Shown: positions 1 to 64,000 of the stretch, one piece after another
How the letters are laid out: every line of letters starts with the position of its first letter
How positions within the stretch are numbered: position 1 is the first letter of the stretch
Assembly (NCBI RefSeq): GCF_000196235.1
Contig: NC_008541.1
Span: 1,426,001 to 1,490,000, forward strand
Direction of reading: 5' to 3'
Source of the DNA: Arthrobacter sp. FB24
GTDB lineage: Bacteria; Actinomycetota; Actinomycetes; Actinomycetales; Micrococcaceae
DNA: 64,000 bases
The notes under the pieces: generated by a model
The model's database searches: none
What the model was told of the DNA's origin: nothing
What the model saw: only the letters and a program-made list of their open reading frames with translations
Position numbers and translations under genes: made by a program

Positions 1-389
1 CGGTAGGCGGTGGCCGCCTGGTGAAGACAGTGGGCGACGAAGTCCTTTATATTGCCGAGACGCCTGCGGCGGGTGCCGAGATTTCCCTCGCCCTGTCACA
101 GGCCTTTACCGAGGACGAGATCCTGCCAGAGGCCCGGGTTGCCATGGTGTGGGGACGGATCCTCTCGCGTCTGGGCGACATCTACGGGCCCACTGTTAAT
201 CTCGCCGCCCGGCTGACGGCACTGGCCGACCCCGGCACGGTGCTGGTGGACTCGATGACTGCCGCCGCCTTGGAACACGACGAGCGGTTTGTGCTGGTGC
301 CGCAAAAGGCCGAGGAAGTCCGCGGCTTCGGCGAAATCCACCCGGTCCTGCTGCAGCGCGGCAGCGGCAGTGGCCTCGTCCTGGACTGA
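1..389 (+). CDS. Class III adenylate/guanylate cyclase, C-terminal part (5' end outside window)
   Basis: The reading frame is open from base 3 and ends in TGA at 387-389, giving about 128 residues of C-terminus. It opens with GRLVKTVGDEVLY, the metal-binding and catalytic strand of class III nucleotidyl cyclases. It continues with YGPTVNLAARL, which carries the Asn and Arg that stabilise the transition state in this family. The product would be a cytosolic or membrane-tethered cyclase making cAMP (or cGMP) from the NTP. Substrate-specifying residues and any N-terminal sensor domain lie upstream of the window, so specificity cannot be decided. The GTG at 21 is internal to the domain and is not a plausible start. 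A short GC hairpin follows the stop, so the gene is probably transcriptionally separate from the cluster downstream. Confidence 0.85.
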   Translation, partial: VGGGRLVKTVGDEVLYIAETPAAGAEISLALSQAFTEDEILPEARVAMVWGRILSRLGDIYGPTVNLAARLTALADPGTVLVDSMTAAALEHDERFVLVPQKAEEVRGFGEIHPVLLQRGSGSGLVLD

Positions 390-391
390 TG

Positions 392-410
392 CCCCGGACC
401 GTCCGGGTTT
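392..410 (+). terminator. Short GC hairpin after cyclase gene
   Basis: CCCGGA and TCCGGG flank a CCG loop, followed by TTTCT. It lies three bases after the cyclase stop and fits a weak intrinsic terminator. Confidence 0.5.
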
Positions 411-510
411 CTACATTTGATGGTCTTATGACATAGTCGGACTGACCCGGCTACGTTTCCAGTGGGTCTCAGCGTGCCCGGAATGCATTTCTCGTGGGGG
501 AAAACCAGTA

Positions 511-3500
511 ATGAAACGGCCATTTCGATCCGTGACGCCCAAATCGGAACCGACGCCGAACCGTCGGCGTGCGGGGATTCTCCGAGCCACCGCTTTTGCG
601 GTGGCGGGTGCTGCTTTGGTGGCTGGTGCGATTATTTATCCGGGGTTCAAGACCACTGAGGTGGAGTTGAACGACGGCGGTGTGTGGGTGGTCAGTAAGA
701 CGAAGAATGCTGTTGGCCGGTTGAATTATCCGTCGCGTGTCCTCGATGGTGCGGTGACGCCGGCGAGTACCACGTTCGATATCCTGCAGAACTCCGGGAA
801 TGTCTTTGTTGACGATGAGACCGGCTCGACTCTGAATCAGGTGTCGCCGGCGAATATGCAGCTGGGCGGGGATAAGCAGTTGCCGGGTTCGGCTGATGTC
901 AGTTTCGGTTCCGCTGTGATTTCGGTGACGGATGCGGCCAAGGGCAAGGTGTGGGCTCTTTCGCCGTCCACGGTGAACGGCTTCGATGAGGAGGCTACTG
1001 AGCCTGCTTTGGTTGGTTCGGAGGGTTTGGTGTCCGCTGTCGGGACCGATGACCGGATTTACAGTGCGGATCCGAAGACGGGTGTTGTGACTGTGACGGC
1101 TGTTGATGCCAATGGTGAGGTGGTGTCTTCGGAGTCGGGCACGTGGGACGGGCTGAAGGGTGCCGGTGATCTGCAGCTGGCGGTGGTGGGGGATAAGCCT
1201 GTGGTCCTGGATGCGGGGCGGGGGAAGTTGTTCCTGCCGGGCGGTCGTGGGCTGGATTTGGAGAACGCGCGGGATGCGAAGTTGCAGCAGTCCGGTCCGG
1301 CGTCGGATGTTGTTGCGGTGGCGACGCGGAAGGCGTTGTTGAAGCAGCCGTTGGATGGTTCGGCGGCGAAGACGGTGTCCTTTGACGGTGAGGGTGTTCC
1401 GGCGGCTCCGGTGCAGTTGGGCGGGTGTGTTCATGCGGCGTGGTCGGGGGCGAATAAGTATGTCCGTGACTGTGTGAATGATGCTGATGATAAGAACGTT
1501 GAGGTGCCGAAGGCGAGTGCATCGCCGTCGTATGTGTTCCGGGTGAACCGGGACCTGGTGGTGTTGAACGATGTGAACTCGGGCAATGTGTGGCTGGTGA
1601 ACCAGAACATGCAGCTGGTCAACAACTGGGACGACGTCGTCCCGCCGCAGCAGACCTCGGATGACGCGGACAAGGATTCCGCGGACGAGGTGCAGCAGAC
1701 CGTGCTGCCGGACCGGACCAAGCCCAACAGTGCGCCGGTTGCCAAACCGGACACCTTCGGAGTCCGCGCAGGCAAGACCGCCATCCTCCCAGTCCTGGAC
1801 AACGACACCGACCCCGACGGCGACATCCTCACGGTCCGCGCCCCGGATGCGATCAGCTCCGGGCTCCTAGCCCCTATCTACGGTTCCACCGGTTTCCAGG
1901 TCAGCGTACCGGCGGACAAGACCGGCTCCGAGACGTTCAGATACGCTGTGGACGACGGCCGCGGCCTCAGCGCCTCCTCCGATGTCACCCTCAACATCAT
2001 TCCGCCGGGGGAGAACTCGGCCCCCCGCCGGAAGCCGAACCGGAACACCACCCTCGTAGTGCAGGCCGGCAAGCTCGTCAGCCAGAACATCCTGACCGAC
2101 TGGATCGACCCGGACGGCGACGACCTTTACGTGGTCAGTGCCAGCGGCAGCGACCCCCGCGACCAGGTCAAGGCCCGGCCGGACGGCCTGCTCAGTTTCC
2201 AGGACGCCGGCTCCGAGCCCGGCCGCAAAGTAGTCACCGTGACGGTCTCCGACGGCCAGTCCACTGCCGAAGACAAAGTCACCGTAGACGTGCGCGCCCC
2301 GGGAGCGCTTCCGCCGATCGCCAACGCAGACCACATTGTCGCCGTCGCCGGCGTGGACACGGTTATGGCGCCGCTGAAGAACGATTCGGACCCGCAGGGC
2401 GGAGCGCTCCGTCTCGCGCAGGTCACTCCCGACGGAAACTCCACTGCCACCATGGGAGCGGACCAGCAGACCTTCACCTTCAACTCCACTGCCGAGGGCG
2501 CACACTATGTGACCTACCTCGTGACCAACGGCCCGGCCAGCGCACAGCAACTGGTACGCGTGGACGTCGTTCCCGGCAACGGCGACGGCGCCCCGGTCGC
2601 CGTCCGCGACACCGCCTTGCTGCCCAGCGGCGGCAATGTGCTGGTGGACGTCCTCGGCAACGATTCGGACCCCTCGGGCGGGGTGCTGGTGGTTCAGTCC
2701 GTCACCGCGGCCGAGGGCCAGCCGGTCAGCGCATCGGTGCTGGACCACTCGGTCATCAGGATCACCGACATCCGGGCAGAAGGGCAGCTCAACGTCAAGT
2801 ACACGATTTCCAACGGTAAGGCCTCCGCCAGCGGGGACATTGCCGTGCTGGTGGTTCCAGCACCGGCCAAGCTCCAGGCCCCGCAGGCCAAGCCGGACGA
2901 GGTGTCGGTCCGGGCGGGCGACGTTGTCACCATTCCTGTGCTGGAGAACGACACCGACCCCAACGGCGGCAAGCTCACCCTTGAACCCGAACTGGCGCAG
3001 AAGCCCGACGACGCCGACGGCCGCATGTTCCGCTCCGGCGGGACCCTGCGCTTCATCGCCGGGGACGTTCCCAAGACTGTCTATGCGATTTACAAGGTCA
3101 CCAATGAATCCGGGCAGTCGGACTCCCAGCAGGTCACCATCCGCATCCGCGCCCGCGATGACGAACGGAACACCCGCCCCGAGCCGAAGAACCTGACCGC
3201 ACGCGTGGTGGCCGGCATGGTGGTGCGGATGCCGGTGCCCTTGGACGGGATCGATTCCGACGGCGACTCCGTGCAGCTGATCGGCGTGGACAAGGCTCCG
3301 GCAATGGGAACGGCCGTGGTGAAGGACGGGTACCTCGAGTTCACTGCTACCGCAACGGCCGCCGGCACCGACACCTTCACCTACCGTGTCCGGGACCGGA
3401 TCGGCGCCGAGAACACCGGCACCGTAATTGTCGGCATTGCCCCGCCGGAGGCCAACAACCAGAAGCCCATTGCGGTGGATGACGCCGTGGATGTCCGGCC

Positions 3501-6500
3501 AGGGCGCCAGATCGCCGTCGACGCGCTCAGCAACGACTCGGACCCTGACGGGGACCCCATCGGCCTGGTGGCCAACGGCTTTGAGGCACGCCCCGAACTC
3601 CGGGTCGAGAGCGCAGACGGGGGGAAAGTACTGCTCACGGCACCCGGCGCCGCGGGCAACGAAAGCATCAGCTACAAGATCCAGGATGACAAGAAGGCCC
3701 AGGGCAGCGCCGTGATCCGGGTCCGGGTCAGTCCCGACTCCGCCCTGAAGTTCCCGGTCGCGCAGGACGATGTGGTCACGCCAGCCGAGACACTGGGCAA
3801 ATCCGCCGTCGAGGTCCCGGTCCTCAAGAACGACTCGGACCCCGACGGCGTCGCCGCCGAACTCAAGGTCGCCCTGCCGGACGGCAATCCGAACGCGCGC
3901 GTCGGAGGTGACGGCACCGTCGTCGTGTCCCTCGCCCCGAAGGACCAGCTGGTCCCCTACACCGTCACCGACGTCGACGGCCAAAGCGCGACGGCGGTCA
4001 TCTGGGTTCCCGGTCAAGGGGAACAACGCCCCACCCTGGCCCGCACCGACGTCCTGGAAGTGATGGCAGGCAAAGAAGCTACCATCGACCTGGGCGAGTA
4101 CGTCCGCGTACGGGACGGACGCACCGCCCGGATCACCCAGGCGGACAAGGTAAGCGTCCAGGGAGCGGACCCCGGGAACATCATCACCGGCAACGGAAAC
4201 GCGCTGCGCTACGCGGCGCTTAGTGACTACGTGGGGCCTGGCTCTGTCACGTTTGAAGTGACGGATGGTTCCGGTCCGGACGATCCGCAGGGGCTGAAGT
4301 CCACGCTGACCGTCATCACCCGGGTGATCCCGGACCCCAACGCCAACCACGAGCCCACGTTCAGCGGAACCGACCTCGAGGTGCCGCTGGCCGAAACTGC
4401 CAGCCTGGACCTGGGCAACCTGGCAAAGGACGTTGACGACGGGGACCAGGAGAAGCTCACCTTCGAGCTGGACGGCACACTGCCGGAAGGTTTCAAGGCA
4501 ACCGTTGAGGGCCAGACGCTCAAGGTCAGCGCTGACTCCGGCATGGCCGCGGGTCGCAAGGGGATCATTCCGCTCAGGGTGACGGACGGCCGCTCCGGTG
4601 CGGTAAAGGCTGCGGTGACCGCGACCGTCGTCGCCTCCAACAGGCCGCTCCCCGCCGCCAACGAGGACGTCATCGACAATGCCAACGCCGGCCGGACCGA
4701 GACCATCAACGTCCTTGCCAATGATTTCAATCCTTTCGAGGAAAACCCGCTCAAGATCATCTCTGCCATGGTTGAAACCGGTTCTGCCGCCGGTGCTCCT
4801 GCCGTGAACGGGGACTCGATTACCGTCACCCCCGCCGAAGGCTCCAAGGGAATCATGGTGATTCGCTACACCGTGCTGGACAAGACCGGGGACCCCTCCC
4901 GGCAGGCAAGCGGCCGTGTGCGCGTCACCGTCCGGGACAAACCGGATGCCCCGTCGGCCCCATCCGCAACGGACGTGCGCAGCCGCACCGCCGTTCTTAA
5001 GTGGGCCCCGCCCTCCGACAACGGGGCGGCCATCAGCAAGTACACTGTCACGTCCAGCGGCTTCAGCCAGGACTGCGCCACCACCACCTGCACGCTCAGT
5101 GGCCTGACCAACGACGTCAAGTACGTTTTCACCGTCACTGCCACTAACGAAGTGGGGGTCTCGGCGGCATCGGTGGCGTCCAACGAGATCAGGCCGGATG
5201 AGAAGCCCTCGCCTCCGGAGGCACCCACGGTAAAAGCCGGCGACAAGAACATGGTCATCGCCTGGCCTGCGGCGAAGACCGAGGGCTCAGCCGTCAAGGG
5301 CTACAACCTGGAGATTTCGCCGCCGCCGGCCAACGGGGTTGCCGTGAAGAACGGGGTCACCGGCCTGAACTACACCTGGCCGGGACTGACCAACGGCGTG
5401 CGCTACAAGGTCCGTGCCCAGGCCGTCAACGAGCTTGGCCCCTCCGACTGGGGCATCTACTCGTCCGAAGATAATCCTGCGGGGGTACCCGCGGCTCCAG
5501 CCGCGCCGACGTCTGCCGTGGCCTCAGCTGTCGGAACCACGAACCAGCTGCGCGTTAACTGGTCGGAACCCGACACCAACGGTGATCCGATCAGGAACTA
5601 CTTCGTCACGATGAGCGGAGGCGGCGGCGCGCCGCAGACCCAGACCGTAGCCGGGACAGTGCGCACCGCAAACTTCACGGCAAACAACTCCGAAGCTGAG
5701 TACACCTTTACGGTGCAGGCCGAAAACAAAGCGGGAAAGGGTGCCGTTAGCCCGCCGTCCGCGCCGCGGCGCGCCACCGGCAAACTCGGCCAGGTCTCGG
5801 GGGTCAGCGTTACCCCGGCAGACACCGGGGGAGCAGGGCGGAAGGTGACCGTCAACTTCAAGGAGCTGACCGCTGCCGAACGCAACGGCTCTGCCTACGG
5901 TGAAGTCAGCTACAGCTACAACGCCAGCACCGGCCAAGGCGGCCCCATCAAGCCGGGGCAAACCGTGGGTGGCTTCACCAATGGTGATGCCACGTCCATC
6001 ACCGTGGTGGCCAACTCCACTGTGGCCCCAAGCTCGGACGCCAGCGCTGCAGCCAGGGCCACGCCGTACGGTGCGCCGGGAACGCCGTCGGCGTCGGGCC
6101 AGAACGGCGGCCAGAACCAGAAGTCCCTTAGCTTCAGCTGGTCCTCACCATCGACGGCGACGAACGACGTCGCTTACACACGGATCAATATCGATGGCCG
6201 GGGCTGGGAAACTGTCGCGGCGTCCGGAACGCGGACGGTGAACACCGGCGGCTTTGACGAACGGCACTCGATTCAGGTGCAGACCGTCAACTCCGTGGGC
6301 ACCGGCGGGCCCGTTGCCGAAGCCACGGCCCAGTCCGGCCCGGCCAAGACAAATTGGGATGCCGCGGTCAACGGTTACCGCACGTGCACGGACGCGCCTG
6401 CCTCAGGGCAAACCTCGTGGCGGTCGCCGACGAACGCGGAACATACCTGCGACGGTGTCATCCGTGGCTATCCCTGGATCTACGGCTCCGGTCCGTCCTT

Positions 6501-6666
6501 CACGGTCAACTGCTTCATGTGGCGCACTGTGCCTGACGCCCGCGGGACCTATAAGTGGTACCGCATCAACACCCATCCTGACGGCCGCTTCGTGGGCCGG
6601 ACCATCCAGGTCGGCAATACCACCCTGGGCGAACCCGAGAGTCACGGAATCCCGCAATGTTCATGA
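511..6666 (+). CDS. Giant membrane-anchored cadherin/Ig-like and fibronectin-III repeat protein (paralogue 1)
   Basis: 2,051 aa. A basic N-terminus is followed by one hydrophobic anchor (about residues 28-46), with no lipobox and no C-terminal LPXTG, so it is predicted as a type II membrane protein with the bulk outside. Residues about 47-375 are Gly/Val-rich with repeated short strands (VWVV, VFVDD, VWALS, VWLV), suggesting a beta-propeller-like domain. From about 400 to 1470 there are tandem Ig/cadherin-like modules, each with an N-D-(S/T)-D-P-x-G signature (for example VLDNDTDPDGD, LSNDSDPDGD, LKNDSDPDG). Three clear fibronectin-III domains follow from about 1477, then more divergent ones, and a short C-terminal domain with several Cys (YRTCTD, HTCDG, VNCFMW). 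The start at ATG 511 gives a proper anchor. It heads the MoxR-DUF58-kinase-type VII cluster. It is comparable to FN3 of the bifidobacterial PFNA cluster. Its ligand and exact role are unknown. Confidence 0.85.
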   Translation: MKRPFRSVTPKSEPTPNRRRAGILRATAFAVAGAALVAGAIIYPGFKTTEVELNDGGVWVVSKTKNAVGRLNYPSRVLDGAVTPASTTFDILQNSGNVFVDDETGSTLNQVSPANMQLGGDKQLPGSADVSFGSAVISVTDAAKGKVWALSPSTVNGFDEEATEPALVGSEGLVSAVGTDDRIYSADPKTGVVTVTAVDANGEVVSSESGTWDGLKGAGDLQLAVVGDKPVVLDAGRGKLFLPGGRGLDLENARDAKLQQSGPASDVVAVATRKALLKQPLDGSAAKTVSFDGEGVPAAPVQLGGCVHAAWSGANKYVRDCVNDADDKNVEVPKASASPSYVFRVNRDLVVLNDVNSGNVWLVNQNMQLVNNWDDVVPPQQTSDDADKDSADEVQQTVLPDRTKPNSAPVAKPDTFGVRAGKTAILPVLDNDTDPDGDILTVRAPDAISSGLLAPIYGSTGFQVSVPADKTGSETFRYAVDDGRGLSASSDVTLNIIPPGENSAPRRKPNRNTTLVVQAGKLVSQNILTDWIDPDGDDLYVVSASGSDPRDQVKARPDGLLSFQDAGSEPGRKVVTVTVSDGQSTAEDKVTVDVRAPGALPPIANADHIVAVAGVDTVMAPLKNDSDPQGGALRLAQVTPDGNSTATMGADQQTFTFNSTAEGAHYVTYLVTNGPASAQQLVRVDVVPGNGDGAPVAVRDTALLPSGGNVLVDVLGNDSDPSGGVLVVQSVTAAEGQPVSASVLDHSVIRITDIRAEGQLNVKYTISNGKASASGDIAVLVVPAPAKLQAPQAKPDEVSVRAGDVVTIPVLENDTDPNGGKLTLEPELAQKPDDADGRMFRSGGTLRFIAGDVPKTVYAIYKVTNESGQSDSQQVTIRIRARDDERNTRPEPKNLTARVVAGMVVRMPVPLDGIDSDGDSVQLIGVDKAPAMGTAVVKDGYLEFTATATAAGTDTFTYRVRDRIGAENTGTVIVGIAPPEANNQKPIAVDDAVDVRPGRQIAVDALSNDSDPDGDPIGLVANGFEARPELRVESADGGKVLLTAPGAAGNESISYKIQDDKKAQGSAVIRVRVSPDSALKFPVAQDDVVTPAETLGKSAVEVPVLKNDSDPDGVAAELKVALPDGNPNARVGGDGTVVVSLAPKDQLVPYTVTDVDGQSATAVIWVPGQGEQRPTLARTDVLEVMAGKEATIDLGEYVRVRDGRTARITQADKVSVQGADPGNIITGNGNALRYAALSDYVGPGSVTFEVTDGSGPDDPQGLKSTLTVITRVIPDPNANHEPTFSGTDLEVPLAETASLDLGNLAKDVDDGDQEKLTFELDGTLPEGFKATVEGQTLKVSADSGMAAGRKGIIPLRVTDGRSGAVKAAVTATVVASNRPLPAANEDVIDNANAGRTETINVLANDFNPFEENPLKIISAMVETGSAAGAPAVNGDSITVTPAEGSKGIMVIRYTVLDKTGDPSRQASGRVRVTVRDKPDAPSAPSATDVRSRTAVLKWAPPSDNGAAISKYTVTSSGFSQDCATTTCTLSGLTNDVKYVFTVTATNEVGVSAASVASNEIRPDEKPSPPEAPTVKAGDKNMVIAWPAAKTEGSAVKGYNLEISPPPANGVAVKNGVTGLNYTWPGLTNGVRYKVRAQAVNELGPSDWGIYSSEDNPAGVPAAPAAPTSAVASAVGTTNQLRVNWSEPDTNGDPIRNYFVTMSGGGGAPQTQTVAGTVRTANFTANNSEAEYTFTVQAENKAGKGAVSPPSAPRRATGKLGQVSGVSVTPADTGGAGRKVTVNFKELTAAERNGSAYGEVSYSYNASTGQGGPIKPGQTVGGFTNGDATSITVVANSTVAPSSDASAAARATPYGAPGTPSASGQNGGQNQKSLSFSWSSPSTATNDVAYTRINIDGRGWETVAASGTRTVNTGGFDERHSIQVQTVNSVGTGGPVAEATAQSGPAKTNWDAAVNGYRTCTDAPASGQTSWRSPTNAEHTCDGVIRGYPWIYGSGPSFTVNCFMWRTVPDARGTYKWYRINTHPDGRFVGRTIQVGNTTLGEPESHGIPQCS
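588..1646 (+). repeat. 1,059-bp near-identical block, copy 1 (second copy at 6880-7938)
   Basis: This segment matches 6880-7938 without indels. By eye 20 bases differ (about 98% identity), and 14 of those lie in one 34-base patch at 981-1014. It encodes the membrane anchor and the propeller-like domain. Outside it the two genes diverge strongly. Its codons are unlike the rest of both genes: many TTG, GTT, GGT and GCG against the C-ending codons of the flanks. Confidence 0.95.
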
Positions 6667-6692
6667 CGGGCGTAACCGCAGGTCAAGCGGTT

Positions 6693-6736
6693 GGGGAGTG
6701 CTCCCCATCGCGGTCCCGCGGCGGGTTGGGTAGGCT
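6693..6736 (+). promoter_or_regulatory. Candidate promoter with 18-bp element shared with the WXG100 gene
   Basis: GGGGAGTGCTCCCCATCG (6693-6710) is followed 20 bases later by TAGGCT (6731-6736), which fits an actinobacterial -10 (TAnnnT). A 15/18 match with the same 20-base spacing to TAGTTT occurs at 29408-29451, upstream of the WXG100 gene. The copy here also contains a perfect GGGGAG-TG-CTCCCC inverted repeat. A second palindrome (CCCGGTACCGGG) lies at about 6757-6768. Confidence 0.5.
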
Positions 6737-6820
6737 GTCGCGGGAAACAGAGAGCCCGGTACCGGGTCTTTGGGAACGCTGCCCTGGGGGCGGCTGCGAT
6801 TTTGAGGGATTTGAAAACTT

Positions 6821-9800
6821 GTGACTACTCTGTTCGGCAAGCTGGGTCTCAGGGAGCGCCGCAGAAAGTTGGTTTCGGGCACCGCTTTTGCGGTGGCGGG
6901 TGCTGCTTTGGTGGCTGGTGCGATTATTTATCCGGGGTTCAAGACCACTGAGGTGGAGTTGAACGACGGCGGTGTGTGGGTGGTCAGTAAGACGAAGAAT
7001 GCTGTTGGCCGGTTGAATTATCCGTCGCGTGTCCTCGATGGTGCGGTGACGCCGGCGAGTACCACGTTCGATATCCTGCAGAACTCCGGGAATGTCTTTG
7101 TTGACGATGAGACCGGCTCGACTCTGAATCAGGTGTCGCCGGCGAATATGCAGCTGGGCGGGGATAAGCAGTTGCCGGGTTCGGCTGATGTCAGTTTCGG
7201 TTCCGCGGTGATTTCGGTGACGGATGCGGCCAAGGGCAAGGTGTGGGCGCTTTCGCCGTCCACGGTGAACGGTTTTGACGAGGAATCCACGGAACCGGTG
7301 CTGGCCGGTTCGGAGGGTTTGGTGTCCGCTGTCGGGACGGATGACCGGATTTACAGTGCGGATCCGAAGACGGGTGTTGTGACTGTGACGGCTGTTGATG
7401 CCAATGGTGAGGTGGTGTCTTCGGAGTCGGGCACGTGGGACGGGCTGAAGGGTGCCGGTGATCTGCAGCTGGCGGTGGTGGGGGATAAGCCTGTGGTCCT
7501 GGATGCGGGGCGGGGGAAGTTGTTCCTGCCGGGCGGTCGTGGGCTGGATTTGGAGAACGCGCGGGATGCGAAGTTGCAGCAGTCCGGTCCGGCGTCGGAT
7601 GTTGTTGCGGTGGCGACGCAGAAGGCGTTGTTGAAGCAGCCGTTGGATGGTTCGGCGGCGAAGACGGTGTCCTTTGACGGTGAGGGTGTTCCGGCGGCTC
7701 CTGTGCAGTTGGGCGGGTGTGTTCATGCGGCGTGGTCGGGGGCGAATAAGTATGTCCGTGATTGTGTGAATGATGCTGATGATAAGAACGTTGAGGTGCC
7801 GAAGGCGAGTGCATCGCCGTCGTATGTGTTCCGGGTGAACCGGGACCTGGTGGTGTTGAACGATGTGAACTCGGGCAATGTGTGGCTGGTGAACCAGAAC
7901 ATGCAGCTGGTCAACAACTGGGACGACGTCGTCCCGCCCAAGAACCAGTCCAACGACCAGGACCAGGAGTCCGCGGACAACAACACGATCAACATCCTGC
8001 CGGACCGCACGAAGCCCAACCGCCCGCCGGAAACCAAACCCGACACTGTCGGCGTGCGGCCCGGGCGCACCACAATCCTCAGCGTGCTGGATAACGACTC
8101 CGATCCCGACGGCGACGTCCTGACGGCATCCGTGGTCGGTTCCGGGCCGGCGTCGGGCACGCTGCAAAGCATCTACGGCGGCACGGCTTTCCAGATCACG
8201 GTTCCGGCCGACGCCAAGCCCGGCTCCGAAACGTTCGGCTACAACGCTGCGGACGGACGCGGGCTCTCCGCCGGCGGACAGGTTTCCCTGAACATCGTCG
8301 GCGCTGACGAGAACAAACCACCCCTATTCAAGCGGGGCGACCCCACCACCATGCTGGTGGAGCAGGGCAAAACCGTCAGCCAGAACATCCTGACCGACTG
8401 GACCGACCCCGACGGCGATGACCTCGTGCTGCTGGACGCCAAGGCGGACAACGAGCAGGACCAGGTCAAGGTCCGCCGCGACGGGCTGCTCACCTACCAG
8501 GATTCCGGGGCCGCCTCCGGCAAGAAGACCGTCACGGTGTCCGTGTGGGATGGCCGTGACACCACTACCGGGCAGGTGGTGGTGAACGTGCAGCCGCCGG
8601 GTGCCCTGGCGCCCGTGGTCAACGCGGACCACGTCACCGCCGTCGTCGGCCAGGACCTGGTGATCGCACCGCTGAAGAACGACGTCGACCCCAACGGCGG
8701 AGCCCTCCGGCTCGCCCAGGTGGAAGCGTCCGGCCCGGCCGAACTCGGGCCCGTGACCGACGGCGGTACGTTCACGTTCCGCAGCGAGACCGCCGGTCCC
8801 GTCTACCTCACGTACATTGCCAGCAACGGTCCGCAGAGCAGCCAGGGACTCATCCGCGTGGACGTGGAATCAGGCAAGGACACCGGCGACCCCGTCGCAG
8901 TCCATGACGTCGCCCTGATGCCCACGGGCGGCAGCGTGCTCCTCGACCCTCTGGCCAACGACTCCGATCCCTCCGGAGGGGTGCTGGTGCTCCAGTCGGT
9001 CCAGCTTCCCGAGAACACCACAGCCTCGGTCAGCGTGATCGACCACAGCGTGCTGCGAATCACCGACGTGCTGGGCACCAAGGACCCCTTCCTGTTCCAG
9101 TACACGATGTCCAACGGAAGGAAGTCCGCCACCGGCAGCGTCTCCGTAGTCCCGGTGCCGGCGCCCGCCGTCGTGGAAGCACCCCAGCCGAAACCGGATG
9201 AGGTGAACGTCCGCGTCAACGACGTCGTCACCATTCCCGTGCTGGCCAACGACACCCATCCGCAGGGACAAAAACTAACGGTGGATCCGGTGCTGCCGCA
9301 GGCAGTGGCGGAAGCGGACGGCAAGGGCTTCGTTTCCGAAAACACGCTCCGGTTCATCGCCGGGCCCCAGCCCAAGACTGTCCGTGCCATCTACAACGCC
9401 GTGGACCCGCAGGGCCAGAAGAGCGCCGCGGCCGTCACGATCCACATCCTGCCGCTGGAAGGCGCGGAGAACTCCAGGCCGCAGCCAAAGAACCTGACGG
9501 CACGGGTGGTGGCCGCCGGGTCGGTCCGCATTCCGGTGGACCTGGACGGCATCGATCCCGACGGCGACTCCGTCCAGTTGACCGGCATCGACAGCACCCC
9601 CAATATGGGCACCGCCACTGTCGGCAGCAACTTCATCGATTTCACGGCGGCGGGCGACGGCGCGGGCACTGACACATTCCGGTACAAAGTGGTGGACCGG
9701 CAAGGCGCCGTCAATACCGGCACGGTTACCGTAGGCATCGCGCCCCGCGGCGATGCGAACCAGAAACCCACTCCTGTTGATGACGACGTCCAGGTCCGTC

Positions 9801-12800
9801 CGGGACGCCAGATTGCGGTGGACGCGATCGGGAACGACACTGACCCCGACGGCGACCCCATCGGCGTCGTTGGGGACGGGATCGAGGCGCCCGCGGAACT
9901 CCAGGCCACCGTGAGCAAGGCGAGCGGCCGCATCATCCTGCAGGCGCCGGCCAGCGAGGGTACGGTCAACGTCCGCTACACGGTCGTCGATGACCGCGGC
10001 GCCTCTGCCCAGGCCGCCATCCGGGTGAACGTCCGCAATGACGTGCCCTTGAAGGCACCCATTGCCCGGGACGACCGCGTGACCTCCGCCCAGACACTGG
10101 GCAAGACCGCCGTGGACGTTCCCGTGCTGAAGAACGACGAAGACCCGGACGGCGTGGGCGAGAACCTGAAGATCGCCACGGACGCCACCACTGCCCGGCC
10201 GGGGACCGACGGCAACATGATGGTGGAACTGACCGAGCAGCCCCAACTGATCCCCTACACGGTCGAGGACGTGGACGGCCAGAAGTCCACCGCCATCATC
10301 TGGGTGCCCGGCATCGGACAGCAGGTGCCGACGCTTGCCAAGGACGATGTACTCGAGGTGATCGCCGGACAATCCGTGACGGTGGACCTGAAAGAATGGG
10401 TCAAGGTCCGTGACGGACGGTCGCCCCGCCTCACCCAGACGGACCGGATCAAGCTGATCGGCGCCGACGGCGGTGACCCTGTGGCCGGAAACGGCACAGC
10501 GATCAACTACGCGGCCGGGCAGGACTATGTGGGCCCGGGGTCCATCAGCTTCGAAGTCACCGATGGCAGCGGACCGGACGATCCGGCCGGCCTGAAATCG
10601 ACCCTCAGCATCCGGACAAAAGTCTTGCCGGACCCCAACCGCAACAACCCGCCCACGCTGCTGGGAAGCTCTGTGGACGTGCCCAAGGGCGAGTCCGCGG
10701 AGATCGACCTGGGCCGGCTGACCTCGGACCCTGACCGCGATGACGTGGACAACATGAAGTACGAGCTGGCGGGGGACGGCCCGGCCGGTTTCAACGCCCG
10801 CATCGACGGCAGGACCCTTAAAACCTCCGTGGACGGGGCCATGGCCACCGGCACCTCGGGCGCCGTGCAGGTCAAAGCGAAGGATCCGCGGGGACTGGAA
10901 GCGACGGCGACATTCCAGCTCGCTGTCACCGCCTCCAACCGGCCGAAACCGGTGGCTAGTGACGACGTCGAGCCCAACGCCGCCGCCGGCAAGACGGTGT
11001 CCGTAAATGTCCTCGCCAACGACTCCAACCCGTTCCCCGAGACGCCGCTGAAGATTTTCTCGGCTGCAACCGAGACAGGAAGCGGCAATGTGGAGGTCGC
11101 CGGCAGCAACGTCAACGTCACTCCTGCTTCCGGCTTCACCGGGACCCTGATTGTGGTCTACACGGTGGAGGACAAAACAGGGGAGACCTCCCGGCACGCC
11201 ACCGCCAGGGTCCGGCTGACGGTCAAGGACAAGCCCCTGGCACCGGCCACGCCGCAGGCGCAAAGCGTGGGCGACCAGACCGCCCTGCTGAACTGGACGG
11301 CACCGGCGGACCGCGGCTCACCTATCACCAAGTACACGGTGTACGGTGAGGGCGGCTTCCAGCAGGCCTGCCCGGCGAACAGCTGCACGCTCACCGGACT
11401 GACCAACAACACGAAGTACCACTTCCAGGTCACTGCCACGAACGAGTTCGGCGAATCCGAGCGCTCTCCGGCGTCCGCCGAGGTCCGCCCGGACGTCAAA
11501 CCCGACACCCCGGTTGCCCCGGCGCTCAAGTTCGGCGACAAACAGCTCTCCGTGACGTGGACAGCCCCGGCCAGCAAGGGTTCACCGGTCAAGTCCTACG
11601 ACCTGGAGATCTCCCCGGCCCCGGCCGGGCAGAACGCCCAGATCCAGAACCTGACATCGCTCAGCTACGTCTGGAAGGGGCTGCAGAACGGGGTCGCCTA
11701 CAAGGTCCGGGTCCTGGCGCGCAATGATGCCAAGGAACCGTCCGAGTGGAGCGCCTACTCCGCTGCCGAAACCCCTGCCGGTGTTCCGGTCACCCCGGCC
11801 GCGCCCAACGCGACGGCGGCGCAGTCTGTCGGAACGCAGAGCCAGCTCAGGGTGACCTGGACGGCCCCGAACAACAACGGCGACGCCATCTCCGCCTACA
11901 CGCTGACCACCTTGAGGGGCGGTGCCGTCGTGACCACCCAGCAGGTGTCCGGGACGTCGCAGAACGTAACGGTGGACAACTCCGAGTCGGGGTACACCTT
12001 CACCGTGTCGGCCACCAACAAGGCGGGTACCTCGGGCACGAGTGCGCAGTCCGCGGCCGTGCGGGCGGTGGGCAAGCCGGACATGGTGGGCAAACCCACC
12101 GCGACCCTTGTCGACACCGGCGGCGACGGCGGGAAGATCGACGTCAGGTTCCCTGTCCTGACCGATGCACAGCGGAACGGATCGACTCCCGGCGAGATCA
12201 CCTACAAGTACCGGCTGACATCGGGCGGCGGCAGCGGCAACATCGCCGCCGGCGGAGGGATTGTCGCGGCAGCCAACGGCACCGATACCGCCGTTGTGGT
12301 GTGGGCCGTCTCGTCCCGCAGCTCCACCGCGGGCGATGCAAGCCCTCCATCAAACGTGGTGAACCCTTACGGGCTGGCTTTCGCCCCTACCGTGCAGGGA
12401 AGCGGCAGCGGCGGCGTTGGAGACAAAACCGTTTCCTGGACCTGGAACCAGCCCAGCGGCAACGGCCGTGCGGTGACGGGCTACCAGTACAGCCTCGACG
12501 GCGGAGGCTGGGTCAACACCGATCAGCGGTCCTTCTCCAAGAGCGTGGGCTTCAGCGAGACCCACACCCTGCGGGTCCGCGCCATCAGTGCCAACCAGCC
12601 CGGGCGCATCGGCAGCGATACCTCGCGGAGCGGAGCGGAACCGCCGCCCCCGGCCCCGACGTCGTGGAGCATCACCGTTACCCCCGTCCGAAGCTGTACC
12701 GAGCCGAACCGGACCACCGATAGCTTCCGGCAGGGCAATCCCTCGAGCTGCGTCTCACCAGGCAAGTGGATGGACGCCGGCGTCACTGCGCAGTCCGACT

Positions 12801-12946
12801 ACTACGTTGTCTGGACGAAGAGCAGTGACAACCCCACCGGCATCTGGTACCACCTGACGTCCGGTCCGGCCGCCGGCAACTTCGTCCGCCATGACACGAC
12901 GGACAGGGAAAATTCGGGACCGCCGCCAGGCATGCCCCGGCGGTGA
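6821..12946 (+). CDS. Giant membrane-anchored cadherin/Ig-like and fibronectin-III repeat protein (paralogue 2)
   Basis: 2,041 aa from GTG 6821, with the same architecture as the gene before it. There is a basic N-terminus, a single hydrophobic anchor at about residues 21-40, a propeller-like domain to about residue 372, tandem cadherin/Ig-like modules with N-D-x-D-P-x-G signatures, three clear fibronectin-III domains from about 1471 (PLAPATPQAQ, PDTPVAPALK, PVTPAAPNAT), two more divergent ones, and a short Cys-containing C-terminal domain (RSCTEP, SSCVSPG). Residues 20-372 are almost identical to paralogue 1 at the DNA level, while the repeat region is clearly diverged. The start is chosen because it gives a signal-anchor of the same length as paralogue 1. 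The weak upstream purine run (GAGGGA) is the only RBS candidate. It is predicted to be an extracytoplasmic structural or adhesive partner of the cluster, with unknown ligand. Confidence 0.85.
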   Translation: MTTLFGKLGLRERRRKLVSGTAFAVAGAALVAGAIIYPGFKTTEVELNDGGVWVVSKTKNAVGRLNYPSRVLDGAVTPASTTFDILQNSGNVFVDDETGSTLNQVSPANMQLGGDKQLPGSADVSFGSAVISVTDAAKGKVWALSPSTVNGFDEESTEPVLAGSEGLVSAVGTDDRIYSADPKTGVVTVTAVDANGEVVSSESGTWDGLKGAGDLQLAVVGDKPVVLDAGRGKLFLPGGRGLDLENARDAKLQQSGPASDVVAVATQKALLKQPLDGSAAKTVSFDGEGVPAAPVQLGGCVHAAWSGANKYVRDCVNDADDKNVEVPKASASPSYVFRVNRDLVVLNDVNSGNVWLVNQNMQLVNNWDDVVPPKNQSNDQDQESADNNTINILPDRTKPNRPPETKPDTVGVRPGRTTILSVLDNDSDPDGDVLTASVVGSGPASGTLQSIYGGTAFQITVPADAKPGSETFGYNAADGRGLSAGGQVSLNIVGADENKPPLFKRGDPTTMLVEQGKTVSQNILTDWTDPDGDDLVLLDAKADNEQDQVKVRRDGLLTYQDSGAASGKKTVTVSVWDGRDTTTGQVVVNVQPPGALAPVVNADHVTAVVGQDLVIAPLKNDVDPNGGALRLAQVEASGPAELGPVTDGGTFTFRSETAGPVYLTYIASNGPQSSQGLIRVDVESGKDTGDPVAVHDVALMPTGGSVLLDPLANDSDPSGGVLVLQSVQLPENTTASVSVIDHSVLRITDVLGTKDPFLFQYTMSNGRKSATGSVSVVPVPAPAVVEAPQPKPDEVNVRVNDVVTIPVLANDTHPQGQKLTVDPVLPQAVAEADGKGFVSENTLRFIAGPQPKTVRAIYNAVDPQGQKSAAAVTIHILPLEGAENSRPQPKNLTARVVAAGSVRIPVDLDGIDPDGDSVQLTGIDSTPNMGTATVGSNFIDFTAAGDGAGTDTFRYKVVDRQGAVNTGTVTVGIAPRGDANQKPTPVDDDVQVRPGRQIAVDAIGNDTDPDGDPIGVVGDGIEAPAELQATVSKASGRIILQAPASEGTVNVRYTVVDDRGASAQAAIRVNVRNDVPLKAPIARDDRVTSAQTLGKTAVDVPVLKNDEDPDGVGENLKIATDATTARPGTDGNMMVELTEQPQLIPYTVEDVDGQKSTAIIWVPGIGQQVPTLAKDDVLEVIAGQSVTVDLKEWVKVRDGRSPRLTQTDRIKLIGADGGDPVAGNGTAINYAAGQDYVGPGSISFEVTDGSGPDDPAGLKSTLSIRTKVLPDPNRNNPPTLLGSSVDVPKGESAEIDLGRLTSDPDRDDVDNMKYELAGDGPAGFNARIDGRTLKTSVDGAMATGTSGAVQVKAKDPRGLEATATFQLAVTASNRPKPVASDDVEPNAAAGKTVSVNVLANDSNPFPETPLKIFSAATETGSGNVEVAGSNVNVTPASGFTGTLIVVYTVEDKTGETSRHATARVRLTVKDKPLAPATPQAQSVGDQTALLNWTAPADRGSPITKYTVYGEGGFQQACPANSCTLTGLTNNTKYHFQVTATNEFGESERSPASAEVRPDVKPDTPVAPALKFGDKQLSVTWTAPASKGSPVKSYDLEISPAPAGQNAQIQNLTSLSYVWKGLQNGVAYKVRVLARNDAKEPSEWSAYSAAETPAGVPVTPAAPNATAAQSVGTQSQLRVTWTAPNNNGDAISAYTLTTLRGGAVVTTQQVSGTSQNVTVDNSESGYTFTVSATNKAGTSGTSAQSAAVRAVGKPDMVGKPTATLVDTGGDGGKIDVRFPVLTDAQRNGSTPGEITYKYRLTSGGGSGNIAAGGGIVAAANGTDTAVVVWAVSSRSSTAGDASPPSNVVNPYGLAFAPTVQGSGSGGVGDKTVSWTWNQPSGNGRAVTGYQYSLDGGGWVNTDQRSFSKSVGFSETHTLRVRAISANQPGRIGSDTSRSGAEPPPPAPTSWSITVTPVRSCTEPNRTTDSFRQGNPSSCVSPGKWMDAGVTAQSDYYVVWTKSSDNPTGIWYHLTSGPAAGNFVRHDTTDRENSGPPPGMPRR
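6880..7938 (+). repeat. 1,059-bp near-identical block, copy 2 (first copy at 588-1646)
   Basis: Partner of the block in paralogue 1. The 34-base patch at 7273-7306 differs at 14 positions. In it this copy uses codons typical of the surrounding genome (GAC, TCC, ACG, CTG, GCC), while copy 1 uses GAT, GCT, ACT, TTG, GTT. This mosaic pattern suggests incomplete gene conversion. Confidence 0.95.
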
Positions 12947-13035
12947 CGCCGTGGCAAACAGAACAAATAGACTAATCGCTGGACTAAGCGGGCAACGGCC
13001 CGAAGATTCACCCGAACCCGGAAGAGGATTCACCC

Positions 13036-14007
13036 ATGACCATGACAACTGAGCAGGCCGACTGGTTTGCAGGAACGTTCGAGAAGCTCGTTGCCAATGT
13101 AGGACAGGCTGTGCTGGGCAAGTCCCACGTCATCCGCCTGACCTTCATGGCCATGCTCGCCGAAGGGCACGTCCTCTTCGAAGACGCACCGGGCACCGGA
13201 AAGACTTCCCTGGCCCGTGCCTTGGCGGCCACGGTGCAAGGCTCCAACAACCGCATCCAGTTCACTCCGGATCTTCTGCCGTCGGATGTCACGGGCGTGA
13301 CGATCTATGACCAGAAGACGCAGAAGTTTGAGTTCCACAAGGGCCCCATCTTCAACAACATCGTGCTCGCGGACGAAATCAACCGGGCCTCGCCCAAGAC
13401 GCAGTCCGCGCTCCTGGAGGTCATGGAGGAATCCCGGGTCACGGTGGACGGCACCACGTACGAGGCCGGCCGCCCGTTCATGGTGATGGCCACCCAGAAC
13501 CCGATCGAGCAGGCGGGCACCTACCGCCTGCCCGAAGCCCAGCTGGACCGCTTCCTGATCAAGACGTCCATCGGCTACCCGGACCACGCGTCCACAGTGC
13601 AGCTGCTGGGTGGCGCCAACCTCAAGGACCGGTCCAAGCAGCTCTCCGCGGTCATCACCACCCAAGCCATCGCTGACATGGCTGACCTCGCCGCCACCAC
13701 CCACGTGGACACCGCTGTGCTGGAGTACATCTCACGGCTGTGCGAGGAGACCCGCAACGCCCCGGAGACCCGGCTCGGCGTCTCGGTCCGAGGTGCCCTG
13801 GCCATGGTCCGGGCGGCCAAGGTCTGGGCCGCAAGCCAGGGCCGCAACTTCGTCCTGCCGGACGATGTGAAAGACCTCGCCAGCGTGGTCTGGACCCACC
13901 GCTTTGTGATGGACCCGGAAGCGGAATTCTCCGGCGCCACCGCGGAGGCCGTGCGGGCCCGCGTTCTGACGGACGTCGCTGCCCCGCAGCAGCGCGCCGC
14001 CGTCTAG
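13036..14007 (+). CDS. MoxR-family AAA+ ATPase
   Basis: 323 aa. Walker A is APGTGKT (Lys at residue 56). Walker B is LADEINRASPKTQ (Asp at about 113), the diagnostic MoxR signature. The arginine-rich lid region follows (YRLPEAQLDRF). MoxR ATPases act as chaperone-like remodelers and are usually paired with DUF58 and transglutaminase-like proteins, as here. A purine-rich RBS (GGAAGAGG) sits before ATG 13036. The 89-base gap after the giant gene may hold a promoter (TAGACT at about 12969), but no convincing -35 was seen. The likely role is ATP-driven assembly or activation of an envelope complex built with the DUF58 protein. The substrate is unknown. Confidence 0.93.
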   Translation: MTMTTEQADWFAGTFEKLVANVGQAVLGKSHVIRLTFMAMLAEGHVLFEDAPGTGKTSLARALAATVQGSNNRIQFTPDLLPSDVTGVTIYDQKTQKFEFHKGPIFNNIVLADEINRASPKTQSALLEVMEESRVTVDGTTYEAGRPFMVMATQNPIEQAGTYRLPEAQLDRFLIKTSIGYPDHASTVQLLGGANLKDRSKQLSAVITTQAIADMADLAATTHVDTAVLEYISRLCEETRNAPETRLGVSVRGALAMVRAAKVWAASQGRNFVLPDDVKDLASVVWTHRFVMDPEAEFSGATAEAVRARVLTDVAAPQQRAAV

Positions 14008-14060
14008 ATGGTGCCCCTGCACTATTCCGGCACATTCACCGCGCGAACAAAGGCACAGAT

Positions 14061-15392
14061 ATGTCCAGCAGCACTCCGTTGACCCGGCTTGCTGAACGCC
14101 TGAAAAGGCCGTTTTCAGGCGAGGGGAGGGCCTCCCGGCTGCACCCCGCCGTCATGTGGTCAGAGGCTGTCAGCACGGCCGGCCTCGCGCTGGCGCCCGC
14201 CTGGTCCAAGGTCCGGGAACTCTGGCTGAAGTACGTGTGGCCGGTTCTTTCGGTCGTGAGCGTCCTTGGCTGGTCCGTCCTGGCCGCATCAATCCTGCTG
14301 TGGAGCGTCGGCCAGTCCTACGGCTGGCAGGAGGCGAAGGCGGCGGCCGTGGCGGCCTTCGTCCTCTTCGTCCTTGCCGTCGGGTTCATCCTGGGCCGTT
14401 CCTCCTACGGGGTGGTTTTGGACCTCGCCAGGACAAGGGTGGCCGTGGGGGACAGCGCCGTCGGAAGCATCGCGGTCTCCAATACCTCCGCACGCCCCCT
14501 TCTGCCGGCTGCCTTGGAACTTCCTGTGGGAGCCGCCACCGCCGTGTTCCACCTGCCGCGGATGAAACCGCAACAGGTCCACGAGGACCTCTTCACCATC
14601 CCCACGGCCCGCAGGGCCGTCATTGTGGTGGGCCCGGTGCGCTCCGTCCGGGCCGACCCCCTGCACCTGCTGCGGCGGCAGGTGCTCTGGACTGAGCCGG
14701 AAGACCTCTACGTGCACCCGCGGACCGTTGCCCTGGCCGGTTCCGCCGCAGGCTTCATCCGCGACCTCGAAGGCATGCCCACCACCGACCTGTCCAGCGC
14801 CGACGTTTCGTTCCACGCCTTGCGCGACTACGTGCCGGGCGACGACCGCCGCCACATCCATTGGAAGACCACCGCACGGACCAACAAGCTCATGGTGCGC
14901 CAGTTTGAAGAGACCCGCCGCGCCCACCTGGCCATCTCGCTGTCGATCAACACCGACGAGTACGACTCCGAGCAGGAATTTGAGATGGCCATTTCCGCCG
15001 CCGCGTCCATCGGCCGCCAGGCCATTCGCGAGCAGCGCGAACTCGATGTCCTCACCCAGAAGGGTCCCCTGCGGTGTGAAACCGGCCGGAACATGCTCGA
15101 CGACATGACCCGGATCGTGGGCATGCCGATGCGGAAGACCGCCGTCGACCTTGCCCGGACGCTGGCGGACACTGTCCCGAACGCTTCGGTGGTCTTCTTC
15201 GTGGTGGGCAGCCGTGTCACCCCCGCCCAGCTCCGCTCGGCAGCCGCATCCGTTCCACCGGGAGTGCGGAGCCTCGCCGTCCGCCTCCAGACCGGGGCCG
15301 CGCCTGCACGTGCCAACATCGCGGACCTGACAGTCCTGACGCTGGGCGACCTGTCCGACCTCGCCATCATCCTCAGAAAGGCGGCTGCATGA
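14061..15392 (+). CDS. DUF58 domain protein, membrane-associated
   Basis: 443 aa from ATG 14061. Upstream in-frame starts would overlap the MoxR gene heavily and encode non-homologous sequence. Two hydrophobic segments lie at about residues 57-80 and 90-108. The DUF58 signature DYVPGDDRRHIHWKTTAR lies at about residues 255-272, followed by NKLMVRQFEE. DUF58 proteins carry a vWA-like domain and are encoded next to MoxR, which is thought to act on them. The stop overlaps the next start (ATGA), so translation is coupled to the transglutaminase-like gene. The catalytic or binding activity of the family is undefined. Confidence 0.9.
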   Translation: MSSSTPLTRLAERLKRPFSGEGRASRLHPAVMWSEAVSTAGLALAPAWSKVRELWLKYVWPVLSVVSVLGWSVLAASILLWSVGQSYGWQEAKAAAVAAFVLFVLAVGFILGRSSYGVVLDLARTRVAVGDSAVGSIAVSNTSARPLLPAALELPVGAATAVFHLPRMKPQQVHEDLFTIPTARRAVIVVGPVRSVRADPLHLLRRQVLWTEPEDLYVHPRTVALAGSAAGFIRDLEGMPTTDLSSADVSFHALRDYVPGDDRRHIHWKTTARTNKLMVRQFEETRRAHLAISLSINTDEYDSEQEFEMAISAAASIGRQAIREQRELDVLTQKGPLRCETGRNMLDDMTRIVGMPMRKTAVDLARTLADTVPNASVVFFVVGSRVTPAQLRSAAASVPPGVRSLAVRLQTGAAPARANIADLTVLTLGDLSDLAIILRKAAA

Positions 15393-17989
15393 GCTCCGCG
15401 CCCGCACTCCGCCAGCGCAGGCAGCCCGCGCAATCACAACCGTCCGCCTTCAGCGACGGCCAGCCCGCCTGGCATTTCGCGCTCGACGCCGGGGCCCTGG
15501 TTGTCCTGCTGGGGCTGGGGGTCCTGGGCTTCAGCCTGAGCTTCGGCGGCGACCCCTACTATTTGATCGCCGGATTCGGCGGCATCCTGCTGGGCCTTGG
15601 CATTGCCGCGGCCAACGCCCACTTCAGGCTCGGCACGCTCATCACCGCCGCCGCCGTGCTCGGTTCCTACCTGGTTCTTGGAACACTGCTCGCCGTGCCG
15701 GACGCGGCCATCGCCGGCTTTGTCCCGACGCTCGAGTCACTGCGGACCCTTCTGCTCGGCGTCGTCTTCGCCTGGAAGGACATGCTCACCGTGGGTGTAC
15801 CGGTAGGCACCGCCGGCGGGATGCTCATTGTTCCGTTCCTCAGTGCCCTCCTCACCGCGCTGGCCGCGGGACTCATGACCTGGCGGCTGAAGAGCCCGTA
15901 TTGGCCGCTCCTGCCCGTCCTGGTGCTCTTCGTGACCGGCATAGCGTTCAGCACCAACGCCGGCTTCCTCAACGTGGAGCGGGGCATCTCCCTCACGGTG
16001 GTGGCCGTGGCGTGGGCAACCTTCCGCCGCGACGCACACCGGCGCAGCGACACCCGCAAGGTGTCCGTCAACCGCCCTGAGTCGGATGCCGCCACCGCCC
16101 GCCGCGCCAAAGTGCGCCGGCTCGGTTCCGCCGCCGGCGTCATCGCCGCCTGCGTTGCCATCACGGCTGTGGCTTCGCCCCTTGTCACCGCCGGCGATGA
16201 CCGGACGGTCCTTCGAAACGTGATCGTTCCGCCGTTCGATCCCAAGGACTACATCACCCCGCTGGCGAGCTTCCGTAACTTCGTCAAGGACAAGAAGGAC
16301 GACAACCTGTTTGTGGTGAAGGGCCTGCCACGGGACGGGCGCGTCCGGCTCGCTGCCCTTGACGCCTTCAACGGCACCAACTACAACATGGACCCGGACA
16401 GCTCCGGCAACTTCAGCAAGGTGGGGGATGCCAAGTCCCTGAACACCCTGGCCGGCTCCGACGGTATTGTGCCCAGCAACGACTACACCCTGGACATCAC
16501 CATCGAGGACTACCAGGGATACTTCCTGCCGGGCGGCCGCCGCACCACCGGGATCAGCTTCACCGGCGAATCGTCCGGTGCAGCGTCCGGACTCTACTTC
16601 AACTCCGGAACGGACACCGCAGTCACCACCAGGGGCCTCGCGAAAGGCGATGCGTACAGCGTCCAGGTGTCCGACCCCGCCAAGCTCGAACATGGCCAGC
16701 TGACGCAGTACGACTTTGCCAAGGTGGCGCTCCCGGACGCCGCTGAAGTGCCGCCTGTGGTCGGTTCACAGGCCAACGATTTGTCAGCCGACGCTCCGAC
16801 GGCAATCGACCGCGTCCGGCAGATCGAGGCGCATTTCCAGAAGAAAGGCGCGTTCAGCAACGGCCTGATCGACGAAGGCCAGCTGCCCAGCGTCTCAGGG
16901 CACGGCTCGGCACGCATCCGCAGCCTGCTGACCGCCAAGCAGATGCTGGGCGACGACGAACAGTACGCGGTGGCCATGTCCCTGATGCTCCGGCACCTGG
17001 GCATCCCGTCACGCGTGGTGATGGGCTTCTACCCGGACCCCAAGAGCCCGGAAAACGGCGCCGGCGAAGTCAAAATCACCGGCAAGGACGTCCACGCCTG
17101 GGTTGAGGTCGCTTTCGACCGCGTCGGCTGGGTGTCATTCGACCCCACGCCGCCCAAGGACAACGTCCCGATTCCGCCGGACCCGGAAAACAAGTCCAAG
17201 CCCAAACCGCAGGTCCTGCAGCCGCCGCCTCCGCCGCAGGAGCCGGCAGACCTGCCGCCGGACTCATCCCCGGACGCACTGGACGCTGACCAGAAGAAGA
17301 ACAATCCCTGGCTGTTCTGGGGCCCCATCCTCGCGGCACTTGGAATTGCCCTGATCCCCATCGGCATCCTGGCGCTGCCGCTGCTGCTCATCGCGCTGCT
17401 CAAGAGCCGGCGCCGCAAGGCCCGGTTCTCCGACGGGCACCCAGCCCAGCGTGTCGGCGGCGGCTGGAACGAAGTGGTCAGCCTCGCAACGGACATGGGC
17501 GCCGCCATCGATACCCGGGCCACCCGCCGGGAGTCCGCCGTCGTCCTGGGTGAGGCATTTCCGGGAACGGCGGGGACCACCACCCTGCTGGCCCGCCGCG
17601 CTGATGCCTCCATTTTCGGTGCCGGCCAGCCGAGCGAAGCGGAGGTCCAAGAGTACTGGACCATTGTGGACGGCTCGCTGAAGGAGATGACAGCTACGGT
17701 CGGTTTTTGGAGACGGCAGGCTGCCCGGTTCTCGCCGCGCTCCCTCCTGGCAGACGGCCGGACCGCACTCAGCCTCCGCGGTTTCAGGCTTGTCCGGACG
17801 GCAAAAGATGATCCCGCGGGTAGGGTGGTGGACGGTCCGCCCCCGGCGCCCGGCCAGGTTGCCGGCCAGCCGGATGTCCCGGCAGCAACGCCGGCTCCCG
17901 GACAGGCACCAACACCCGCACCATCCGGACCGGAGAATGAACACACCGTGCTGAGGCGCGATCTGAGAGAGAACCGCAACGAACCATGA
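15389..17989 (+). CDS. Transglutaminase-fold multipass membrane protein with catalytic Cys position occupied by Asp
   Basis: 866 aa. The N-terminal third has about six membrane segments (residues about 25-200). An extracytoplasmic region holds a transglutaminase-like domain, then comes a proline-rich linker, a further membrane hairpin (about 638-672) and a cytosolic tail resembling DUF4129. The usual active-site motif is GDCEQ(Y/F)A. Here it reads GDDEQYA, so the nucleophilic Cys is Asp (residue 523). The His (HAWVEV, residue 569) and Asp (SFDPTP, residue 585) of the triad are kept. The protein is therefore predicted not to have classical transglutaminase or protease activity and may be a scaffold or binding pseudoenzyme. 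It overlaps the DUF58 gene upstream and the RDD-FHA gene downstream by four bases each. This matches the TGM position in PFNA-type clusters. Confidence 0.88.
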   Translation: MSSAPALRQRRQPAQSQPSAFSDGQPAWHFALDAGALVVLLGLGVLGFSLSFGGDPYYLIAGFGGILLGLGIAAANAHFRLGTLITAAAVLGSYLVLGTLLAVPDAAIAGFVPTLESLRTLLLGVVFAWKDMLTVGVPVGTAGGMLIVPFLSALLTALAAGLMTWRLKSPYWPLLPVLVLFVTGIAFSTNAGFLNVERGISLTVVAVAWATFRRDAHRRSDTRKVSVNRPESDAATARRAKVRRLGSAAGVIAACVAITAVASPLVTAGDDRTVLRNVIVPPFDPKDYITPLASFRNFVKDKKDDNLFVVKGLPRDGRVRLAALDAFNGTNYNMDPDSSGNFSKVGDAKSLNTLAGSDGIVPSNDYTLDITIEDYQGYFLPGGRRTTGISFTGESSGAASGLYFNSGTDTAVTTRGLAKGDAYSVQVSDPAKLEHGQLTQYDFAKVALPDAAEVPPVVGSQANDLSADAPTAIDRVRQIEAHFQKKGAFSNGLIDEGQLPSVSGHGSARIRSLLTAKQMLGDDEQYAVAMSLMLRHLGIPSRVVMGFYPDPKSPENGAGEVKITGKDVHAWVEVAFDRVGWVSFDPTPPKDNVPIPPDPENKSKPKPQVLQPPPPPQEPADLPPDSSPDALDADQKKNNPWLFWGPILAALGIALIPIGILALPLLLIALLKSRRRKARFSDGHPAQRVGGGWNEVVSLATDMGAAIDTRATRRESAVVLGEAFPGTAGTTTLLARRADASIFGAGQPSEAEVQEYWTIVDGSLKEMTATVGFWRRQAARFSPRSLLADGRTALSLRGFRLVRTAKDDPAGRVVDGPPPAPGQVAGQPDVPAATPAPGQAPTPAPSGPENEHTVLRRDLRENRNEP

Positions 17990-19656
17990 CGCATGACGCC
18001 GAGCGCTGCCAGCGCTGCCAGCAGTTGATCCGTCCCGGAGCGACGTTCTGCCCTGCCTGTGGTGCCCCGCTGAGCAACCGGGCCGCCCGCAATGACCGCA
18101 ACATAGACCACTCGCAGCGGGAGCTGATGGATCGGGCCGCCGCGCACGGCAGCCCGATCCCCGGTAGTATCCCCGTAGTGCAGGCCCGGACGGAAGCCGC
18201 CGGACCCGGCGCTTACGAACAAGCCGCCAGCCCCGGCGCCTATGGACAAACGGTCCAGGCACAGGGCGGGCACGTACAAGGGGGAGGTACCGGAATGGGT
18301 GGCAAGCTGGACGTGGTTCCCGCGGCGGCCGGACGACGCCTGGGCGCCGCCGTGCTCGACTGGGTGGGACCGGCCGCGCTTCTCATCGTGATGTTCACCA
18401 TTGGATTCGCCAGCATCACGCGCACCCAGAGCGGCGGCTTCATCATCTACGACACGGGGTTGCTGGTACTGCTGGGCGGCATCGCCGTCGGCCTCACCGT
18501 GGTCTACATCCTGGTGCTTCTCGGAATTGAGGGCCGCTCCGGCAACACGATCGGCAACCGGCTGATGGGAATCCGCAGCACGGACCAGGACGGCTACGCC
18601 CCGGGCGCCGGCGCCCTGTTCCTGCGCGGCCTCATCACCGGGGCAGGGATCCTCCTGACCGTAGTGGCGGCAGTGTTCGTGGTGGTTTTCAAGTGGTTCG
18701 AGGCGGCCCTGTGGATCCTCGCACCGCTGGCCCTGCTGGGTGTCGCCTGGGCCTGCGTCGTGGTGGTGTCCAATTCCTGGGACAAGAACGGCAAGCGCAG
18801 CGGCTGGCACGATACCGCAGCCAAAATTCTCATGTTTGATGTCAACGCCGGCCGGAACCCCCTGACTACCGGGGGAATCCAGGGCCCCTACAGCTTCGCG
18901 CCGCTGGACCTGCCCCCCGTGCAGCAGGTCTCTTCGCCCGTTGCGGGTGCGGCTGCAAGGCCGGCCCAGGCCGTGCCCGTTCAAGTTCCGGAGCCGCAGC
19001 AGGGGTTCAACCAGCCTGTCGCCATCCCGCAGCCACCCCTGAACCCGAACCAGTGGCAGCCGCCTGCCATGCCCCAGCCGTTGGCGGGCGCCGCCGTATC
19101 TGCCTCCGCCCCGTTTGCGGCGCCCGCGCCGTCTGCGGCGCCCGTCCCGGTCCGGGCGCAGCCCGCACCGGACCCGGTCCCGACCAGGACCCTGCCGGAT
19201 CCGGCCGTTCAGAACCCTGCAGTTCAGAACCCGGCCGTTCAGATGCCCCCGCAGGGGTGGGCCCTCCATCCCGACGACGACCACGACCGGACGCAGATGC
19301 GGGGACAGACCGTGCCGGCGCCGGAGGCCGTGCTCCGGATCAGGCTGGACGACGGCCGCGACTTCGAGCTTGACCAATCGGTACTCATCGGCCGGAATCC
19401 CGGCGGCCTCCCCGGCGAACACGTCGCGCAGCTGCTGGCTGTGGCCGATCCCGGCCGTTCCATCTCCAAGACCCACCTCCACCTTCGGGCGGACAACGGG
19501 GGAATCTGGGTCACCGACCGCAACTCAACCAACGGCAGCGCCGTCACCACTCCGGACGGCATCCGAACTGCTTTGCAGGCCGGGGAACCCGCCTACGTAC
19601 GCCCAGGGTCCACCGTGCACTTCGGTGACCGCACCTTCCACCTAGGACAGGCATGA
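17986..19656 (+). CDS. Zinc-ribbon, RDD membrane domain and FHA domain protein
   Basis: 556 aa. The N-terminus is a zinc ribbon (CQRCQQ...CPACG). An RDD domain with several membrane spans starts near residue 113 (GRRLGAAVLDWVG) and runs to about 265. A long Pro/Ala/Gln-rich linker follows (about 300-440), with a small repeat of V-Q-N-P-A near 405. A C-terminal FHA domain occupies about 449-545, with the phosphothreonine-binding residues intact (IGRNPGG, SKTHLHL, NSTNG). This suggests a membrane protein whose cytosolic FHA reads phosphorylation by the kinase encoded downstream. Its start overlaps the preceding stop and its stop overlaps the PP2C start. Confidence 0.87.
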   Translation: MTHDAERCQRCQQLIRPGATFCPACGAPLSNRAARNDRNIDHSQRELMDRAAAHGSPIPGSIPVVQARTEAAGPGAYEQAASPGAYGQTVQAQGGHVQGGGTGMGGKLDVVPAAAGRRLGAAVLDWVGPAALLIVMFTIGFASITRTQSGGFIIYDTGLLVLLGGIAVGLTVVYILVLLGIEGRSGNTIGNRLMGIRSTDQDGYAPGAGALFLRGLITGAGILLTVVAAVFVVVFKWFEAALWILAPLALLGVAWACVVVVSNSWDKNGKRSGWHDTAAKILMFDVNAGRNPLTTGGIQGPYSFAPLDLPPVQQVSSPVAGAAARPAQAVPVQVPEPQQGFNQPVAIPQPPLNPNQWQPPAMPQPLAGAAVSASAPFAAPAPSAAPVPVRAQPAPDPVPTRTLPDPAVQNPAVQNPAVQMPPQGWALHPDDDHDRTQMRGQTVPAPEAVLRIRLDDGRDFELDQSVLIGRNPGGLPGEHVAQLLAVADPGRSISKTHLHLRADNGGIWVTDRNSTNGSAVTTPDGIRTALQAGEPAYVRPGSTVHFGDRTFHLGQA

Positions 19657-20630
19657 ATCCCCAGCCGGCAGCCGCCACCTCCGCAACGGGCAGGGAGCCC
19701 GGACTCCAACTGAGCTGCGGCTACGGTACAGACCGTGGCCTCCGCCGGGAACTCAACGAGGACTCCTTCATTGCGTCCGATCCCGTGTTCGCCGTGGCGG
19801 ACGGCATGGGAGGCCACGAAGCGGGCGAAATCGCCAGCGGAATCTGCGTGCGGACACTCGCCGGAATGCCGCAGCTGGCCACCGGGGAGAGGACAGCCAC
19901 GGCCGCCGTCGTCCAGCAGTACCTGGTCAGCGCCGACGAACGGATCCGCACCGCCACCGGGTCCCGTGCCGGCACCACCCTCTCCGGAGTAGTGGTTGTT
20001 GAGCAGATGGGTGCGCCGTACTGGCTGGTCATGAACATTGGCGACTCCAGGACCTACCGGCTGAGCCAGGGCGAGTTCGCGCAAGTCACCGTTGACCATT
20101 CCGAGGTCCAGGAGCTTGTGGACGCCGGTGAAATCACCAGGGAACAGGCGGCGGTGCACCCCCGCAGGCACGTGGTGACCCGCGCCCTGGGCACCGGCGA
20201 CGAGACGGAAGCCGACTACTGGCTGCTGCCCGTCGAGGAAGGCGACCGCATCATGATCTGCTCCGACGGGCTGAACGCCGAGCTGACGGACGATCACATG
20301 TTCCGCATCCTGAGCACCGTCGGCCACCCCCAGGACGCCGTCGACGCGCTGATCCAGGCCGCGCTGCGCAGCGGCGGTCGGGACAACGTCACCGTGATCG
20401 TTGTGGACGCCAAAAACGTAATGAACGACGCCGGAACGGACACCGCGCCCCGGCCCGCCGCGGGCGTCGAAGACGAGGACACCCTGCCCCGCGCCCAGGT
20501 GCCGGACAGTACCGAAGTGGACACCGAGGAGCTTCCCGAGGCTCCCGGTGCCGTCCTGCCCGCGGACGCCCCGGACTCCGCGAACGATTCCGTGACCGAC
20601 ACCGAGGGCCGCCACGATGGTCTCAAGTAG
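19653..20630 (+). CDS. PP2C-family Ser/Thr protein phosphatase
   Basis: 325 aa. PP2C metal-binding motifs are present in order: N-terminal ELNEDSF, VADGMGGHEAGE, NIGDSRTYRL, MICSDGLNAEL and RDNVTVIVVD. The catalytic domain spans about residues 15-255, followed by an acidic, probably disordered tail. Unlike PstP it has no obvious transmembrane anchor. It would reverse phosphorylation by the kinase two genes downstream, probably on the FHA-partner proteins of this cluster. It overlaps the RDD-FHA gene by 4 bases and the next FHA gene by 14 bases, which is tight translational coupling. Confidence 0.93.
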   Translation: MNPQPAAATSATGREPGLQLSCGYGTDRGLRRELNEDSFIASDPVFAVADGMGGHEAGEIASGICVRTLAGMPQLATGERTATAAVVQQYLVSADERIRTATGSRAGTTLSGVVVVEQMGAPYWLVMNIGDSRTYRLSQGEFAQVTVDHSEVQELVDAGEITREQAAVHPRRHVVTRALGTGDETEADYWLLPVEEGDRIMICSDGLNAELTDDHMFRILSTVGHPQDAVDALIQAALRSGGRDNVTVIVVDAKNVMNDAGTDTAPRPAAGVEDEDTLPRAQVPDSTEVDTEELPEAPGAVLPADAPDSANDSVTDTEGRHDGLK

Positions 20631-22413
20631 CTACACCCCGGGCACCTGGCTTGGCGTGGTCCGGGCGGGAACCGCGGTGCTGCTGCCGCCCGCGACGCCA
20701 CACGCGCTTGTGGACTCGCTCTGGGAACTTCTGGGCGGAGAGCCTGAGGTCCACGAAGTACTTCACGCGGTGACCAGTGCCTCCTCCGGCTCGCTGGCGC
20801 AGATTCCCTGGTTCGGCATTGTGGACTTCCGGGAATCCCTGCGGGTCTTCCTCCGCGGCGACATCGAGCTGACGGCACACCTCGCCGCGGACGAAGTGGA
20901 ATTGAACGGCAGCGACGTCACCACGTGGACCGAGCGGCGCCTCAGCGAACCGGAATGGTACAGAGTGTCGGTTCCGGGCAACGCGGCCGGTGCAGCTGAA
21001 CTCCCGCTCGGGGAGGGGGTTGTCCTGCTGCAGAGCCTCACTGCGGGCCGTGTTCCCGGTGCCAGGCCGTCCCGGCCGGCAGCTCCCGTCCTTGAGGTGC
21101 CCCTGACGGAGCTGCCCTCGCCGCAGGAGCAGGACTCCGTCCAGGTCCCGGTTGTGGTGCCTGTCGAGGTCCCGGCATCCGAACCGGTCCGCGGCGTGCC
21201 CGCTGAAGCCGTGGCTGCTGATGGCGTGCCCCCTGAAGCCGTGGCTGCTGATGGCGTGCCCCCTGCCGAAAGCGGTGCCGCGGCAGAACACGGTGCATCC
21301 GCCGAAACCGTTATAGGCATACCCGACGAAGACTTCGAAAATGCCGATGACGGAGTCACGGTGCTGCCGGATGACACAGGTTCGGAGCAGGCAGGATGGG
21401 ACGACGCCGTGGCGGACGTGCCCGGTGCCGCCGCTCCTGCTGAATCGCAGGATCCGGCGCCCGCGAACGAGCTGACTGGAAGCTACGACCACCTGTGGGA
21501 AAAGACCGTGGTGCGGCGCATTGAGGACGCCGCGGTGCGGGACGAGCCCGAGGACGAACCTGCCGCGGCCGATGCAGAGGCGGCGGTGGCGACGGAGGAA
21601 GACAGACCGGAAGAAGCCGTCGACGTTGCCGGTGACCAGCAGCCGACGGCAGCGCAGGAGCAGCAGCCTGCCCCCGTGCAGCCCCTCATCCCTGCGGATC
21701 AGGGCGCCCTGATCGACTCCGTTCCCTGGAACACCGGTGGCGAAAGGCCGGCCCGGACCTCCGGGCCGCCGTCGTTCGTTCCGGCATCCCCGGGTGTCGG
21801 ATCCCATGAGATGCCGGACCGCGGCAGCCCGGCCGCGTTGCCGCCGGCTCTCGAAGGCGACCACGACGGCCAAACGATCATGAAGAGCGACCTCGCCGGG
21901 CTCGGGACCGCACCTCAGGTCCACGCCCCGGCCGGCGGAAGCGAACCGGCCACCGGGCCCATGGTCCTGGCCCGCGTCTGCCCGCAGGGCCACGCCAACC
22001 CGCCCACGCATTCGCAGTGCGCCGGCTGCGGCATGGCGCTGGGGCAGGACGCCGTGCAGGTCCGGAGGCCGCGGCTGGGCCGCGTCCGGGTTTCAACCGG
22101 TGAACTGATCGACCTGGACCAGTCCTTGGTGATCGGCCGCCAGCCGTCGGTTTCCAGGGTTCAGGGCGGAGGCATGCCGCGGCTCGTCCAGGTGGCCAGT
22201 CCCAGCGGTGACATCTCCCGGTCCCACGTTGAGGTCCGCCTCGAAGGCTGGCACGTGATGCTGTGCGACCTCAAGGCCACGAACGGCACCCTCCTGGTCC
22301 GGGAGGGTCAACCGCCCAGGCGCCTCGCCCAGAACGAAATGGCCATTCTTCTTGACGGTGATATTGCAGAACTCGGCGATGACGTGTCGCTACGGTTCGA
22401 GGAGATTCTATGA
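20617..22413 (+). CDS. FHA-domain protein with zinc-ribbon-like motif
   Basis: 598 aa. The N-terminal domain (about residues 1-125) is not recognised. It is followed by a long acidic Ala/Pro/Glu-rich region, a Cys motif (CPQGHANPPTHSQCAGCG, about 454-471) and a C-terminal FHA domain (about 487-595) with canonical residues (IGRQPS, SRSHVEV, ATNGTLL). The linker contains a 30-base tandem repeat encoding GVPxEAVAAD (21193-21252), with a partial third copy. The gene starts inside the PP2C gene and its stop overlaps the kinase start (ATGA). It is probably a substrate or adaptor of the neighbouring kinase. Its function beyond phosphopeptide binding is unknown. Confidence 0.85.
   Translation: MVSSSYTPGTWLGVVRAGTAVLLPPATPHALVDSLWELLGGEPEVHEVLHAVTSASSGSLAQIPWFGIVDFRESLRVFLRGDIELTAHLAADEVELNGSDVTTWTERRLSEPEWYRVSVPGNAAGAAELPLGEGVVLLQSLTAGRVPGARPSRPAAPVLEVPLTELPSPQEQDSVQVPVVVPVEVPASEPVRGVPAEAVAADGVPPEAVAADGVPPAESGAAAEHGASAETVIGIPDEDFENADDGVTVLPDDTGSEQAGWDDAVADVPGAAAPAESQDPAPANELTGSYDHLWEKTVVRRIEDAAVRDEPEDEPAAADAEAAVATEEDRPEEAVDVAGDQQPTAAQEQQPAPVQPLIPADQGALIDSVPWNTGGERPARTSGPPSFVPASPGVGSHEMPDRGSPAALPPALEGDHDGQTIMKSDLAGLGTAPQVHAPAGGSEPATGPMVLARVCPQGHANPPTHSQCAGCGMALGQDAVQVRRPRLGRVRVSTGELIDLDQSLVIGRQPSVSRVQGGGMPRLVQVASPSGDISRSHVEVRLEGWHVMLCDLKATNGTLLVREGQPPRRLAQNEMAILLDGDIAELGDDVSLRFEEIL
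21193..21264 (+). repeat. 30-bp in-frame tandem repeat in FHA-protein linker
   Basis: Two near-identical 30-base units (21193-21222, 21223-21252) and a partial third encode GVPAEAVAAD-GVPPEAVAAD-GVPP. They lie in low-complexity linker sequence and may vary in copy number by slippage. Confidence 0.9.
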
Positions 22414-24155
22414 GTGCCAAGCGGCCTGTAGCCCCGCCGCCCGCCATTCCAGGATTCACGTATGTCAGCCTGCTGGGTTCGGGCGGCTTCTCAGACGTCT
22501 ACCTGTATGAACAGGACAGGCCGCGCCGCAAGGTGGCCGTCAAGGTGCTTCTCTCCGACCTGAAGACAGAGGGTGCCCGGCGCCGCTTCGAATCCGAAGC
22601 GAACCTGATGGCGCAGCTGTCCTCGCACCCCTACATCGTCACCATCTTCGAAGCCGAGGTCACCGAAGACGGCCACTCCTACCTGGCCATGGAGTACTGC
22701 TCCAGGCCCAGCCTGGACGTCCGCTACCGGCGCCAGCGGTTCAGCGTGGACGAGGTCCTTGCTGTCGGAATCCAGGTGGCCTCCGCCGTCGAGACCGCCC
22801 ACCGCGCCGGCATTGCCCACCGCGACATCAAACCGGCCAACATCCTGGTGACCGATTACAACCGTCCGGCACTGACTGACTTCGGCATCTCCGGCACCCT
22901 CGGCAGCGACACTGATGAGGACGCCGGGATGTCCATTCCCTGGTCGCCGCCCGAACAGTTCCGGGACGGTCCGGTGGACGGCGTGATGGTGGACGTGTGG
23001 GCCCTCGGTGCCACGCTGTATACCCTTCTTGCCGGTCGATCCCCGTTCGTCCTGCCGGGTGCGGACAATTCCCAGCGCGAACTGATTTCCCGGATTACCA
23101 ACTCGCCCGTGCCACGGCTGGGGCGTGCGGACGTTCCCGAATCGCTGGAACTCGCGCTGGCCACGGCCATGGCCAAGTCGGCAGCCTCGCGGTACTCCTC
23201 GGCCCATGCCTTCGCGCTGGCCCTGCAGCGGATCCAGGCTGAACTGAATCTCTCAGTCACGCCCTTCGAGGTCCTCGAGGAGGCACACGGCGAGGAAAAC
23301 CATCCGGACGACGGCTTCGAAGAAACCCGGGTCCGCAGCATCGCCTCGGTGGACCCCGACCAGACGGGGAACGCTCCGACGTTCCCGGCCAGGACACGTC
23401 CCGCTGCCTTTACTCCTGTCGTGCCGGTGGCACCGCCGGCAGGGCCCGCCCCCGGGCCGGTCCCGGGACCGGGCGCCCGTCCGGACCTACACGATGACTG
23501 GTCGCAGGGCACCATGCTGCGGGGGAGCGTCGCGTCAGGGCTGCAGCCCGGCGGTGGCCACGATGCCGCCGACGACGCGACCGTCCACCGTGGTGCTCCC
23601 GGACGCCCGGCCGGGTGGCAGGGCGGCCCTGCGGGCCGGGATGACCGGGGCGACGAACATGTAGCCGCCACGGTCAACAGGCCGCAGGCGCTGCAGGAGG
23701 CGACGGCGGAAGGCCCCGTCGACCACAGCAAACGGAACCTCTGGCTGTCCGTGGCCGGCGGCGCCGTGCTCGTCGTCGCCGTCGTGGTGGGGTTGGTGCT
23801 GGGTGCGTCCCGGCCGGAACCGGTGGTTGAGCCCACCGGACAGGTTTCAAAGCCGCCGGCTGATGCCATCGGGGACGGGACGGTTCCGGACGTCACGAAC
23901 ATCAAGGCCGTCACGGAAGCAGGCAAAGTCCGGTTCACGTGGACCAACCCGCAGCCCAAACCGGGTGACACGTACAAGTGGCAACTGACTAATTACGGTC
24001 AGGAGGAGGGGCCCTTCCAATCCAGCAAAGAGGCCCAGGCCGAAGTGGCTTATGGCAAAGCGGACTTCTTTTGCATCAAGGTCATGATTGTCCGCAGTGA
24101 CGGGTCCGCATCTCCGATGACCAGCCGGGACGCATACTCATGCATGCCGTCGTGA
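22410..24155 (+). CDS. PknB-like transmembrane Ser/Thr protein kinase with extracellular domain
   Basis: 581 aa. The kinase domain (about residues 12-275) has the glycine loop GSGGFSDVY, catalytic Lys45 (VAVKVL), HRDIKPAN with Asp139, DFGIS and SPPE in place of APE. A Pro-rich juxtamembrane region follows, then one membrane span (about 444-467) and an extracellular domain of about 110 aa with a fibronectin-III-like pattern (VRFTWTNPQP, YKWQLTN) and two Cys near the C-terminus. There are no PASTA repeats, so it is not the standard cell-wall-sensing PknB. The topology matches Pkb2-type kinases of PFNA-like clusters. It is the likely regulator of the FHA proteins and of the secretion ATPase in the operon. 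Confidence 0.92.
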   Translation: MSAKRPVAPPPAIPGFTYVSLLGSGGFSDVYLYEQDRPRRKVAVKVLLSDLKTEGARRRFESEANLMAQLSSHPYIVTIFEAEVTEDGHSYLAMEYCSRPSLDVRYRRQRFSVDEVLAVGIQVASAVETAHRAGIAHRDIKPANILVTDYNRPALTDFGISGTLGSDTDEDAGMSIPWSPPEQFRDGPVDGVMVDVWALGATLYTLLAGRSPFVLPGADNSQRELISRITNSPVPRLGRADVPESLELALATAMAKSAASRYSSAHAFALALQRIQAELNLSVTPFEVLEEAHGEENHPDDGFEETRVRSIASVDPDQTGNAPTFPARTRPAAFTPVVPVAPPAGPAPGPVPGPGARPDLHDDWSQGTMLRGSVASGLQPGGGHDAADDATVHRGAPGRPAGWQGGPAGRDDRGDEHVAATVNRPQALQEATAEGPVDHSKRNLWLSVAGGAVLVVAVVVGLVLGASRPEPVVEPTGQVSKPPADAIGDGTVPDVTNIKAVTEAGKVRFTWTNPQPKPGDTYKWQLTNYGQEEGPFQSSKEAQAEVAYGKADFFCIKVMIVRSDGSASPMTSRDAYSCMPS

Positions 24156-24200
24156 CCGGCAGTCCTGAAGTTAAGCATTGACCTTTAAGGAGGCACGGAA

Positions 24201-24905
24201 ATGGGGGATCTAGCAGTAGATTTCTGTGGCGAATGGTATGAGCCGTCGGACGAGGACGTCTTCAACATCGGACGCGAGGGCGACCTCGAAGTGGACGACA
24301 ACCCGTACCTGCACCGGCGGTTCCTCCAGATCGCCCGGTACGACGGCATCTGGTGGCTCAGCAACGTGGGGAGCATGCTCTCAGCCACGGTGGCGGACGG
24401 CACCGGCGGGATGCAAGCCTGGCTTTCACCCGGGGCCCGGATTCCGATCGTCTTCAGCCACACCAACGTGATCTTCACCGCCGGCCCCACCACGTACGAG
24501 TTCGCCGTGCACCTGAAAACCCCCTCCTTCCGCCAGGAGGCCCCCGATGACGAAAGCGGCGGGGACACCACCATCGGGCCCGTGGTATTCACTGATTCGC
24601 AGAAGGCCCTCATCGTTGCCCTCGCCGAGCCCATGCTGCGGCGCGACGGCACCGGGTTCAGCGCCATCCCGTCGTCGGCGGATGCCGCCAGGACGCTCGG
24701 CTGGGCGCTGACCCGGTTCAACAGGAAGCTGGACAATGTGTGCGACAAACTTGACCGGGTCGGCGTTGCGGGGCTGCGCGGCGGCGGTGGAAAGCTGGCC
24801 ACCAACCGCCGTGCCCGGCTTGTCGAGCACGCCGTGACGTCACACCTGGTCACCGCTGCGGACCTGCACCTGATCGACAAGATGAAGGGGGCAGACGAAG
24901 GATGA
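24201..24905 (+). CDS. Degenerate FHA-like domain plus helical/winged-helix-like C-terminal domain
   Basis: 234 aa from ATG 24201, preceded by a strong RBS (AAGGAGG at 24187-24193). The N-terminal half resembles an FHA fold: FNIGREGDLEVDD, then PYLHRRFLQI, then WWLSNVGS. However, the phospho-binding Ser of the usual SxxH is missing (NPYLH) and the NG turn is altered. The C-terminal half (about 125-230) is helical with a winged-helix flavour (PSSADAARTLGWALTRFNRKLDNVCDKL). Its stop overlaps the start of the EssC-like ATPase (ATGA), so it is probably a dedicated accessory or regulatory partner of that ATPase. No named family was recognised. Confidence 0.7.
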   Translation: MGDLAVDFCGEWYEPSDEDVFNIGREGDLEVDDNPYLHRRFLQIARYDGIWWLSNVGSMLSATVADGTGGMQAWLSPGARIPIVFSHTNVIFTAGPTTYEFAVHLKTPSFRQEAPDDESGGDTTIGPVVFTDSQKALIVALAEPMLRRDGTGFSAIPSSADAARTLGWALTRFNRKLDNVCDKLDRVGVAGLRGGGGKLATNRRARLVEHAVTSHLVTAADLHLIDKMKGADEG

Positions 24906-27900
24906 AAATCCGACTGACACTGCGCCGGGAACCCGCCGACGCCAAAGACCTCGCCGTAACCGTTGACGGCCTCGCAACGGTGGCGGACATCGCCACCCAA
25001 CTGTGGGCTGCCGATCCCGAACGGCGGGGCACCCAGCCGCCGGAGAACCTGTCGCTCTGCATCGACGAGGCATTCGTCGCCGGCGGAATGCGCGGCAACA
25101 TCCTCAACCGCACGGACAACTTGTTGGAATCCGGCCTCAGGCCCGGGTCCATTGTTTCGCTGAGACAGGTCAGCGAGCAGTTCGCGGCACCGGGTGCGAA
25201 CCGCGGACCCGCAGCGGCGACCCTCCGCGTCCTGTCCGGGCCCGACGTCGGGCAGGAATTTTCGCTGCCCTCCGGCACCAGCTACATCGGCCGGGACCGG
25301 GACGTTGACATCCGGCTGTCGGACCCCATGACCTCCAAGCGGCACGCCCGCATCACCGTGGGGGAAACCGTTGAAATCGTGGACACGAATTCCGCCAACG
25401 GACTCATCATGGACGGGTTGCCGGTCACCCGGGCAACACTGAACTCCTCGGACACCGTGACCCTCGGCGATACCACCATTTCCGTCGTCGGGCTGGGCCA
25501 CCACGGGGGTGCACCGACGTCGCCGCTGGTGGATTTCAACCGCTCGCCGCGCGTGGTGCCGCGTTTCGCCCCGCCCAAGCGCGTACTCCCGGCCGGACCC
25601 AAACGCCAGGAGCACCACCCCTTCCCCTACATCATGCTGATCGCGCCGCTCATGATGGGCGCCATTTTGTTTGCCGTCACGGGCAACGTCCTCTCGGTCC
25701 TTTTCATGATGATGATGCCGCTGTTCATCATCGGCCACTACGTGGACCAGAAGATGCAAAGCAAGCGGGAACGCAAAGAGCAACTCAAGCAGTTCCGCGA
25801 GGCGATGGCGGCGTTCCGCAAGGACATCACCGAGCTGCAACACATCGAGCGGTCCGTGCGCCTCCAGGAAGCTCCGTCAGTCAGCGACACCGTTGATTCC
25901 ATCTACAAGCTGGGACCGTTGCTCTGGACCCACCGGCCCGAGCACAGCGGGTTCCTCGGCCTGCGCTTCGGGCTGGGCACGGCGCCGTCGCGCATTTCCT
26001 TCGACGAGCCGTCCAACAATGAGACCGAAGCTGAATATATGCAGGAAATCCAGGCCTGCCTCAAGCAGTTCCAGGACATCGAAGGCGTACCGATCGTGTC
26101 CCAGCTCCGCTCCGCAGGCGCATTCGGGCTCGCAGGCGCCCGCGGCCTCGTAGACGACGTAGCCCGCGGCATGGTCCTGCAGACCGTGGGCCTGCATTCC
26201 CCGGCCGAAGTGGTGGTTACGGCAATCACATCGGCCAAATCGAGGGAGCGCTGGAACTGGCTCCAGTGGCTGCCGCACGTCGGCTCGGGACACAGTCCGC
26301 TCAGCGGCGACCACCTGGCTGCAGGACCCGCCGGCGGATCCTCCCTCCTGGCCCGGCTGGAGGACCTCATCGACCAGCGCGAGGCGGGCGCCCAGTCACC
26401 GCGTCCCGCGCCGCGGCCCGGCCTCGACGGAGAGAAAGGCGACATCCCCGGCCCGGTGCTGCCCTCCGTGCTGTTGATCGTGGAAGACGACGCGCCGGTG
26501 GACCGCGGCCGCCTGACACGGCTCGTGGAACGCGGACCGGATTCGGGCGTCCACGTCATGTGGGTGGCCACCAGCGTCCAGTCACTCCCGGCCGCGTGCC
26601 GTGACTTCATGGTGGTGGACGGCGACCACGGAACCACCACCGGCCAGGTCCGGCTGGGCCGCCACACTTACCCCGTCAGCTGCGAAAGCCTCGACGCCGA
26701 CCTGGCCACCCAGCTTGCCCGGATGCTGTCGCCGGTCATTGATGTGGGCAAACCCGTGGATGACGACTCCGACCTTCCCCGGGCGGTGTCCTACGTGAGC
26801 CTCATCGGCAAGGACTTCATGGACAACCCCCAGGCGGTGGCGGACCGGTGGAAAGAGAACAACTCCGTCCACGCGACCGCCGTCGCAAACCGCAAGGACA
26901 ACGGCACGCTCCGGGCCCTGGTGGGGTCCAAGGGCATCGAACCGCTGTACCTGGACCTGAAGAACGAGGGCCCGCACGCCCTGGTGGGCGGCACCACCGG
27001 CGCCGGGAAGTCGGAATTCCTGCAGTCCTGGGTCATGGGCATGGCTGCGGCCTACAGCCCGGACCGGGTGAGCTTCCTGTTCGTCGACTACAAGGGCGGA
27101 GCCGCCTTCGCCGACTGCCTGCACCTGCCCCATACCGTGGGCCTGGTGACCGACCTTTCGCAGCACCTGGTCCGCCGCGCGTTGACGTCCCTGCGGGCTG
27201 AACTGCATTACCGGGAGCATCTGCTCAACCGGAAGAAAGCCAAGGACCTCCTGGGCCTGCAGCGCGAAGCGGACCCCGAAGCTCCGCCCTACCTCATCAT
27301 CATCGTGGACGAGTTCGCAGCCCTGGCCACGGAAGTCCCCGAGTTCGTCGACGGAGTCGTGGACGTGGCGGCCCGCGGCCGGTCCCTCGGCCTGCACCTG
27401 ATCCTTGCCACCCAGCGGCCCGCCGGAGTCATCAAGGAAAGCCTGCGCGCCAACACCAACCTCCGCGTTGCCCTCCGGATGGCGGACGAGGACGATGCCA
27501 CGGACATCCTCGGTGTGCCCACAGCGGCGTACTTCGACCCCTCCATCCCGGGCCGCGGCGCGGCGAAAACCGGCCCCGGCCGGATCCAGGGCTTCCAGAC
27601 CGGCTACGCAGGCGGCTGGACCACGGACAAACCGCAGGCACCCCAGATCGACATCGTGGAAATGGCCTTTGGCTCGGGACCCGGCTGGGCCGCGCCGGCG
27701 CCTGAAAAGCCAGTGCGGGAGGAGCCGGCCGGGCCGAACGACATTGCCCGGATGACGGCCAACATCATCAAAGCCGCGGAAGTGCTGTCCATCGCGCCGC
27801 CCCGCAAACCGTGGCTCAACGAGCTGGCCAAAACCTACGATTTCTCCAAGCTTCCCAACCCCAGGACCGATGAACGCCTCCTCCTGGGCGTGGCCGACGA

Positions 27901-29383
27901 CCCGGCACACCAGGACCAGCCCACCGTCTTCTATGAGCCGGACAGGGACGGCAACATGGCCATCTACGGGACGGGCGGTTCCGGTAAGTCAGCCGCGCTG
28001 CGCGGCATCGCCATCGCCGCGGCAGTGACTCCGCGCGGTGGCCCCGTGCATGTCTACGGCATCGACTGCGGTTCGTCGGGACTTAAGATGCTCGATGGGC
28101 TCCCGCACGTCGGCGAGATCATCAACGGCGACGACGTCGAACGTGTCGGCCGGTTGCTGCGTTGGCTGCGCGATGTTGCCGACGACCGCGCTGCCCGCTA
28201 CGCCGAAGTCCGCGCCTCCACCATCGTGGAATACCGGAAACTGGCCAATGACCCGGATGAGAAGCGGATCTTCATCCTGGTGGACGGCATGTCCAACTTC
28301 CGGGAGGCGTACGAATACAGCCGCCTGTCAGCGCTCTGGGACATTTTCCTTCAGCTGGCGACGGACGGCCGGCCGCTGGGCATCCACCTGGTGGTCACCG
28401 GGGACCGGCCCAACGCAGTCCCGGCGTCGCTGCTGGCTTCGATTCAGCGCCGCCTGGTCCTGCGGCTCTCATCCGAGGACGACTACATTTCGCTGGACGT
28501 GCCCAAGGATGTCCTGAGCCAAGCCTCGCCCCCGGGCCGCGGCCTGCTGGGAGGGCACGAGGTCCAGCTTGCCGTGCTTGGTGGCGACTCGAACCTTGCG
28601 CTGCAGGCCCGCGAAGTGCACAAGCTCAGCGAGGCCATGCTGCGCCAGGGCGTGGAAAAGGCACCGCAGATCGAACGCCTGCCCGAGCAGGTGGACCTCG
28701 ACATCCTCCCTGCGGGAACCCGGGACCTGCCGGTCATCGGCGTCGACGACGAGACGCTCCAGCCGGCCGAAATCATGGCCAAGGGACCGCTGCTCGTTGC
28801 TGGTCCGCCGGGTGCCGGCCGTACGGTGGCGCTGGTCACCATGGCCTACGCCCTGCGCCGGTCCAACCCCGGCACCGAACTGATCTACATCGGCTCGCGC
28901 CGGTCCGCCGTCGCGTCGCTGAAGGTCTGGAACCGTGCCCTCGTGGGCGCCGACGACGTCGAAGAGGCAATTGACGGGCTGGTTGACTACTCTTCGGAGA
29001 ACCCCGGCAGGCTGGCCATCTTCATCGAGGGCCTGACCGAGTTCACGGACACCGGCGCCGAGTCCGGCATCGAGCAGCTGGTCACGACGTCCATCAAAGC
29101 CGACCAGTGGGTGGTGGGGGAGTCTGAGACGTCCACCTGGTCCTCCGCATGGTCACTGTCGCAGCCGTTCAAGTCCGGACGGCGCGGACTCCTGATCAAC
29201 CCCGGCGACATCGAAGGCGACAGCCTGCTGAGCACCTCGCTCGGCAAGATCAGTTCCGATTTCATTCCGGGCCGCGGCTACATCGTGGGCCGGGGCAAGG
29301 TCCGCAAGCTGCAGATTGCCCTGCCGCCGGAGAACCGCAGCCAGGCCGATCCGGACCTCAACCGGGTGGGAGCCGCACGGTGA
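24902..29383 (+). CDS. EssC-like type VII secretion FtsK/SpoIIIE ATPase with N-terminal FHA domain
   Basis: 1,493 aa, close to EssC length (about 1,480). The order is a ubiquitin-like or first FHA-like segment (1-95), a canonical FHA domain (about 107-200: YIGRDRDVD, SKRHARI, NSANG), two adjacent membrane spans (about 240-280) and then three FtsK/SpoIIIE domains. Domain 1 is canonical, with Walker A GTTGAGKS (697-704) and Walker B IIIVDEF (Asp803, Glu804). Domain 2 has GTGGSGKS (1023-1030) but ILVDG instead of DE. Domain 3 has GPPGAGRT (1301-1308, Lys replaced by Arg) and FIEG. Domain 1 is probably the main ATP hydrolyser. It would energise export of the WXG100 protein encoded next. Its FHA domain links it to the kinase/phosphatase pair upstream. 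Confidence 0.93.
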   Translation: MKIRLTLRREPADAKDLAVTVDGLATVADIATQLWAADPERRGTQPPENLSLCIDEAFVAGGMRGNILNRTDNLLESGLRPGSIVSLRQVSEQFAAPGANRGPAAATLRVLSGPDVGQEFSLPSGTSYIGRDRDVDIRLSDPMTSKRHARITVGETVEIVDTNSANGLIMDGLPVTRATLNSSDTVTLGDTTISVVGLGHHGGAPTSPLVDFNRSPRVVPRFAPPKRVLPAGPKRQEHHPFPYIMLIAPLMMGAILFAVTGNVLSVLFMMMMPLFIIGHYVDQKMQSKRERKEQLKQFREAMAAFRKDITELQHIERSVRLQEAPSVSDTVDSIYKLGPLLWTHRPEHSGFLGLRFGLGTAPSRISFDEPSNNETEAEYMQEIQACLKQFQDIEGVPIVSQLRSAGAFGLAGARGLVDDVARGMVLQTVGLHSPAEVVVTAITSAKSRERWNWLQWLPHVGSGHSPLSGDHLAAGPAGGSSLLARLEDLIDQREAGAQSPRPAPRPGLDGEKGDIPGPVLPSVLLIVEDDAPVDRGRLTRLVERGPDSGVHVMWVATSVQSLPAACRDFMVVDGDHGTTTGQVRLGRHTYPVSCESLDADLATQLARMLSPVIDVGKPVDDDSDLPRAVSYVSLIGKDFMDNPQAVADRWKENNSVHATAVANRKDNGTLRALVGSKGIEPLYLDLKNEGPHALVGGTTGAGKSEFLQSWVMGMAAAYSPDRVSFLFVDYKGGAAFADCLHLPHTVGLVTDLSQHLVRRALTSLRAELHYREHLLNRKKAKDLLGLQREADPEAPPYLIIIVDEFAALATEVPEFVDGVVDVAARGRSLGLHLILATQRPAGVIKESLRANTNLRVALRMADEDDATDILGVPTAAYFDPSIPGRGAAKTGPGRIQGFQTGYAGGWTTDKPQAPQIDIVEMAFGSGPGWAAPAPEKPVREEPAGPNDIARMTANIIKAAEVLSIAPPRKPWLNELAKTYDFSKLPNPRTDERLLLGVADDPAHQDQPTVFYEPDRDGNMAIYGTGGSGKSAALRGIAIAAAVTPRGGPVHVYGIDCGSSGLKMLDGLPHVGEIINGDDVERVGRLLRWLRDVADDRAARYAEVRASTIVEYRKLANDPDEKRIFILVDGMSNFREAYEYSRLSALWDIFLQLATDGRPLGIHLVVTGDRPNAVPASLLASIQRRLVLRLSSEDDYISLDVPKDVLSQASPPGRGLLGGHEVQLAVLGGDSNLALQAREVHKLSEAMLRQGVEKAPQIERLPEQVDLDILPAGTRDLPVIGVDDETLQPAEIMAKGPLLVAGPPGAGRTVALVTMAYALRRSNPGTELIYIGSRRSAVASLKVWNRALVGADDVEEAIDGLVDYSSENPGRLAIFIEGLTEFTDTGAESGIEQLVTTSIKADQWVVGESETSTWSSAWSLSQPFKSGRRGLLINPGDIEGDSLLSTSLGKISSDFIPGRGYIVGRGKVRKLQIALPPENRSQADPDLNRVGAAR

Positions 29384-29407
29384 GAGTGCCGATGGGCAGG
29401 GCTGCAT

Positions 29408-29451
29408 GGGGAGCGGTGCCCATCGACAGTGACCGGGCCGCGGGATAGTTT
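29408..29451 (+). promoter_or_regulatory. Candidate promoter of WXG100 gene with shared 18-bp element
   Basis: GGGGAGCGGTGCCCATCG (29408-29425) followed after 20 bases by TAGTTT (29446-29451). Sequence and spacing match the element before the second giant gene (6693-6736). Confidence 0.5.
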
Positions 29452-29533
29452 CTAGGTAATGGATCTTCCGGATGAGCCGGGGGCCGCTGGGGATGCCGAT
29501 CGGATCGGGTCCGTTGACTGAAGGAGAAAACTA

Positions 29534-29797
29534 ATGGCTATTTGGGGTGCAGACATTGCTCAGCTCAAGGCGCTCGGTACCAAGCTTCAGGCTGGTTCGT
29601 CCGAGATCGAGAAGGCTAAGTCGCAGCTGACGAAGGCTCTTGACAGCACCGACTGGAAGGGCCCGGACGCGGAGAAGTTCCGCAGCGAATGGTCCGGCCG
29701 GCACGTAACGGACCTGGCCCGCGTGGCCCGGGCGCTGGAAGAAGCCGGCAAGCAGGCCAGCAAGAACGCCGCCCAGCAGGAAGAGGCTTCCCGCTAG
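29534..29797 (+). CDS. WXG100-family type VII secretion substrate
   Basis: 87 aa, slightly short for the roughly 100-aa family. It is predicted as two helices joined by the W-K-G turn (DSTDWKGPDAEKFRSEW, WKG at residues 41-43). RBS AAGGAG lies 7 bases before ATG 29534. It is a single gene rather than an EsxA/EsxB pair, so a homodimer is likely. The usual C-terminal YxxxD/E export signal is absent: the tail after the second helix is short, Ala/Glu-rich and has no Tyr. It lies 150 bases downstream of the EssC-like ATPase with its own candidate promoter and a strong terminator after it. It is likely exported by that ATPase, either as substrate or as a machine component. Confidence 0.93.
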   Translation: MAIWGADIAQLKALGTKLQAGSSEIEKAKSQLTKALDSTDWKGPDAEKFRSEWSGRHVTDLARVARALEEAGKQASKNAAQQEEASR

Positions 29798-29823
29798 GGA
29801 ACGCCCGCCGCTGGCAACGCTGA

Positions 29824-33044
<3,221 letters not shown>

Positions 33045-33103
33045 GACCCCGCCCAGGCTAGGACCCCGCAAAGGCGTGGGCCCGGCCCAAAGGTGGGCCC
33101 CGC

Positions 33104-34459
33104 TTAGGCGTGCGCGCCAGCCAGTCCGGCAGCACCGGAGTACCGGTTGAGCGGGCGCTCCAGTCCGTAGTGCCCCCGCAGCGTGTCGGCTGTGTATTCC
33201 GTCCGGAACAGGCCCCGCCGGCGCAGGACCGGCACCACGTGGTCCACAAAGGCCTCAAGCCCTGAGGGGAGCACCGCGGGCATGATGTTGAAGCCGTCGG
33301 CCGCGCCGTTTTCAAACCAGAGCCGGATGGCATCGGCCACCTGCTCCGGAGTACCCGAGAACGTGCGATGTCCGCGGCCGCCGCCCAGGCGGCCGATCAG
33401 CTGCCGCACTGTGAGCCGTTCGCGACGGCCGAGCTCCACGATCAGGGTGTAGCGGCTCTTGGCACCCTGGATGGAATCCTCATCGGGAAGGTCTGCCGGC
33501 AGTTGCCGGTCCAGCGGGAGGTCGTCCGGGCTGACACCGAGGGTTTTGGCAAGTTCTATCCGCGCATATTCCGGACGGATCAGCTCGTCGAGTTCACGCT
33601 CCAGCTTCTTCGCCTCGGCTTCTGTCCCTGCCAGCACGGGCACGATTCCGGGCAGGATCTTGATGCCTTCAGGGTCTCGTCCGGCGGCTGCGGTGCGGGC
33701 CTTGAGGTCGCTGTAGAAGCTCTGCGCGTCCTCGAGCGTCTGCTGCGCCGTGAACACGGCTTCGGCGTAGCGCGCGGCGAGGCCCTTGCCGTCTTCGGAG
33801 GAGCCCGCCTGGACAATCAGCGGGTATCCCTGCGGGGACCGCGGAACGTTGAGCGGCCCGCGAACCCGGAAATGCTTTCCGACGTGGTCGATCGGCCTGA
33901 CCTTGTCCGGGTCGGCCCAGACGCCCGCCTCCTTGTCCGCCACCACGGCGTCATCGTCCCAGCTGTCCCAGAGTTTGCCGGCGACGTCCAGGAACTCTGC
34001 CGCCCGCTCATAGCGCGTTGCGTGCGCGGGCTGGTCGTCGACGCCAAAGTTCCGGGCGGCGTCGGGCCCGGCGGTAGTGACGACGTTCCAGCCGGCACGG
34101 CCCGCGCTGACGAAGTCGACGGATGCAAAGCGCCTCGCGAGGTTGAACGGGTCGTTGTACGTGGTGGAGGCCGTGGCAATGAGGCCGATCTTCTCGGTGG
34201 CTGCGGCGATGGCGGTCAGCAGCACTGTCGGTTCGAGCTTTCCGGCCGGCCGGCGGCCCACGTTTCCGAAGATCGCGGGCGAGTCGGCAAAGAAGATGGA
34301 ATCGAACGTGCCCCGCTCGGCGATCCGGGCGAGATTGCGGTAGTGGGTGATGTCCGTGCTCGCCCGGGGGTTGCTTTCGGGCAGCCGCCAGGACGCTTCG
34401 TGGTGGCCGGTACTCATGAGGAAGGCGTTGAGATGCAGGGTGCGCTGGTGGGATGCCAT
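33104..34459 (-). CDS. NtaA/SnaA/DszA-type FMN-dependent monooxygenase (LLM-like)
   Basis: 451 aa starting at ATG 34457-34459 (MASHQRTLHLNAF). Longer in-frame extensions run through the 20-bp repeat array and are rejected. Features of bacterial-luciferase-fold FMN monooxygenases of the nitrilotriacetate/dibenzothiophene-sulfone group include ARIAERGTFDSIFFADSP, SAGRAGWNVVTT, SEDGKGLAARYAEAVFT and a C-terminal GTPEQVADAIRLWFENGAADGF. The enzyme would oxidise an organic (often S- or N-containing) substrate using FMNH2 from a separate reductase, which is not encoded nearby. The divergent neighbour is a GNAT acetyltransferase. The substrate is unknown. Confidence 0.9.
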   Translation of the reverse strand: MASHQRTLHLNAFLMSTGHHEASWRLPESNPRASTDITHYRNLARIAERGTFDSIFFADSPAIFGNVGRRPAGKLEPTVLLTAIAAATEKIGLIATASTTYNDPFNLARRFASVDFVSAGRAGWNVVTTAGPDAARNFGVDDQPAHATRYERAAEFLDVAGKLWDSWDDDAVVADKEAGVWADPDKVRPIDHVGKHFRVRGPLNVPRSPQGYPLIVQAGSSEDGKGLAARYAEAVFTAQQTLEDAQSFYSDLKARTAAAGRDPEGIKILPGIVPVLAGTEAEAKKLERELDELIRPEYARIELAKTLGVSPDDLPLDRQLPADLPDEDSIQGAKSRYTLIVELGRRERLTVRQLIGRLGGGRGHRTFSGTPEQVADAIRLWFENGAADGFNIMPAVLPSGLEAFVDHVVPVLRRRGLFRTEYTADTLRGHYGLERPLNRYSGAAGLAGAHA

Positions 34460-34540
34460 GGGAGTGTTCCTGTCTGTCGGGCGGCGTCGGTGGTGCCAAT
34501 CAACCACAGCCGAAGGCGGGGCGGCCAGCACGGCCGACCA

Positions 34541-34620
34541 CTGGGGCAATGCCCGGAAACACGGGGCAATACCCGGAAATACTGGGCAATGCCGTGCAAC
34601 GTGGGGCAACGCCCGGACAC
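34541..34620. repeat. Four tandem 20-bp degenerate palindromic repeats
   Basis: The period is exactly 20 bases: units start at 34541, 34561, 34581 and 34601. The core is GGGCAATGCCC, an interrupted palindrome (GGGCA-A-TGCCC), perfect in unit 1 and with one change in each of units 2-4. They lie in the 283-base region between the divergent monooxygenase and GNAT genes. This looks like an operator array. Confidence 0.85.
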
Positions 34621-34742
34621 GCGGACGGCACCAACGGGAGGCAAGCCGCGGAACATGGGCCAGCTCCGGACTTAGTGATAGTTCAATCACGGAAACAGCC
34701 CTTTTACGGGACCGGGCCTGCGCCCGCGACTACCATGGATAA

Positions 34743-35246
34743 GTGCATTCGCAGATCCTCATTCGCCCCGCCGTTCCGGCAGATTTCGACGCCGTAGCCC
34801 GCATCACGCGGGACGCCTACCTCGCCGCCGGCTACTTCGCGAATGCCGACCACCCCTACATGCTGCAGATCCAGGACGTGGCCAAACGGGCCGGCCAGGC
34901 CACCATCTGGGTGGCCGAGCGGGCGGGACGCATCGTCGGTTCGGTAACGCTCGCCGTCGCCGGTGAGCCTTTCGCGGACATCGCACTGCCGGATGAACTC
35001 GAATTCCGCATGCTGGTGGTGGACCCGGCGGTCCAGCGCAGCGGCGCAGGCAAGGCCATGGTCGAGGCGATCATCGACCATGCGAAGTCGCTGGACGGCA
35101 TTAGGGCCGTGGCACTGACCACCGGCCGCACGTGGGAGAGCGCGCACGGGCTGTACCGGAAAACAGGCTTCCATCGCGTCCCCGAACGCGACTGGTTCGT
35201 GACGGACACCGACATAAAGCTGCTGGTTTACCGGCTCGACGTGTAG
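34743..35246 (+). CDS. GNAT-family N-acetyltransferase
   Basis: 167 aa from GTG 34743. It has the acetyl-CoA-binding core of GNAT enzymes (FRMLVVDPAVQRSGAGKAMVEAII, with the R-x-x-G-x-G/A loop) and the C-terminal LYRKTGFHRVPERDW segment typical of small-molecule or amino-acid acetyltransferases. No strong RBS is visible. The next upstream ATG is out of frame. It is followed 47 bases later by a RidA gene in the same direction. The substrate is unknown. Confidence 0.88.
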   Translation: MHSQILIRPAVPADFDAVARITRDAYLAAGYFANADHPYMLQIQDVAKRAGQATIWVAERAGRIVGSVTLAVAGEPFADIALPDELEFRMLVVDPAVQRSGAGKAMVEAIIDHAKSLDGIRAVALTTGRTWESAHGLYRKTGFHRVPERDWFVTDTDIKLLVYRLDV

Positions 35247-35293
35247 CCGCCCTAAAGTGGTGCCGACTCAAGGCACCATCGAAAGGCACACCC

Positions 35294-35677
35294 ATGCGCA
35301 AGACATTCGGTTCCGGCTCCTCGTGGGAGCAGACCCTCGGCTATTCCCGTGCGGTACAGGTGGACAACACCCTGTACATCTCCGCCACCGCGGCGAGCGG
35401 TGACAACGGAATCGTGGGCGAGGGCTTCTACACGCAGACCAGGTTCATCCTGGAAAAGCTGGGCGCCGTCCTGGCCGAGGCCGGTTTTGACTACAGCGAC
35501 GTGGTGCAGTCCAAGCTGTACCTCACGGACATCAGCAAATGGGAAGACGCCGGCCGCGCCCACGGTGAAGTCTTTGGCGAGATCCGCCCCACCTTGTCGC
35601 TGGTCCATGTGCTGCCGTTCCTGGATCCCAAGATGCTGGTGGAGATCGAACTCGTGGCCCAGAAGAGCGCAAGCTAG
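35294..35677 (+). CDS. RidA-family (YjgF/UK114) reactive intermediate deaminase
   Basis: 127 aa from ATG 35294, with RBS GAAAGG upstream. Longer in-frame extension overlaps the GNAT gene and is not homologous. Family features include YSRAVQVDNTLYISATA, the conserved Arg in the IRPTLSLVHV strand that binds the 2-imino acid carboxylate, and the final MLVEIELVA strand. RidA hydrolyses enamine/imine intermediates from PLP enzymes, and trimer formation is expected. It could support the amino-acid catabolic genes of the region, but no specific partner is evident. Confidence 0.9.
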   Translation: MRKTFGSGSSWEQTLGYSRAVQVDNTLYISATAASGDNGIVGEGFYTQTRFILEKLGAVLAEAGFDYSDVVQSKLYLTDISKWEDAGRAHGEVFGEIRPTLSLVHVLPFLDPKMLVEIELVAQKSAS

Positions 35678-35711
35678 CCCCCCACGGCGGTTACCGCGCC
35701 GCGTCGCGGAA

Positions 35712-36374
35712 TTAATTAGCCGGGAGGCCGTAGCGGTGTTCCGGGCGGCCCGTGGTGCCGTACCGGAGCTGGATGTCGACGGCGCCGTCGTCCGCCAGCG
35801 AGGACAGGTACCGCTGGGCGGTGGCCCGGGACACCCCTACCCGCCCGGCGACTTCGGCCGCCGAATACTGTTCCCCTGGCACCAGCGATTCGAGCACCGC
35901 GGCTTCGGTGGCGGAGCGGGGCTTGGCCGAGGGGGTGACGTCGCCCGGAATCAGCGAACGCTTGGCCCGCTCCACCGTTTCCTGGTCCAGCGCACCCGGC
36001 TGCGCCAGGATCCGCCGGTACCGGGCATAGGAGCGGAGCTGCTGCGACAGGGACTCCGCTGTGAACGGTTTCAGCAGGTAGCCCAGGGCGCCGCGGCGGA
36101 ACGCCACCCGCAGCGACGCCGCATCCGAGGCGGCGCTCAGGATCATGGTGTCCACGTCCAGCTGGCCGAGCAGGTCAAGCCCGGACGCATCAGGCAGGTA
36201 AACATCCAGCAATACAAGGTCCGGGCGCAGGCTGTGGATGGCCTGCAGCGCCAGCGACGCCGAACCCGCGGGCGGCAGCGCCATGAAACCCGCCACCGAA
36301 TCAACATAGGCCGCGTGCAGCTTGGCGACGTGGAAATCGTCATCCACAATCAGGACCCTTAAATCCTCAGCCAT
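35712..36374 (-). CDS. CitB/DcuR-type response regulator
   Basis: 220 aa from ATG 36372-36374. The receiver domain has an acidic triad at residues 11-13, phospho-acceptor Asp57 (LVLLDVYLPD) and a conserved Lys (GYLLKPF). The C-terminal helix-turn-helix (YSAAEVAGRVGVSRATAQRYLSSL) is the type seen in CitB/DcuR/DctR regulators of di- and tricarboxylate uptake. The start overlaps the end of the sensor kinase gene by eight bases, so the pair is co-translated. It is inferred to activate the divergent CitMHS transporter. Confidence 0.93.
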   Translation of the reverse strand: MAEDLRVLIVDDDFHVAKLHAAYVDSVAGFMALPPAGSASLALQAIHSLRPDLVLLDVYLPDASGLDLLGQLDVDTMILSAASDAASLRVAFRRGALGYLLKPFTAESLSQQLRSYARYRRILAQPGALDQETVERAKRSLIPGDVTPSAKPRSATEAAVLESLVPGEQYSAAEVAGRVGVSRATAQRYLSSLADDGAVDIQLRYGTTGRPEHRYGLPAN

Positions 36375-38142
36375 CGGTGTCCTTCCCGGCATTGTAGTCC
36401 TCTCCGACATAACTGTTCTCCCTGGGGGGCTTGTCCCGCCCGGGGGAATCGGCGGTGGTCCGCGGCAGGGTCGCCATAAAGACGGCACCCGGTCCGCCCG
36501 GGGAACCGGGATCCAGGACCCGGACGTCTCCTCCGCGGCGCCGCGCAAGCTGCCGGGCCAGGGCCAGCCCCAATCCCTGCCCGCCGCCGGCACGCGCCGG
36601 CCGTGCCGACGTCGTAAACCCCTCGGCGAACACGGCCTCCGCTTCGGGCCCCTCCGCCCCGGCTGCCTCGGATCCGACGGCCAGGCCGTCGCCGGAGTCA
36701 CCGACGACGATATGCAGCGTGCCGCCGTCGGCTCCCGGTTCGTCCAGCAGTTCCACCTCCACCCAGCGGTCCGCGGCGGAACCGGCGACAGCGGCGTTCA
36801 CGGCGTTGTCGATCAGGTTCCCGAGCACCGTGGTGACGTCCTGCGGCTCGGTGACCTGACCGCGCACCAGCGTTTCGGGGCCGATGCGCAACGTTACGCC
36901 GCGTTCGTCCGCTTCCACGCCCTTGGCGCCCACGAACGCCTGCAGGTAGGGATCCTGGAGGAGCTCGGCCTGGTCCACGGGGAACTTCAGCGGTCCCGTG
37001 GCAGCCAGCCGCGCCAGGTAATCGCGCGCCTGCTGGTGCTGCCCGATGCTCATGAAGCCGGCAATGGTGTGCAGCTGGTTGGCGAATTCGTGGCGCTGTG
37101 CCCGCAGCGCCGTGGACATCGTCCCCACGGCATCCAGCTGGCGGGTCAGGTGCTGGAGCTCGGTGCGGTCGCGGAGCATCACCACCCAGCCCAGGTCCTC
37201 CTGCCGGTGCAGCGCCTTCCGGGCACTGGCCACCAGCACGCGGCCGCCGGCGATGACTTCGACGGCGTCGGCCTCTGCGGCGTCCGGCAGGGTCAGGGCC
37301 TTCAACTGCTCCGGGACAGGGGCCCGCTTCCACGGCGTGCCGGTGAGGTCGGGCCGGCCGAGGAGCCGCTGGGCGGCAGCGTTGAAGACGCTGATCCTGC
37401 CGTCGGCTGAAACGCCGATCACGCCGTCGTCCACGCCCTGGAGTACCGCCACCTGGTCATGTACCAGCGTGCTGATCTCCTCCGGCTCCAGACCGAGCGT
37501 CAGCCGCTGCAGGCGGCGGCGCAGAAGGAACGAGGCCAGGATGCCGGCGAGCAGCGACCCTGCCGCGGTCAGCGCAATAGGGGTGATATCGCGGGTGAGG
37601 CTCTGCACGATGTTCTCGGTGGAATACCCCACGCTGACCTCGCCCACCACTGTGTCCGAATCCGGCGCGAAGACGGGCACCTTGGCACCCGCCGAGGGCC
37701 CCAGGGTACCGGTGTTCCGGGTGGTCACCTCCTTGCCCGACAGGGCCTCGGAGGGATCAGTGCTGACTTTTTCGCCCAGCCGGTCGGCGTCAGGGTGGGC
37801 CAGCCGAAGGCCGGTTTCATCGGTGATCACCACGAACAGCGCGCCCGTGCGGGTCCGGGCACCTTCAGCCACCGCCATTAGCGGGCCGGCCAGCAGCACC
37901 GATGCCGGGGGGGTGCCCGCCTCGCGGCTGATGGCCTGGACCTCCTGGCGGACAGCCGGATCCGAGGCAACGGTGCGTGCCAGGGTGAGCGCCTGGTTCT
38001 CCGCTTCCCGGCCCAGGCGCTCGTACGTCAGCCAGGCGTGCACGGCGCCGCTGAGCAGCACCACGAGCAGAACCACTCCGAGCTGCAGCAGCAGGGTCTG
38101 GGTGGAAAACCGCAGCGGCTGCCTCGGTGCCGGACGCTTCAT
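36367..38142 (-). CDS. CitA/DcuS-type sensor histidine kinase
   Basis: 591 aa. It has an N-terminal membrane span (about 15-40), a periplasmic PAS-like (PDC) sensor of about 130 aa, a second span (about 185-208), a cytosolic PAS domain (about 225-310) and a kinase core. The phospho-acceptor is His351 in QRHEFANQLHTIAGF, the H-E-x-x-N-x-L pattern of the citrate/C4-dicarboxylate sensor family. Then come the N box (LGNLIDNAVNAA) and glycine boxes (VGDSGDGL, GGQGLGLALARQLA). The gene is divergent from the citrate transporter and upstream of its cognate regulator, so it probably senses extracellular citrate or a related carboxylate. Confidence 0.93.
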   Translation of the reverse strand: MKRPAPRQPLRFSTQTLLLQLGVVLLVVLLSGAVHAWLTYERLGREAENQALTLARTVASDPAVRQEVQAISREAGTPPASVLLAGPLMAVAEGARTRTGALFVVITDETGLRLAHPDADRLGEKVSTDPSEALSGKEVTTRNTGTLGPSAGAKVPVFAPDSDTVVGEVSVGYSTENIVQSLTRDITPIALTAAGSLLAGILASFLLRRRLQRLTLGLEPEEISTLVHDQVAVLQGVDDGVIGVSADGRISVFNAAAQRLLGRPDLTGTPWKRAPVPEQLKALTLPDAAEADAVEVIAGGRVLVASARKALHRQEDLGWVVMLRDRTELQHLTRQLDAVGTMSTALRAQRHEFANQLHTIAGFMSIGQHQQARDYLARLAATGPLKFPVDQAELLQDPYLQAFVGAKGVEADERGVTLRIGPETLVRGQVTEPQDVTTVLGNLIDNAVNAAVAGSAADRWVEVELLDEPGADGGTLHIVVGDSGDGLAVGSEAAGAEGPEAEAVFAEGFTTSARPARAGGGQGLGLALARQLARRRGGDVRVLDPGSPGGPGAVFMATLPRTTADSPGRDKPPRENSYVGEDYNAGKDTDG

Positions 38143-38192
38143 TGCCCTCCTGACGGGGTTCGTGACGGGGTTTTCGGCGTGCTGAGCTAAAT

Positions 38193-38205
38193 GAGCAAAA
38201 TGCTC
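38193..38205. promoter_or_regulatory. Small inverted repeat in citrate regulator-transporter spacer
   Basis: GAGCA-AAA-TGCTC lies in the 180-base region between the sensor kinase start (38142) and the transporter start (38323). It is a candidate response-regulator site by position only. Confidence 0.3.
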
Positions 38206-38322
38206 CCAATAAGCAGTATGCCAATCAATTGAGCCAAAGGCACTGCCGTGACGCGGGCCACTCTAACGTCTGTAGTGCGCATCACACCGGAGTGGTGCCA
38301 CTGACTGACAAAGGAGCCGGCC

Positions 38323-39807
38323 GTGCTGGTATTACTTGGATTCGCCATGATCGCGGTATTCATGGTGCTGATCATGACGAAGAAGTTGACGCCGGTGCTG
38401 GCGCTGATCATCGTCCCCACCGTTTTCGGGCTGTTCGCCGGGGCCGGACTGGGCATCGGGGACATGGTGCTGGACTCGATGAAGTCCATGACGTCCACCG
38501 CAGCCCTGCTGATGTTCGCCATCATCTACTTCGGCCTGATGATCGACGTCGGGCTGTTCGACCCGCTGGTGCGGTTCATCCTCCGCAAGCTGGGCAACGA
38601 CCCCGCCAAGGTGGTGCTGGGCACCGCCATCCTGGCCGCCGCAGTGTCCCTGGACGGTGACGGCTCCACCACCTTCATCCTCACCACGGCCGCCATGCTT
38701 CCCGTCTACCTGCGCCTGAAGATGAGCCCTGTGGTCCTGACCTGCGTCGCAGGCCTCGCCAACGGAACCATGAACATCCTGCCGTGGGGCGGCCCCACTG
38801 CCCGCGCCGCCACCGCGCTGAAGATCGACGTCAACGACGTCTTCGTCCCCATGATTCCTTCCCTGATCGCAGGCCTGGTTGTGGTCTTCGCCTTCGCCTG
38901 GCTGCTGGGCCTGCAGGAACGTAACCGCCTCCGCGCCACGTCGCCGGAAATCTGGGGCGTCCCTGATTCCGCGGAACCGTTCGACGGCGGCACCTCCGAC
39001 GGTGGCCGCACTGCCGGAGGTTCCGGTGCCGGTACCGGACGCAAGGGTTCCGTTCCTGCCGGTACAGCCCCTGCGGGCCTCTCACCGGCAGGCTCCTCCG
39101 TTGCCGTGCTCGAGCGCACCGAATCCCTCGTGGACGACCACGACTCCGCCATGGCGGACACCGCCCTGGACCCGAACCGCAAGACCCTGCGCCCGAAGCT
39201 GTTCTGGTTCAACCTGGGCCTGACCGTCGCCGTCATGGTCATGCTCGTGGCCGACCTGGTGCCCCTGCCGTTCGTCTTTATGGTGGGCTCCGCCATCGCC
39301 CTGCTGGTCAACTTCCCCAAGGTCAAGGACCAGGGTGCCCAGCTCATCGCCCACGCCCCCTCCATCGTGGCCGTGGTCAGCATGGTCATGGCCGCAGCCG
39401 TCCTCACCGGCGTCCTGAAAGGCACAGGCATGGTCGAGGCCATGTCCGCGTGGCTCGTCCAGATCATCCCCACGAGCATGGGCCCGTTCATGGCCGTAAT
39501 CACCGGCGTCCTCAGCATCCCCATGACGTTCTTCATGAGCAACGATGCCTTCTACTTCGGTGTCCTCCCCGTGCTGAGCGAGACCGCTGCCCACTACGGC
39601 GTCAGCGCCGCCGACATGGCGCGGGCCTCCATCACCGGCCAGCCGTTCCACCTGCAGAGCCCGCTGGTTCCGGCCATCCTGCTGCTGGTGTCACTCGCCA
39701 AGGTGGACCTCGGCGACCACCACAAGAAGGTGCTGTGGCGCACCGCCGTCATCTCGCTTGTCATGCTCGGTGTCGGAATGCTGACGGGAGCCATCGGCAT
39801 CGGCTAG
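38323..39807 (+). CDS. CitMHS-family citrate:cation symporter
   Basis: 494 aa from GTG 38323, with RBS AAGGAG at 38311-38316. It is a highly hydrophobic protein with about 11-12 membrane spans and a hydrophilic Gly/Ser/Pro-rich central loop (about residues 205-290). CitMHS hallmarks are SLDGDGSTTFILTTAAMLPVY and NILPWGGPTARAATAL in the first half and SNDAFYFGVLPVLSETA in the second. Members import citrate complexed with Mg2+ or Ca2+ together with protons. The divergent CitAB-like two-component system supports citrate-inducible expression. Confidence 0.94.
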   Translation: MLVLLGFAMIAVFMVLIMTKKLTPVLALIIVPTVFGLFAGAGLGIGDMVLDSMKSMTSTAALLMFAIIYFGLMIDVGLFDPLVRFILRKLGNDPAKVVLGTAILAAAVSLDGDGSTTFILTTAAMLPVYLRLKMSPVVLTCVAGLANGTMNILPWGGPTARAATALKIDVNDVFVPMIPSLIAGLVVVFAFAWLLGLQERNRLRATSPEIWGVPDSAEPFDGGTSDGGRTAGGSGAGTGRKGSVPAGTAPAGLSPAGSSVAVLERTESLVDDHDSAMADTALDPNRKTLRPKLFWFNLGLTVAVMVMLVADLVPLPFVFMVGSAIALLVNFPKVKDQGAQLIAHAPSIVAVVSMVMAAAVLTGVLKGTGMVEAMSAWLVQIIPTSMGPFMAVITGVLSIPMTFFMSNDAFYFGVLPVLSETAAHYGVSAADMARASITGQPFHLQSPLVPAILLLVSLAKVDLGDHHKKVLWRTAVISLVMLGVGMLTGAIGIG

Positions 39808-39878
39808 GGTAAAGCCTGCCTGCGGCTCCTGTCGCCTGCGGCTCACGCTGCCTGGAGCCGGCGCTGCGGGCCGGTGTT

Positions 39879-39914
39879 GCCCGTCTGACGCCCGCTGGGG
39901 GTCGTCAGGCGGGC
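39879..39914 (+). terminator. Hairpin after citrate transporter
   Basis: GCCCGTCTGACGCCC pairs imperfectly with GGGGTCGTCAGGCGGGC about 70 bases after the transporter stop and before gatC. Confidence 0.5.
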
Positions 39915-39970
39915 ACACTGTTGCAACGTAGACTATGGGGGAAACCAAAACTACATTGCAGGGGAGATCC

Positions 39971-40267
39971 ATGGCTGCGATCAACCGCGACGACGTCGCG
40001 CATCTCGCGCGTCTCGCGCACATCGAGATGAGTGCTGAAGAGCTGGACCGGATGGCCGGCGAACTCGCCGTCATCGTCGAATCAGTGAAGTCCGTAAGTG
40101 AAGCCGCCGGTGATGATGTCCCGGCCACATCCCACCCGATTCCGCTGACGAATGTGTTCCGCGAGGACGTTGTGGGCCACACTTTCACAGCCGAGCAGTC
40201 CCTGAGCGGCGCCCCTGACGCATACGAGGGCCGCTTCAAGGTTCCGGCCATCCTGGATGAGGACTGA
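39971..40267 (+). CDS. gatC: Asp-tRNA(Asn)/Glu-tRNA(Gln) amidotransferase subunit C
   Basis: 98 aa from ATG 39971 (MAAINRDDVAHLARLAHIEMS), preceded by GGGGAGA. An upstream in-frame ATG at 39935 would add an unrelated 12-residue leader. GatC wraps around and stabilises GatA in the GatCAB complex, which converts misacylated Glu-tRNA(Gln) and Asp-tRNA(Asn) to the correct amide forms. It is first in the gatCAB operon, three bases before gatA. Confidence 0.96.
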   Translation: MAAINRDDVAHLARLAHIEMSAEELDRMAGELAVIVESVKSVSEAAGDDVPATSHPIPLTNVFREDVVGHTFTAEQSLSGAPDAYEGRFKVPAILDED

Positions 40268-40270
40268 TAC

Positions 40271-41848
40271 ATGACTGAGAACAACGTTCTGATCCGCCTC
40301 TCCGCCGCCCAGCTGGCCAGTAAGCTCGCAGCCGGCGAGGTCACCTCCGTTGAGGTCACCCAGGCCTACCTGGACCGCATCGCAGCGGTCGACGGCGGAC
40401 CGCGCGGAGTCCACGCCTTCCTGCACGTCAACACCGAGGAGGCGCTCGCCGTCGCCGCAGAGGTGGACGCCATCCGCGCCGCCGGTGGTACGGCCGCTGC
40501 GGAACTGCATGAACTGGCCGGCGTTCCCATCGCCGTCAAGGACCTCATCGTCACCATCGGCCAGCCCACCACGGCCGGCTCCAGGATCCTCGAAGGCTGG
40601 CACAGCCCGTACGACGCCACGGTGGTCAAGCGCCTCCGCGACGCCAAGATGCCCATCCTGGGCAAAACCAACCTTGACGAATTCGCCATGGGGTCCTCCA
40701 CGGAGCACTCGGCTTACGGCCCCACCCGCAACCCGTGGGACCTGGACCGGATCCCAGGCGGCTCCGGCGGCGGCTCCGCAGCCGCCGTCGCCGCTTTTGA
40801 AGCACCCCTGGCCCTCGGCACGGACACCGGCGGATCCATCCGCCAGCCGGGCGCCGTCACCGGCACCGTGGGTGTCAAGCCCACCTACGGCAGCGTGTCC
40901 CGCTATGGCGCCATCGCCATGGCCTCCTCGCTGGACCAGATCGGCCCGGTCTCCCGCACCGTGCTGGACTCGGCACTCCTGCACCAGGTCATCGGCGGCC
41001 ACGATCCGCACGACTCCACGTCCCTCCCGGACCCGCTGGAAGACCTCGTTGCGGCCGCCCGGACGGGCAACGTGGACGGCATGAAGATCGGCATCATCAA
41101 GGAACTCCACGGCGAGGGCTACCAGGCCGGCGTCGAGAACCGCTTCAACGAATCGCTCGAACTGCTCAAGCAAGCCGGCGCGGAAATCGTCGAGGTGTCC
41201 TGCCCCAACTTCAAGTACGCCCTGGGCGCCTACTACCTGATCATGCCCTCGGAGGCTTCCTCCAACCTGGCCAAGTTCGACGGCGTACGGTACGGCCTGC
41301 GCGTCCTGCCCAAGGATGCGCCGCTCACCATCGAACGCGTCATGGGTGCCACCCGCGCCGCAGGCTTCGGCGACGAAGTGAAGCGCCGCATCATCCTGGG
41401 CACCTACGCGCTCAGCGCCGGCTACTACGACGCCTACTACGGCTCGGCCCAGAAGGTCCGCACCCTGATCCAGCGCGACTTCGAGGCCGCGTTCGCCCAG
41501 GCGGATGTGCTGATTTCCCCGACGGCGCCCACCACGGCGTTCAAGCTCGGCGAGAAGCTGAACGACCCCCTGGCCATGTACCTGAACGACGTTGCCACCA
41601 TTCCGGCCAACATGGCCGGCGTCCCGGGCCTGTCCCTGCCGGGCGGCCTGGCGGATGAGGACGGGTTGCCGGTAGGCATCCAGCTCCTCGCCCCGGCGCG
41701 CCAGGATGCGCGCCTGTACCGCGTGGGTGCGGTGCTCGAATCATTGCTTGAGGCGCAGTGGGGCGGACCGCTGCTGGACAAGGCGCCGGAATTGGCCACT
41801 TCGGTGGTCGAGCCCGCCGAGACCCTCGAAACCCAGGAGGCAAAATAA
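40271..41848 (+). CDS. gatA: Asp-tRNA(Asn)/Glu-tRNA(Gln) amidotransferase subunit A
   Basis: 525 aa, an amidase-signature enzyme that releases ammonia from glutamine for the GatB site. It shows the Ser-cisSer-Lys machinery: catalytic Lys in IAVKDLI, the Gly/Ser-rich segment [13 protein letters not shown] and [14 protein letters not shown]. The C-terminus carries a short Glu-rich extension. The TAATG junction with gatB (one-base overlap) shows translational coupling. Confidence 0.97.
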
Positions 41849-43356
41849 TGAGCACTGACGCAACCCTGAGCTTCGAAGAGGCCATGGAGAAGTACGATCC
41901 CGTCCTGGGCTTCGAGGTCCACGTGGAGCTCAACACCAAGACCAAGATGTTCTCCTCCGCCCCGAACGTTTTCGGCGACGAGCCCAACACCAACGTCAAC
42001 GAGGTGGACCTGGGCATGCCCGGCGTGCTGCCCGTCGTGAACAAGACCGCTATTGAGTCCTCCATCAAGATCGGCCTGGCGCTCAACTGCAAGATCGCCG
42101 AAACCTGCCGCTTCGCCCGGAAGAACTACTTCTACCCGGACACCCCGAAGAACTTCCAGACCTCCCAGTACGATGAACCCATCGCGTACGACGGCTACCT
42201 GGACATCGAGCTTTCCGACGGCACCGTGTTCCGCGTCGAAATCGAGCGCGCCCACATGGAAGAGGACGCCGGCAAGCTGACGCACATGGGCGGGTCCGCG
42301 GGCCGCATCCAGGGTGCCGACTACTCGCTGGTGGACTACAACCGCTCCGGTGTTCCGCTGGTGGAGATCGTCACCAAGCCGATCCAGGGCGCCGGCAGCC
42401 GCGCGCCTGAGCTGGCCAAGGCCTACGTCGCGGCAGTGCGTGAAATCGTGAAGAACCTCGGCGTTTCGGACGCGAAGATGGAACGCGGCAACGTGCGCTG
42501 CGACGCGAACGTGTCGCTGCGTCCCCACGGCCGCGAACGCTTCGGCATCCGTTCCGAGACGAAAAACGTGAACTCACTGCGCGCCGTCGAACACGCCGTC
42601 CGCTACGAAATCCAGCGGCACGCTGCCGTCCTGGACTCCGGCGAGCCGGTCATCCAGGAAACGCGCCACTGGCACGAGGACACCCGCTCGACGACGTCGG
42701 GCCGGGCCAAGTCCGACGCCGACGATTACCGCTACTTCCCGGAGCCGGACCTCGTTCCGATTGTTGCTTCCCGTGAGTGGGTGGAGGAGCTGCGCGCCAC
42801 CCTGCCGGAACCGCCGGCCGAGCGCCGCAAGCGACTGCAGGCCGACTGGGGCTATTCGGACCTGGAATTCCGCGACGTGGTCAACGCCGGCGTTATGGAC
42901 GAGATCGAAGAGACCATCGCCGCCGGCGCCACGGCAACCGTGGCCCGCAAGTGGTGGATGGGCGAGATCGTGGGCCGCGCCAAGAACGCCGACGTGGACC
43001 CCGGCCAGCTGGGCGTCAAGCCGGAAACCATCGTGGAACTGAACAAGATGGTGGAAGCCGGCAAGATCAACAACAAGATGGCCGCCGAGGTCCTCGACGG
43101 CGTCCTCGCCGGCGAAGGCACCCCCGCCGAGATCGTCGAGAAGCGCGGCCTGGCCGTGGTTTCCGACGACGGCCCGCTCTTGGAAGCCATCGACGCGGCC
43201 CTTGCCGCGCAGCCGGACGTCGCTGACAAGATCCGCGGCGGCAAGGTCCAGGCGATCGGCGCGATCGTTGGCGGCGTCATGAAGGCCACCCGCGGGCAGG
43301 CCGACGCCGGCCGCGTCCGCGAGCTTATCCTTGAGAGGCTCGGCGTCGAAGGCTGA
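41848..43356 (+). CDS. gatB: Asp-tRNA(Asn)/Glu-tRNA(Gln) amidotransferase subunit B
   Basis: 502 aa from ATG 41848. An earlier in-frame start lies inside gatA. The N-terminal cradle domain (LGFEVHVELNTKTKMFS, YFYPDTPKNFQTSQYD, ERAHMEEDAGKLTH) holds the tRNA-kinase and transamidation site. The C-terminal helical and YqeY-like tail ends with GGKVQAIGAIVGGVMKATRGQAD, which contacts tRNA. This is the last gene of gatCAB. A long imperfect hairpin follows before the convergent LysR gene. Confidence 0.97.
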   Translation: MSTDATLSFEEAMEKYDPVLGFEVHVELNTKTKMFSSAPNVFGDEPNTNVNEVDLGMPGVLPVVNKTAIESSIKIGLALNCKIAETCRFARKNYFYPDTPKNFQTSQYDEPIAYDGYLDIELSDGTVFRVEIERAHMEEDAGKLTHMGGSAGRIQGADYSLVDYNRSGVPLVEIVTKPIQGAGSRAPELAKAYVAAVREIVKNLGVSDAKMERGNVRCDANVSLRPHGRERFGIRSETKNVNSLRAVEHAVRYEIQRHAAVLDSGEPVIQETRHWHEDTRSTTSGRAKSDADDYRYFPEPDLVPIVASREWVEELRATLPEPPAERRKRLQADWGYSDLEFRDVVNAGVMDEIEETIAAGATATVARKWWMGEIVGRAKNADVDPGQLGVKPETIVELNKMVEAGKINNKMAAEVLDGVLAGEGTPAEIVEKRGLAVVSDDGPLLEAIDAALAAQPDVADKIRGGKVQAIGAIVGGVMKATRGQADAGRVRELILERLGVEG

Positions 43357-43365
43357 GTCACCCGC

Positions 43366-43443
43366 TTTAACCCAACTGGGTCGCAGATAATGTCGTTTAG
43401 AACGCTCATAACGACATCTACTGCGACCCAGTCGGGGTTTAAG
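43366..43443. terminator. Long imperfect inverted repeat between convergent gatB and lysR
   Basis: Arms of about 32 bases (43366-43397 and 43410-43443) share TGGGTCGCAG...TGTCGTT in inverted orientation around a 12-base loop. The right arm includes the lysR stop codon. It may serve as a bidirectional terminator or be a REP/MITE-like element. Confidence 0.65.
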
Positions 43444-44347
43444 GGGACACCAGCCCGGCCATGATGTCCTCGAGAGCCTCGCAGACCATCATCACCGAGG
43501 TCCGCTTGAGGTTTTCAGGCCGGGCCAGGATGTCGATCCGGCGCCGCGTGCTGATGCCCTGCAGCGGCCGGAGCACGATCTCCGGGTTCAGCACCGGCCG
43601 TGCGGTGTGCCGCGGCAGCAGCCCGATGACACTGCCCGTCGCCACGAGTCCCGCCACCGTGGAGTAGTCGTTGATCCGGTGGACAATGTTCAGTTCCCGG
43701 CTGGACACCGCGGCGACGGCGGACAGCACGTCCGCGGGGGAGTAACCGGTGTGGCTGGTCACCCACGGTTCGCCGACGACGTCGTGCGCCGTCAGGGCCT
43801 CCTTGCCCGCCAGCCGGTGGCCGGCGGACAACGCCACGTCCAGGGGCTCGTGCGCGAGCGGGATGACTGCCACCCGCTCCTCCGGCCACCGCGGGCTGTG
43901 GTCCATCCGGTGCGCCAGCACCAGGTCATACCGGGCAGTCAGTGCGGGGAAGTCCTGTTGGGCAACATCCTCGTCGGACAGCAGCACCCTGGGTTTGTCC
44001 GGTGAGTCCAGCAGCCGGGCCAGCGGCGCAAAGAGTGCCTGGCCGGCGCTGTGGAAGCCGCTCACCGTCACCGGTGCCACCGTGGAGCCGTGGTACGCGC
44101 CGATCGCCATCCGCGCATCGGCCATCGCGCTGACGACGGCGGCACCGGCGTCGGCCAGTGCCTGGCCGGCCTCGGTGAGCACCAGGTTCCGGCCTTCCTT
44201 GCGGGTCAGCGGGACGTCCACGCTGCGCTGCAGCGCCGCCAGTTGCTGGGACACGGCGGAGGGGGTGACCAGGAGTGTTTCGGCGACCGCTTTGACGCTG
44301 CCGAGGGCACCGAGTTCCCGGAGCATTTCCAGCTGATGGATTTCCAT
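43439..44347 (-). CDS. LysR-family regulator, divergent from tdh-kbl
   Basis: 302 aa. The N-terminal winged helix-turn-helix (MEIHQLEMLRELGALGSVKAVAETLLVTPSAVSQQLAAL) is followed by a LysR substrate-binding domain with the periplasmic-binding-protein fold. The recognition helix TPSAVSQQL is typical. It is divergently transcribed from threonine dehydrogenase with 156 bases between them, the usual arrangement for a LysR activator of the adjacent operon. The effector may be threonine or a related amino acid (inference). The stop codon falls in the inverted repeat shared with gatB. Confidence 0.9.
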   Translation of the reverse strand: MEIHQLEMLRELGALGSVKAVAETLLVTPSAVSQQLAALQRSVDVPLTRKEGRNLVLTEAGQALADAGAAVVSAMADARMAIGAYHGSTVAPVTVSGFHSAGQALFAPLARLLDSPDKPRVLLSDEDVAQQDFPALTARYDLVLAHRMDHSPRWPEERVAVIPLAHEPLDVALSAGHRLAGKEALTAHDVVGEPWVTSHTGYSPADVLSAVAAVSSRELNIVHRINDYSTVAGLVATGSVIGLLPRHTARPVLNPEIVLRPLQGISTRRRIDILARPENLKRTSVMMVCEALEDIMAGLVSP

Positions 44348-44363
44348 GCCCTGAGTCTATTGC

Positions 44364-44377
44364 TTAGAGATTTCTAA
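44364..44377. promoter_or_regulatory. LysR-type operator candidate
   Basis: TTAGA-GATT-TCTAA is a perfect inverted repeat 17 bases upstream of the LysR start in the lysR-tdh spacer. Its T-rich dyad fits the T-N11-A class of LysR boxes. Confidence 0.5.
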
Positions 44378-44503
44378 ATCGTCGATTGAGAAGAATTCGG
44401 TTGTGCTAATGCTTCTTTGTGGTTCTAATGAAGGGAGCCAGCCCCGCCGCACCCCGGGACGGCCCCGCGTTCCTGAGAATAAAGACCAAGAGTAAGGAAG
44501 CCA

Positions 44504-45550
44504 ATGAAGGCTCTGTACAAGGCCGGCGCACACGCCGGGTTTGAGCTGGTGGACCGGCCCGAGCCGGAAACCGGCCCCGGCGACGTCAAGATCCGCGTGA
44601 TGACCACCGGGATCTGCGGCACGGACCTTCACATCCAGTCCTGGGATGCCTGGGCGCAGAGCATGATCGAGGCTCCGCTGATCGCCGGCCACGAGTTCTA
44701 CGGCGAAGTGGTGGAAACCGGCGAGGACGTCCGCGACGTCAAGGTGGGCGACCGGGTCTCCGGCGAAGGCCACATTGTCTGCGGCATCTGCCGCAACTGC
44801 CGCGCCGGGCGCCGCCAGATGTGCATCCACACCGTGAGCGTGGGGGTCCAGCGTGACGGCGCCTTCGCCGAGTATGTGGTCATCCCCGAGACCAACGTCT
44901 GGGTCCACCAGGATCCCTCGGTCACTCCCGAACTCGGCGCCATCTTCGATCCCTTCGGCAACGCCGTCCACACCGCCCTGAGTTTCCCGCTCGTGGGCGA
45001 GGACGTGCTGATCACCGGGGCCGGGCCGATCGGACTGATGGCCATAGCCGTGGCCCGGCACGCCGGCGCCCGGAAGATCGCCATCACCGATGTCTCCGCG
45101 CCGCGCCTGGAACTGGCCCGACAGTTGGGCGTGGACCTTGCCATCGACGTCTCGAAGATGCGCGTCAAGGATGCCCAGCGCGAGCTGGGAATGCGCGAAG
45201 GGTTCGACATCGGCATGGAAATGTCCGGTCACCCCACCGCCCTGCCGGAGATGATCGACAACATGAACCACGGCGGCCGGATTGCGATGCTGGGCCTGCC
45301 CAGCCAGTCCATCGACATCGACTGGGGCAAGGTGGTGACGCATATGCTGACCATGAAGGGCATCTACGGCCGCGAAATGTTCGAGACCTGGTACGCGATG
45401 AGCGCCATGCTGTCCTCCAACCCGGTGCTGCATGCCAACATCTCGGCGGTGGTCACGGACACCCTGCCTGCCACGGACTGGGAGAAGGGCTTCGACGTTG
45501 CCCGCGCCGGTGTGGGCGGCAAAGTAGTCCTCGACTGGACCGTTTTCTAA
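44504..45550 (+). CDS. tdh: L-threonine 3-dehydrogenase
   Basis: 348 aa, a zinc-dependent medium-chain dehydrogenase oxidising L-threonine to 2-amino-3-ketobutyrate with NAD+. The catalytic zinc ligands include Cys38 (ICGTDLHI) and the GHE motif ([10 protein letters not shown]). The structural zinc loop is [15 protein letters not shown]. The nucleotide-binding motif is [12 protein letters not shown] purine-rich RBS (AAGGAAG) precedes the ATG. Its partner enzyme, kbl, starts 58 bases downstream, completing conversion to glycine and acetyl-CoA. Confidence 0.95.
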
Positions 45551-45608
45551 CCCCCTCAAGTTTTCGGCATCAAAACACAAGAATTCACCCAGCTGAGGAG
45601 CACTCCCC

Positions 45609-46817
45609 ATGTATTCAGCCATCAAAGACCAGCTGCAGAACGAGCTGGACGAGATCCGCACGGCAGGCCTGTTCAAAACGGAACGCCACATCGACTCGCC
45701 CCAGGCCAGCCACATCACGGCAGGCCGGATCGGCGAGGCGGGTGCCGACGTGCTGAACTTCTGCGCCAACAACTACCTGGGCCTGGCAGACCACCCGGAC
45801 ATCATTGCCGCCGCGAAGGCCGCCATGGACGAGCGCGGCTTCGGCATGGCCAGCGTGCGCTTCATCTGCGGAACCCAGGACCTGCACCTGGCACTCGAGG
45901 CGCGCGTCTCCAAGTTCCTGGGCACCGAGGACACCATCCTGTTCTCGAGTTGCTTCGACGCCAACGGCGGCGTGTTTGAATCCCTGTTCGGGCCGGAAGA
46001 TGCCATCATCTCCGACGCCCTGAACCACGCCTCCATCATCGACGGCATCAGGCTCTGCAAGGCCCGGCGGTTCCGCTACGCCAACCGCGACATGGCGGAC
46101 CTCGAAGCGAAACTGATCGAGGCGACCACGCAGGAGAACCCGGCCCGCCGCAAGATCATCGTCACGGACGGCGTCTTCTCCATGGACGGCTACCTCGCGC
46201 CGCTCGAAGCCATCTGCAACCTGGCCGAAAAGTACGATGCCCTGGTAATGGTGGACGACTCGCACGCCGTCGGCTTTATGGGCGCCACCGGCGCGGGAAC
46301 GCCGGAACATGCCGGCGTGGGCCACCGGGTGGACATCTACACGGGCACGTTCGGCAAGGCGCTGGGCGGGGCTTCCGGGGGCTACGTATCCGGCCGGGCC
46401 GAAGTCGTGGCCATGCTCCGCCAGAAGGCGCGCCCCTACCTGTTCTCCAATTCCGTCGCGCCAGCCATCGTGGCCGCCACCCTGAAGGCCCTGGACCTCG
46501 TGGAGAACTCCGCGGAACTGCGTTCCAAGCTGTTCGCCAACGCCGAGCTGTTCCGGAACCGGATGGCGGAAGAAGGCTTTGACCTGCTCGACGGCGAGCA
46601 CGCGATCGTGCCGGTGATGTTCGGGGATGCCGTGGTGGCGGCGAAGGTGGCAGACCTGATGCTCCGGCACGGAGTGTTCGTCACCGCCTTCAGCTACCCC
46701 GTGGTTCCCAAGGGGGCCGCCCGTATCCGGGTCCAGCTCTCCGCCGCGCACAGTGCGGAGGACGTCGAAGCCTGCGTCCGGGCGTTCGTGGACAGTCGCG
46801 ACGCGGTGGAGGCCTAA
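45609..46817 (+). CDS. kbl: Glycine C-acetyltransferase (2-amino-3-ketobutyrate CoA ligase)
   Basis: 402 aa, a PLP-dependent alpha-oxoamine synthase. The PLP Lys is at about residue 250 in [16 protein letters not shown]. Other family motifs are [34 protein letters not shown] and the C-terminal [16 protein letters not shown]. It cleaves 2-amino-3-ketobutyrate with CoA to glycine plus acetyl-CoA, working directly after threonine dehydrogenase. RBS GAGGAG precedes the ATG. Confidence 0.96.
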
Positions 46818-46857
46818 GGTACTGACGTGACGTCCTGCCGGGTGCAAGGATGGAGTC

Positions 46858-47985
46858 ATGTCAGCAAATTACGATGTGGTGATTGTGGGCGGCGGTATTG
46901 CCGGACTGTCCCTCGCCTCCGCCCTTGCCGGTAAATGCAGCGTTGCGCTCGTCGAAGCCGAACAGTCCCTGGCCTACCACACCTCGGCCCGCTCGGCCCG
47001 GCAACTGATCCCCAGCTACGGCCCCGTGGTGGTCCAGGAGCTGACCCTCCGCACGCTCGGGCTGATTGCGGCCCGGGACGCGGAGCTTCCGGAGCCCGTC
47101 CTTTCGCCCCGCAGCTTCATGCTGATCGGCGATGAAGAAACCGTCCGGGAGGAAGCCAGCGGGCACATGCACCGGATCTCCCATGCCGAGGCCCTGGAAC
47201 TGTGCCCGGTGCTGGATCCCGGATTCTTTTCCGCGGCCGGGCTGGACACCGGTTCGTTCGCCTGCAACGCACCCGTGCTGCTGGAAGACCACCGGCGCCG
47301 TGCCGAGGCCGGCGGGGTGGACATCATCACCGGCGCCAAGGTCCATTCCGCCCAGCGGCTGGGGTCCGGCTGGGAGGTCGGGGCGGGCCAGGAAGCGTTC
47401 CAGGCCGGGACCGTGGTCAATGCTGCCGGTGCCTGGGCCGATGAGCTGGCCGTGATCAGCGGCGTGGAAAAGCTCGGACTCCAGCCGTACCGCCGCACGG
47501 CGGCGATTGTCGACGTCGAACGTCCCCTCCCGGAGGCCTGCCCCATGGTGGCGGCAGCGGACGAATCGTTCTACTTCCGCAAGGAAGGGCAGGACGTGCT
47601 GATATCGCCGTCGGAATCCGTGCCGAGCGGGCCCGAGGACGCGAAGCCTTACCCGGGCGATGTCGAGGCGCTGGTGGCGCGGCTCAACGCGGTGACCACC
47701 ATGGGCATCAGGAGCGTCAAGTCCGCGTGGACCGGCCTTCGCACCGAAGCTGCCGACGGCGTCCCGGTAGTGGGGTTCGACGCTGAAGCGACCGGATTCT
47801 TCTGGCTCGCCGGACAGGGCGGTTACGGTTTCCAGACCTCGTCCGGCATTGCGGAGCTCGCTGCGGACCTGATCCTGGCAGGGCCGTCGGCGGGCCTGGT
47901 CGCCCGGGGCGAGGACGCCGGGCTCAGTCCGGCATCCCGGACAGCGGTTGCGCTGGCCGCGACCCGCTGGTCCATCCGGCACTGA
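46858..47985 (+). CDS. FAD-dependent DAO-family amino-acid oxidase/dehydrogenase
   Basis: 375 aa. The N-terminal FAD dinucleotide-binding motif is VVIVGGGIAGLSLASAL. The DAO-family C-terminal segment is FFWLAGQGGYGFQTSSGIAELAADLI. The active site and substrate domain sit between them. It lies 40 bases after kbl, in the same direction, so it may act on glycine or another amino acid made by threonine breakdown. Its closest functional relatives (glycine oxidase, D-amino-acid dehydrogenase, sarcosine oxidase) cannot be told apart from sequence inspection alone. Confidence 0.85.
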   Translation: MSANYDVVIVGGGIAGLSLASALAGKCSVALVEAEQSLAYHTSARSARQLIPSYGPVVVQELTLRTLGLIAARDAELPEPVLSPRSFMLIGDEETVREEASGHMHRISHAEALELCPVLDPGFFSAAGLDTGSFACNAPVLLEDHRRRAEAGGVDIITGAKVHSAQRLGSGWEVGAGQEAFQAGTVVNAAGAWADELAVISGVEKLGLQPYRRTAAIVDVERPLPEACPMVAAADESFYFRKEGQDVLISPSESVPSGPEDAKPYPGDVEALVARLNAVTTMGIRSVKSAWTGLRTEAADGVPVVGFDAEATGFFWLAGQGGYGFQTSSGIAELAADLILAGPSAGLVARGEDAGLSPASRTAVALAATRWSIRH

Positions 47986-47996
47986 AGAATGGACCC

Positions 47997-49199
47997 ATGA
48001 GCACCCTCATCACCAACATTGCCGAGCTGATGACCCAGGACGCGGAGCACCGCGTCCTCAAGGATGCCGCCGTGGTGATCGAAGGGGAGCGCATCTCCTG
48101 GATCGGGCCGTCGTCGGCCGCACCGGCCGCTGACGACGAAGTGGACGCGGGAGGCCGGGCGCTGCTGCCGGGCTGGGTGGACTCGCACACCCACCTGATA
48201 TTTGCCGGTGACCGGACTGCGGAGTTCGAGGCCCGGATGGCCGGGGAGAGCTACAGCGCCGGCGGCATCGCCGTAACCACCGGTGCCACCCGCGGGACAA
48301 GCGACTTCGACCTCACCAGGCTGGCCCTGGGCCGCGTGGCCGAAGCGGTCTCGCAGGGCACCACGTACCTGGAAACCAAGACCGGCTACGGCCTGGACGT
48401 GGAAAACGAAACGCGCAGCGCGCGCATCGCCTCCACGGTGGCTGACGAAGTCACTTACCTGGGCGCGCACCTGGTCCCCGCCGGTGCCGATGCCGACGAA
48501 TACACCGACCTGGTGTGCGGGCCCATGCTGGCGGCCGTCCGGCCCTACGTCAGCTGGGCGGACGTGTTCTGCGAGCAGGGGGCCTTCAACGAGCAACAGT
48601 CGCGCCGTGTGCTGCAGGCCTGCAAGGATGCGGGTATGGGCCTCCGCGTCCACGGCAACCAGCTCGGCGAAGGTCCGGGCGTGCGGCTGGCCGTGGAATT
48701 CGGCGCGGCAAGCGTTGACCACGTCAACTACCTGTCCGCCGCGGACGTGGAGGCACTGGCAGGGAGTTGGTCCGGGTGGCAGGGTGCCGGAACGCGGGGG
48801 ACCGTGGCCACCTGCCTGCCGGCCTGCGACCTCTCCACCCGCCAGCCGCTTGCTCCCGGGCGCGAGCTGCTGGACGCCGGGGTGCCGATTGCCCTGGCCT
48901 CCAACTGCAACCCCGGCACCTCCTACACGAGCTCCATGGCGTTCTGCGTGACCACCGCCGTTCTCCAGATGCGGCTGAGCGTCCATGAGGCCGTCCGCGC
49001 TGCGACGTACGGCGGTGCCCTTGCGCTGCGGCGGGAGGCGGGCAACGACGTCGACGGCGAACGGGCGGTGGGTTCGGTCGCTATCGGCCACCGCGCAGAC
49101 CTGCACCTGCTCAACGCACCCTCGGCCACCCACCTGGCCTACCGGCCGGGCATCCCGCTGACCCACGCCGTCTGGCGGGCGGGCGTCCGTGCCCGCTGA
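47997..49199 (+). CDS. hutI: Imidazolonepropionase
   Basis: 400 aa, a metal-dependent amidohydrolase of histidine degradation that opens 4-imidazolone-5-propionate to N-formimino-glutamate. Key features are the metal-binding HTH at residues 64-66 (SHTHLIFAGDRTAEFEAR), YLETKTGYGLDVENE, VHGNQLGEGPG and ASNCNPGTSYTSSM. It follows the DAO gene by 11 bases, so it is probably in the same transcript. The other hut genes (hutH, hutU, hutG) are not in the window. Confidence 0.94.
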   Translation: MSTLITNIAELMTQDAEHRVLKDAAVVIEGERISWIGPSSAAPAADDEVDAGGRALLPGWVDSHTHLIFAGDRTAEFEARMAGESYSAGGIAVTTGATRGTSDFDLTRLALGRVAEAVSQGTTYLETKTGYGLDVENETRSARIASTVADEVTYLGAHLVPAGADADEYTDLVCGPMLAAVRPYVSWADVFCEQGAFNEQQSRRVLQACKDAGMGLRVHGNQLGEGPGVRLAVEFGAASVDHVNYLSAADVEALAGSWSGWQGAGTRGTVATCLPACDLSTRQPLAPGRELLDAGVPIALASNCNPGTSYTSSMAFCVTTAVLQMRLSVHEAVRAATYGGALALRREAGNDVDGERAVGSVAIGHRADLHLLNAPSATHLAYRPGIPLTHAVWRAGVRAR

Positions 49200-49217
49200 C
49201 GCGCCGGCCGGAAGCGC

Positions 49218-49898
49218 CTAGAAGACCATGGGCGGAGCGTCCAGGACTGTCTCGTCCACGCGGCGGTCCTCCCACTGGCTGAACGGCTTGTCCAGTTCGT
49301 ACTTGCCCTTATCCGTGCGCACCAGGGTCCGCACTTCGGCATTCTCCGGGTTGTTGAGCGACTCGAAATACTCGACGGACCAGTGGAACCAGCGCATGCA
49401 GAACAGCCGCATGGTGAGCCCGTGCGTCACGAATAGGGCGTTCGGGGCGTAGGTGGGCTTGGACCAGTGCCGGTGGAGGGTTTCCATAAAAGAGGAGATC
49501 CGGTCGTAGACGTCGGAGCCGGATTCACCCTCACGGAAGCGGTAGAAGAAGTGGCCGTAGGCGTTCCGGAGTTCCTTTTGGTCCTCAATGTCCCCGGCGA
49601 TCTGGAAGTTGGCCCAGTCCTGTTCGCGGAGCCTGGGTTCCTCGATGATCCGTTCCACCAGCGGTCCCAGGTTGAGCGCTTCAAGGGTCTGGTAGGCCCG
49701 GAGGTACGGCGAGACGTACACACACACCTGCCGCCCGTCCAGTTCCCGGCGGATTTCCTCGCCCGCGGCCCGGGCCTGTGCCACGCCGAGTTCGGTCAGC
49801 GGTATGCGGTAATCGGGCACCCGGTTATAGATGGAGGTGTCGGCATTGGCGGCGGACTGGCCGTGCCGGATCATGATGATTTTTCCGGGCGCACTCAT
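49218..49898 (-). CDS. Histidine phosphatase (phosphoglycerate-mutase-like) family protein
   Basis: 226 aa from ATG 49896-49898. Longer in-frame extensions into the upstream spacer are not homologous. The catalytic RHG motif IIMIRHGQSAAN places the phospho-His at residue 12. A second catalytic His appears in ALFVTHGLTMRL, and the conserved Arg/Glu in YVSPYLRAYQT. The length and sequence fit a broad-specificity phosphatase rather than the glycolytic mutase. It is convergent with hutI and divergent from the CPBP gene. Confidence 0.88.
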   Translation of the reverse strand: MSAPGKIIMIRHGQSAANADTSIYNRVPDYRIPLTELGVAQARAAGEEIRRELDGRQVCVYVSPYLRAYQTLEALNLGPLVERIIEEPRLREQDWANFQIAGDIEDQKELRNAYGHFFYRFREGESGSDVYDRISSFMETLHRHWSKPTYAPNALFVTHGLTMRLFCMRWFHWSVEYFESLNNPENAEVRTLVRTDKGKYELDKPFSQWEDRRVDETVLDAPPMVF

Positions 49899-50007
49899 AA
49901 ATTCCAAGCATAGGCCCCGGACCGCGCGGCTCAGCGGAAGCGTTGCCCTGCGACCGGCCGGAAGCGGCGGACAGGAAAGAACCAGAAAGTGAAGGCAAGA
50001 TAGGAAC

Positions 50008-50775
50008 ATGCTGGTTCCCTCCCGCCGTCGTCTGCGGTTAGAAGTCTGGATTGTCCTGGGTCTGTCGCTGGGGCAGTCCGCCGTGTATTCGGTGGTGCAG
50101 TTGCTGGACAAGCTGACGCGGGCACCCCTGGCGGAAGGGACCTCCACCCTCAACCGCTCCCAGAGCAGCCGCGAATACTTCGACCTCACGTACCAGCTGC
50201 TGGACATTGTTTTCGCTCTGGTGCCGGTGGTGCTGGTCATCTACTTCCTTACCGAGCACCGGACGGCGGGGGAGTCCGGGGCCTCGGCCTTCCGCAAACT
50301 CGGTTTCAACTTCGCCCGTCCCGGCAAGGACCTGCTGCAGGGGCTGGGCCTCGCGGCGTTGATCGGCATACCGTCCCTGGGGCTGTACGCCGCCGGACGG
50401 GCGCTGGGCATCACCACGGCCATCATCCCCAGTGCGCTCGACGCCTACTGGTGGACCATCCCCGTGCTGATTCTCTCCGCCGTACGGCACGGGATCGTGG
50501 AGGAGGTCATCGTGGTGGGGTACCTGCTGGACCGGCTCGGCAAGTTTGGCTGGAGCATGCCGCTGGCCATCTTCGCCAGCTCCATGCTCCGGGGCAGCTA
50601 CCACCTCTACCAGGGGTTCGGTCCGTTCATCGGCAACGCCATCATGGGCGTGGTATTTGCGTGGATCTATACGAAGACCCGCCGCGTCATGCCACTGGTG
50701 ATCGCCCACGCGCTGCTGGACATTGTGGCGTTCGTCGGCTTCAGCCTCTTCGGCAAGGCCATCGGGCTGGGCTAG
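50008..50775 (+). CDS. CPBP-family intramembrane metalloprotease-like protein
   Basis: 255 aa with about seven or eight membrane segments. The CPBP/CAAX motif 1 Glu pair is present (Glu165-Glu166 in GIVEEVIVVGYLLDRL), but the usual Arg four residues on (EExxxR) is Gly-Tyr here. Motif 2 appears as RGSYHLYQG (His) and motif 3 as VIAHALLDIV (His). Family members cleave prenylated or other membrane proteins or act in bacteriocin self-immunity; the substrate here is unknown. A long hairpin follows. Confidence 0.85.
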   Translation: MLVPSRRRLRLEVWIVLGLSLGQSAVYSVVQLLDKLTRAPLAEGTSTLNRSQSSREYFDLTYQLLDIVFALVPVVLVIYFLTEHRTAGESGASAFRKLGFNFARPGKDLLQGLGLAALIGIPSLGLYAAGRALGITTAIIPSALDAYWWTIPVLILSAVRHGIVEEVIVVGYLLDRLGKFGWSMPLAIFASSMLRGSYHLYQGFGPFIGNAIMGVVFAWIYTKTRRVMPLVIAHALLDIVAFVGFSLFGKAIGLG

Positions 50776-50795
50776 CCGGCAACCGCTTAAAAGGA

Positions 50796-50847
50796 TTCGG
50801 CCGCTATCGGTGGGTGACGTCGTTGGCACCCGCTGATAGCGGCCGAA
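50796..50847. terminator. Bidirectional hairpin between CPBP and VOC genes
   Basis: 21-base arms (50796-50816 and 50827-50847) pair with about two mismatches around a ten-base loop, between convergent genes. Confidence 0.75.
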
Positions 50848-50902
50848 GTTCGTAAAGGCAGCGCGCTGCCCGTGGCCCGGAGGACCACACGGTGTAAGAG
50901 GG

Positions 50903-51541
50903 CTAGATGGTTACTGCCCCGGAGGCGGTTTCGAACGTAACGGAGAGGATTCCCGGCGTCCCCTTCGGGGCGACCCATTCAACGGCCACATCCTCCAAGG
51001 GCTTCTCGACCGGTTGCCCGAGCCATTCCGTGACGCGCTCGGCCGAGCCGGCGATGGTGAGGCTGGACATCTTGACGTTGCTCGGGTAGGCGTTGGACGG
51101 GTGAAGCTCCGGGTCGCCTTCCCACTTGAGCATGTAGGGTACCTGCGGGTCTGCAATGAGGCCCAGGATACCGATCTGCTTCCAGACGAGTTCGCGGCCG
51201 TCCGGGAACTTGCGGTTGCCGTTGACAGCCGAGCGGCCGAGGCGTTCTTCGAACGGTGCCAGGTCGTCCACTTCGACGCACCAGCCCATCCAGCCGCCGC
51301 CAGCTGCGGAGCGTGCCCGGACAGCCTGCCCGAACGGAGCCTTGTCGGATGCCGGGTGGTCAAGGACCTCCACGACCTCCAAATACTTGTGCCCGGCGAG
51401 CGGGATAATCATGTTGCGGGTGCCAAATCGGGGGTGTACCCCGCCCTTAACGGCTTCGACGCCGAGGGCGGTTGCAATACGTTCGGTGGTGGCAGCCAAG
51501 CCATCTTGTTCACAGGCGTAAGAGACGTGATCCATGCGCAT
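50903..51541 (-). CDS. VOC (glyoxalase-like) family protein
   Basis: 212 aa. It starts with MRMDHVSYACEQDGLAATTERIATALG, typical of the Glyoxalase_3-like branch of the vicinal-oxygen-chelate fold. Candidate metal ligands are His5 (DHVSYA) and the Glu in KYLEVVEVLDHP. The second half repeats the beta-alpha-beta unit (KMSSLTIAGSAERVTEWLG). An ATG two codons further in (51533-51535) is an equally possible start. It is monocistronic and divergent from the metY leader. The substrate is not predictable. Confidence 0.85.
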   Translation of the reverse strand: MRMDHVSYACEQDGLAATTERIATALGVEAVKGGVHPRFGTRNMIIPLAGHKYLEVVEVLDHPASDKAPFGQAVRARSAAGGGWMGWCVEVDDLAPFEERLGRSAVNGNRKFPDGRELVWKQIGILGLIADPQVPYMLKWEGDPELHPSNAYPSNVKMSSLTIAGSAERVTEWLGQPVEKPLEDVAVEWVAPKGTPGILSVTFETASGAVTI

Positions 51542-51699
51542 GCCCTCATCTTGGCACTTTGTGATGGAGCTCTCAGCTAAGGGTATGCTTACCGAGATGG
51601 GATGTCATGGCGGAGGGCCCTGAAGCCCACGAAAATCATGCGGCCGACGTCCTTCGTCACAAACCTGTTCAGACGGATTGCTCCGTTTCTACACTGGGT

Positions 51700-51815
51700 C
51701 AAGGTCATGAGCGCCAGCATTGAGCCCCGGCTTGCTGGCCGGCAACCCTCGTTCCGCGGTGGGGTGCCCCGGGTGAGGACCTGGCCTCCGGCAACCGCCG
51801 GTCGGCAAGCGCGGC
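51700..51815 (+). ncRNA. SAM-IV-like riboswitch upstream of metY
   Basis: It contains the conserved actinobacterial S-box-type core: GGTCATGAGCGCCAGC, CCCCGGCTTGCTGGCCGG, CAACCCTC, GGTGGGGTGCCCCGGGTGA and closing GACCTGGCC. It lies in the 337-base leader between the VOC gene and metY. A possible -10 (TACACT at about 51690) lies just upstream. It is expected to lower metY expression when S-adenosylmethionine is abundant. Confidence 0.88.
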
Positions 51816-51878
51816 ACCAGAACCGGCCCGGCATACCGTGCGTCCGCCTGTGGTGCCTTTCTTTAGAAGGAGTCTTCA

Positions 51879-53195
51879 ATGTCCAATGCCTGGTCTTTCG
51901 AAACCCGCCAGATCCACGCCGGGCAGGAGCCGGACAGCGCCACCGGCGCCAGGGCCCTCCCCATCTACCAGACGACGTCGTTCGTGTTCCCGAGCGCCGA
52001 GAGCGCTGCCAACCGCTTTGCGCTGGCCGAACTGGCGCCCATCTACACGCGCATCGGCAATCCCACCCAGGACGCAGTGGAGCAGCGCGTGGCCAGCCTT
52101 GAGGGCGGCCTGGCGGCGCTGCTGCTCAGTTCGGGGCAGGCGGCCGAAACATTCGCCATCCTCAACGTCGCCGAAGCCGGTGATCACGTGGTGGCCAGCC
52201 CCAGCCTCTATGGCGGCACCTACAACCTGCTGGCCCACACCCTGAAGAAGTTCGGCATCTCCGTGACCTTCGTCGAGGACCCGGACAACCTCCAGCAATG
52301 GAAGGACGCAGTCCGGCCAAACACCAAGCTTTTCTTTGCCGAAGTGGTGTCCAACCCGCGCCAGGATGTCCTGGACATCGAAGGCGTTTCCGGCGTTGCC
52401 CACGAGGCGGGTGTCCCGCTGATCGTGGACAATACACTGTCCACGCCCTACCTCATCCGGCCGCTGGAATGGGGTGCCGACATTGTGGTCCACTCGGCAA
52501 CGAAGTACCTTGGCGGGCACGGCAGCGCCATTGCCGGCGTGATCGTGGACTCGGGCAACTTTGATTTCGGCAAGGACCCGGAGAAGTTTCCCGGCTTCAA
52601 CACCCCGGACCCCACCTACAACGGGCTTGTCTACGCGCGGGACCTCGGCGCCGGGGGCGCCTTGGGCGCGAACCTTTCCTACATCCTGAAAGCCCGCGTC
52701 CAGCTCCTGCGGGACCTCGGCTCGGCCGTTTCTCCGTTCAACGCCTTCCTTATCGCCCAGGGCCTGGAAACGCTGAGCCTGCGCGTTGAGCGCCACGTGG
52801 CCAACGCGGTGAGCGTCGCCGAATGGCTGGAGGCACGGGCCGACGTCGAATCCGTGGCCTACGCGGGGCTGCCGTCCAGCCCCTGGTACGAGCGCGGCCG
52901 CAAGTACGGACCCAAGGGCACCGGAGCCATCGTGTCCTTCAACATCGCTGGCGGGGCCGAGGCCGGCAAGCGGTTCGTGGACGCGCTGGAACTGCACTCG
53001 CATGTCGCAAACATCGGTGACGTGCGCTCGCTGGTCATCCACCCGGCGTCGACCACGCACAGCCAGCTGACGGCGGAACAGCAGGCGGTGGCAGGGGTCA
53101 CGCCGGGCCTGGTCCGCCTCTCGGTGGGGCTGGAACACATCGATGACATCATCGCCGACCTCGACGCCGGTTTCCGCGCCGCCAAGGGCGACTGA
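51879..53195 (+). CDS. metY: O-acetylhomoserine (thiol)-lyase / sulfhydrylase
   Basis: 438 aa, a Cys/Met-metabolism PLP enzyme converting O-acetylhomoserine plus sulfide to homocysteine. The PLP Lys is residue 209 in VVHSATKYLGGHG. YTRIGNPTQDAVEQRVASLEGG, PSLYGGTYNLL and LIVDNTLSTPYL are characteristic. The length fits the OAH sulfhydrylase class rather than MetB/MetC. RBS AAGGAG sits before the ATG. It is controlled by its own riboswitch and followed by a strong terminator and the riboswitch of metX, whose product supplies its substrate. Confidence 0.95.
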   Translation: MSNAWSFETRQIHAGQEPDSATGARALPIYQTTSFVFPSAESAANRFALAELAPIYTRIGNPTQDAVEQRVASLEGGLAALLLSSGQAAETFAILNVAEAGDHVVASPSLYGGTYNLLAHTLKKFGISVTFVEDPDNLQQWKDAVRPNTKLFFAEVVSNPRQDVLDIEGVSGVAHEAGVPLIVDNTLSTPYLIRPLEWGADIVVHSATKYLGGHGSAIAGVIVDSGNFDFGKDPEKFPGFNTPDPTYNGLVYARDLGAGGALGANLSYILKARVQLLRDLGSAVSPFNAFLIAQGLETLSLRVERHVANAVSVAEWLEARADVESVAYAGLPSSPWYERGRKYGPKGTGAIVSFNIAGGAEAGKRFVDALELHSHVANIGDVRSLVIHPASTTHSQLTAEQQAVAGVTPGLVRLSVGLEHIDDIIADLDAGFRAAKGD

Positions 53196-53199
53196 CGCG

Positions 53200-53233
53200 T
53201 ATGACTCCCGGCGTCTCGACGCCGGGAGTCATA
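53200..53233 (+). terminator. Perfect 15-bp hairpin after metY
   Basis: TATGACTCCCGGCGT and its exact reverse complement flank a CTCG tetraloop, starting six bases after the metY stop. Confidence 0.85.
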
Positions 53234-53283
53234 TTGCTGTCACATTCTTCGCCATTGCGGGGACGCATTTCGTAGACTCTTTA

Positions 53284-53398
53284 AAGGTCATGAGTGCCAG
53301 CGACAGCCCCGGCTTGCTGGCCGGCAACCCTCCTTTCGCGGCGGGGTGCCCCGGGTGAAGACCTGGCCTGCCGGCCAGTTGGCGGCAGGCAAGCGCGA
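53284..53398 (+). ncRNA. SAM-IV-like riboswitch upstream of metX
   Basis: Core GGTCATGAGTGCCAGCG, CCCCGGCTTGCTGGCCGG, CAACCCTCC, GCGGGGTGCCCCGGGTGA and GACCTGGCC, nearly the same as the metY leader. TAGACT (about 53273) is a candidate -10. The core ends within about 40 bases of the metX ATG, which favours control of translation initiation. Confidence 0.9.
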
Positions 53399-53413
53399 AG
53401 AAGAGGTCCTCAG

Positions 53414-54598
53414 ATGACGATTGCCGTCACCCGCAGCGGTGTACCCGAAACATCCAGCCACAGCCTGTCAGCCCGTGACGTGAAAACCACCGCGGGCAAA
53501 ACCGCAGGCACTGTCCCCGACGGTACCGTCAGGTTCCAGGGCATCGGCGGGCTTGACCTTGAAGCCGGCGGGCATCTGCCGGACGTCACACTCGCCTACG
53601 AGACGTGGGGCACGCTGAACGCGGACCGTTCCAACGCCGTGCTGGTGCAGCATGCCCTGACCGGCAGCACGCACGTTACCAGGGGAGCCAGTGACGAAGA
53701 AGGCTGGTGGGAGCAGCTTGCCGGGCCCGGCGCCCCGGTTGATACGGACAAGTACTTCGTGGTTTCCATCAACATCCTGGGCGGTTGCTACGGCTCCACC
53801 GGGCCTTCCACTCCCGCGCCGGACGGCAGGCCGTGGGGCTCGCGCTTCCCCCTGGTGACCCTGCGCGACACCACTGCGGCCGAGGCCCGGTTGGCGGACG
53901 CCCTTGGCATCGACAGCTGGTACGCCGTCCTGGGCGGATCCCTGGGTGGAGCCCGCGCCTTGGAATGGGCCGTTAGCTTCCCTGACCGGGTCCGGCGCTG
54001 TGCCGTCATTTCCATCGGGGCCAGCAGCACTGCCGAGCAGATCGCCTTTGCCCAGGCGCAGACCCTCGCCATCCGCCAGGACGTCAACTTCAACGGCGGT
54101 GACTACTACGGCGGCCCGGAGCCTGAGGCCGGCCTGGCCCTGGCGCGCAGGATCGCGCACATCACGTACCGCTCCGCAGACGAGCTGGAGGCCCGGTTCG
54201 GCCGGAGCGCCCAGGGCGGCGAAGCCCCGCTTCAGGCAGTCTCGCTGGGAGACCGCGGCCGCTACCAGGTGGAGAGCTACCTCGACCATCAGGGCACCAA
54301 GCTGGTCCGCCGCTTCGATGCCAACAGCTACATCGCCATCACGGAAGCGCTCATGAGCCACGACGTCGGCCGGGGACGCGGCCCGCTCAAGGACGCGCTG
54401 GCCCAGGCCAAGGCTGAGTTCTTCATCGCCGCCGTTAACACCGACCGGCTGTATTTTCCTGCACAGTCCCGCGAACTGGCGGCGGCACTGCCGGGCGACG
54501 TCCCGGTGCACATCATCGAGGCGCCCATCGGCCACGACGGTTTCCTGACTGAAATCGGGCAGCTTAGCGCGCAGCTGAGGCAGAACTTTTTCGCCTAG
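53414..54598 (+). CDS. metX: Homoserine O-acetyltransferase
   Basis: 394 aa from ATG 53414. An earlier in-frame ATG at 53294 lies inside the riboswitch and is rejected. It has an alpha/beta-hydrolase fold: nucleophile Ser176 in LGGSLGGARALEW, oxyanion motif NALTGS-type (VLVQHALTGSTHV), GGCYGSTGPS and the terminal His motif IGHDGFLTE. It makes O-acetylhomoserine from homoserine and acetyl-CoA for MetY. It is the second enzyme of a compact methionine unit with parallel SAM control. Confidence 0.95.
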   Translation: MTIAVTRSGVPETSSHSLSARDVKTTAGKTAGTVPDGTVRFQGIGGLDLEAGGHLPDVTLAYETWGTLNADRSNAVLVQHALTGSTHVTRGASDEEGWWEQLAGPGAPVDTDKYFVVSINILGGCYGSTGPSTPAPDGRPWGSRFPLVTLRDTTAAEARLADALGIDSWYAVLGGSLGGARALEWAVSFPDRVRRCAVISIGASSTAEQIAFAQAQTLAIRQDVNFNGGDYYGGPEPEAGLALARRIAHITYRSADELEARFGRSAQGGEAPLQAVSLGDRGRYQVESYLDHQGTKLVRRFDANSYIAITEALMSHDVGRGRGPLKDALAQAKAEFFIAAVNTDRLYFPAQSRELAAALPGDVPVHIIEAPIGHDGFLTEIGQLSAQLRQNFFA

Positions 54599-54604
54599 CC
54601 CCTC

Positions 54605-54655
54605 GGCTCAATGTGCATTTATGCAGAGCTGTTCTGCAGAAAATGGCGTTGAGCC
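54605..54655 (+). terminator. Hairpin after metX
   Basis: GGCTCAA (54605-54611) pairs with TTGAGCC (54649-54655), enclosing further imperfect pairing around TGCAGAGCTGTTCTGCA. Confidence 0.55.
54611..54628. promoter_or_regulatory. Candidate LysR-type operator upstream of MHS transporter
   Basis: ATGTGCAT-TT-ATGCAGAG shares its left half-site, two-base gap and ATGCA of the right half-site with the perfect palindrome at 58256-58273. It lies about 140 bases before the transporter start and within the metX 3' hairpin. Confidence 0.4.
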
Positions 54656-54768
54656 TGCGGCAATGTGAGTCCATACTCTAGGGGACCGGCGCGTTGGTGG
54701 TGCACATCACACGCGACCGCTACCGAATGGTCCACATGGTGTCGACGGAGACGCCGAAGGAGTTCACA

Positions 54769-56151
54769 ATGAGCATGCAAAACTCCGCCGCAAGGCGCGC
54801 AGATGAGACTGACGTCAAAGCCTCAGGGCTGAAGAAAGTGGTGACGGCCTCAATGGCCGGCACCGTTGTTGAGTGGTATGAGTTCTTCCTCTACGCCTCA
54901 GCGGCCACCCTGGTTTTCGGCAAGATGTTCTTCCCCAACTCCGGCACTGAGCTGGACGGGATCATCGCCGCTTTCGTCACCTATGCAGTGGGCTTCGTTG
55001 CCCGCCCGATCGGCGGCATCGTTTTCGGCCACTTCGGTGACAAATTCGGCCGGAAGCAGCTGCTCCAGCTGAGCATCGTCCTGGTGGGTGTTTCCACCTT
55101 CGCGATGGGCTGCCTCCCCACATTCGCGCAGATTGGCTACTGGGCGCCGGCGCTCCTGGTGTTCCTGCGCTTCGTCCAGGGCTTCGCCGTCGGTGGTGAA
55201 TGGGGCGGCGCCGTGCTGCTCGTGGCTGAGCACAGCCCCAGCAAGTCACGCGGCTTCTGGGCCAGCTGGCCGCAGTCCGCCGTGCCCATGGGCAACCTCC
55301 TGGCCACCGGCGTGCTGTTCACCCTCTCCTCTACGCTGTCCTCCGCCGACTTCCTCGGCTGGGGCTGGCGCGTCGCCTTCTGGCTGTCCGCGGTGATCGT
55401 GATCGTGGGCTACTACATCCGGACCAAGGTCCAGGACGCCCCCATCTTCCTGGAGGCACGCAAGGAAGTTGTTGTTGAGAACAAGGGCTACGGCGTGGCC
55501 GAGGTCTTCCGCCGCTACCCGCGCGGTGTCTTCACCGCCATGGGCCTGCGGTTCGCGGAAAACATTTTGTACTACCTCGTGGTCACGTTCTCCATCACCT
55601 ACCTGAAGGTTGTGGTCCAGACCGACACATCGAGGATCCTCCTGCTCCTCCTGGTGGCGCACTTCATCCACTTCTGCGCCGTACCCATGGTCGGCAAGCT
55701 TTCCGACGCCTTCGGCCGCAAGCCCGTGTATATGGCCGGCGCCATCCTCGGCGGCACCTGGGGTTTCTTCGCCTTCCCGATGATGGACACCAAGAACGAC
55801 CTCGTCATCCTCGCGGCGATCACCATCGGCCTGCTCTTCCACGCACTGATGTACGCCGGCCAGCCGGCCATCATGGCCGAAATGTTCCCGACCCGGATGC
55901 GCTACTCCGGCGTCTCGCTTGGCTACCAGGTCACCTCGATCGTCGCCGGCTCCCTGGCCCCGATCATCGCCACCGCCCTGCTGAGCCAGTTCAAGTCCTC
56001 CACCCCGGTGGCGGTCTACCTGCTCGGCGCCTGCCTGGTCACGATGGTGGCGGTCTACTTCCTGAAGGAAACCCGCGGTATCTCATTGCACGACGTCGAC
56101 GCCGCGGACGCACAGGGCACGGCGGACCTGCTGGCCGCCGCCAAGAAGTAA
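54769..56151 (+). CDS. MHS-family (metabolite:H+ symporter) MFS transporter
   Basis: 460 aa from ATG 54769, with AAGGAG seven bases upstream. A longer in-frame start at 54694 would add 25 non-hydrophobic residues. It has twelve predicted membrane spans. The MFS loop-2/3 motif is GHFGDKFGRKQLL, with a related KLSDAFGRKPVY in the second half. MHS features are TVVEWYEFFLYASAATLVFGKMFFP and EWGGAVLLVAEH. Members import organic acids, shikimate-type compounds or osmolytes with protons. It precedes an alcohol dehydrogenase gene by 15 bases and the mmsBA region, so a carboxylic acid substrate is plausible. Confidence 0.92.
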   Translation: MSMQNSAARRADETDVKASGLKKVVTASMAGTVVEWYEFFLYASAATLVFGKMFFPNSGTELDGIIAAFVTYAVGFVARPIGGIVFGHFGDKFGRKQLLQLSIVLVGVSTFAMGCLPTFAQIGYWAPALLVFLRFVQGFAVGGEWGGAVLLVAEHSPSKSRGFWASWPQSAVPMGNLLATGVLFTLSSTLSSADFLGWGWRVAFWLSAVIVIVGYYIRTKVQDAPIFLEARKEVVVENKGYGVAEVFRRYPRGVFTAMGLRFAENILYYLVVTFSITYLKVVVQTDTSRILLLLLVAHFIHFCAVPMVGKLSDAFGRKPVYMAGAILGGTWGFFAFPMMDTKNDLVILAAITIGLLFHALMYAGQPAIMAEMFPTRMRYSGVSLGYQVTSIVAGSLAPIIATALLSQFKSSTPVAVYLLGACLVTMVAVYFLKETRGISLHDVDAADAQGTADLLAAAKK

Positions 56152-56166
56152 GGGCAGCCAGTTCAC

Positions 56167-57285
56167 ATGCGCGCCGCAGTCCTGTACGCCACCGTCCCCG
56201 CCGGAACCAGCTATACCGAAGCACGCCCGTTAGTGGTGCAGGAGCTTGACCGGCCCGAACCCCGCGCCGGCGAACTGGGGGTGGCCATCACCTACTCCAG
56301 CCTGTGCCACTCGGACCTGTCCGTGGTGGACGGCTCCCGGGTCCGGCCGCTGCCCATGGCCCTGGGGCATGAGGCCGTGGGCCGGGTGGTGTCGGTCGGT
56401 GAGGGCGTCCATGACGTGGCTGTGGGCGAGCACGTTGTGCTCGTCTTCGTCCCCAGCTGCGGCGACTGCCGGGCGTGCCGCTCCGGGCGACCGGCCCTGT
56501 GCCACCGCGCCGCCGAAGTCAACGCTTCAGGGGACCTGCTGCACGGGGCGGCGCTGCTGCGCACGCCGTCGGGGGAGCGGATCAACCACCATCTCGGCGT
56601 GTCGGCCTTTGCGGACTACGCCGTGGTGGCGCGGGAATCAGTAGTGGTAATCGACGACGACGTCCCGGACACCGTCGCAGCCATGTTCGGCTGCGCCGTA
56701 CTCACCGGAATGGGCGCCGTGCTGAACACGGCGGCGGTCACCGCCGGACAGTCGGTGGCGGTCTTCGGGCTCGGCGCCGTCGGGCTTTCCGCCGTGATGG
56801 CGGCGTCCCTGGCCGGCGCCGCGGCCATCATCGCCATCGACCCCAACGAAGGCAAGCACCAGCTCGCCCGGGACTGCGGCGCCACGGCAGTGGGAACTCC
56901 CGACGACGCCGCCCGGCTGGTTGCCGAGGCGACCGGCGACGGCGTGGACGTCGCCGTCGAAGCCGTGGGATCCGCGGGAGTCATTGCCTCGTGCCTGGAG
57001 CTCGTAACGCGCGGCGGCGCCGTCGTCTCCGTCGGGCTGCCGAAGCCTTCGGCGGAATTGACCGTCGGAGCCCTGCAGTTTGCCGGAGCGGGGAAGCGGC
57101 TTCTCGGCTCCTATATGGGGGATGCCGTCCCGGAGCGGGAAATTCCGCTGTATCTTGACTACTGGCGGTCCGGGCGGCTCCCGGTGGAACTGCTGCATAC
57201 GGACACCAGGCCGCTCGCGGAAATCAACGAAGGCCTTGACGCCCTGGCCGCAGGGCAAGTGGTTCGCCGGCTGTTCCAGGCATAG
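56167..57285 (+). CDS. Zinc-binding medium-chain alcohol dehydrogenase
   Basis: 372 aa. Catalytic zinc ligands lie in SLCHSDLSVV (Cys) and GHEAVGRVV (His-Glu). The structural zinc loop has the four-Cys pattern CGDCRACRSGRPALC. The Rossmann motif is VFGLGAVGLSAVMAA. The C-terminal domain resembles class III and arylalcohol/mycothiol-type dehydrogenases (LGSYMGDAVPEREIPLYLDYWRSG). It is probably co-transcribed with the MHS transporter. It is convergent with the LysR gene. The substrate alcohol is unknown. Confidence 0.9.
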   Translation: MRAAVLYATVPAGTSYTEARPLVVQELDRPEPRAGELGVAITYSSLCHSDLSVVDGSRVRPLPMALGHEAVGRVVSVGEGVHDVAVGEHVVLVFVPSCGDCRACRSGRPALCHRAAEVNASGDLLHGAALLRTPSGERINHHLGVSAFADYAVVARESVVVIDDDVPDTVAAMFGCAVLTGMGAVLNTAAVTAGQSVAVFGLGAVGLSAVMAASLAGAAAIIAIDPNEGKHQLARDCGATAVGTPDDAARLVAEATGDGVDVAVEAVGSAGVIASCLELVTRGGAVVSVGLPKPSAELTVGALQFAGAGKRLLGSYMGDAVPEREIPLYLDYWRSGRLPVELLHTDTRPLAEINEGLDALAAGQVVRRLFQA

Positions 57286-57303
57286 CTCTGCCCAGGCGTA
57301 GTG

Positions 57304-58209
57304 TCAGGCCGCCAGGATGTCCCGGCGGCCTGACACTTCCGCCTTGAGCGCCTCCACCACGGCCCGGACGGACGCCGAGCGCAGCGACTCGGGACGCGCC
57401 ACCGCCCAGATGGGGAGCTGACGCTGGAACAGCTCAGGCAGCACCGGAACGAAGCCGGGCTTGTCCGCCACCATGAAGTTCGGCAGCAGGCCGATGCCTG
57501 CCCCGCGCCTGACTGCCTCGACCTGGGCGAAAATGCTGGTCGCCTGGAAACTTGTTTTGGGGGCGGGCAGCTGCGAGGACCGGTGGCCCAGTTCCGCCAC
57601 CTGCAGGGCCGACTCCACATAGGAGACAAATCCGTGCTCGCGGACGTCGTCCAGGGTGTCAGGCAGTCCCCGGGACCGGACGTAGTCCGGACTTGCGTAC
57701 AGCCGCAGGAAATAGTTTGTCAGGAAGATGGGCTGCACGTTGGTGACTTCCATCCGGCCCACCACCACTTCCAGGTCCACACCGGAACGGTTCTGGCTCA
57801 CTTTGCGGGTGGCGCTGAGCATCTCGACGTCCAGCGACGGGTTCTCCTGCTGCAGGCGCACCAGGGCCGGGGCAACGAATTCCGCACCGAATCCATCGGA
57901 CGTGCTGATCCGGACCATGCCGGACAGCGAGTGTTCGCCGTCGCCGATGGCACCGGCCAAGGACCCGAGTGTCGCCTCGATCGCCTCGGCGGCGGCAACC
58001 GCCCGGCTGCCCAGCCCGGTCAGTTCCCAGCCGTGCGGGCTGCGCTCCAGGGTCCGTCCGCCCAGCTGCTTGTCCAGCGCCAGGACCCGGCGGGAAATGG
58101 TGGTGTGCGTGGTGCCGAGCGTCTCCGCAACCGCATTGAACCGGCCGAGCCTGGCCACGGTCAACAGGATCAACAGGTCATCCGGACTGGGCAGCCGGTT
58201 CACATCCAC
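57304..58209 (-). CDS. LysR-family regulator, divergent from mmsBA
   Basis: 301 aa from GTG 58207-58209, with no better in-frame ATG. The N-terminal winged helix has SPDDLLILLTVARLGRFNAVAETLGTTHTTISRRVLALDKQLG. The effector domain follows (SGMVRISTSDGFGAEFVAPALVRLQ). It is divergent from mmsB with a perfect palindrome in the spacer, the usual LysR layout. It is inferred to control mmsBA and, through a similar half-site, perhaps the MHS/alcohol dehydrogenase pair. Confidence 0.9.
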   Translation of the reverse strand: MDVNRLPSPDDLLILLTVARLGRFNAVAETLGTTHTTISRRVLALDKQLGGRTLERSPHGWELTGLGSRAVAAAEAIEATLGSLAGAIGDGEHSLSGMVRISTSDGFGAEFVAPALVRLQQENPSLDVEMLSATRKVSQNRSGVDLEVVVGRMEVTNVQPIFLTNYFLRLYASPDYVRSRGLPDTLDDVREHGFVSYVESALQVAELGHRSSQLPAPKTSFQATSIFAQVEAVRRGAGIGLLPNFMVADKPGFVPVLPELFQRQLPIWAVARPESLRSASVRAVVEALKAEVSGRRDILAA

Positions 58210-58255
58210 TTTTTCACATCCATGCTTTCAGGCCCACAAGACGGCTTCCGGAGCT

Positions 58256-58273
58256 ATGTGCATCAATGCACAT
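58256..58273. promoter_or_regulatory. Perfect palindromic operator in lysR-mmsB spacer
   Basis: ATGTGCAT-CA-ATGCACAT, eight-base arms with a two-base centre, 47 bases upstream of the LysR start and 106 bases upstream of mmsB. Confidence 0.6.
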
Positions 58274-58378
58274 GCTCTCTGTAATTTTTCCCCTTGATTG
58301 CACTGTAACAGGGTGTGATGGTGGACACGGAACTTCCAGCAATACCGGCTGGTACACGAAGCAAAGGAGCTTTTCGCC

Positions 58379-59281
58379 ATGGCAGTAGTCGCTTGGATCG
58401 GTCTCGGGAACATGGGTGGGTCCATGTCAGCAAACCTGGCAAAAGCCGGTCACGACGTCCGCGGATTCGACCTCAATCCGGAAGCAGTGGCAGCTGCAGA
58501 AGCCGGCGGAGTGAAGCCGGTGGCCAGCATCGCCGCGGCGGTGGACGGCGCCGACGTCGTGTTCACCATGCTGCCGAAGGGCGAACACGCCCGGGCCGTG
58601 TACCTGGGCGAGGACGGCGTCCTGGCCCATGCCGATCGCCGCACGCTGCTGGTGGATTCCTCCACCATCGACATCGCCTCCGCCCAGGCGCTGCACGACG
58701 CCGCCGCTGCCGCCGGCTTCCGTTTCGTGGACGCCCCGGTCTCGGGCGGCATGAGCGGGGCGAAGGCCGGCACCCTGACGTTCATGATCGGCGGGGACGC
58801 GGGTGCCGTGGCCGAGGCCACGGAGTACATCCGGCCCATGGCCTCCAACATCATCCCCACCGGCGGTCCCACCACCGGGCAGGCAGCGAAGATCTGCAAC
58901 AACCTGATGCTCTTCATCAACCTGGCCTCCACCGCCGAAGGGGCCGTGCTGGCCGAGCGGCTGGGCCTGGACAAGCAGGTTTTCTGGGACATCGCCTCGG
59001 TGTCCTCGGGAGACAGCTGGGCGCTGCGGACCTGGTATCCGGTAGGCGGGGTAGTTCCCACCGCGGCCTCCAACAACGACTTCGCTCCCACCTTCACCAC
59101 CGAACTGGCCAACAAGGACATCGGCCTGGCCATCAGCGCCGCCCGCGACACCGGCACCCCGCTGGAAATCGGCGAGCACGTGCAGACGCTCTTCCAGCGG
59201 CTCATCGACTCCGGGCAGTCCGGCAAGGACTGCTCCATGATCATCAAACTTGTAGACGGCTCGCTCGAGACCTCCAAGTAA
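58379..59281 (+). CDS. mmsB: 3-hydroxyisobutyrate dehydrogenase
   Basis: 300 aa, a beta-hydroxyacid dehydrogenase oxidising 3-hydroxyisobutyrate to methylmalonate semialdehyde with NAD+ in valine breakdown. The nucleotide-binding motif is WIGLGNMGGSMSANLAKAGH. The substrate-binding strand is FVDAPVSGGMSGAKAGTLTFMIGG. The catalytic Lys171 is in GQAAKICNNL. The helical domain ends with GKDCSMIIKLVDG. It is followed 31 bases later by mmsA. RBS AAGGAG precedes the ATG. Confidence 0.93.
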   Translation: MAVVAWIGLGNMGGSMSANLAKAGHDVRGFDLNPEAVAAAEAGGVKPVASIAAAVDGADVVFTMLPKGEHARAVYLGEDGVLAHADRRTLLVDSSTIDIASAQALHDAAAAAGFRFVDAPVSGGMSGAKAGTLTFMIGGDAGAVAEATEYIRPMASNIIPTGGPTTGQAAKICNNLMLFINLASTAEGAVLAERLGLDKQVFWDIASVSSGDSWALRTWYPVGGVVPTAASNNDFAPTFTTELANKDIGLAISAARDTGTPLEIGEHVQTLFQRLIDSGQSGKDCSMIIKLVDGSLETSK

Positions 59282-59312
59282 ACCCTGCCTGCTTCACGAA
59301 TAGGACTTTCCC

Positions 59313-60797
59313 ATGGAACGCATTCCGCACTTCATCAACGGCGCCCGGATCAGCGACGCCGACCGTTTCGGCCCCGTGTTCAACCCCGCCACCGGCGCAC
59401 AGGACAAAGAGGTGGCCCTGGCATCGACGGCGCGCGTGGAGGAAGCCATCGCGGCCGCACAGGCCGCCCTCCCGGGCTGGCGGGCAACCAGCCTGGCGAA
59501 ACGCACCAACATTTTCTTCCGGGTCCGGGAACTCCTGACGCAGCGGAAGTCCGAGCTGGCAGCAATCCTCACCAGCGAGCACGGCAAGGTGCTTTCCGAC
59601 GCCGAAGGCGAGATCTCCCGGGGCCTCGAAAACATCGAATTCGCCACCGGGCTTTCCCACATGCTCAAGGGCGAACGTTCGGAGCAGGTGTCCAGCGGGG
59701 TGGACGTCCACTCGGTGCGCCAGCCCGTGGGTGTGGTCGCCTGCATCACCCCGTTCAACTTCCCGGCCATGGTGCCGTTGTGGATGATCGGCAGTGCCCT
59801 CGCCTGCGGCAACACCGTCCTCCTCAAGCCCAGTGAGAAGGACCCGTCGTCGGCCGTTTTCATCGCTGAAGTCTTCGCTGAGGCGGGCCTGCCGCCGGGC
59901 GTCCTGAACGTGGTCCACGGCGACAAGGAAGCCGTGGACGTCCTGCTGGAGCACCCCGGCGTCAAGGCTGTCAGCTTCGTGGGGTCCACTCCGATCGCCC
60001 AGTCCATCTACAAGCGGGCGGCGGACCACGGCAAGCGCGTCCAGGCGCTGGGCGGTGCCAAGAACCACATGGTGGTCCTGCCGGATGCCGACCTGGATAT
60101 GGCCGCCGACGCCGCCGTATCGGCCGCCTACGGCTCCGCCGGTGAACGGTGCATGGCGGTATCCGTGCTGGTGGCCGTGGGCAACATTGCCGACGACCTG
60201 GTGGAGGCCATTTCCACCCGGATGGCTGACCTCACGATCGGTCCCGGCACGGATCCGGCCTCGCAGATGGGCCCGCTCATCACGAAGGAACACCGGGACA
60301 GGGTGGCCTCCTATGTGGCCGGTGCCGAGGAAGAAGGTGCCACTGTGGTGGTGGACGGGCGCAAGCACGCGTTCGATTCGGACGGTTTCTTCATCGGGGT
60401 CAGCCTGGTGGACCACGTGAAGCCGGGCATGAAGGTCTACGACGACGAGATTTTCGGCCCGGTACTGTCGGTGGTCCGGGCGGACAGCTATAGCGACGCA
60501 GTAAAGCTCGTGAACGACAACGAGTTCGGCAACGGCGTGGCGATCTTCACGCGCGACGGCGGCGCGGCGCGCCAGTTTGAGTTCGACGTCGAGGCGGGCA
60601 TGGTGGGAGTGAACGTGCCCATCCCGGTGCCGGTGGGGACGTTCTCGTTCGGCGGCTGGAAGAACTCGCTGTTCGGTGACACGCACATGTACGGTCCGGA
60701 CAGCATCCGCTTCTACACCCGCGGCAAAGTGGTCACCACACGCTGGCCGGATCCGTCCACATCGGTGATCGACCTCGGTTTCCCGCAGGTGGACTGA
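59313..60797 (+). CDS. mmsA: CoA-acylating methylmalonate-semialdehyde dehydrogenase
   Basis: 494 aa, an aldehyde dehydrogenase superfamily member that converts methylmalonate semialdehyde plus CoA to propionyl-CoA. Catalytic Cys280 is in YGSAGERCMAVS. The NAD-binding and MMSDH-specific segments are GVVACITPFNFPAMVPLWM, LKPSEKDPS, LGGAKNHMVVLPDAD and GTFSFGGWKNSLFGD. It works directly after MmsB. The same enzyme type (IolA) also serves inositol catabolism, but the adjacent mmsB favours valine. Confidence 0.94.
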   Translation: MERIPHFINGARISDADRFGPVFNPATGAQDKEVALASTARVEEAIAAAQAALPGWRATSLAKRTNIFFRVRELLTQRKSELAAILTSEHGKVLSDAEGEISRGLENIEFATGLSHMLKGERSEQVSSGVDVHSVRQPVGVVACITPFNFPAMVPLWMIGSALACGNTVLLKPSEKDPSSAVFIAEVFAEAGLPPGVLNVVHGDKEAVDVLLEHPGVKAVSFVGSTPIAQSIYKRAADHGKRVQALGGAKNHMVVLPDADLDMAADAAVSAAYGSAGERCMAVSVLVAVGNIADDLVEAISTRMADLTIGPGTDPASQMGPLITKEHRDRVASYVAGAEEEGATVVVDGRKHAFDSDGFFIGVSLVDHVKPGMKVYDDEIFGPVLSVVRADSYSDAVKLVNDNEFGNGVAIFTRDGGAARQFEFDVEAGMVGVNVPIPVPVGTFSFGGWKNSLFGDTHMYGPDSIRFYTRGKVVTTRWPDPSTSVIDLGFPQVD

Positions 60798-60836
60798 GCG
60801 CCAGGAAGTTCAGGCAGGCATCGCCCGGGTTATCGT

Positions 60837-60869
60837 CCCGGGGCCACTAAGAATGACAGTGGCTCCGGG
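60837..60869. terminator. Hairpin between mmsA and SHOCT gene
   Basis: 12-base arms (60837-60848 and 60858-60869) with one mismatch and a nine-base loop, between convergent genes. Confidence 0.7.
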
Positions 60870-60888
60870 CAGGGCTACGCGGGTGCGT

Positions 60889-61371
60889 CTAGCCCTTCAT
60901 GATCTCGTCGCGCCGGGCCATGTATTCCTCCATGGCGATTTCGCCGTTGCTGTACTGCTGGTCGAGCTCCGCAAGTTTCCGTGCACGGAAACCCTGAGGG
61001 GCGGACGGCGGCGGGGGAGTCGCCGGGGCGGACGGCTGCTGCGGTTCCTGGCGTGACTGGTTGGCCGGATAGCCGGGGCTGTCCTCGTACGGCACCTGTC
61101 CGGGATAGCCCGGGTACTGGTTCGGCTGGTCGAGCGGCGGCTGCTGACCGCCGCCGAGTTGCCGGAAGCCGCCGCCAAAGTAGTCCTGCTGGGTATAGCC
61201 GTCACGCGGCTGGTTGTTTGGCCGGCCCGGCTGTTGCCCGGGAAACTGGCCTGGATACTGTCCGTTGAAATCCTGGTTCTGGTTCCGGCCACGGACCGAC
61301 TTCCGGTACATGCGCATGGCGAAGGGAATCAGGAACGACAGGATGATGATCCAGAAGAACACGTTACTCAC
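60889..61371 (-). CDS. Membrane-anchored SHOCT-domain protein
   Basis: 160 aa from GTG 61369-61371. A single N-terminal membrane span (FFWIIILSFLIPFAMRMY) is followed by a long Gln/Pro/Gly/Tyr-rich, probably disordered region with Y-P-G and Q-F-P-G repeats. A C-terminal SHOCT motif (KLAELDQQYSNGEIAMEEYMARRDEIM) closes the protein. SHOCT segments are thought to mediate oligomerisation or end-recognition. No specific function can be assigned. Confidence 0.8.
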   Translation of the reverse strand: MSNVFFWIIILSFLIPFAMRMYRKSVRGRNQNQDFNGQYPGQFPGQQPGRPNNQPRDGYTQQDYFGGGFRQLGGGQQPPLDQPNQYPGYPGQVPYEDSPGYPANQSRQEPQQPSAPATPPPPSAPQGFRARKLAELDQQYSNGEIAMEEYMARRDEIMKG

Positions 61372-61460
61372 GGTGGAGGGCCTCTCAGAAGTGTCCCTTC
61401 AGTTTAACCCCCGGCTCAACAGCGGCATTGGACCGCGGCAGCCCGGCGGCTTCGTCCCGG

Positions 61461-62612
61461 CTACTTCCGCACCGTGGTGATCCCCAGAAAGGCGCCGTAT
61501 TCCGCAACGGCTTCATCGATCGCACGGCTGGTGTCCCGCTCAGCGGCAGTGTCGGGTTCCGGCCGGGTGCGGATGTCCAGCTCACAGCGCCCGCCGGCCA
61601 GGTCATGGCGCCAGGAACCGATCATTTGGCCGTCCTTCAGTACGACATGCATCGGAGTCTCCCGCTCCGGACGCGCCGGGGCGGTGCCGCCCAGGAAATA
61701 CCGTGACCGTGAATAGCCCATGACGTACTCGTCATAGCACTGGATCAGGTCAATCCGGGGTTGTCCTCCGCCCTCCGCGTCATGTCCGGGTGCGGCGTCC
61801 GCCGGCCCGCCGGGTCCGGGTTCCGCGGAACTGAAATGGAACTCCATATCCTCCAGCACTGCGGTCCCGAATGCATCGGAATCAGCTTCCAGCGCCAGGC
61901 CCAGCCCCAGCCGGACGTCCGTGACAGTCAGCCCGGACCAGTCTGCACAATCCTTCACGGTGGCCGGTCCGCGGCTGAGGAAGTAGCGCCTCACTAACTC
62001 CGCCAGTGCCGCGTGGCGGTCGGCGGGGCCGCCGGGCATCAACGGAACGCGTTCATCGAAGAGTGCATAAGTCTGTTTGAGCGAGCCGCCGGCGCTGCGG
62101 ACGGGTGTTCCGCTGGTCAGGACTCCGCTGATCTCCGCGTGCATGATCAGGTAGGCAAGTTCCAGTCCCTTGGCCGCGAAGCCGCTCCGCTGCAGTGCAG
62201 CCGCCAGCTGCTCCCGGGTTTTGTGGGCGCCGCCGGCCACGGCCTCGGCGAGGACCCGGGCGCTCCGGGCCGCCGCCCCGGCATCGATGCCGGCCTGGCG
62301 GTACATGCCGGCGTTTCCCCGGTGCAGCCGGGGCGCGGACAGCATCAGCAGCCAGCGGAGGTCGTCGCGGTGCACAAAATGCCAGGTGGGCCGCAGGATG
62401 TGCGTCCGGAGGATCCGGCCGTCAGCCACGGCCTGTTCGACGTCGGCGGCGGAGGCTCCGGCAGTGCGTTGTGCCAGCGACCAGCGTGCGTAGGAAAATT
62501 CCTGCGACTGGACAGCCAGGAGGTTCTTCACCGCCGCTTCGGCGGAAACCGCCCGGGGAGGGCGGAGCTGCTGCCGGCTAAGCCTGAGCCGGACGACGTC
62601 GTCGGCGTGCAC
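61461..62612 (-). CDS. Winged-helix DNA-binding (HTH_42/AlkZ-like) protein, putative DNA glycosylase
   Basis: 383 aa from GTG 62610-62612. The family pattern is NLLAVQSQEFSYARWSLAQR, RTHILRPTWHFVHRDDLRWLL and a C-terminal ECD-type region (YCDEYVMGYSRSRYFL-like). The QSQ at residues 35-37 lies where AlkZ carries its catalytic Q-x-Q (YcaQ has Q-x-D). AlkZ and YcaQ unhook or excise bulky alkylated or cross-linked bases. The gene starts eight bases after the SGNH hydrolase stop, so the two are probably co-transcribed. Confidence 0.75.
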   Translation of the reverse strand: MHADDVVRLRLSRQQLRPPRAVSAEAAVKNLLAVQSQEFSYARWSLAQRTAGASAADVEQAVADGRILRTHILRPTWHFVHRDDLRWLLMLSAPRLHRGNAGMYRQAGIDAGAAARSARVLAEAVAGGAHKTREQLAAALQRSGFAAKGLELAYLIMHAEISGVLTSGTPVRSAGGSLKQTYALFDERVPLMPGGPADRHAALAELVRRYFLSRGPATVKDCADWSGLTVTDVRLGLGLALEADSDAFGTAVLEDMEFHFSSAEPGPGGPADAAPGHDAEGGGQPRIDLIQCYDEYVMGYSRSRYFLGGTAPARPERETPMHVVLKDGQMIGSWRHDLAGGRCELDIRTRPEPDTAAERDTSRAIDEAVAEYGAFLGITTVRK

Positions 62613-62619
62613 CCGGCGC

Positions 62620-63483
62620 CTACCTCTGTTCGGCCTCTATTCCCGGGGCCTCGCCAGAGCCCAGCGGCATCCCCGGTCCAAAAACCGGACCGGGGGTCGG
62701 CCGCTTGGCCGTGACGCCGTCCCCGGAAGACTGATGGCGAAGCCGGCGGACAACCCAGGGCACAAAGTATTCACGCGCCCAGACCAGGTCTCCGGACCGT
62801 GCCTCGCGCCAGCTGCGCTGGGGGAGGGGCTTGGGCGAGAGCGGCTCCAGGGTGTGCCGGATGTTGAGGGAATCGAGCACCATGGCCGCGATGGTGTGGT
62901 GGCCCAGCGGCGAAAAGTGCAGGCGGTCCTGGTCCCACATCTGCGGATCGCTGAGCTGGCGAAGCGACCACATGTCGGCGATGACGGCGTCGTGCCGCGC
63001 CGCCACGGTGCGGAGGTTCTCGTTGTAGATGGCGATTTTGCTGCGGACCCTGCCCAGGACTGATGAACCGGTGTCCGGGCCGTTGAACAGCACCACGGTG
63101 GCGCCGCCCAGGCTGAGGATGTGCACCACGGAATCCAGTTTTTCGGCCAGCGCGTCAGGGTCCCCTCCGGGCCGGATGAGGTCGTTGCCTCCGGCCGAAA
63201 GCGTCACCAGGTCCGGCTTGAGGGCCAGGCACGGCGCCAGCTGCTGGTCAACGATCTGTTCAAGGAGCCGTCCCCGGACCGCGAGGTTGGCGTAGGCAAA
63301 ATCGCTGTGGCCCCGGCTCAGTTCCTCGGCCACGCGGTCCGCCCAGCCGCGGTGTCCGCCCGGGCTTCCGGGTTCCGGGTCGCCGATCCCCTCGGTAAAG
63401 GAATCACCCATGGCGACGTACCGGCCCCAGGGGTGGGTATCAACGGTGTCCTGCGGGTTCGGAATGGCTTCAGTTTCGCTCAC
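62620..63483 (-). CDS. SGNH/GDSL-family hydrolase
   Basis: 287 aa from GTG 63481-63483, preceded by GGAAA-type purines. Further upstream in-frame starts run into the divergent promoter region. Block I is AMGDSFTEG (nucleophile Ser28), the Gly block is LAVRGRLL, block III is LSAGGNDLIRPGG, and block V is DRLHFSPLGHH with the Asp-His dyad. There is no signal peptide, so it is predicted to be cytosolic. It is an esterase, lipase or deacetylase; the substrate is unknown. Confidence 0.9.
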   Translation of the reverse strand: MSETEAIPNPQDTVDTHPWGRYVAMGDSFTEGIGDPEPGSPGGHRGWADRVAEELSRGHSDFAYANLAVRGRLLEQIVDQQLAPCLALKPDLVTLSAGGNDLIRPGGDPDALAEKLDSVVHILSLGGATVVLFNGPDTGSSVLGRVRSKIAIYNENLRTVAARHDAVIADMWSLRQLSDPQMWDQDRLHFSPLGHHTIAAMVLDSLNIRHTLEPLSPKPLPQRSWREARSGDLVWAREYFVPWVVRRLRHQSSGDGVTAKRPTPGPVFGPGMPLGSGEAPGIEAEQR

Positions 63484-63559
63484 GTTTCCATCCTGCCTCG
63501 TGAGGCCAAAGCTACGCCACCGTAGGTTGTTACCGCGTAGTAACTGCAAGAATGGTTCC

Positions 63560-64000
63560 ATGACTGAAGCCGACGTTTCCACTGCCCCCGTTGTCCTGTG
63601 GTCCACTCCCGACGAAGAGCGCTCGGGAAGGCCGCTGCTGGTTCTGCTGCACGGCTACGGTGCCAACGAACAGGACCTGCTCAGCCTGGCCGATCTGTTG
63701 CCCGGTGATTTCGCGGTGGCGTCCGTCCGCGCCCCCATCGCCATGGGTCCGGGGTTCACCTGGTTCCCGCTGACGGATTCCGCCGACTATTCACTCGATG
63801 CGGTCAAGGACGCCGCCGCCTTTGTGCTGGAATGGCTCGACGGCGTCAAGGGCGACCACCCGTCCGTCACCCTCCTGGGGTTCTCCATGGGAATGGCGAT
63901 GGCCACCACGCTGCTCAGGCAGCGGCCCGCGGACTTTGCCGCCGTCGTCGGACTTTCCGGCTTTGTGGTGAACGCCGGAGGGGATCCGAGTTTCCGCGAC
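63560..64000 (+). CDS. Alpha/beta-hydrolase (phospholipase/carboxylesterase type), 3' end outside window
   Basis: 147 codons are visible from ATG 63560 to the window edge without a stop. Family features are LLVLLHGYGANEQDLLSLADLLP (oxyanion region) and the nucleophile elbow LLGFSMGMAMATTLL with Ser109. The catalytic Asp and His lie beyond the window. It is divergent from the SGNH hydrolase gene with 76 bases between them. It resembles the YpfH/Abhydrolase_2 group of small carboxylesterases. Confidence 0.85.
   Translation, partial: MTEADVSTAPVVLWSTPDEERSGRPLLVLLHGYGANEQDLLSLADLLPGDFAVASVRAPIAMGPGFTWFPLTDSADYSLDAVKDAAAFVLEWLDGVKGDHPSVTLLGFSMGMAMATTLLRQRPADFAAVVGLSGFVVNAGGDPSFRD

Follow-up and report, generated by a model that had tools for sequence, protein, structure and literature searches.

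A probable T7SSd-like type VII secretion locus of Arthrobacter sp. FB24 with an adjoining kinase-phosphatase-FHA cassette

Background

A system of Actinomycetota that combines an EssC-like ATPase and FHA domain with a kinase, a WXG protein and a giant Ig protein, without Ecc/Ess parts, has already been described as T7SSd (PMC11217815; Garrett, Higginson and Palmer 2024). It involves an ATPase (TsdC) with a phospho-binding FHA domain, a WXG protein (TsdA), a membrane Ser/Thr kinase (TsdD), a giant protein (TsdI) with a signal at its N-terminus and a membrane helix at its C-terminus, and a small single-helix protein (TsdH). In the account of this system, EccB/D/E, EssA/B and EsaA are not named, the main text names no MoxR, DUF58, transglutaminase, fibronectin or RDD, and no ubiquitin-like protein is reported to have been found. 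The T7SSe of Bacillota, according to the same account (PMC11217815), possesses a PPM phosphatase, an extra FHA protein, a kinase and a giant protein, as well as two WXG proteins, a free ubiquitin-like protein (TseB) and TseK; the account does not name MoxR, DUF58 or transglutaminase for it. The PFNA operon of bifidobacteria encompasses a kinase (pkb2), a giant protein (fn3), a MoxR-type AAA ATPase, duf58, tgm, a phosphatase (prpC) and fha, the passages on this cluster describing no secretion ATPase or WXG gene and taking the tgm product for a presumed cysteine protease (PMC8430577).

Results and discussion

Gene content and comparison with known systems

The window, a stretch of 64,000 nucleotides of the Arthrobacter sp. 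FB24 genome, contained twelve co-directional genes on the + strand (511-29797), without internal stops according to an ORF check of the window (Table 1). The spacings from the DUF58 gene to the ATPase gene were -4, -4, -4, -14, -4, +45 and -4, the only real gap (+45) being situated between the genes coding for the kinase and the small FHA protein. These coordinates confirm the twelve mostly overlapping, co-directional genes of the first-pass annotation. Pfam retrieved Ig and FN3 repeats, AAA_3, DUF58, TgpA_N and Transglut_core, RDD, PP2C, Pkinase and FtsK_SpoIIIE (two stretches) over the array, and FHA in three of its proteins. The FHA domain of the small protein had no Pfam match, its predicted model matching FHA structures, so that Pfam and structure model together agree with the three canonical FHA domains, one degenerate one, kinase and PP2C annotated before. 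The ten genes from S1 through the small FHA protein are referred to as the cassette.

Table 1. Genes of the locus, with positions in the window
Product	Position	Strand	Basis
S1, giant surface protein, 2051 aa	511..6666	+	PF17963 7.8e-87, PF00041 1.8e-30
S2, tandem paralogue of S1, 2041 aa	6821..12946	+	domain content, identity to S1
MoxR AAA+ ATPase	13036..14007	+	PF07726 6.7e-63
DUF58 (vWA-like) protein	14061..15392	+	PF01882 1.1e-12, motif inspection
TgpA-like multipass pseudo-transglutaminase	15389..17989	+	PF01841 1.7e-20, PF11992 1.1e-16
Zinc ribbon - RDD membrane domain - FHA protein	17986..19656	+	PF06271 4.3e-10, PF00498 1.8e-5
PP2C (PPM) phosphatase	19653..20630	+	PF13672 8.3e-13
FHA protein, FHA C-terminal	20617..22413	+	PF00498 1.8e-4
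Ser/Thr protein kinase	22410..24155	+	PF00069 3.7e-40
Small protein, degenerate FHA and helical C-terminal domain	24201..24905	+	alignment, structure model
EssC-like ATPase	24902..29383	+	Pfam, profiles, structure model
WXG protein, 87 aa	29534..29797	+	alignment, W-x-G motif

As the ATPase with FHA, the kinase, the WXG protein and the giant Ig protein are common to both, the locus might be a plain T7SSd as published (PMC11217815), with no new component. This is distinctly unlikely, as the giant protein with a C-terminal helix and TsdH of the published description were not found among the twelve genes: a simple hydropathy scan of S1 and S2 revealed an N-terminal hydrophobic segment and no C-terminal one, and none of the twelve genes codes for a small single-helix protein, the largest gap being 154 bases. 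In addition, the locus contains eight further genes compared with the published account, coding for a second giant protein, MoxR, DUF58, the pseudo-transglutaminase, the RDD-FHA protein, PP2C and two FHA proteins, and these further cassette genes are fixed neighbours here, as described below. The likeness to T7SSd was judged from the published description and from the tree placement of a Bifidobacteriaceae ATPase (L169). With T7SSe, the locus shares the phosphatase, the extra FHA protein, the kinase and the giant protein, whereas it has a single WXG gene and no free ubiquitin-like protein was found. The PFNA set of kinase, FN3 protein, MoxR ATPase, DUF58 and transglutaminase-like gene, matched by domain content alone, occurs together in the locus, although in a different gene order.

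Individual proteins

The ATPase consists of a predicted ubiquitin-like domain (residues 1-90), an FHA domain (103-197), a hydrophobic segment and tandem FtsK-type ATPase domains. Its N-domain is modelled as strand-strand-helix-strand-strand-short helix-strand (block pLDDT 75-91), and its profile matches a redesigned ubiquitin at 4.2e-6. The Pfam YukD model matched the N-domains in 2/21 cases of one set and 1/39 (0.043) of another, a profile-profile comparison with EccD ubiquitin domains was end to end at a probability of only 26%, and a fold search with the N-terminus gave no ubiquitin-like match, only FHA being among the matches listed. This predicted fusion domain may represent the component that T7SSd is reported to lack (PMC11217815). 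The FHA site residues G130, R131, S145, H148 and N166 are fully or almost fully conserved in a 39-row alignment. Phylogenetically, the ATPase belongs to a 24-row clade that includes L169, the EccC-like ATPases of the family lying beyond a very long branch.

Like T7SSa (ESX), the locus combines an FtsK-type ATPase with putative WXG substrates; however, the ATPase scored 326 and 279 bits against two EccC profiles (cut-offs 509 and 347), and EccB was found in 0/28 genomes of the family, the own genome included, three chosen controls (G183, G205 and G302) all being positive. Similarly, at variance with T7SSb (Ess), the EssC profile score was 534 bits (curated cut-off 778), and EssB/YukC was found in 0/9 genomes, the own genome included, with Bacillus subtilis positive among the controls. 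The EccB and EssB part of the earlier claim that standard components are absent was thus borne out. As YukD (PF08817) gave no match in the own genome either, a canonical type VII system elsewhere in the genome was rejected. A second FHA-FtsK ATPase (L006, C4:3024022-3028128) was likewise discarded as a canonical type VII motor, its scores being below three type VII cut-offs; by eye, no cassette gene was present around it among the listed ORFs of at least 250 aa.

S1 contains one N-terminal hydrophobic segment, no assigned domain up to about residue 400, and then about ten Ig/cadherin repeats and three FN3 domains. S2 is 97-99% identical to S1 at residues 101-300, 77% and 87% in the flanking hundreds, and 22-64% past residue 400. 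Two S genes were situated upstream of the cassette in six of the eight relatives fetched for this comparison. The kinase has one hydrophobic segment, and PASTA is not among its listed Pfam domains. The helical C-terminal domain of the small FHA protein is strongly conserved; it may be a winged helix, which is a guess, a fold search having returned only FHA among the matches listed.

Walker A and B of the MoxR ATPase are intact by eye, and the DUF58 protein has hydrophobic segments and a degenerate metal site. In the transglutaminase-like protein, the catalytic Cys is replaced by Asp; this Cys is absent from all 75 aligned proteins and present in five of six control paralogues, on which grounds an active transglutaminase or cysteine protease (TgpA) was rejected. 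A second MoxR-DUF58-TgpA operon (L253, C4:1310500-1319500) of the same genome shares the three-gene core with the cassette but keeps the active-site Cys, and this 9-kb stretch gave no match to the remaining cassette genes.

Conservation of the array

The order moxR-duf58-tgm-rdd-pp2c-fha-kinase-fha-essC was kept in all 19 fetched loci of the family with a close ATPase, the sole exception being L023, where moxR was not seen in the stretch. Hence, the gene-neighbourhood survey proposed with the first-pass annotation favours its view of the locus as an FN3-MoxR-DUF58-transglutaminase-kinase set joined to an EssC-like ATPase and a WXG gene; the join is conserved, but the combination of EssC, FHA, kinase, WXG and giant Ig protein had already been published as T7SSd (PMC11217815). 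Pieces of the array also adjoin window-type ATPases in other actinobacterial families. When 80 named ATPase loci (flanks of 10 kb at most) were sorted by EssC profile score, at least one of moxR, duf58 and tgm was present in the stretch in 14/14 loci above 2000 bits. Between 1000 and 2000 bits, at least two occurred in 16/37 loci and none in 21/37, some of these on short contigs, and below 1000 bits any of the three occurred in 2/29 and two in 0/29.

The presence of the cassette was scored by its transglutaminase-like gene (threshold 540 bits). It was detected in 43 of 100 genomes of the family, each with a type VII-type ATPase, namely 20 with the window-type ATPase, two with a 44%-identical one and 21 with EccC over its curated cut-off; cassettes without any such ATPase were not found among the 100. 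The array was seen in all 20 cassette genomes with the window-type ATPase, a count that leaves out G091 with its broken ATPase gene, and the co-occurrence of cassette and ATPase gave a Fisher value of 1.3e-19 with G091 counted as positive. Conservation and co-occurrence rule out a chance adjacency. EccC without a cassette gene at 540 bits occurred in nine further genomes, one of which (G001) has a 357-bit match; the EccC search (TIGR03925) left out 20 other genomes with the window-type ATPase. The cassette is not specific to the latter ATPase, as its transglutaminase-like gene was retrieved from 23 of the 79 genomes of the family without it, often unlinked to the EccC or the 44%-identical ATPase present there.

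The ten-gene cassette might be an independent envelope-signalling operon of the PFNA kind, with the ATPase and WXG genes merely inserted at its 3' end and their adjacency devoid of functional meaning. Indeed, 20 fetched cassette loci from genomes without the window-type ATPase contained no co-directional ATPase after the array (19 stretches extend at least 3.2 kb beyond the final FHA gene, the remaining contig breaking off upstream of it), no EssC/EccC-like gene was found anywhere in the stretch in 15, and the complete set of eight genes, moxR through the final FHA gene, was present in 17, the other three being cut by stretch or contig. Moreover, the passages devoted to the PFNA cluster do not speak of secretion (PMC8430577). 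Such an operon is nevertheless unlikely, since another type VII-type ATPase occurs in the same genomes (EccC in 21/21, 44% EssC in 2/2) and since congeneric species can lack cassette and ATPase jointly. This is the case in g8, where the two lie far apart on one contig in G062 and are both absent from G038, and in g5, g22 and g23, where the genomes carrying both have them on different contigs.

Alternatively, the pseudo-transglutaminase, DUF58 and RDD proteins might be secretion-pore subunits that replace EccB/EccD/EccE or EssA/EssB/EsaA, as the first-pass annotation had suggested for the RDD and transglutaminase-like proteins. The failure to find EccB and EssB is in line with this, as are the membrane proteins encoded by overlapping genes upstream of the ATPase and the loss of the enzyme site in 75/75, as expected of a scaffold. 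The presence of the cassette in genomes that lack the window-type ATPase weakens the idea, and it appears improbable, as these proteins are also encoded alongside EccC systems, once with an adjoining EccD (L208), and as many Microbacteriaceae loci have a window-type ATPase without these proteins nearby. The occurrence with other ATPases, often unlinked, speaks for a common accessory module rather than for ATPase-specific subunits. The cassette looks like an accessory module of different type VII systems, as it was found with three kinds of ATPase, sometimes unlinked. It would probably control or help to build the type VII machine, as it was never detected without a type VII-type ATPase in the 100 genomes.

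Proposed function

The locus likely represents a type VII secretion system, a T7SSd-like variant whose ATPase with its predicted fused ubiquitin-like domain would export WXG-domain proteins, likely under control of the linked kinase, phosphatase and FHA proteins (probability roughly 0.6). The phospho-regulated secretion machine proposed initially is the best reading, secretion and phospho-control both being inferred. The kinase would phosphorylate Thr residues to be bound by the FHA domains of the ATPase, the RDD protein and the FHA protein, and PP2C would reset this phosphorylation. The MoxR ATPase may work on the membrane pair of DUF58 protein and pseudo-transglutaminase, the N-anchored giant Ig/FN3 proteins may reach into or past the cell wall, and the WXG protein and WXG-lipase/protease fusions would be the export substrates.

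A bolder, tentative proposal is that of an actinobacterial type VII 'chassis' cassette, made up of two giant Ig/FN3 proteins, a MoxR AAA+ motor working on an inactive membrane pair of vWA and transglutaminase proteins, and a switch of kinase, PP2C and FHA proteins, which might plug into interchangeable TsdC- or EccC-type ATPases and supply the phospho-gate and the wall-crossing part. Together with the ubiquitin-like domain fused to the TsdC-type ATPase, it could account for the components that minimal type VII systems are believed to lack, the PFNA operon then being a piece of the same machine. If right, the interpretation of the locus would name an accessory module common to type VII systems, suggest where the ubiquitin-like component not found in T7SSd may reside, and tie the PFNA literature to type VII secretion (no paper connecting both was among the search results listed). 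It would also draw attention to WXG-lipase and WXG-calpain proteins as a family that is probably exported.

WXG protein and WXG-domain fusions

The WXG protein of the window does not match PF06013, but this model recognises 11 of the 13 sequences aligned with it, and W-x-G is invariant in all 13. An identical protein is encoded at C4:4622819-4623079 of the same genome. The WXG gene adjoins the ATPase gene in the closest named strains (L123, L124 and L129); it is absent beside it in seven of 19 fetched relatives, including all four of the same genus, and is found elsewhere there. The WXG profile gave matches in 21/21 genomes with the window-type ATPase, and in 0/2 with the 44%-identical type; of the 77 genomes with neither ATPase, five gave a match, in each case a weak one (E 5.7e-6 or worse). 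Two canonical WXG proteins used as queries had no match in the 20 cassette loci from genomes without the window-type ATPase. Furthermore, 62 ORFs of at least 280 residues with an N-terminal WXG domain were retrieved from 21 genomes, the genes being scattered and some of the C-termini being of no known type. These fusion effectors are closer to the WXG protein of their own genus, a relation confounded by shared ancestry, and their C-termini include calpain-type (six), PGAP1/lipase-type, DUF2515 and DUF6973 domains.

Organization and conservation of the gene cluster

The cluster lies within C4:1426001-1490000 of the 5.07-Mb genome of Arthrobacter sp. FB24. Computed coordinates, gaps and start codons bore out the twelve co-directional genes (511 to 29797) reported by the first-pass annotation. 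Its EssC-like FtsK-type ATPase (essC) scored 534 bits against the EssC model (cut-off 778), fell under both EccC cut-offs, and was 96-98% identical to its nearest named records (Arthrobacter oryzae CC159, Arthrobacter sp. SPG23 and Arthrobacter sp. Y81).

Features of the cluster and of related regions (positions in the window, unless on contig C4 or a fetched locus, L)
Feature	Position	Observation
Tandem giant surface-protein genes S1, S2	511-12946	About 2050 residues each; single hydrophobic segment near N-terminus; about ten Ig/cadherin-like repeats; three FN3 domains; exact shared DNA runs of 327, 280 and 176 bases
MoxR		AAA_3 member
DUF58 protein		No recognisable DxSxS metal site in aligned sequences, judged by eye
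Transglutaminase-like protein (tgm)		TgpA_N and Transglut_core domains
Genes downstream of tgm		In order: zinc ribbon-RDD-FHA, PP2C, FHA protein, kinase, small FHA-like protein
Kinase		One hydrophobic segment; PASTA match absent from Pfam listing
Small FHA protein	24201-24905	Helical C-terminal half strongly conserved (L-G-W, R-K-L-D, V-C and others invariant, 19 rows), without a Pfam match
ATPase (essC)	24902-29383	FHA domain at residues 103-197
SAM-IV riboswitches, two	51703-51817; 53286-53401	+ strand, about 1.5 kb apart
Second FHA-FtsK ATPase	C4:3024022-3028128 (L006:9023-13129)	Lone gene, 1368 residues, under EssC and EccC cut-offs
WXG-fusion genes, three	C4:4503029-4504552; 4267397-4269277; 3238713-3240164	Frames
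Second gene for identical WXG protein	C4:4622819-4623079 (L053:8820-9083)	Alone amid unrelated genes
Separate canonical WXG100 protein	C4:846880-847242 (L057)	PF06013, 69 bits; not among the local-WXG-profile matches

The N-terminal regions of S1 and S2 were near-identical (97-99% at residues 101-300, versus 22-64% past residue 400), as after recent gene conversion. This pattern was missing in five of six other pairs compared, and the L263 pair was 71-100% alike along its whole length.

A close ATPase (at least 60% identity in the main piece; the G091 gene is in two pieces) occurred in the FB24 genome and 20 others among 100 related genomes (one family, judging by the named records probably the Micrococcaceae), and a 44%-identical relative in two. 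A survey of gene neighbourhoods, as the first-pass annotation had proposed, found the order from moxR to essC retained in all 19 family loci fetched (all but G091), save that moxR was not seen in the L023 stretch and that in L026 and L030 the RDD gene spanned two frames. The WXG gene followed essC in 12 of these loci and in the named strains L123, L124 and L129; it did not in the four loci of the same genus and three of genus g19, these genomes carrying the gene elsewhere. Among 80 named loci grouped by EssC-profile score, at least one of moxR, duf58 and tgm was present in 14/14 of the highest group and at least two in 16/37 of the middle group; in the lowest group, any occurred in 2/29 and two in 0/29. 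Carriers among named records included members of the Promicromonosporaceae, Propionibacteriaceae, Nocardioidaceae, Intrasporangiaceae, Micromonosporaceae, Dermabacteraceae, Demequinaceae and Microbacteriaceae. In a quick-method tree (42 rows, SH-aLRT support), the FB24 ATPase fell in a 24-row clade with these families and a Bifidobacteriaceae ATPase (L169), the EccC-like ATPases of L203, L208, L213, L215 and L216 standing apart (branch length 3.27). An ATPase of this type, 50% identical, is also present in L132, a record labelled Mycobacterium sp. GA-2829, together with WXG genes; of the cassette, L132 showed no more than a weak match to RDD.

A cassette probably shared by several type VII-type ATPases

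The ten-gene cassette upstream of essC also occurs without this ATPase. Scored by tgm (orthologue threshold 540 bits), it was present in 21 of 77 family genomes lacking this ATPase, and in both genomes with the 44% relative; in G082 the gene was in two pieces. Among the 20 of these 23 loci that were fetched (all but G069, G070 and G082), 17 contained the complete eight-gene run between moxR and the final FHA gene and three were truncated by the end of the stretch or contig; the order was altered in some (L208, L213, L215 and L216). No co-directional ATPase followed the cassette in the 19 loci reaching the last FHA gene with at least 3.2 kb beyond, and five of the 20 had an EccC-like ATPase on the opposite strand. 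The one tested, of L213, exceeded both EccC cut-offs, and L208 has EccD. EccC exceeded the TIGR03925 cut-off in 30 of 80 genomes searched (FB24 outside this set), and every one of the 21 cassette carriers that have no EssC relative was among these 30. Tests of 28 family genomes detected no EccB, though T7SSa-type EccC occurs in the family; EccC-bearing genomes such as those of L213 and L208 would have another reduced type VII system.

Indeed, all 43 family genomes with a detected cassette had a type VII-type ATPase; of the remainder, nine had EccC alone and 47 neither by these thresholds, G091 being outside these counts. Fisher's exact test gave 1.3e-19 with G091 counted positive, a value weakened because species are not independent. 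More telling is the joint presence or absence, within one genus, of a cassette and an ATPase that do not adjoin. In genus g8, G062 has the two on a single contig, separated by 1.5 Mb, and G038 has neither. Similarly, both were on different contigs in G004 (g5; both absent from G035), G074 (g22; absent from G022 and G094) and G075 (g23; absent from G023, G051 and G095). Discordant were the nine EccC-only genomes, including G080 (genus g32) and G001, in which the cassette gene matched at 357 bits. Of the 47 genomes with neither, six (G040, G050, G064, G067, G077 and G087) had another, 30-36% identical EssC-like ATPase; in three of these six, the cassette gene matched at 210-222 bits.

A predicted fused domain and a seemingly inactivated enzyme

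In the ATPase FHA domain, the residues at the positions that form the phosphothreonine site of FHA domains were invariant or nearly so across 39 aligned ATPases. The about 90 residues ahead of it were modelled by AlphaFold2 (39 rows, mean pLDDT 86) as strand-strand-helix-strand-strand-short helix-strand, the ubiquitin order. A profile of 21 N-termini matched a redesigned ubiquitin (E 4.2e-6) and archaeal modifier proteins (about 0.03). The Pfam YukD model matched 2/21 N-termini (best 2.6e-4), but only 1/39 once the set was enlarged (0.043). When 296 genomes were searched openly, it also matched the N-terminal parts of EssC-like ATPase frames from G306, G259 and G318 (E 9e-4 to 7e-3, all below cut-off). 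Profile-profile comparison with EccD ubiquitin-like domains gave 26% probability over 83 columns, versus 0.1% for an FHA control. Taken together, these results make a ubiquitin-like fold likely and kinship to YukD/EccD possible. The Bifidobacteriaceae ATPase L169 has the same N-domain. According to a 2006 survey, the YukD domains of actinobacteria are invariably joined to a membrane domain of 12 helices. For the type VII variant T7SSd, no ubiquitin-like protein is reported at any locus (PMC11217815); the predicted domain fused to the ATPase would be one answer to this absence.

The transglutaminase cysteine position held D in 64, E in 5, S in 4, Q in 2 and C in none of 75 aligned cassette or ATPase-linked proteins, four of them encoded at loci whose sole ATPase is a distant one. 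In six paralogues from other MoxR-DUF58-TgpA operons (FB24 and five related genomes), it was C in five and A in one. In the DUF58/TgpA-like membrane pair, neither active site appears to survive here. In MoxR systems, an AAA+ chaperone works with DUF58 and TgpA-like partners, and MoxR may act likewise on this pair. A single array of overlapping genes encodes the kinase, the PP2C and the three FHA domains of canonical type, which, given the usual roles of these protein families, suggests phospho-switching of the ATPase. The giant proteins S1 and S2 may reach through the wall, as proposed for TsdI, the giant Ig protein of T7SSd (PMC11217815). The main text of that paper names no MoxR, DUF58, transglutaminase, fibronectin or RDD. 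Among the matches listed in the open-access literature (most subscription papers and bioRxiv lying outside), none connected a type VII ATPase to the combination of MoxR, DUF58 and transglutaminase, and the term T7SSd occurred only in PMC11217815. This kind of system is already known; as far as searched, three testable features are unreported: the cassette shared by several ATPases, the predicted domain fusion and the apparent loss of enzyme activity.

WXG proteins as likely substrates

The WXG-protein profile had matches in all 21 genomes with this ATPase (108 in total), in neither genome with the 44% relative, and weakly in 5 of the 77 without this ATPase (E 5.7e-6 to 7.9e-4). Many matches sit at the start of long ORFs. 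The 10 + 60 stretches fetched, covering part of all matches, contained 74 ORFs with a WXG domain, 62 of at least 280 residues. The C-termini of the long ORFs matched calpain-type Peptidase_C2 (6), PGAP1-like (8), DUF2515 (3), DUF6973 (1) and, less often than PGAP1-like, other alpha/beta hydrolase and lipase models; many had no domain match. Such fusion proteins are likely substrates of this ATPase. In 25/62 cases versus 8.9 expected, the small WXG protein most similar to the WXG domain came from the same genus, which common descent could explain. Finally, identically scoring WXG copy pairs, one copy beside essC, occurred in 6/21 genomes with this ATPase, FB24 included.
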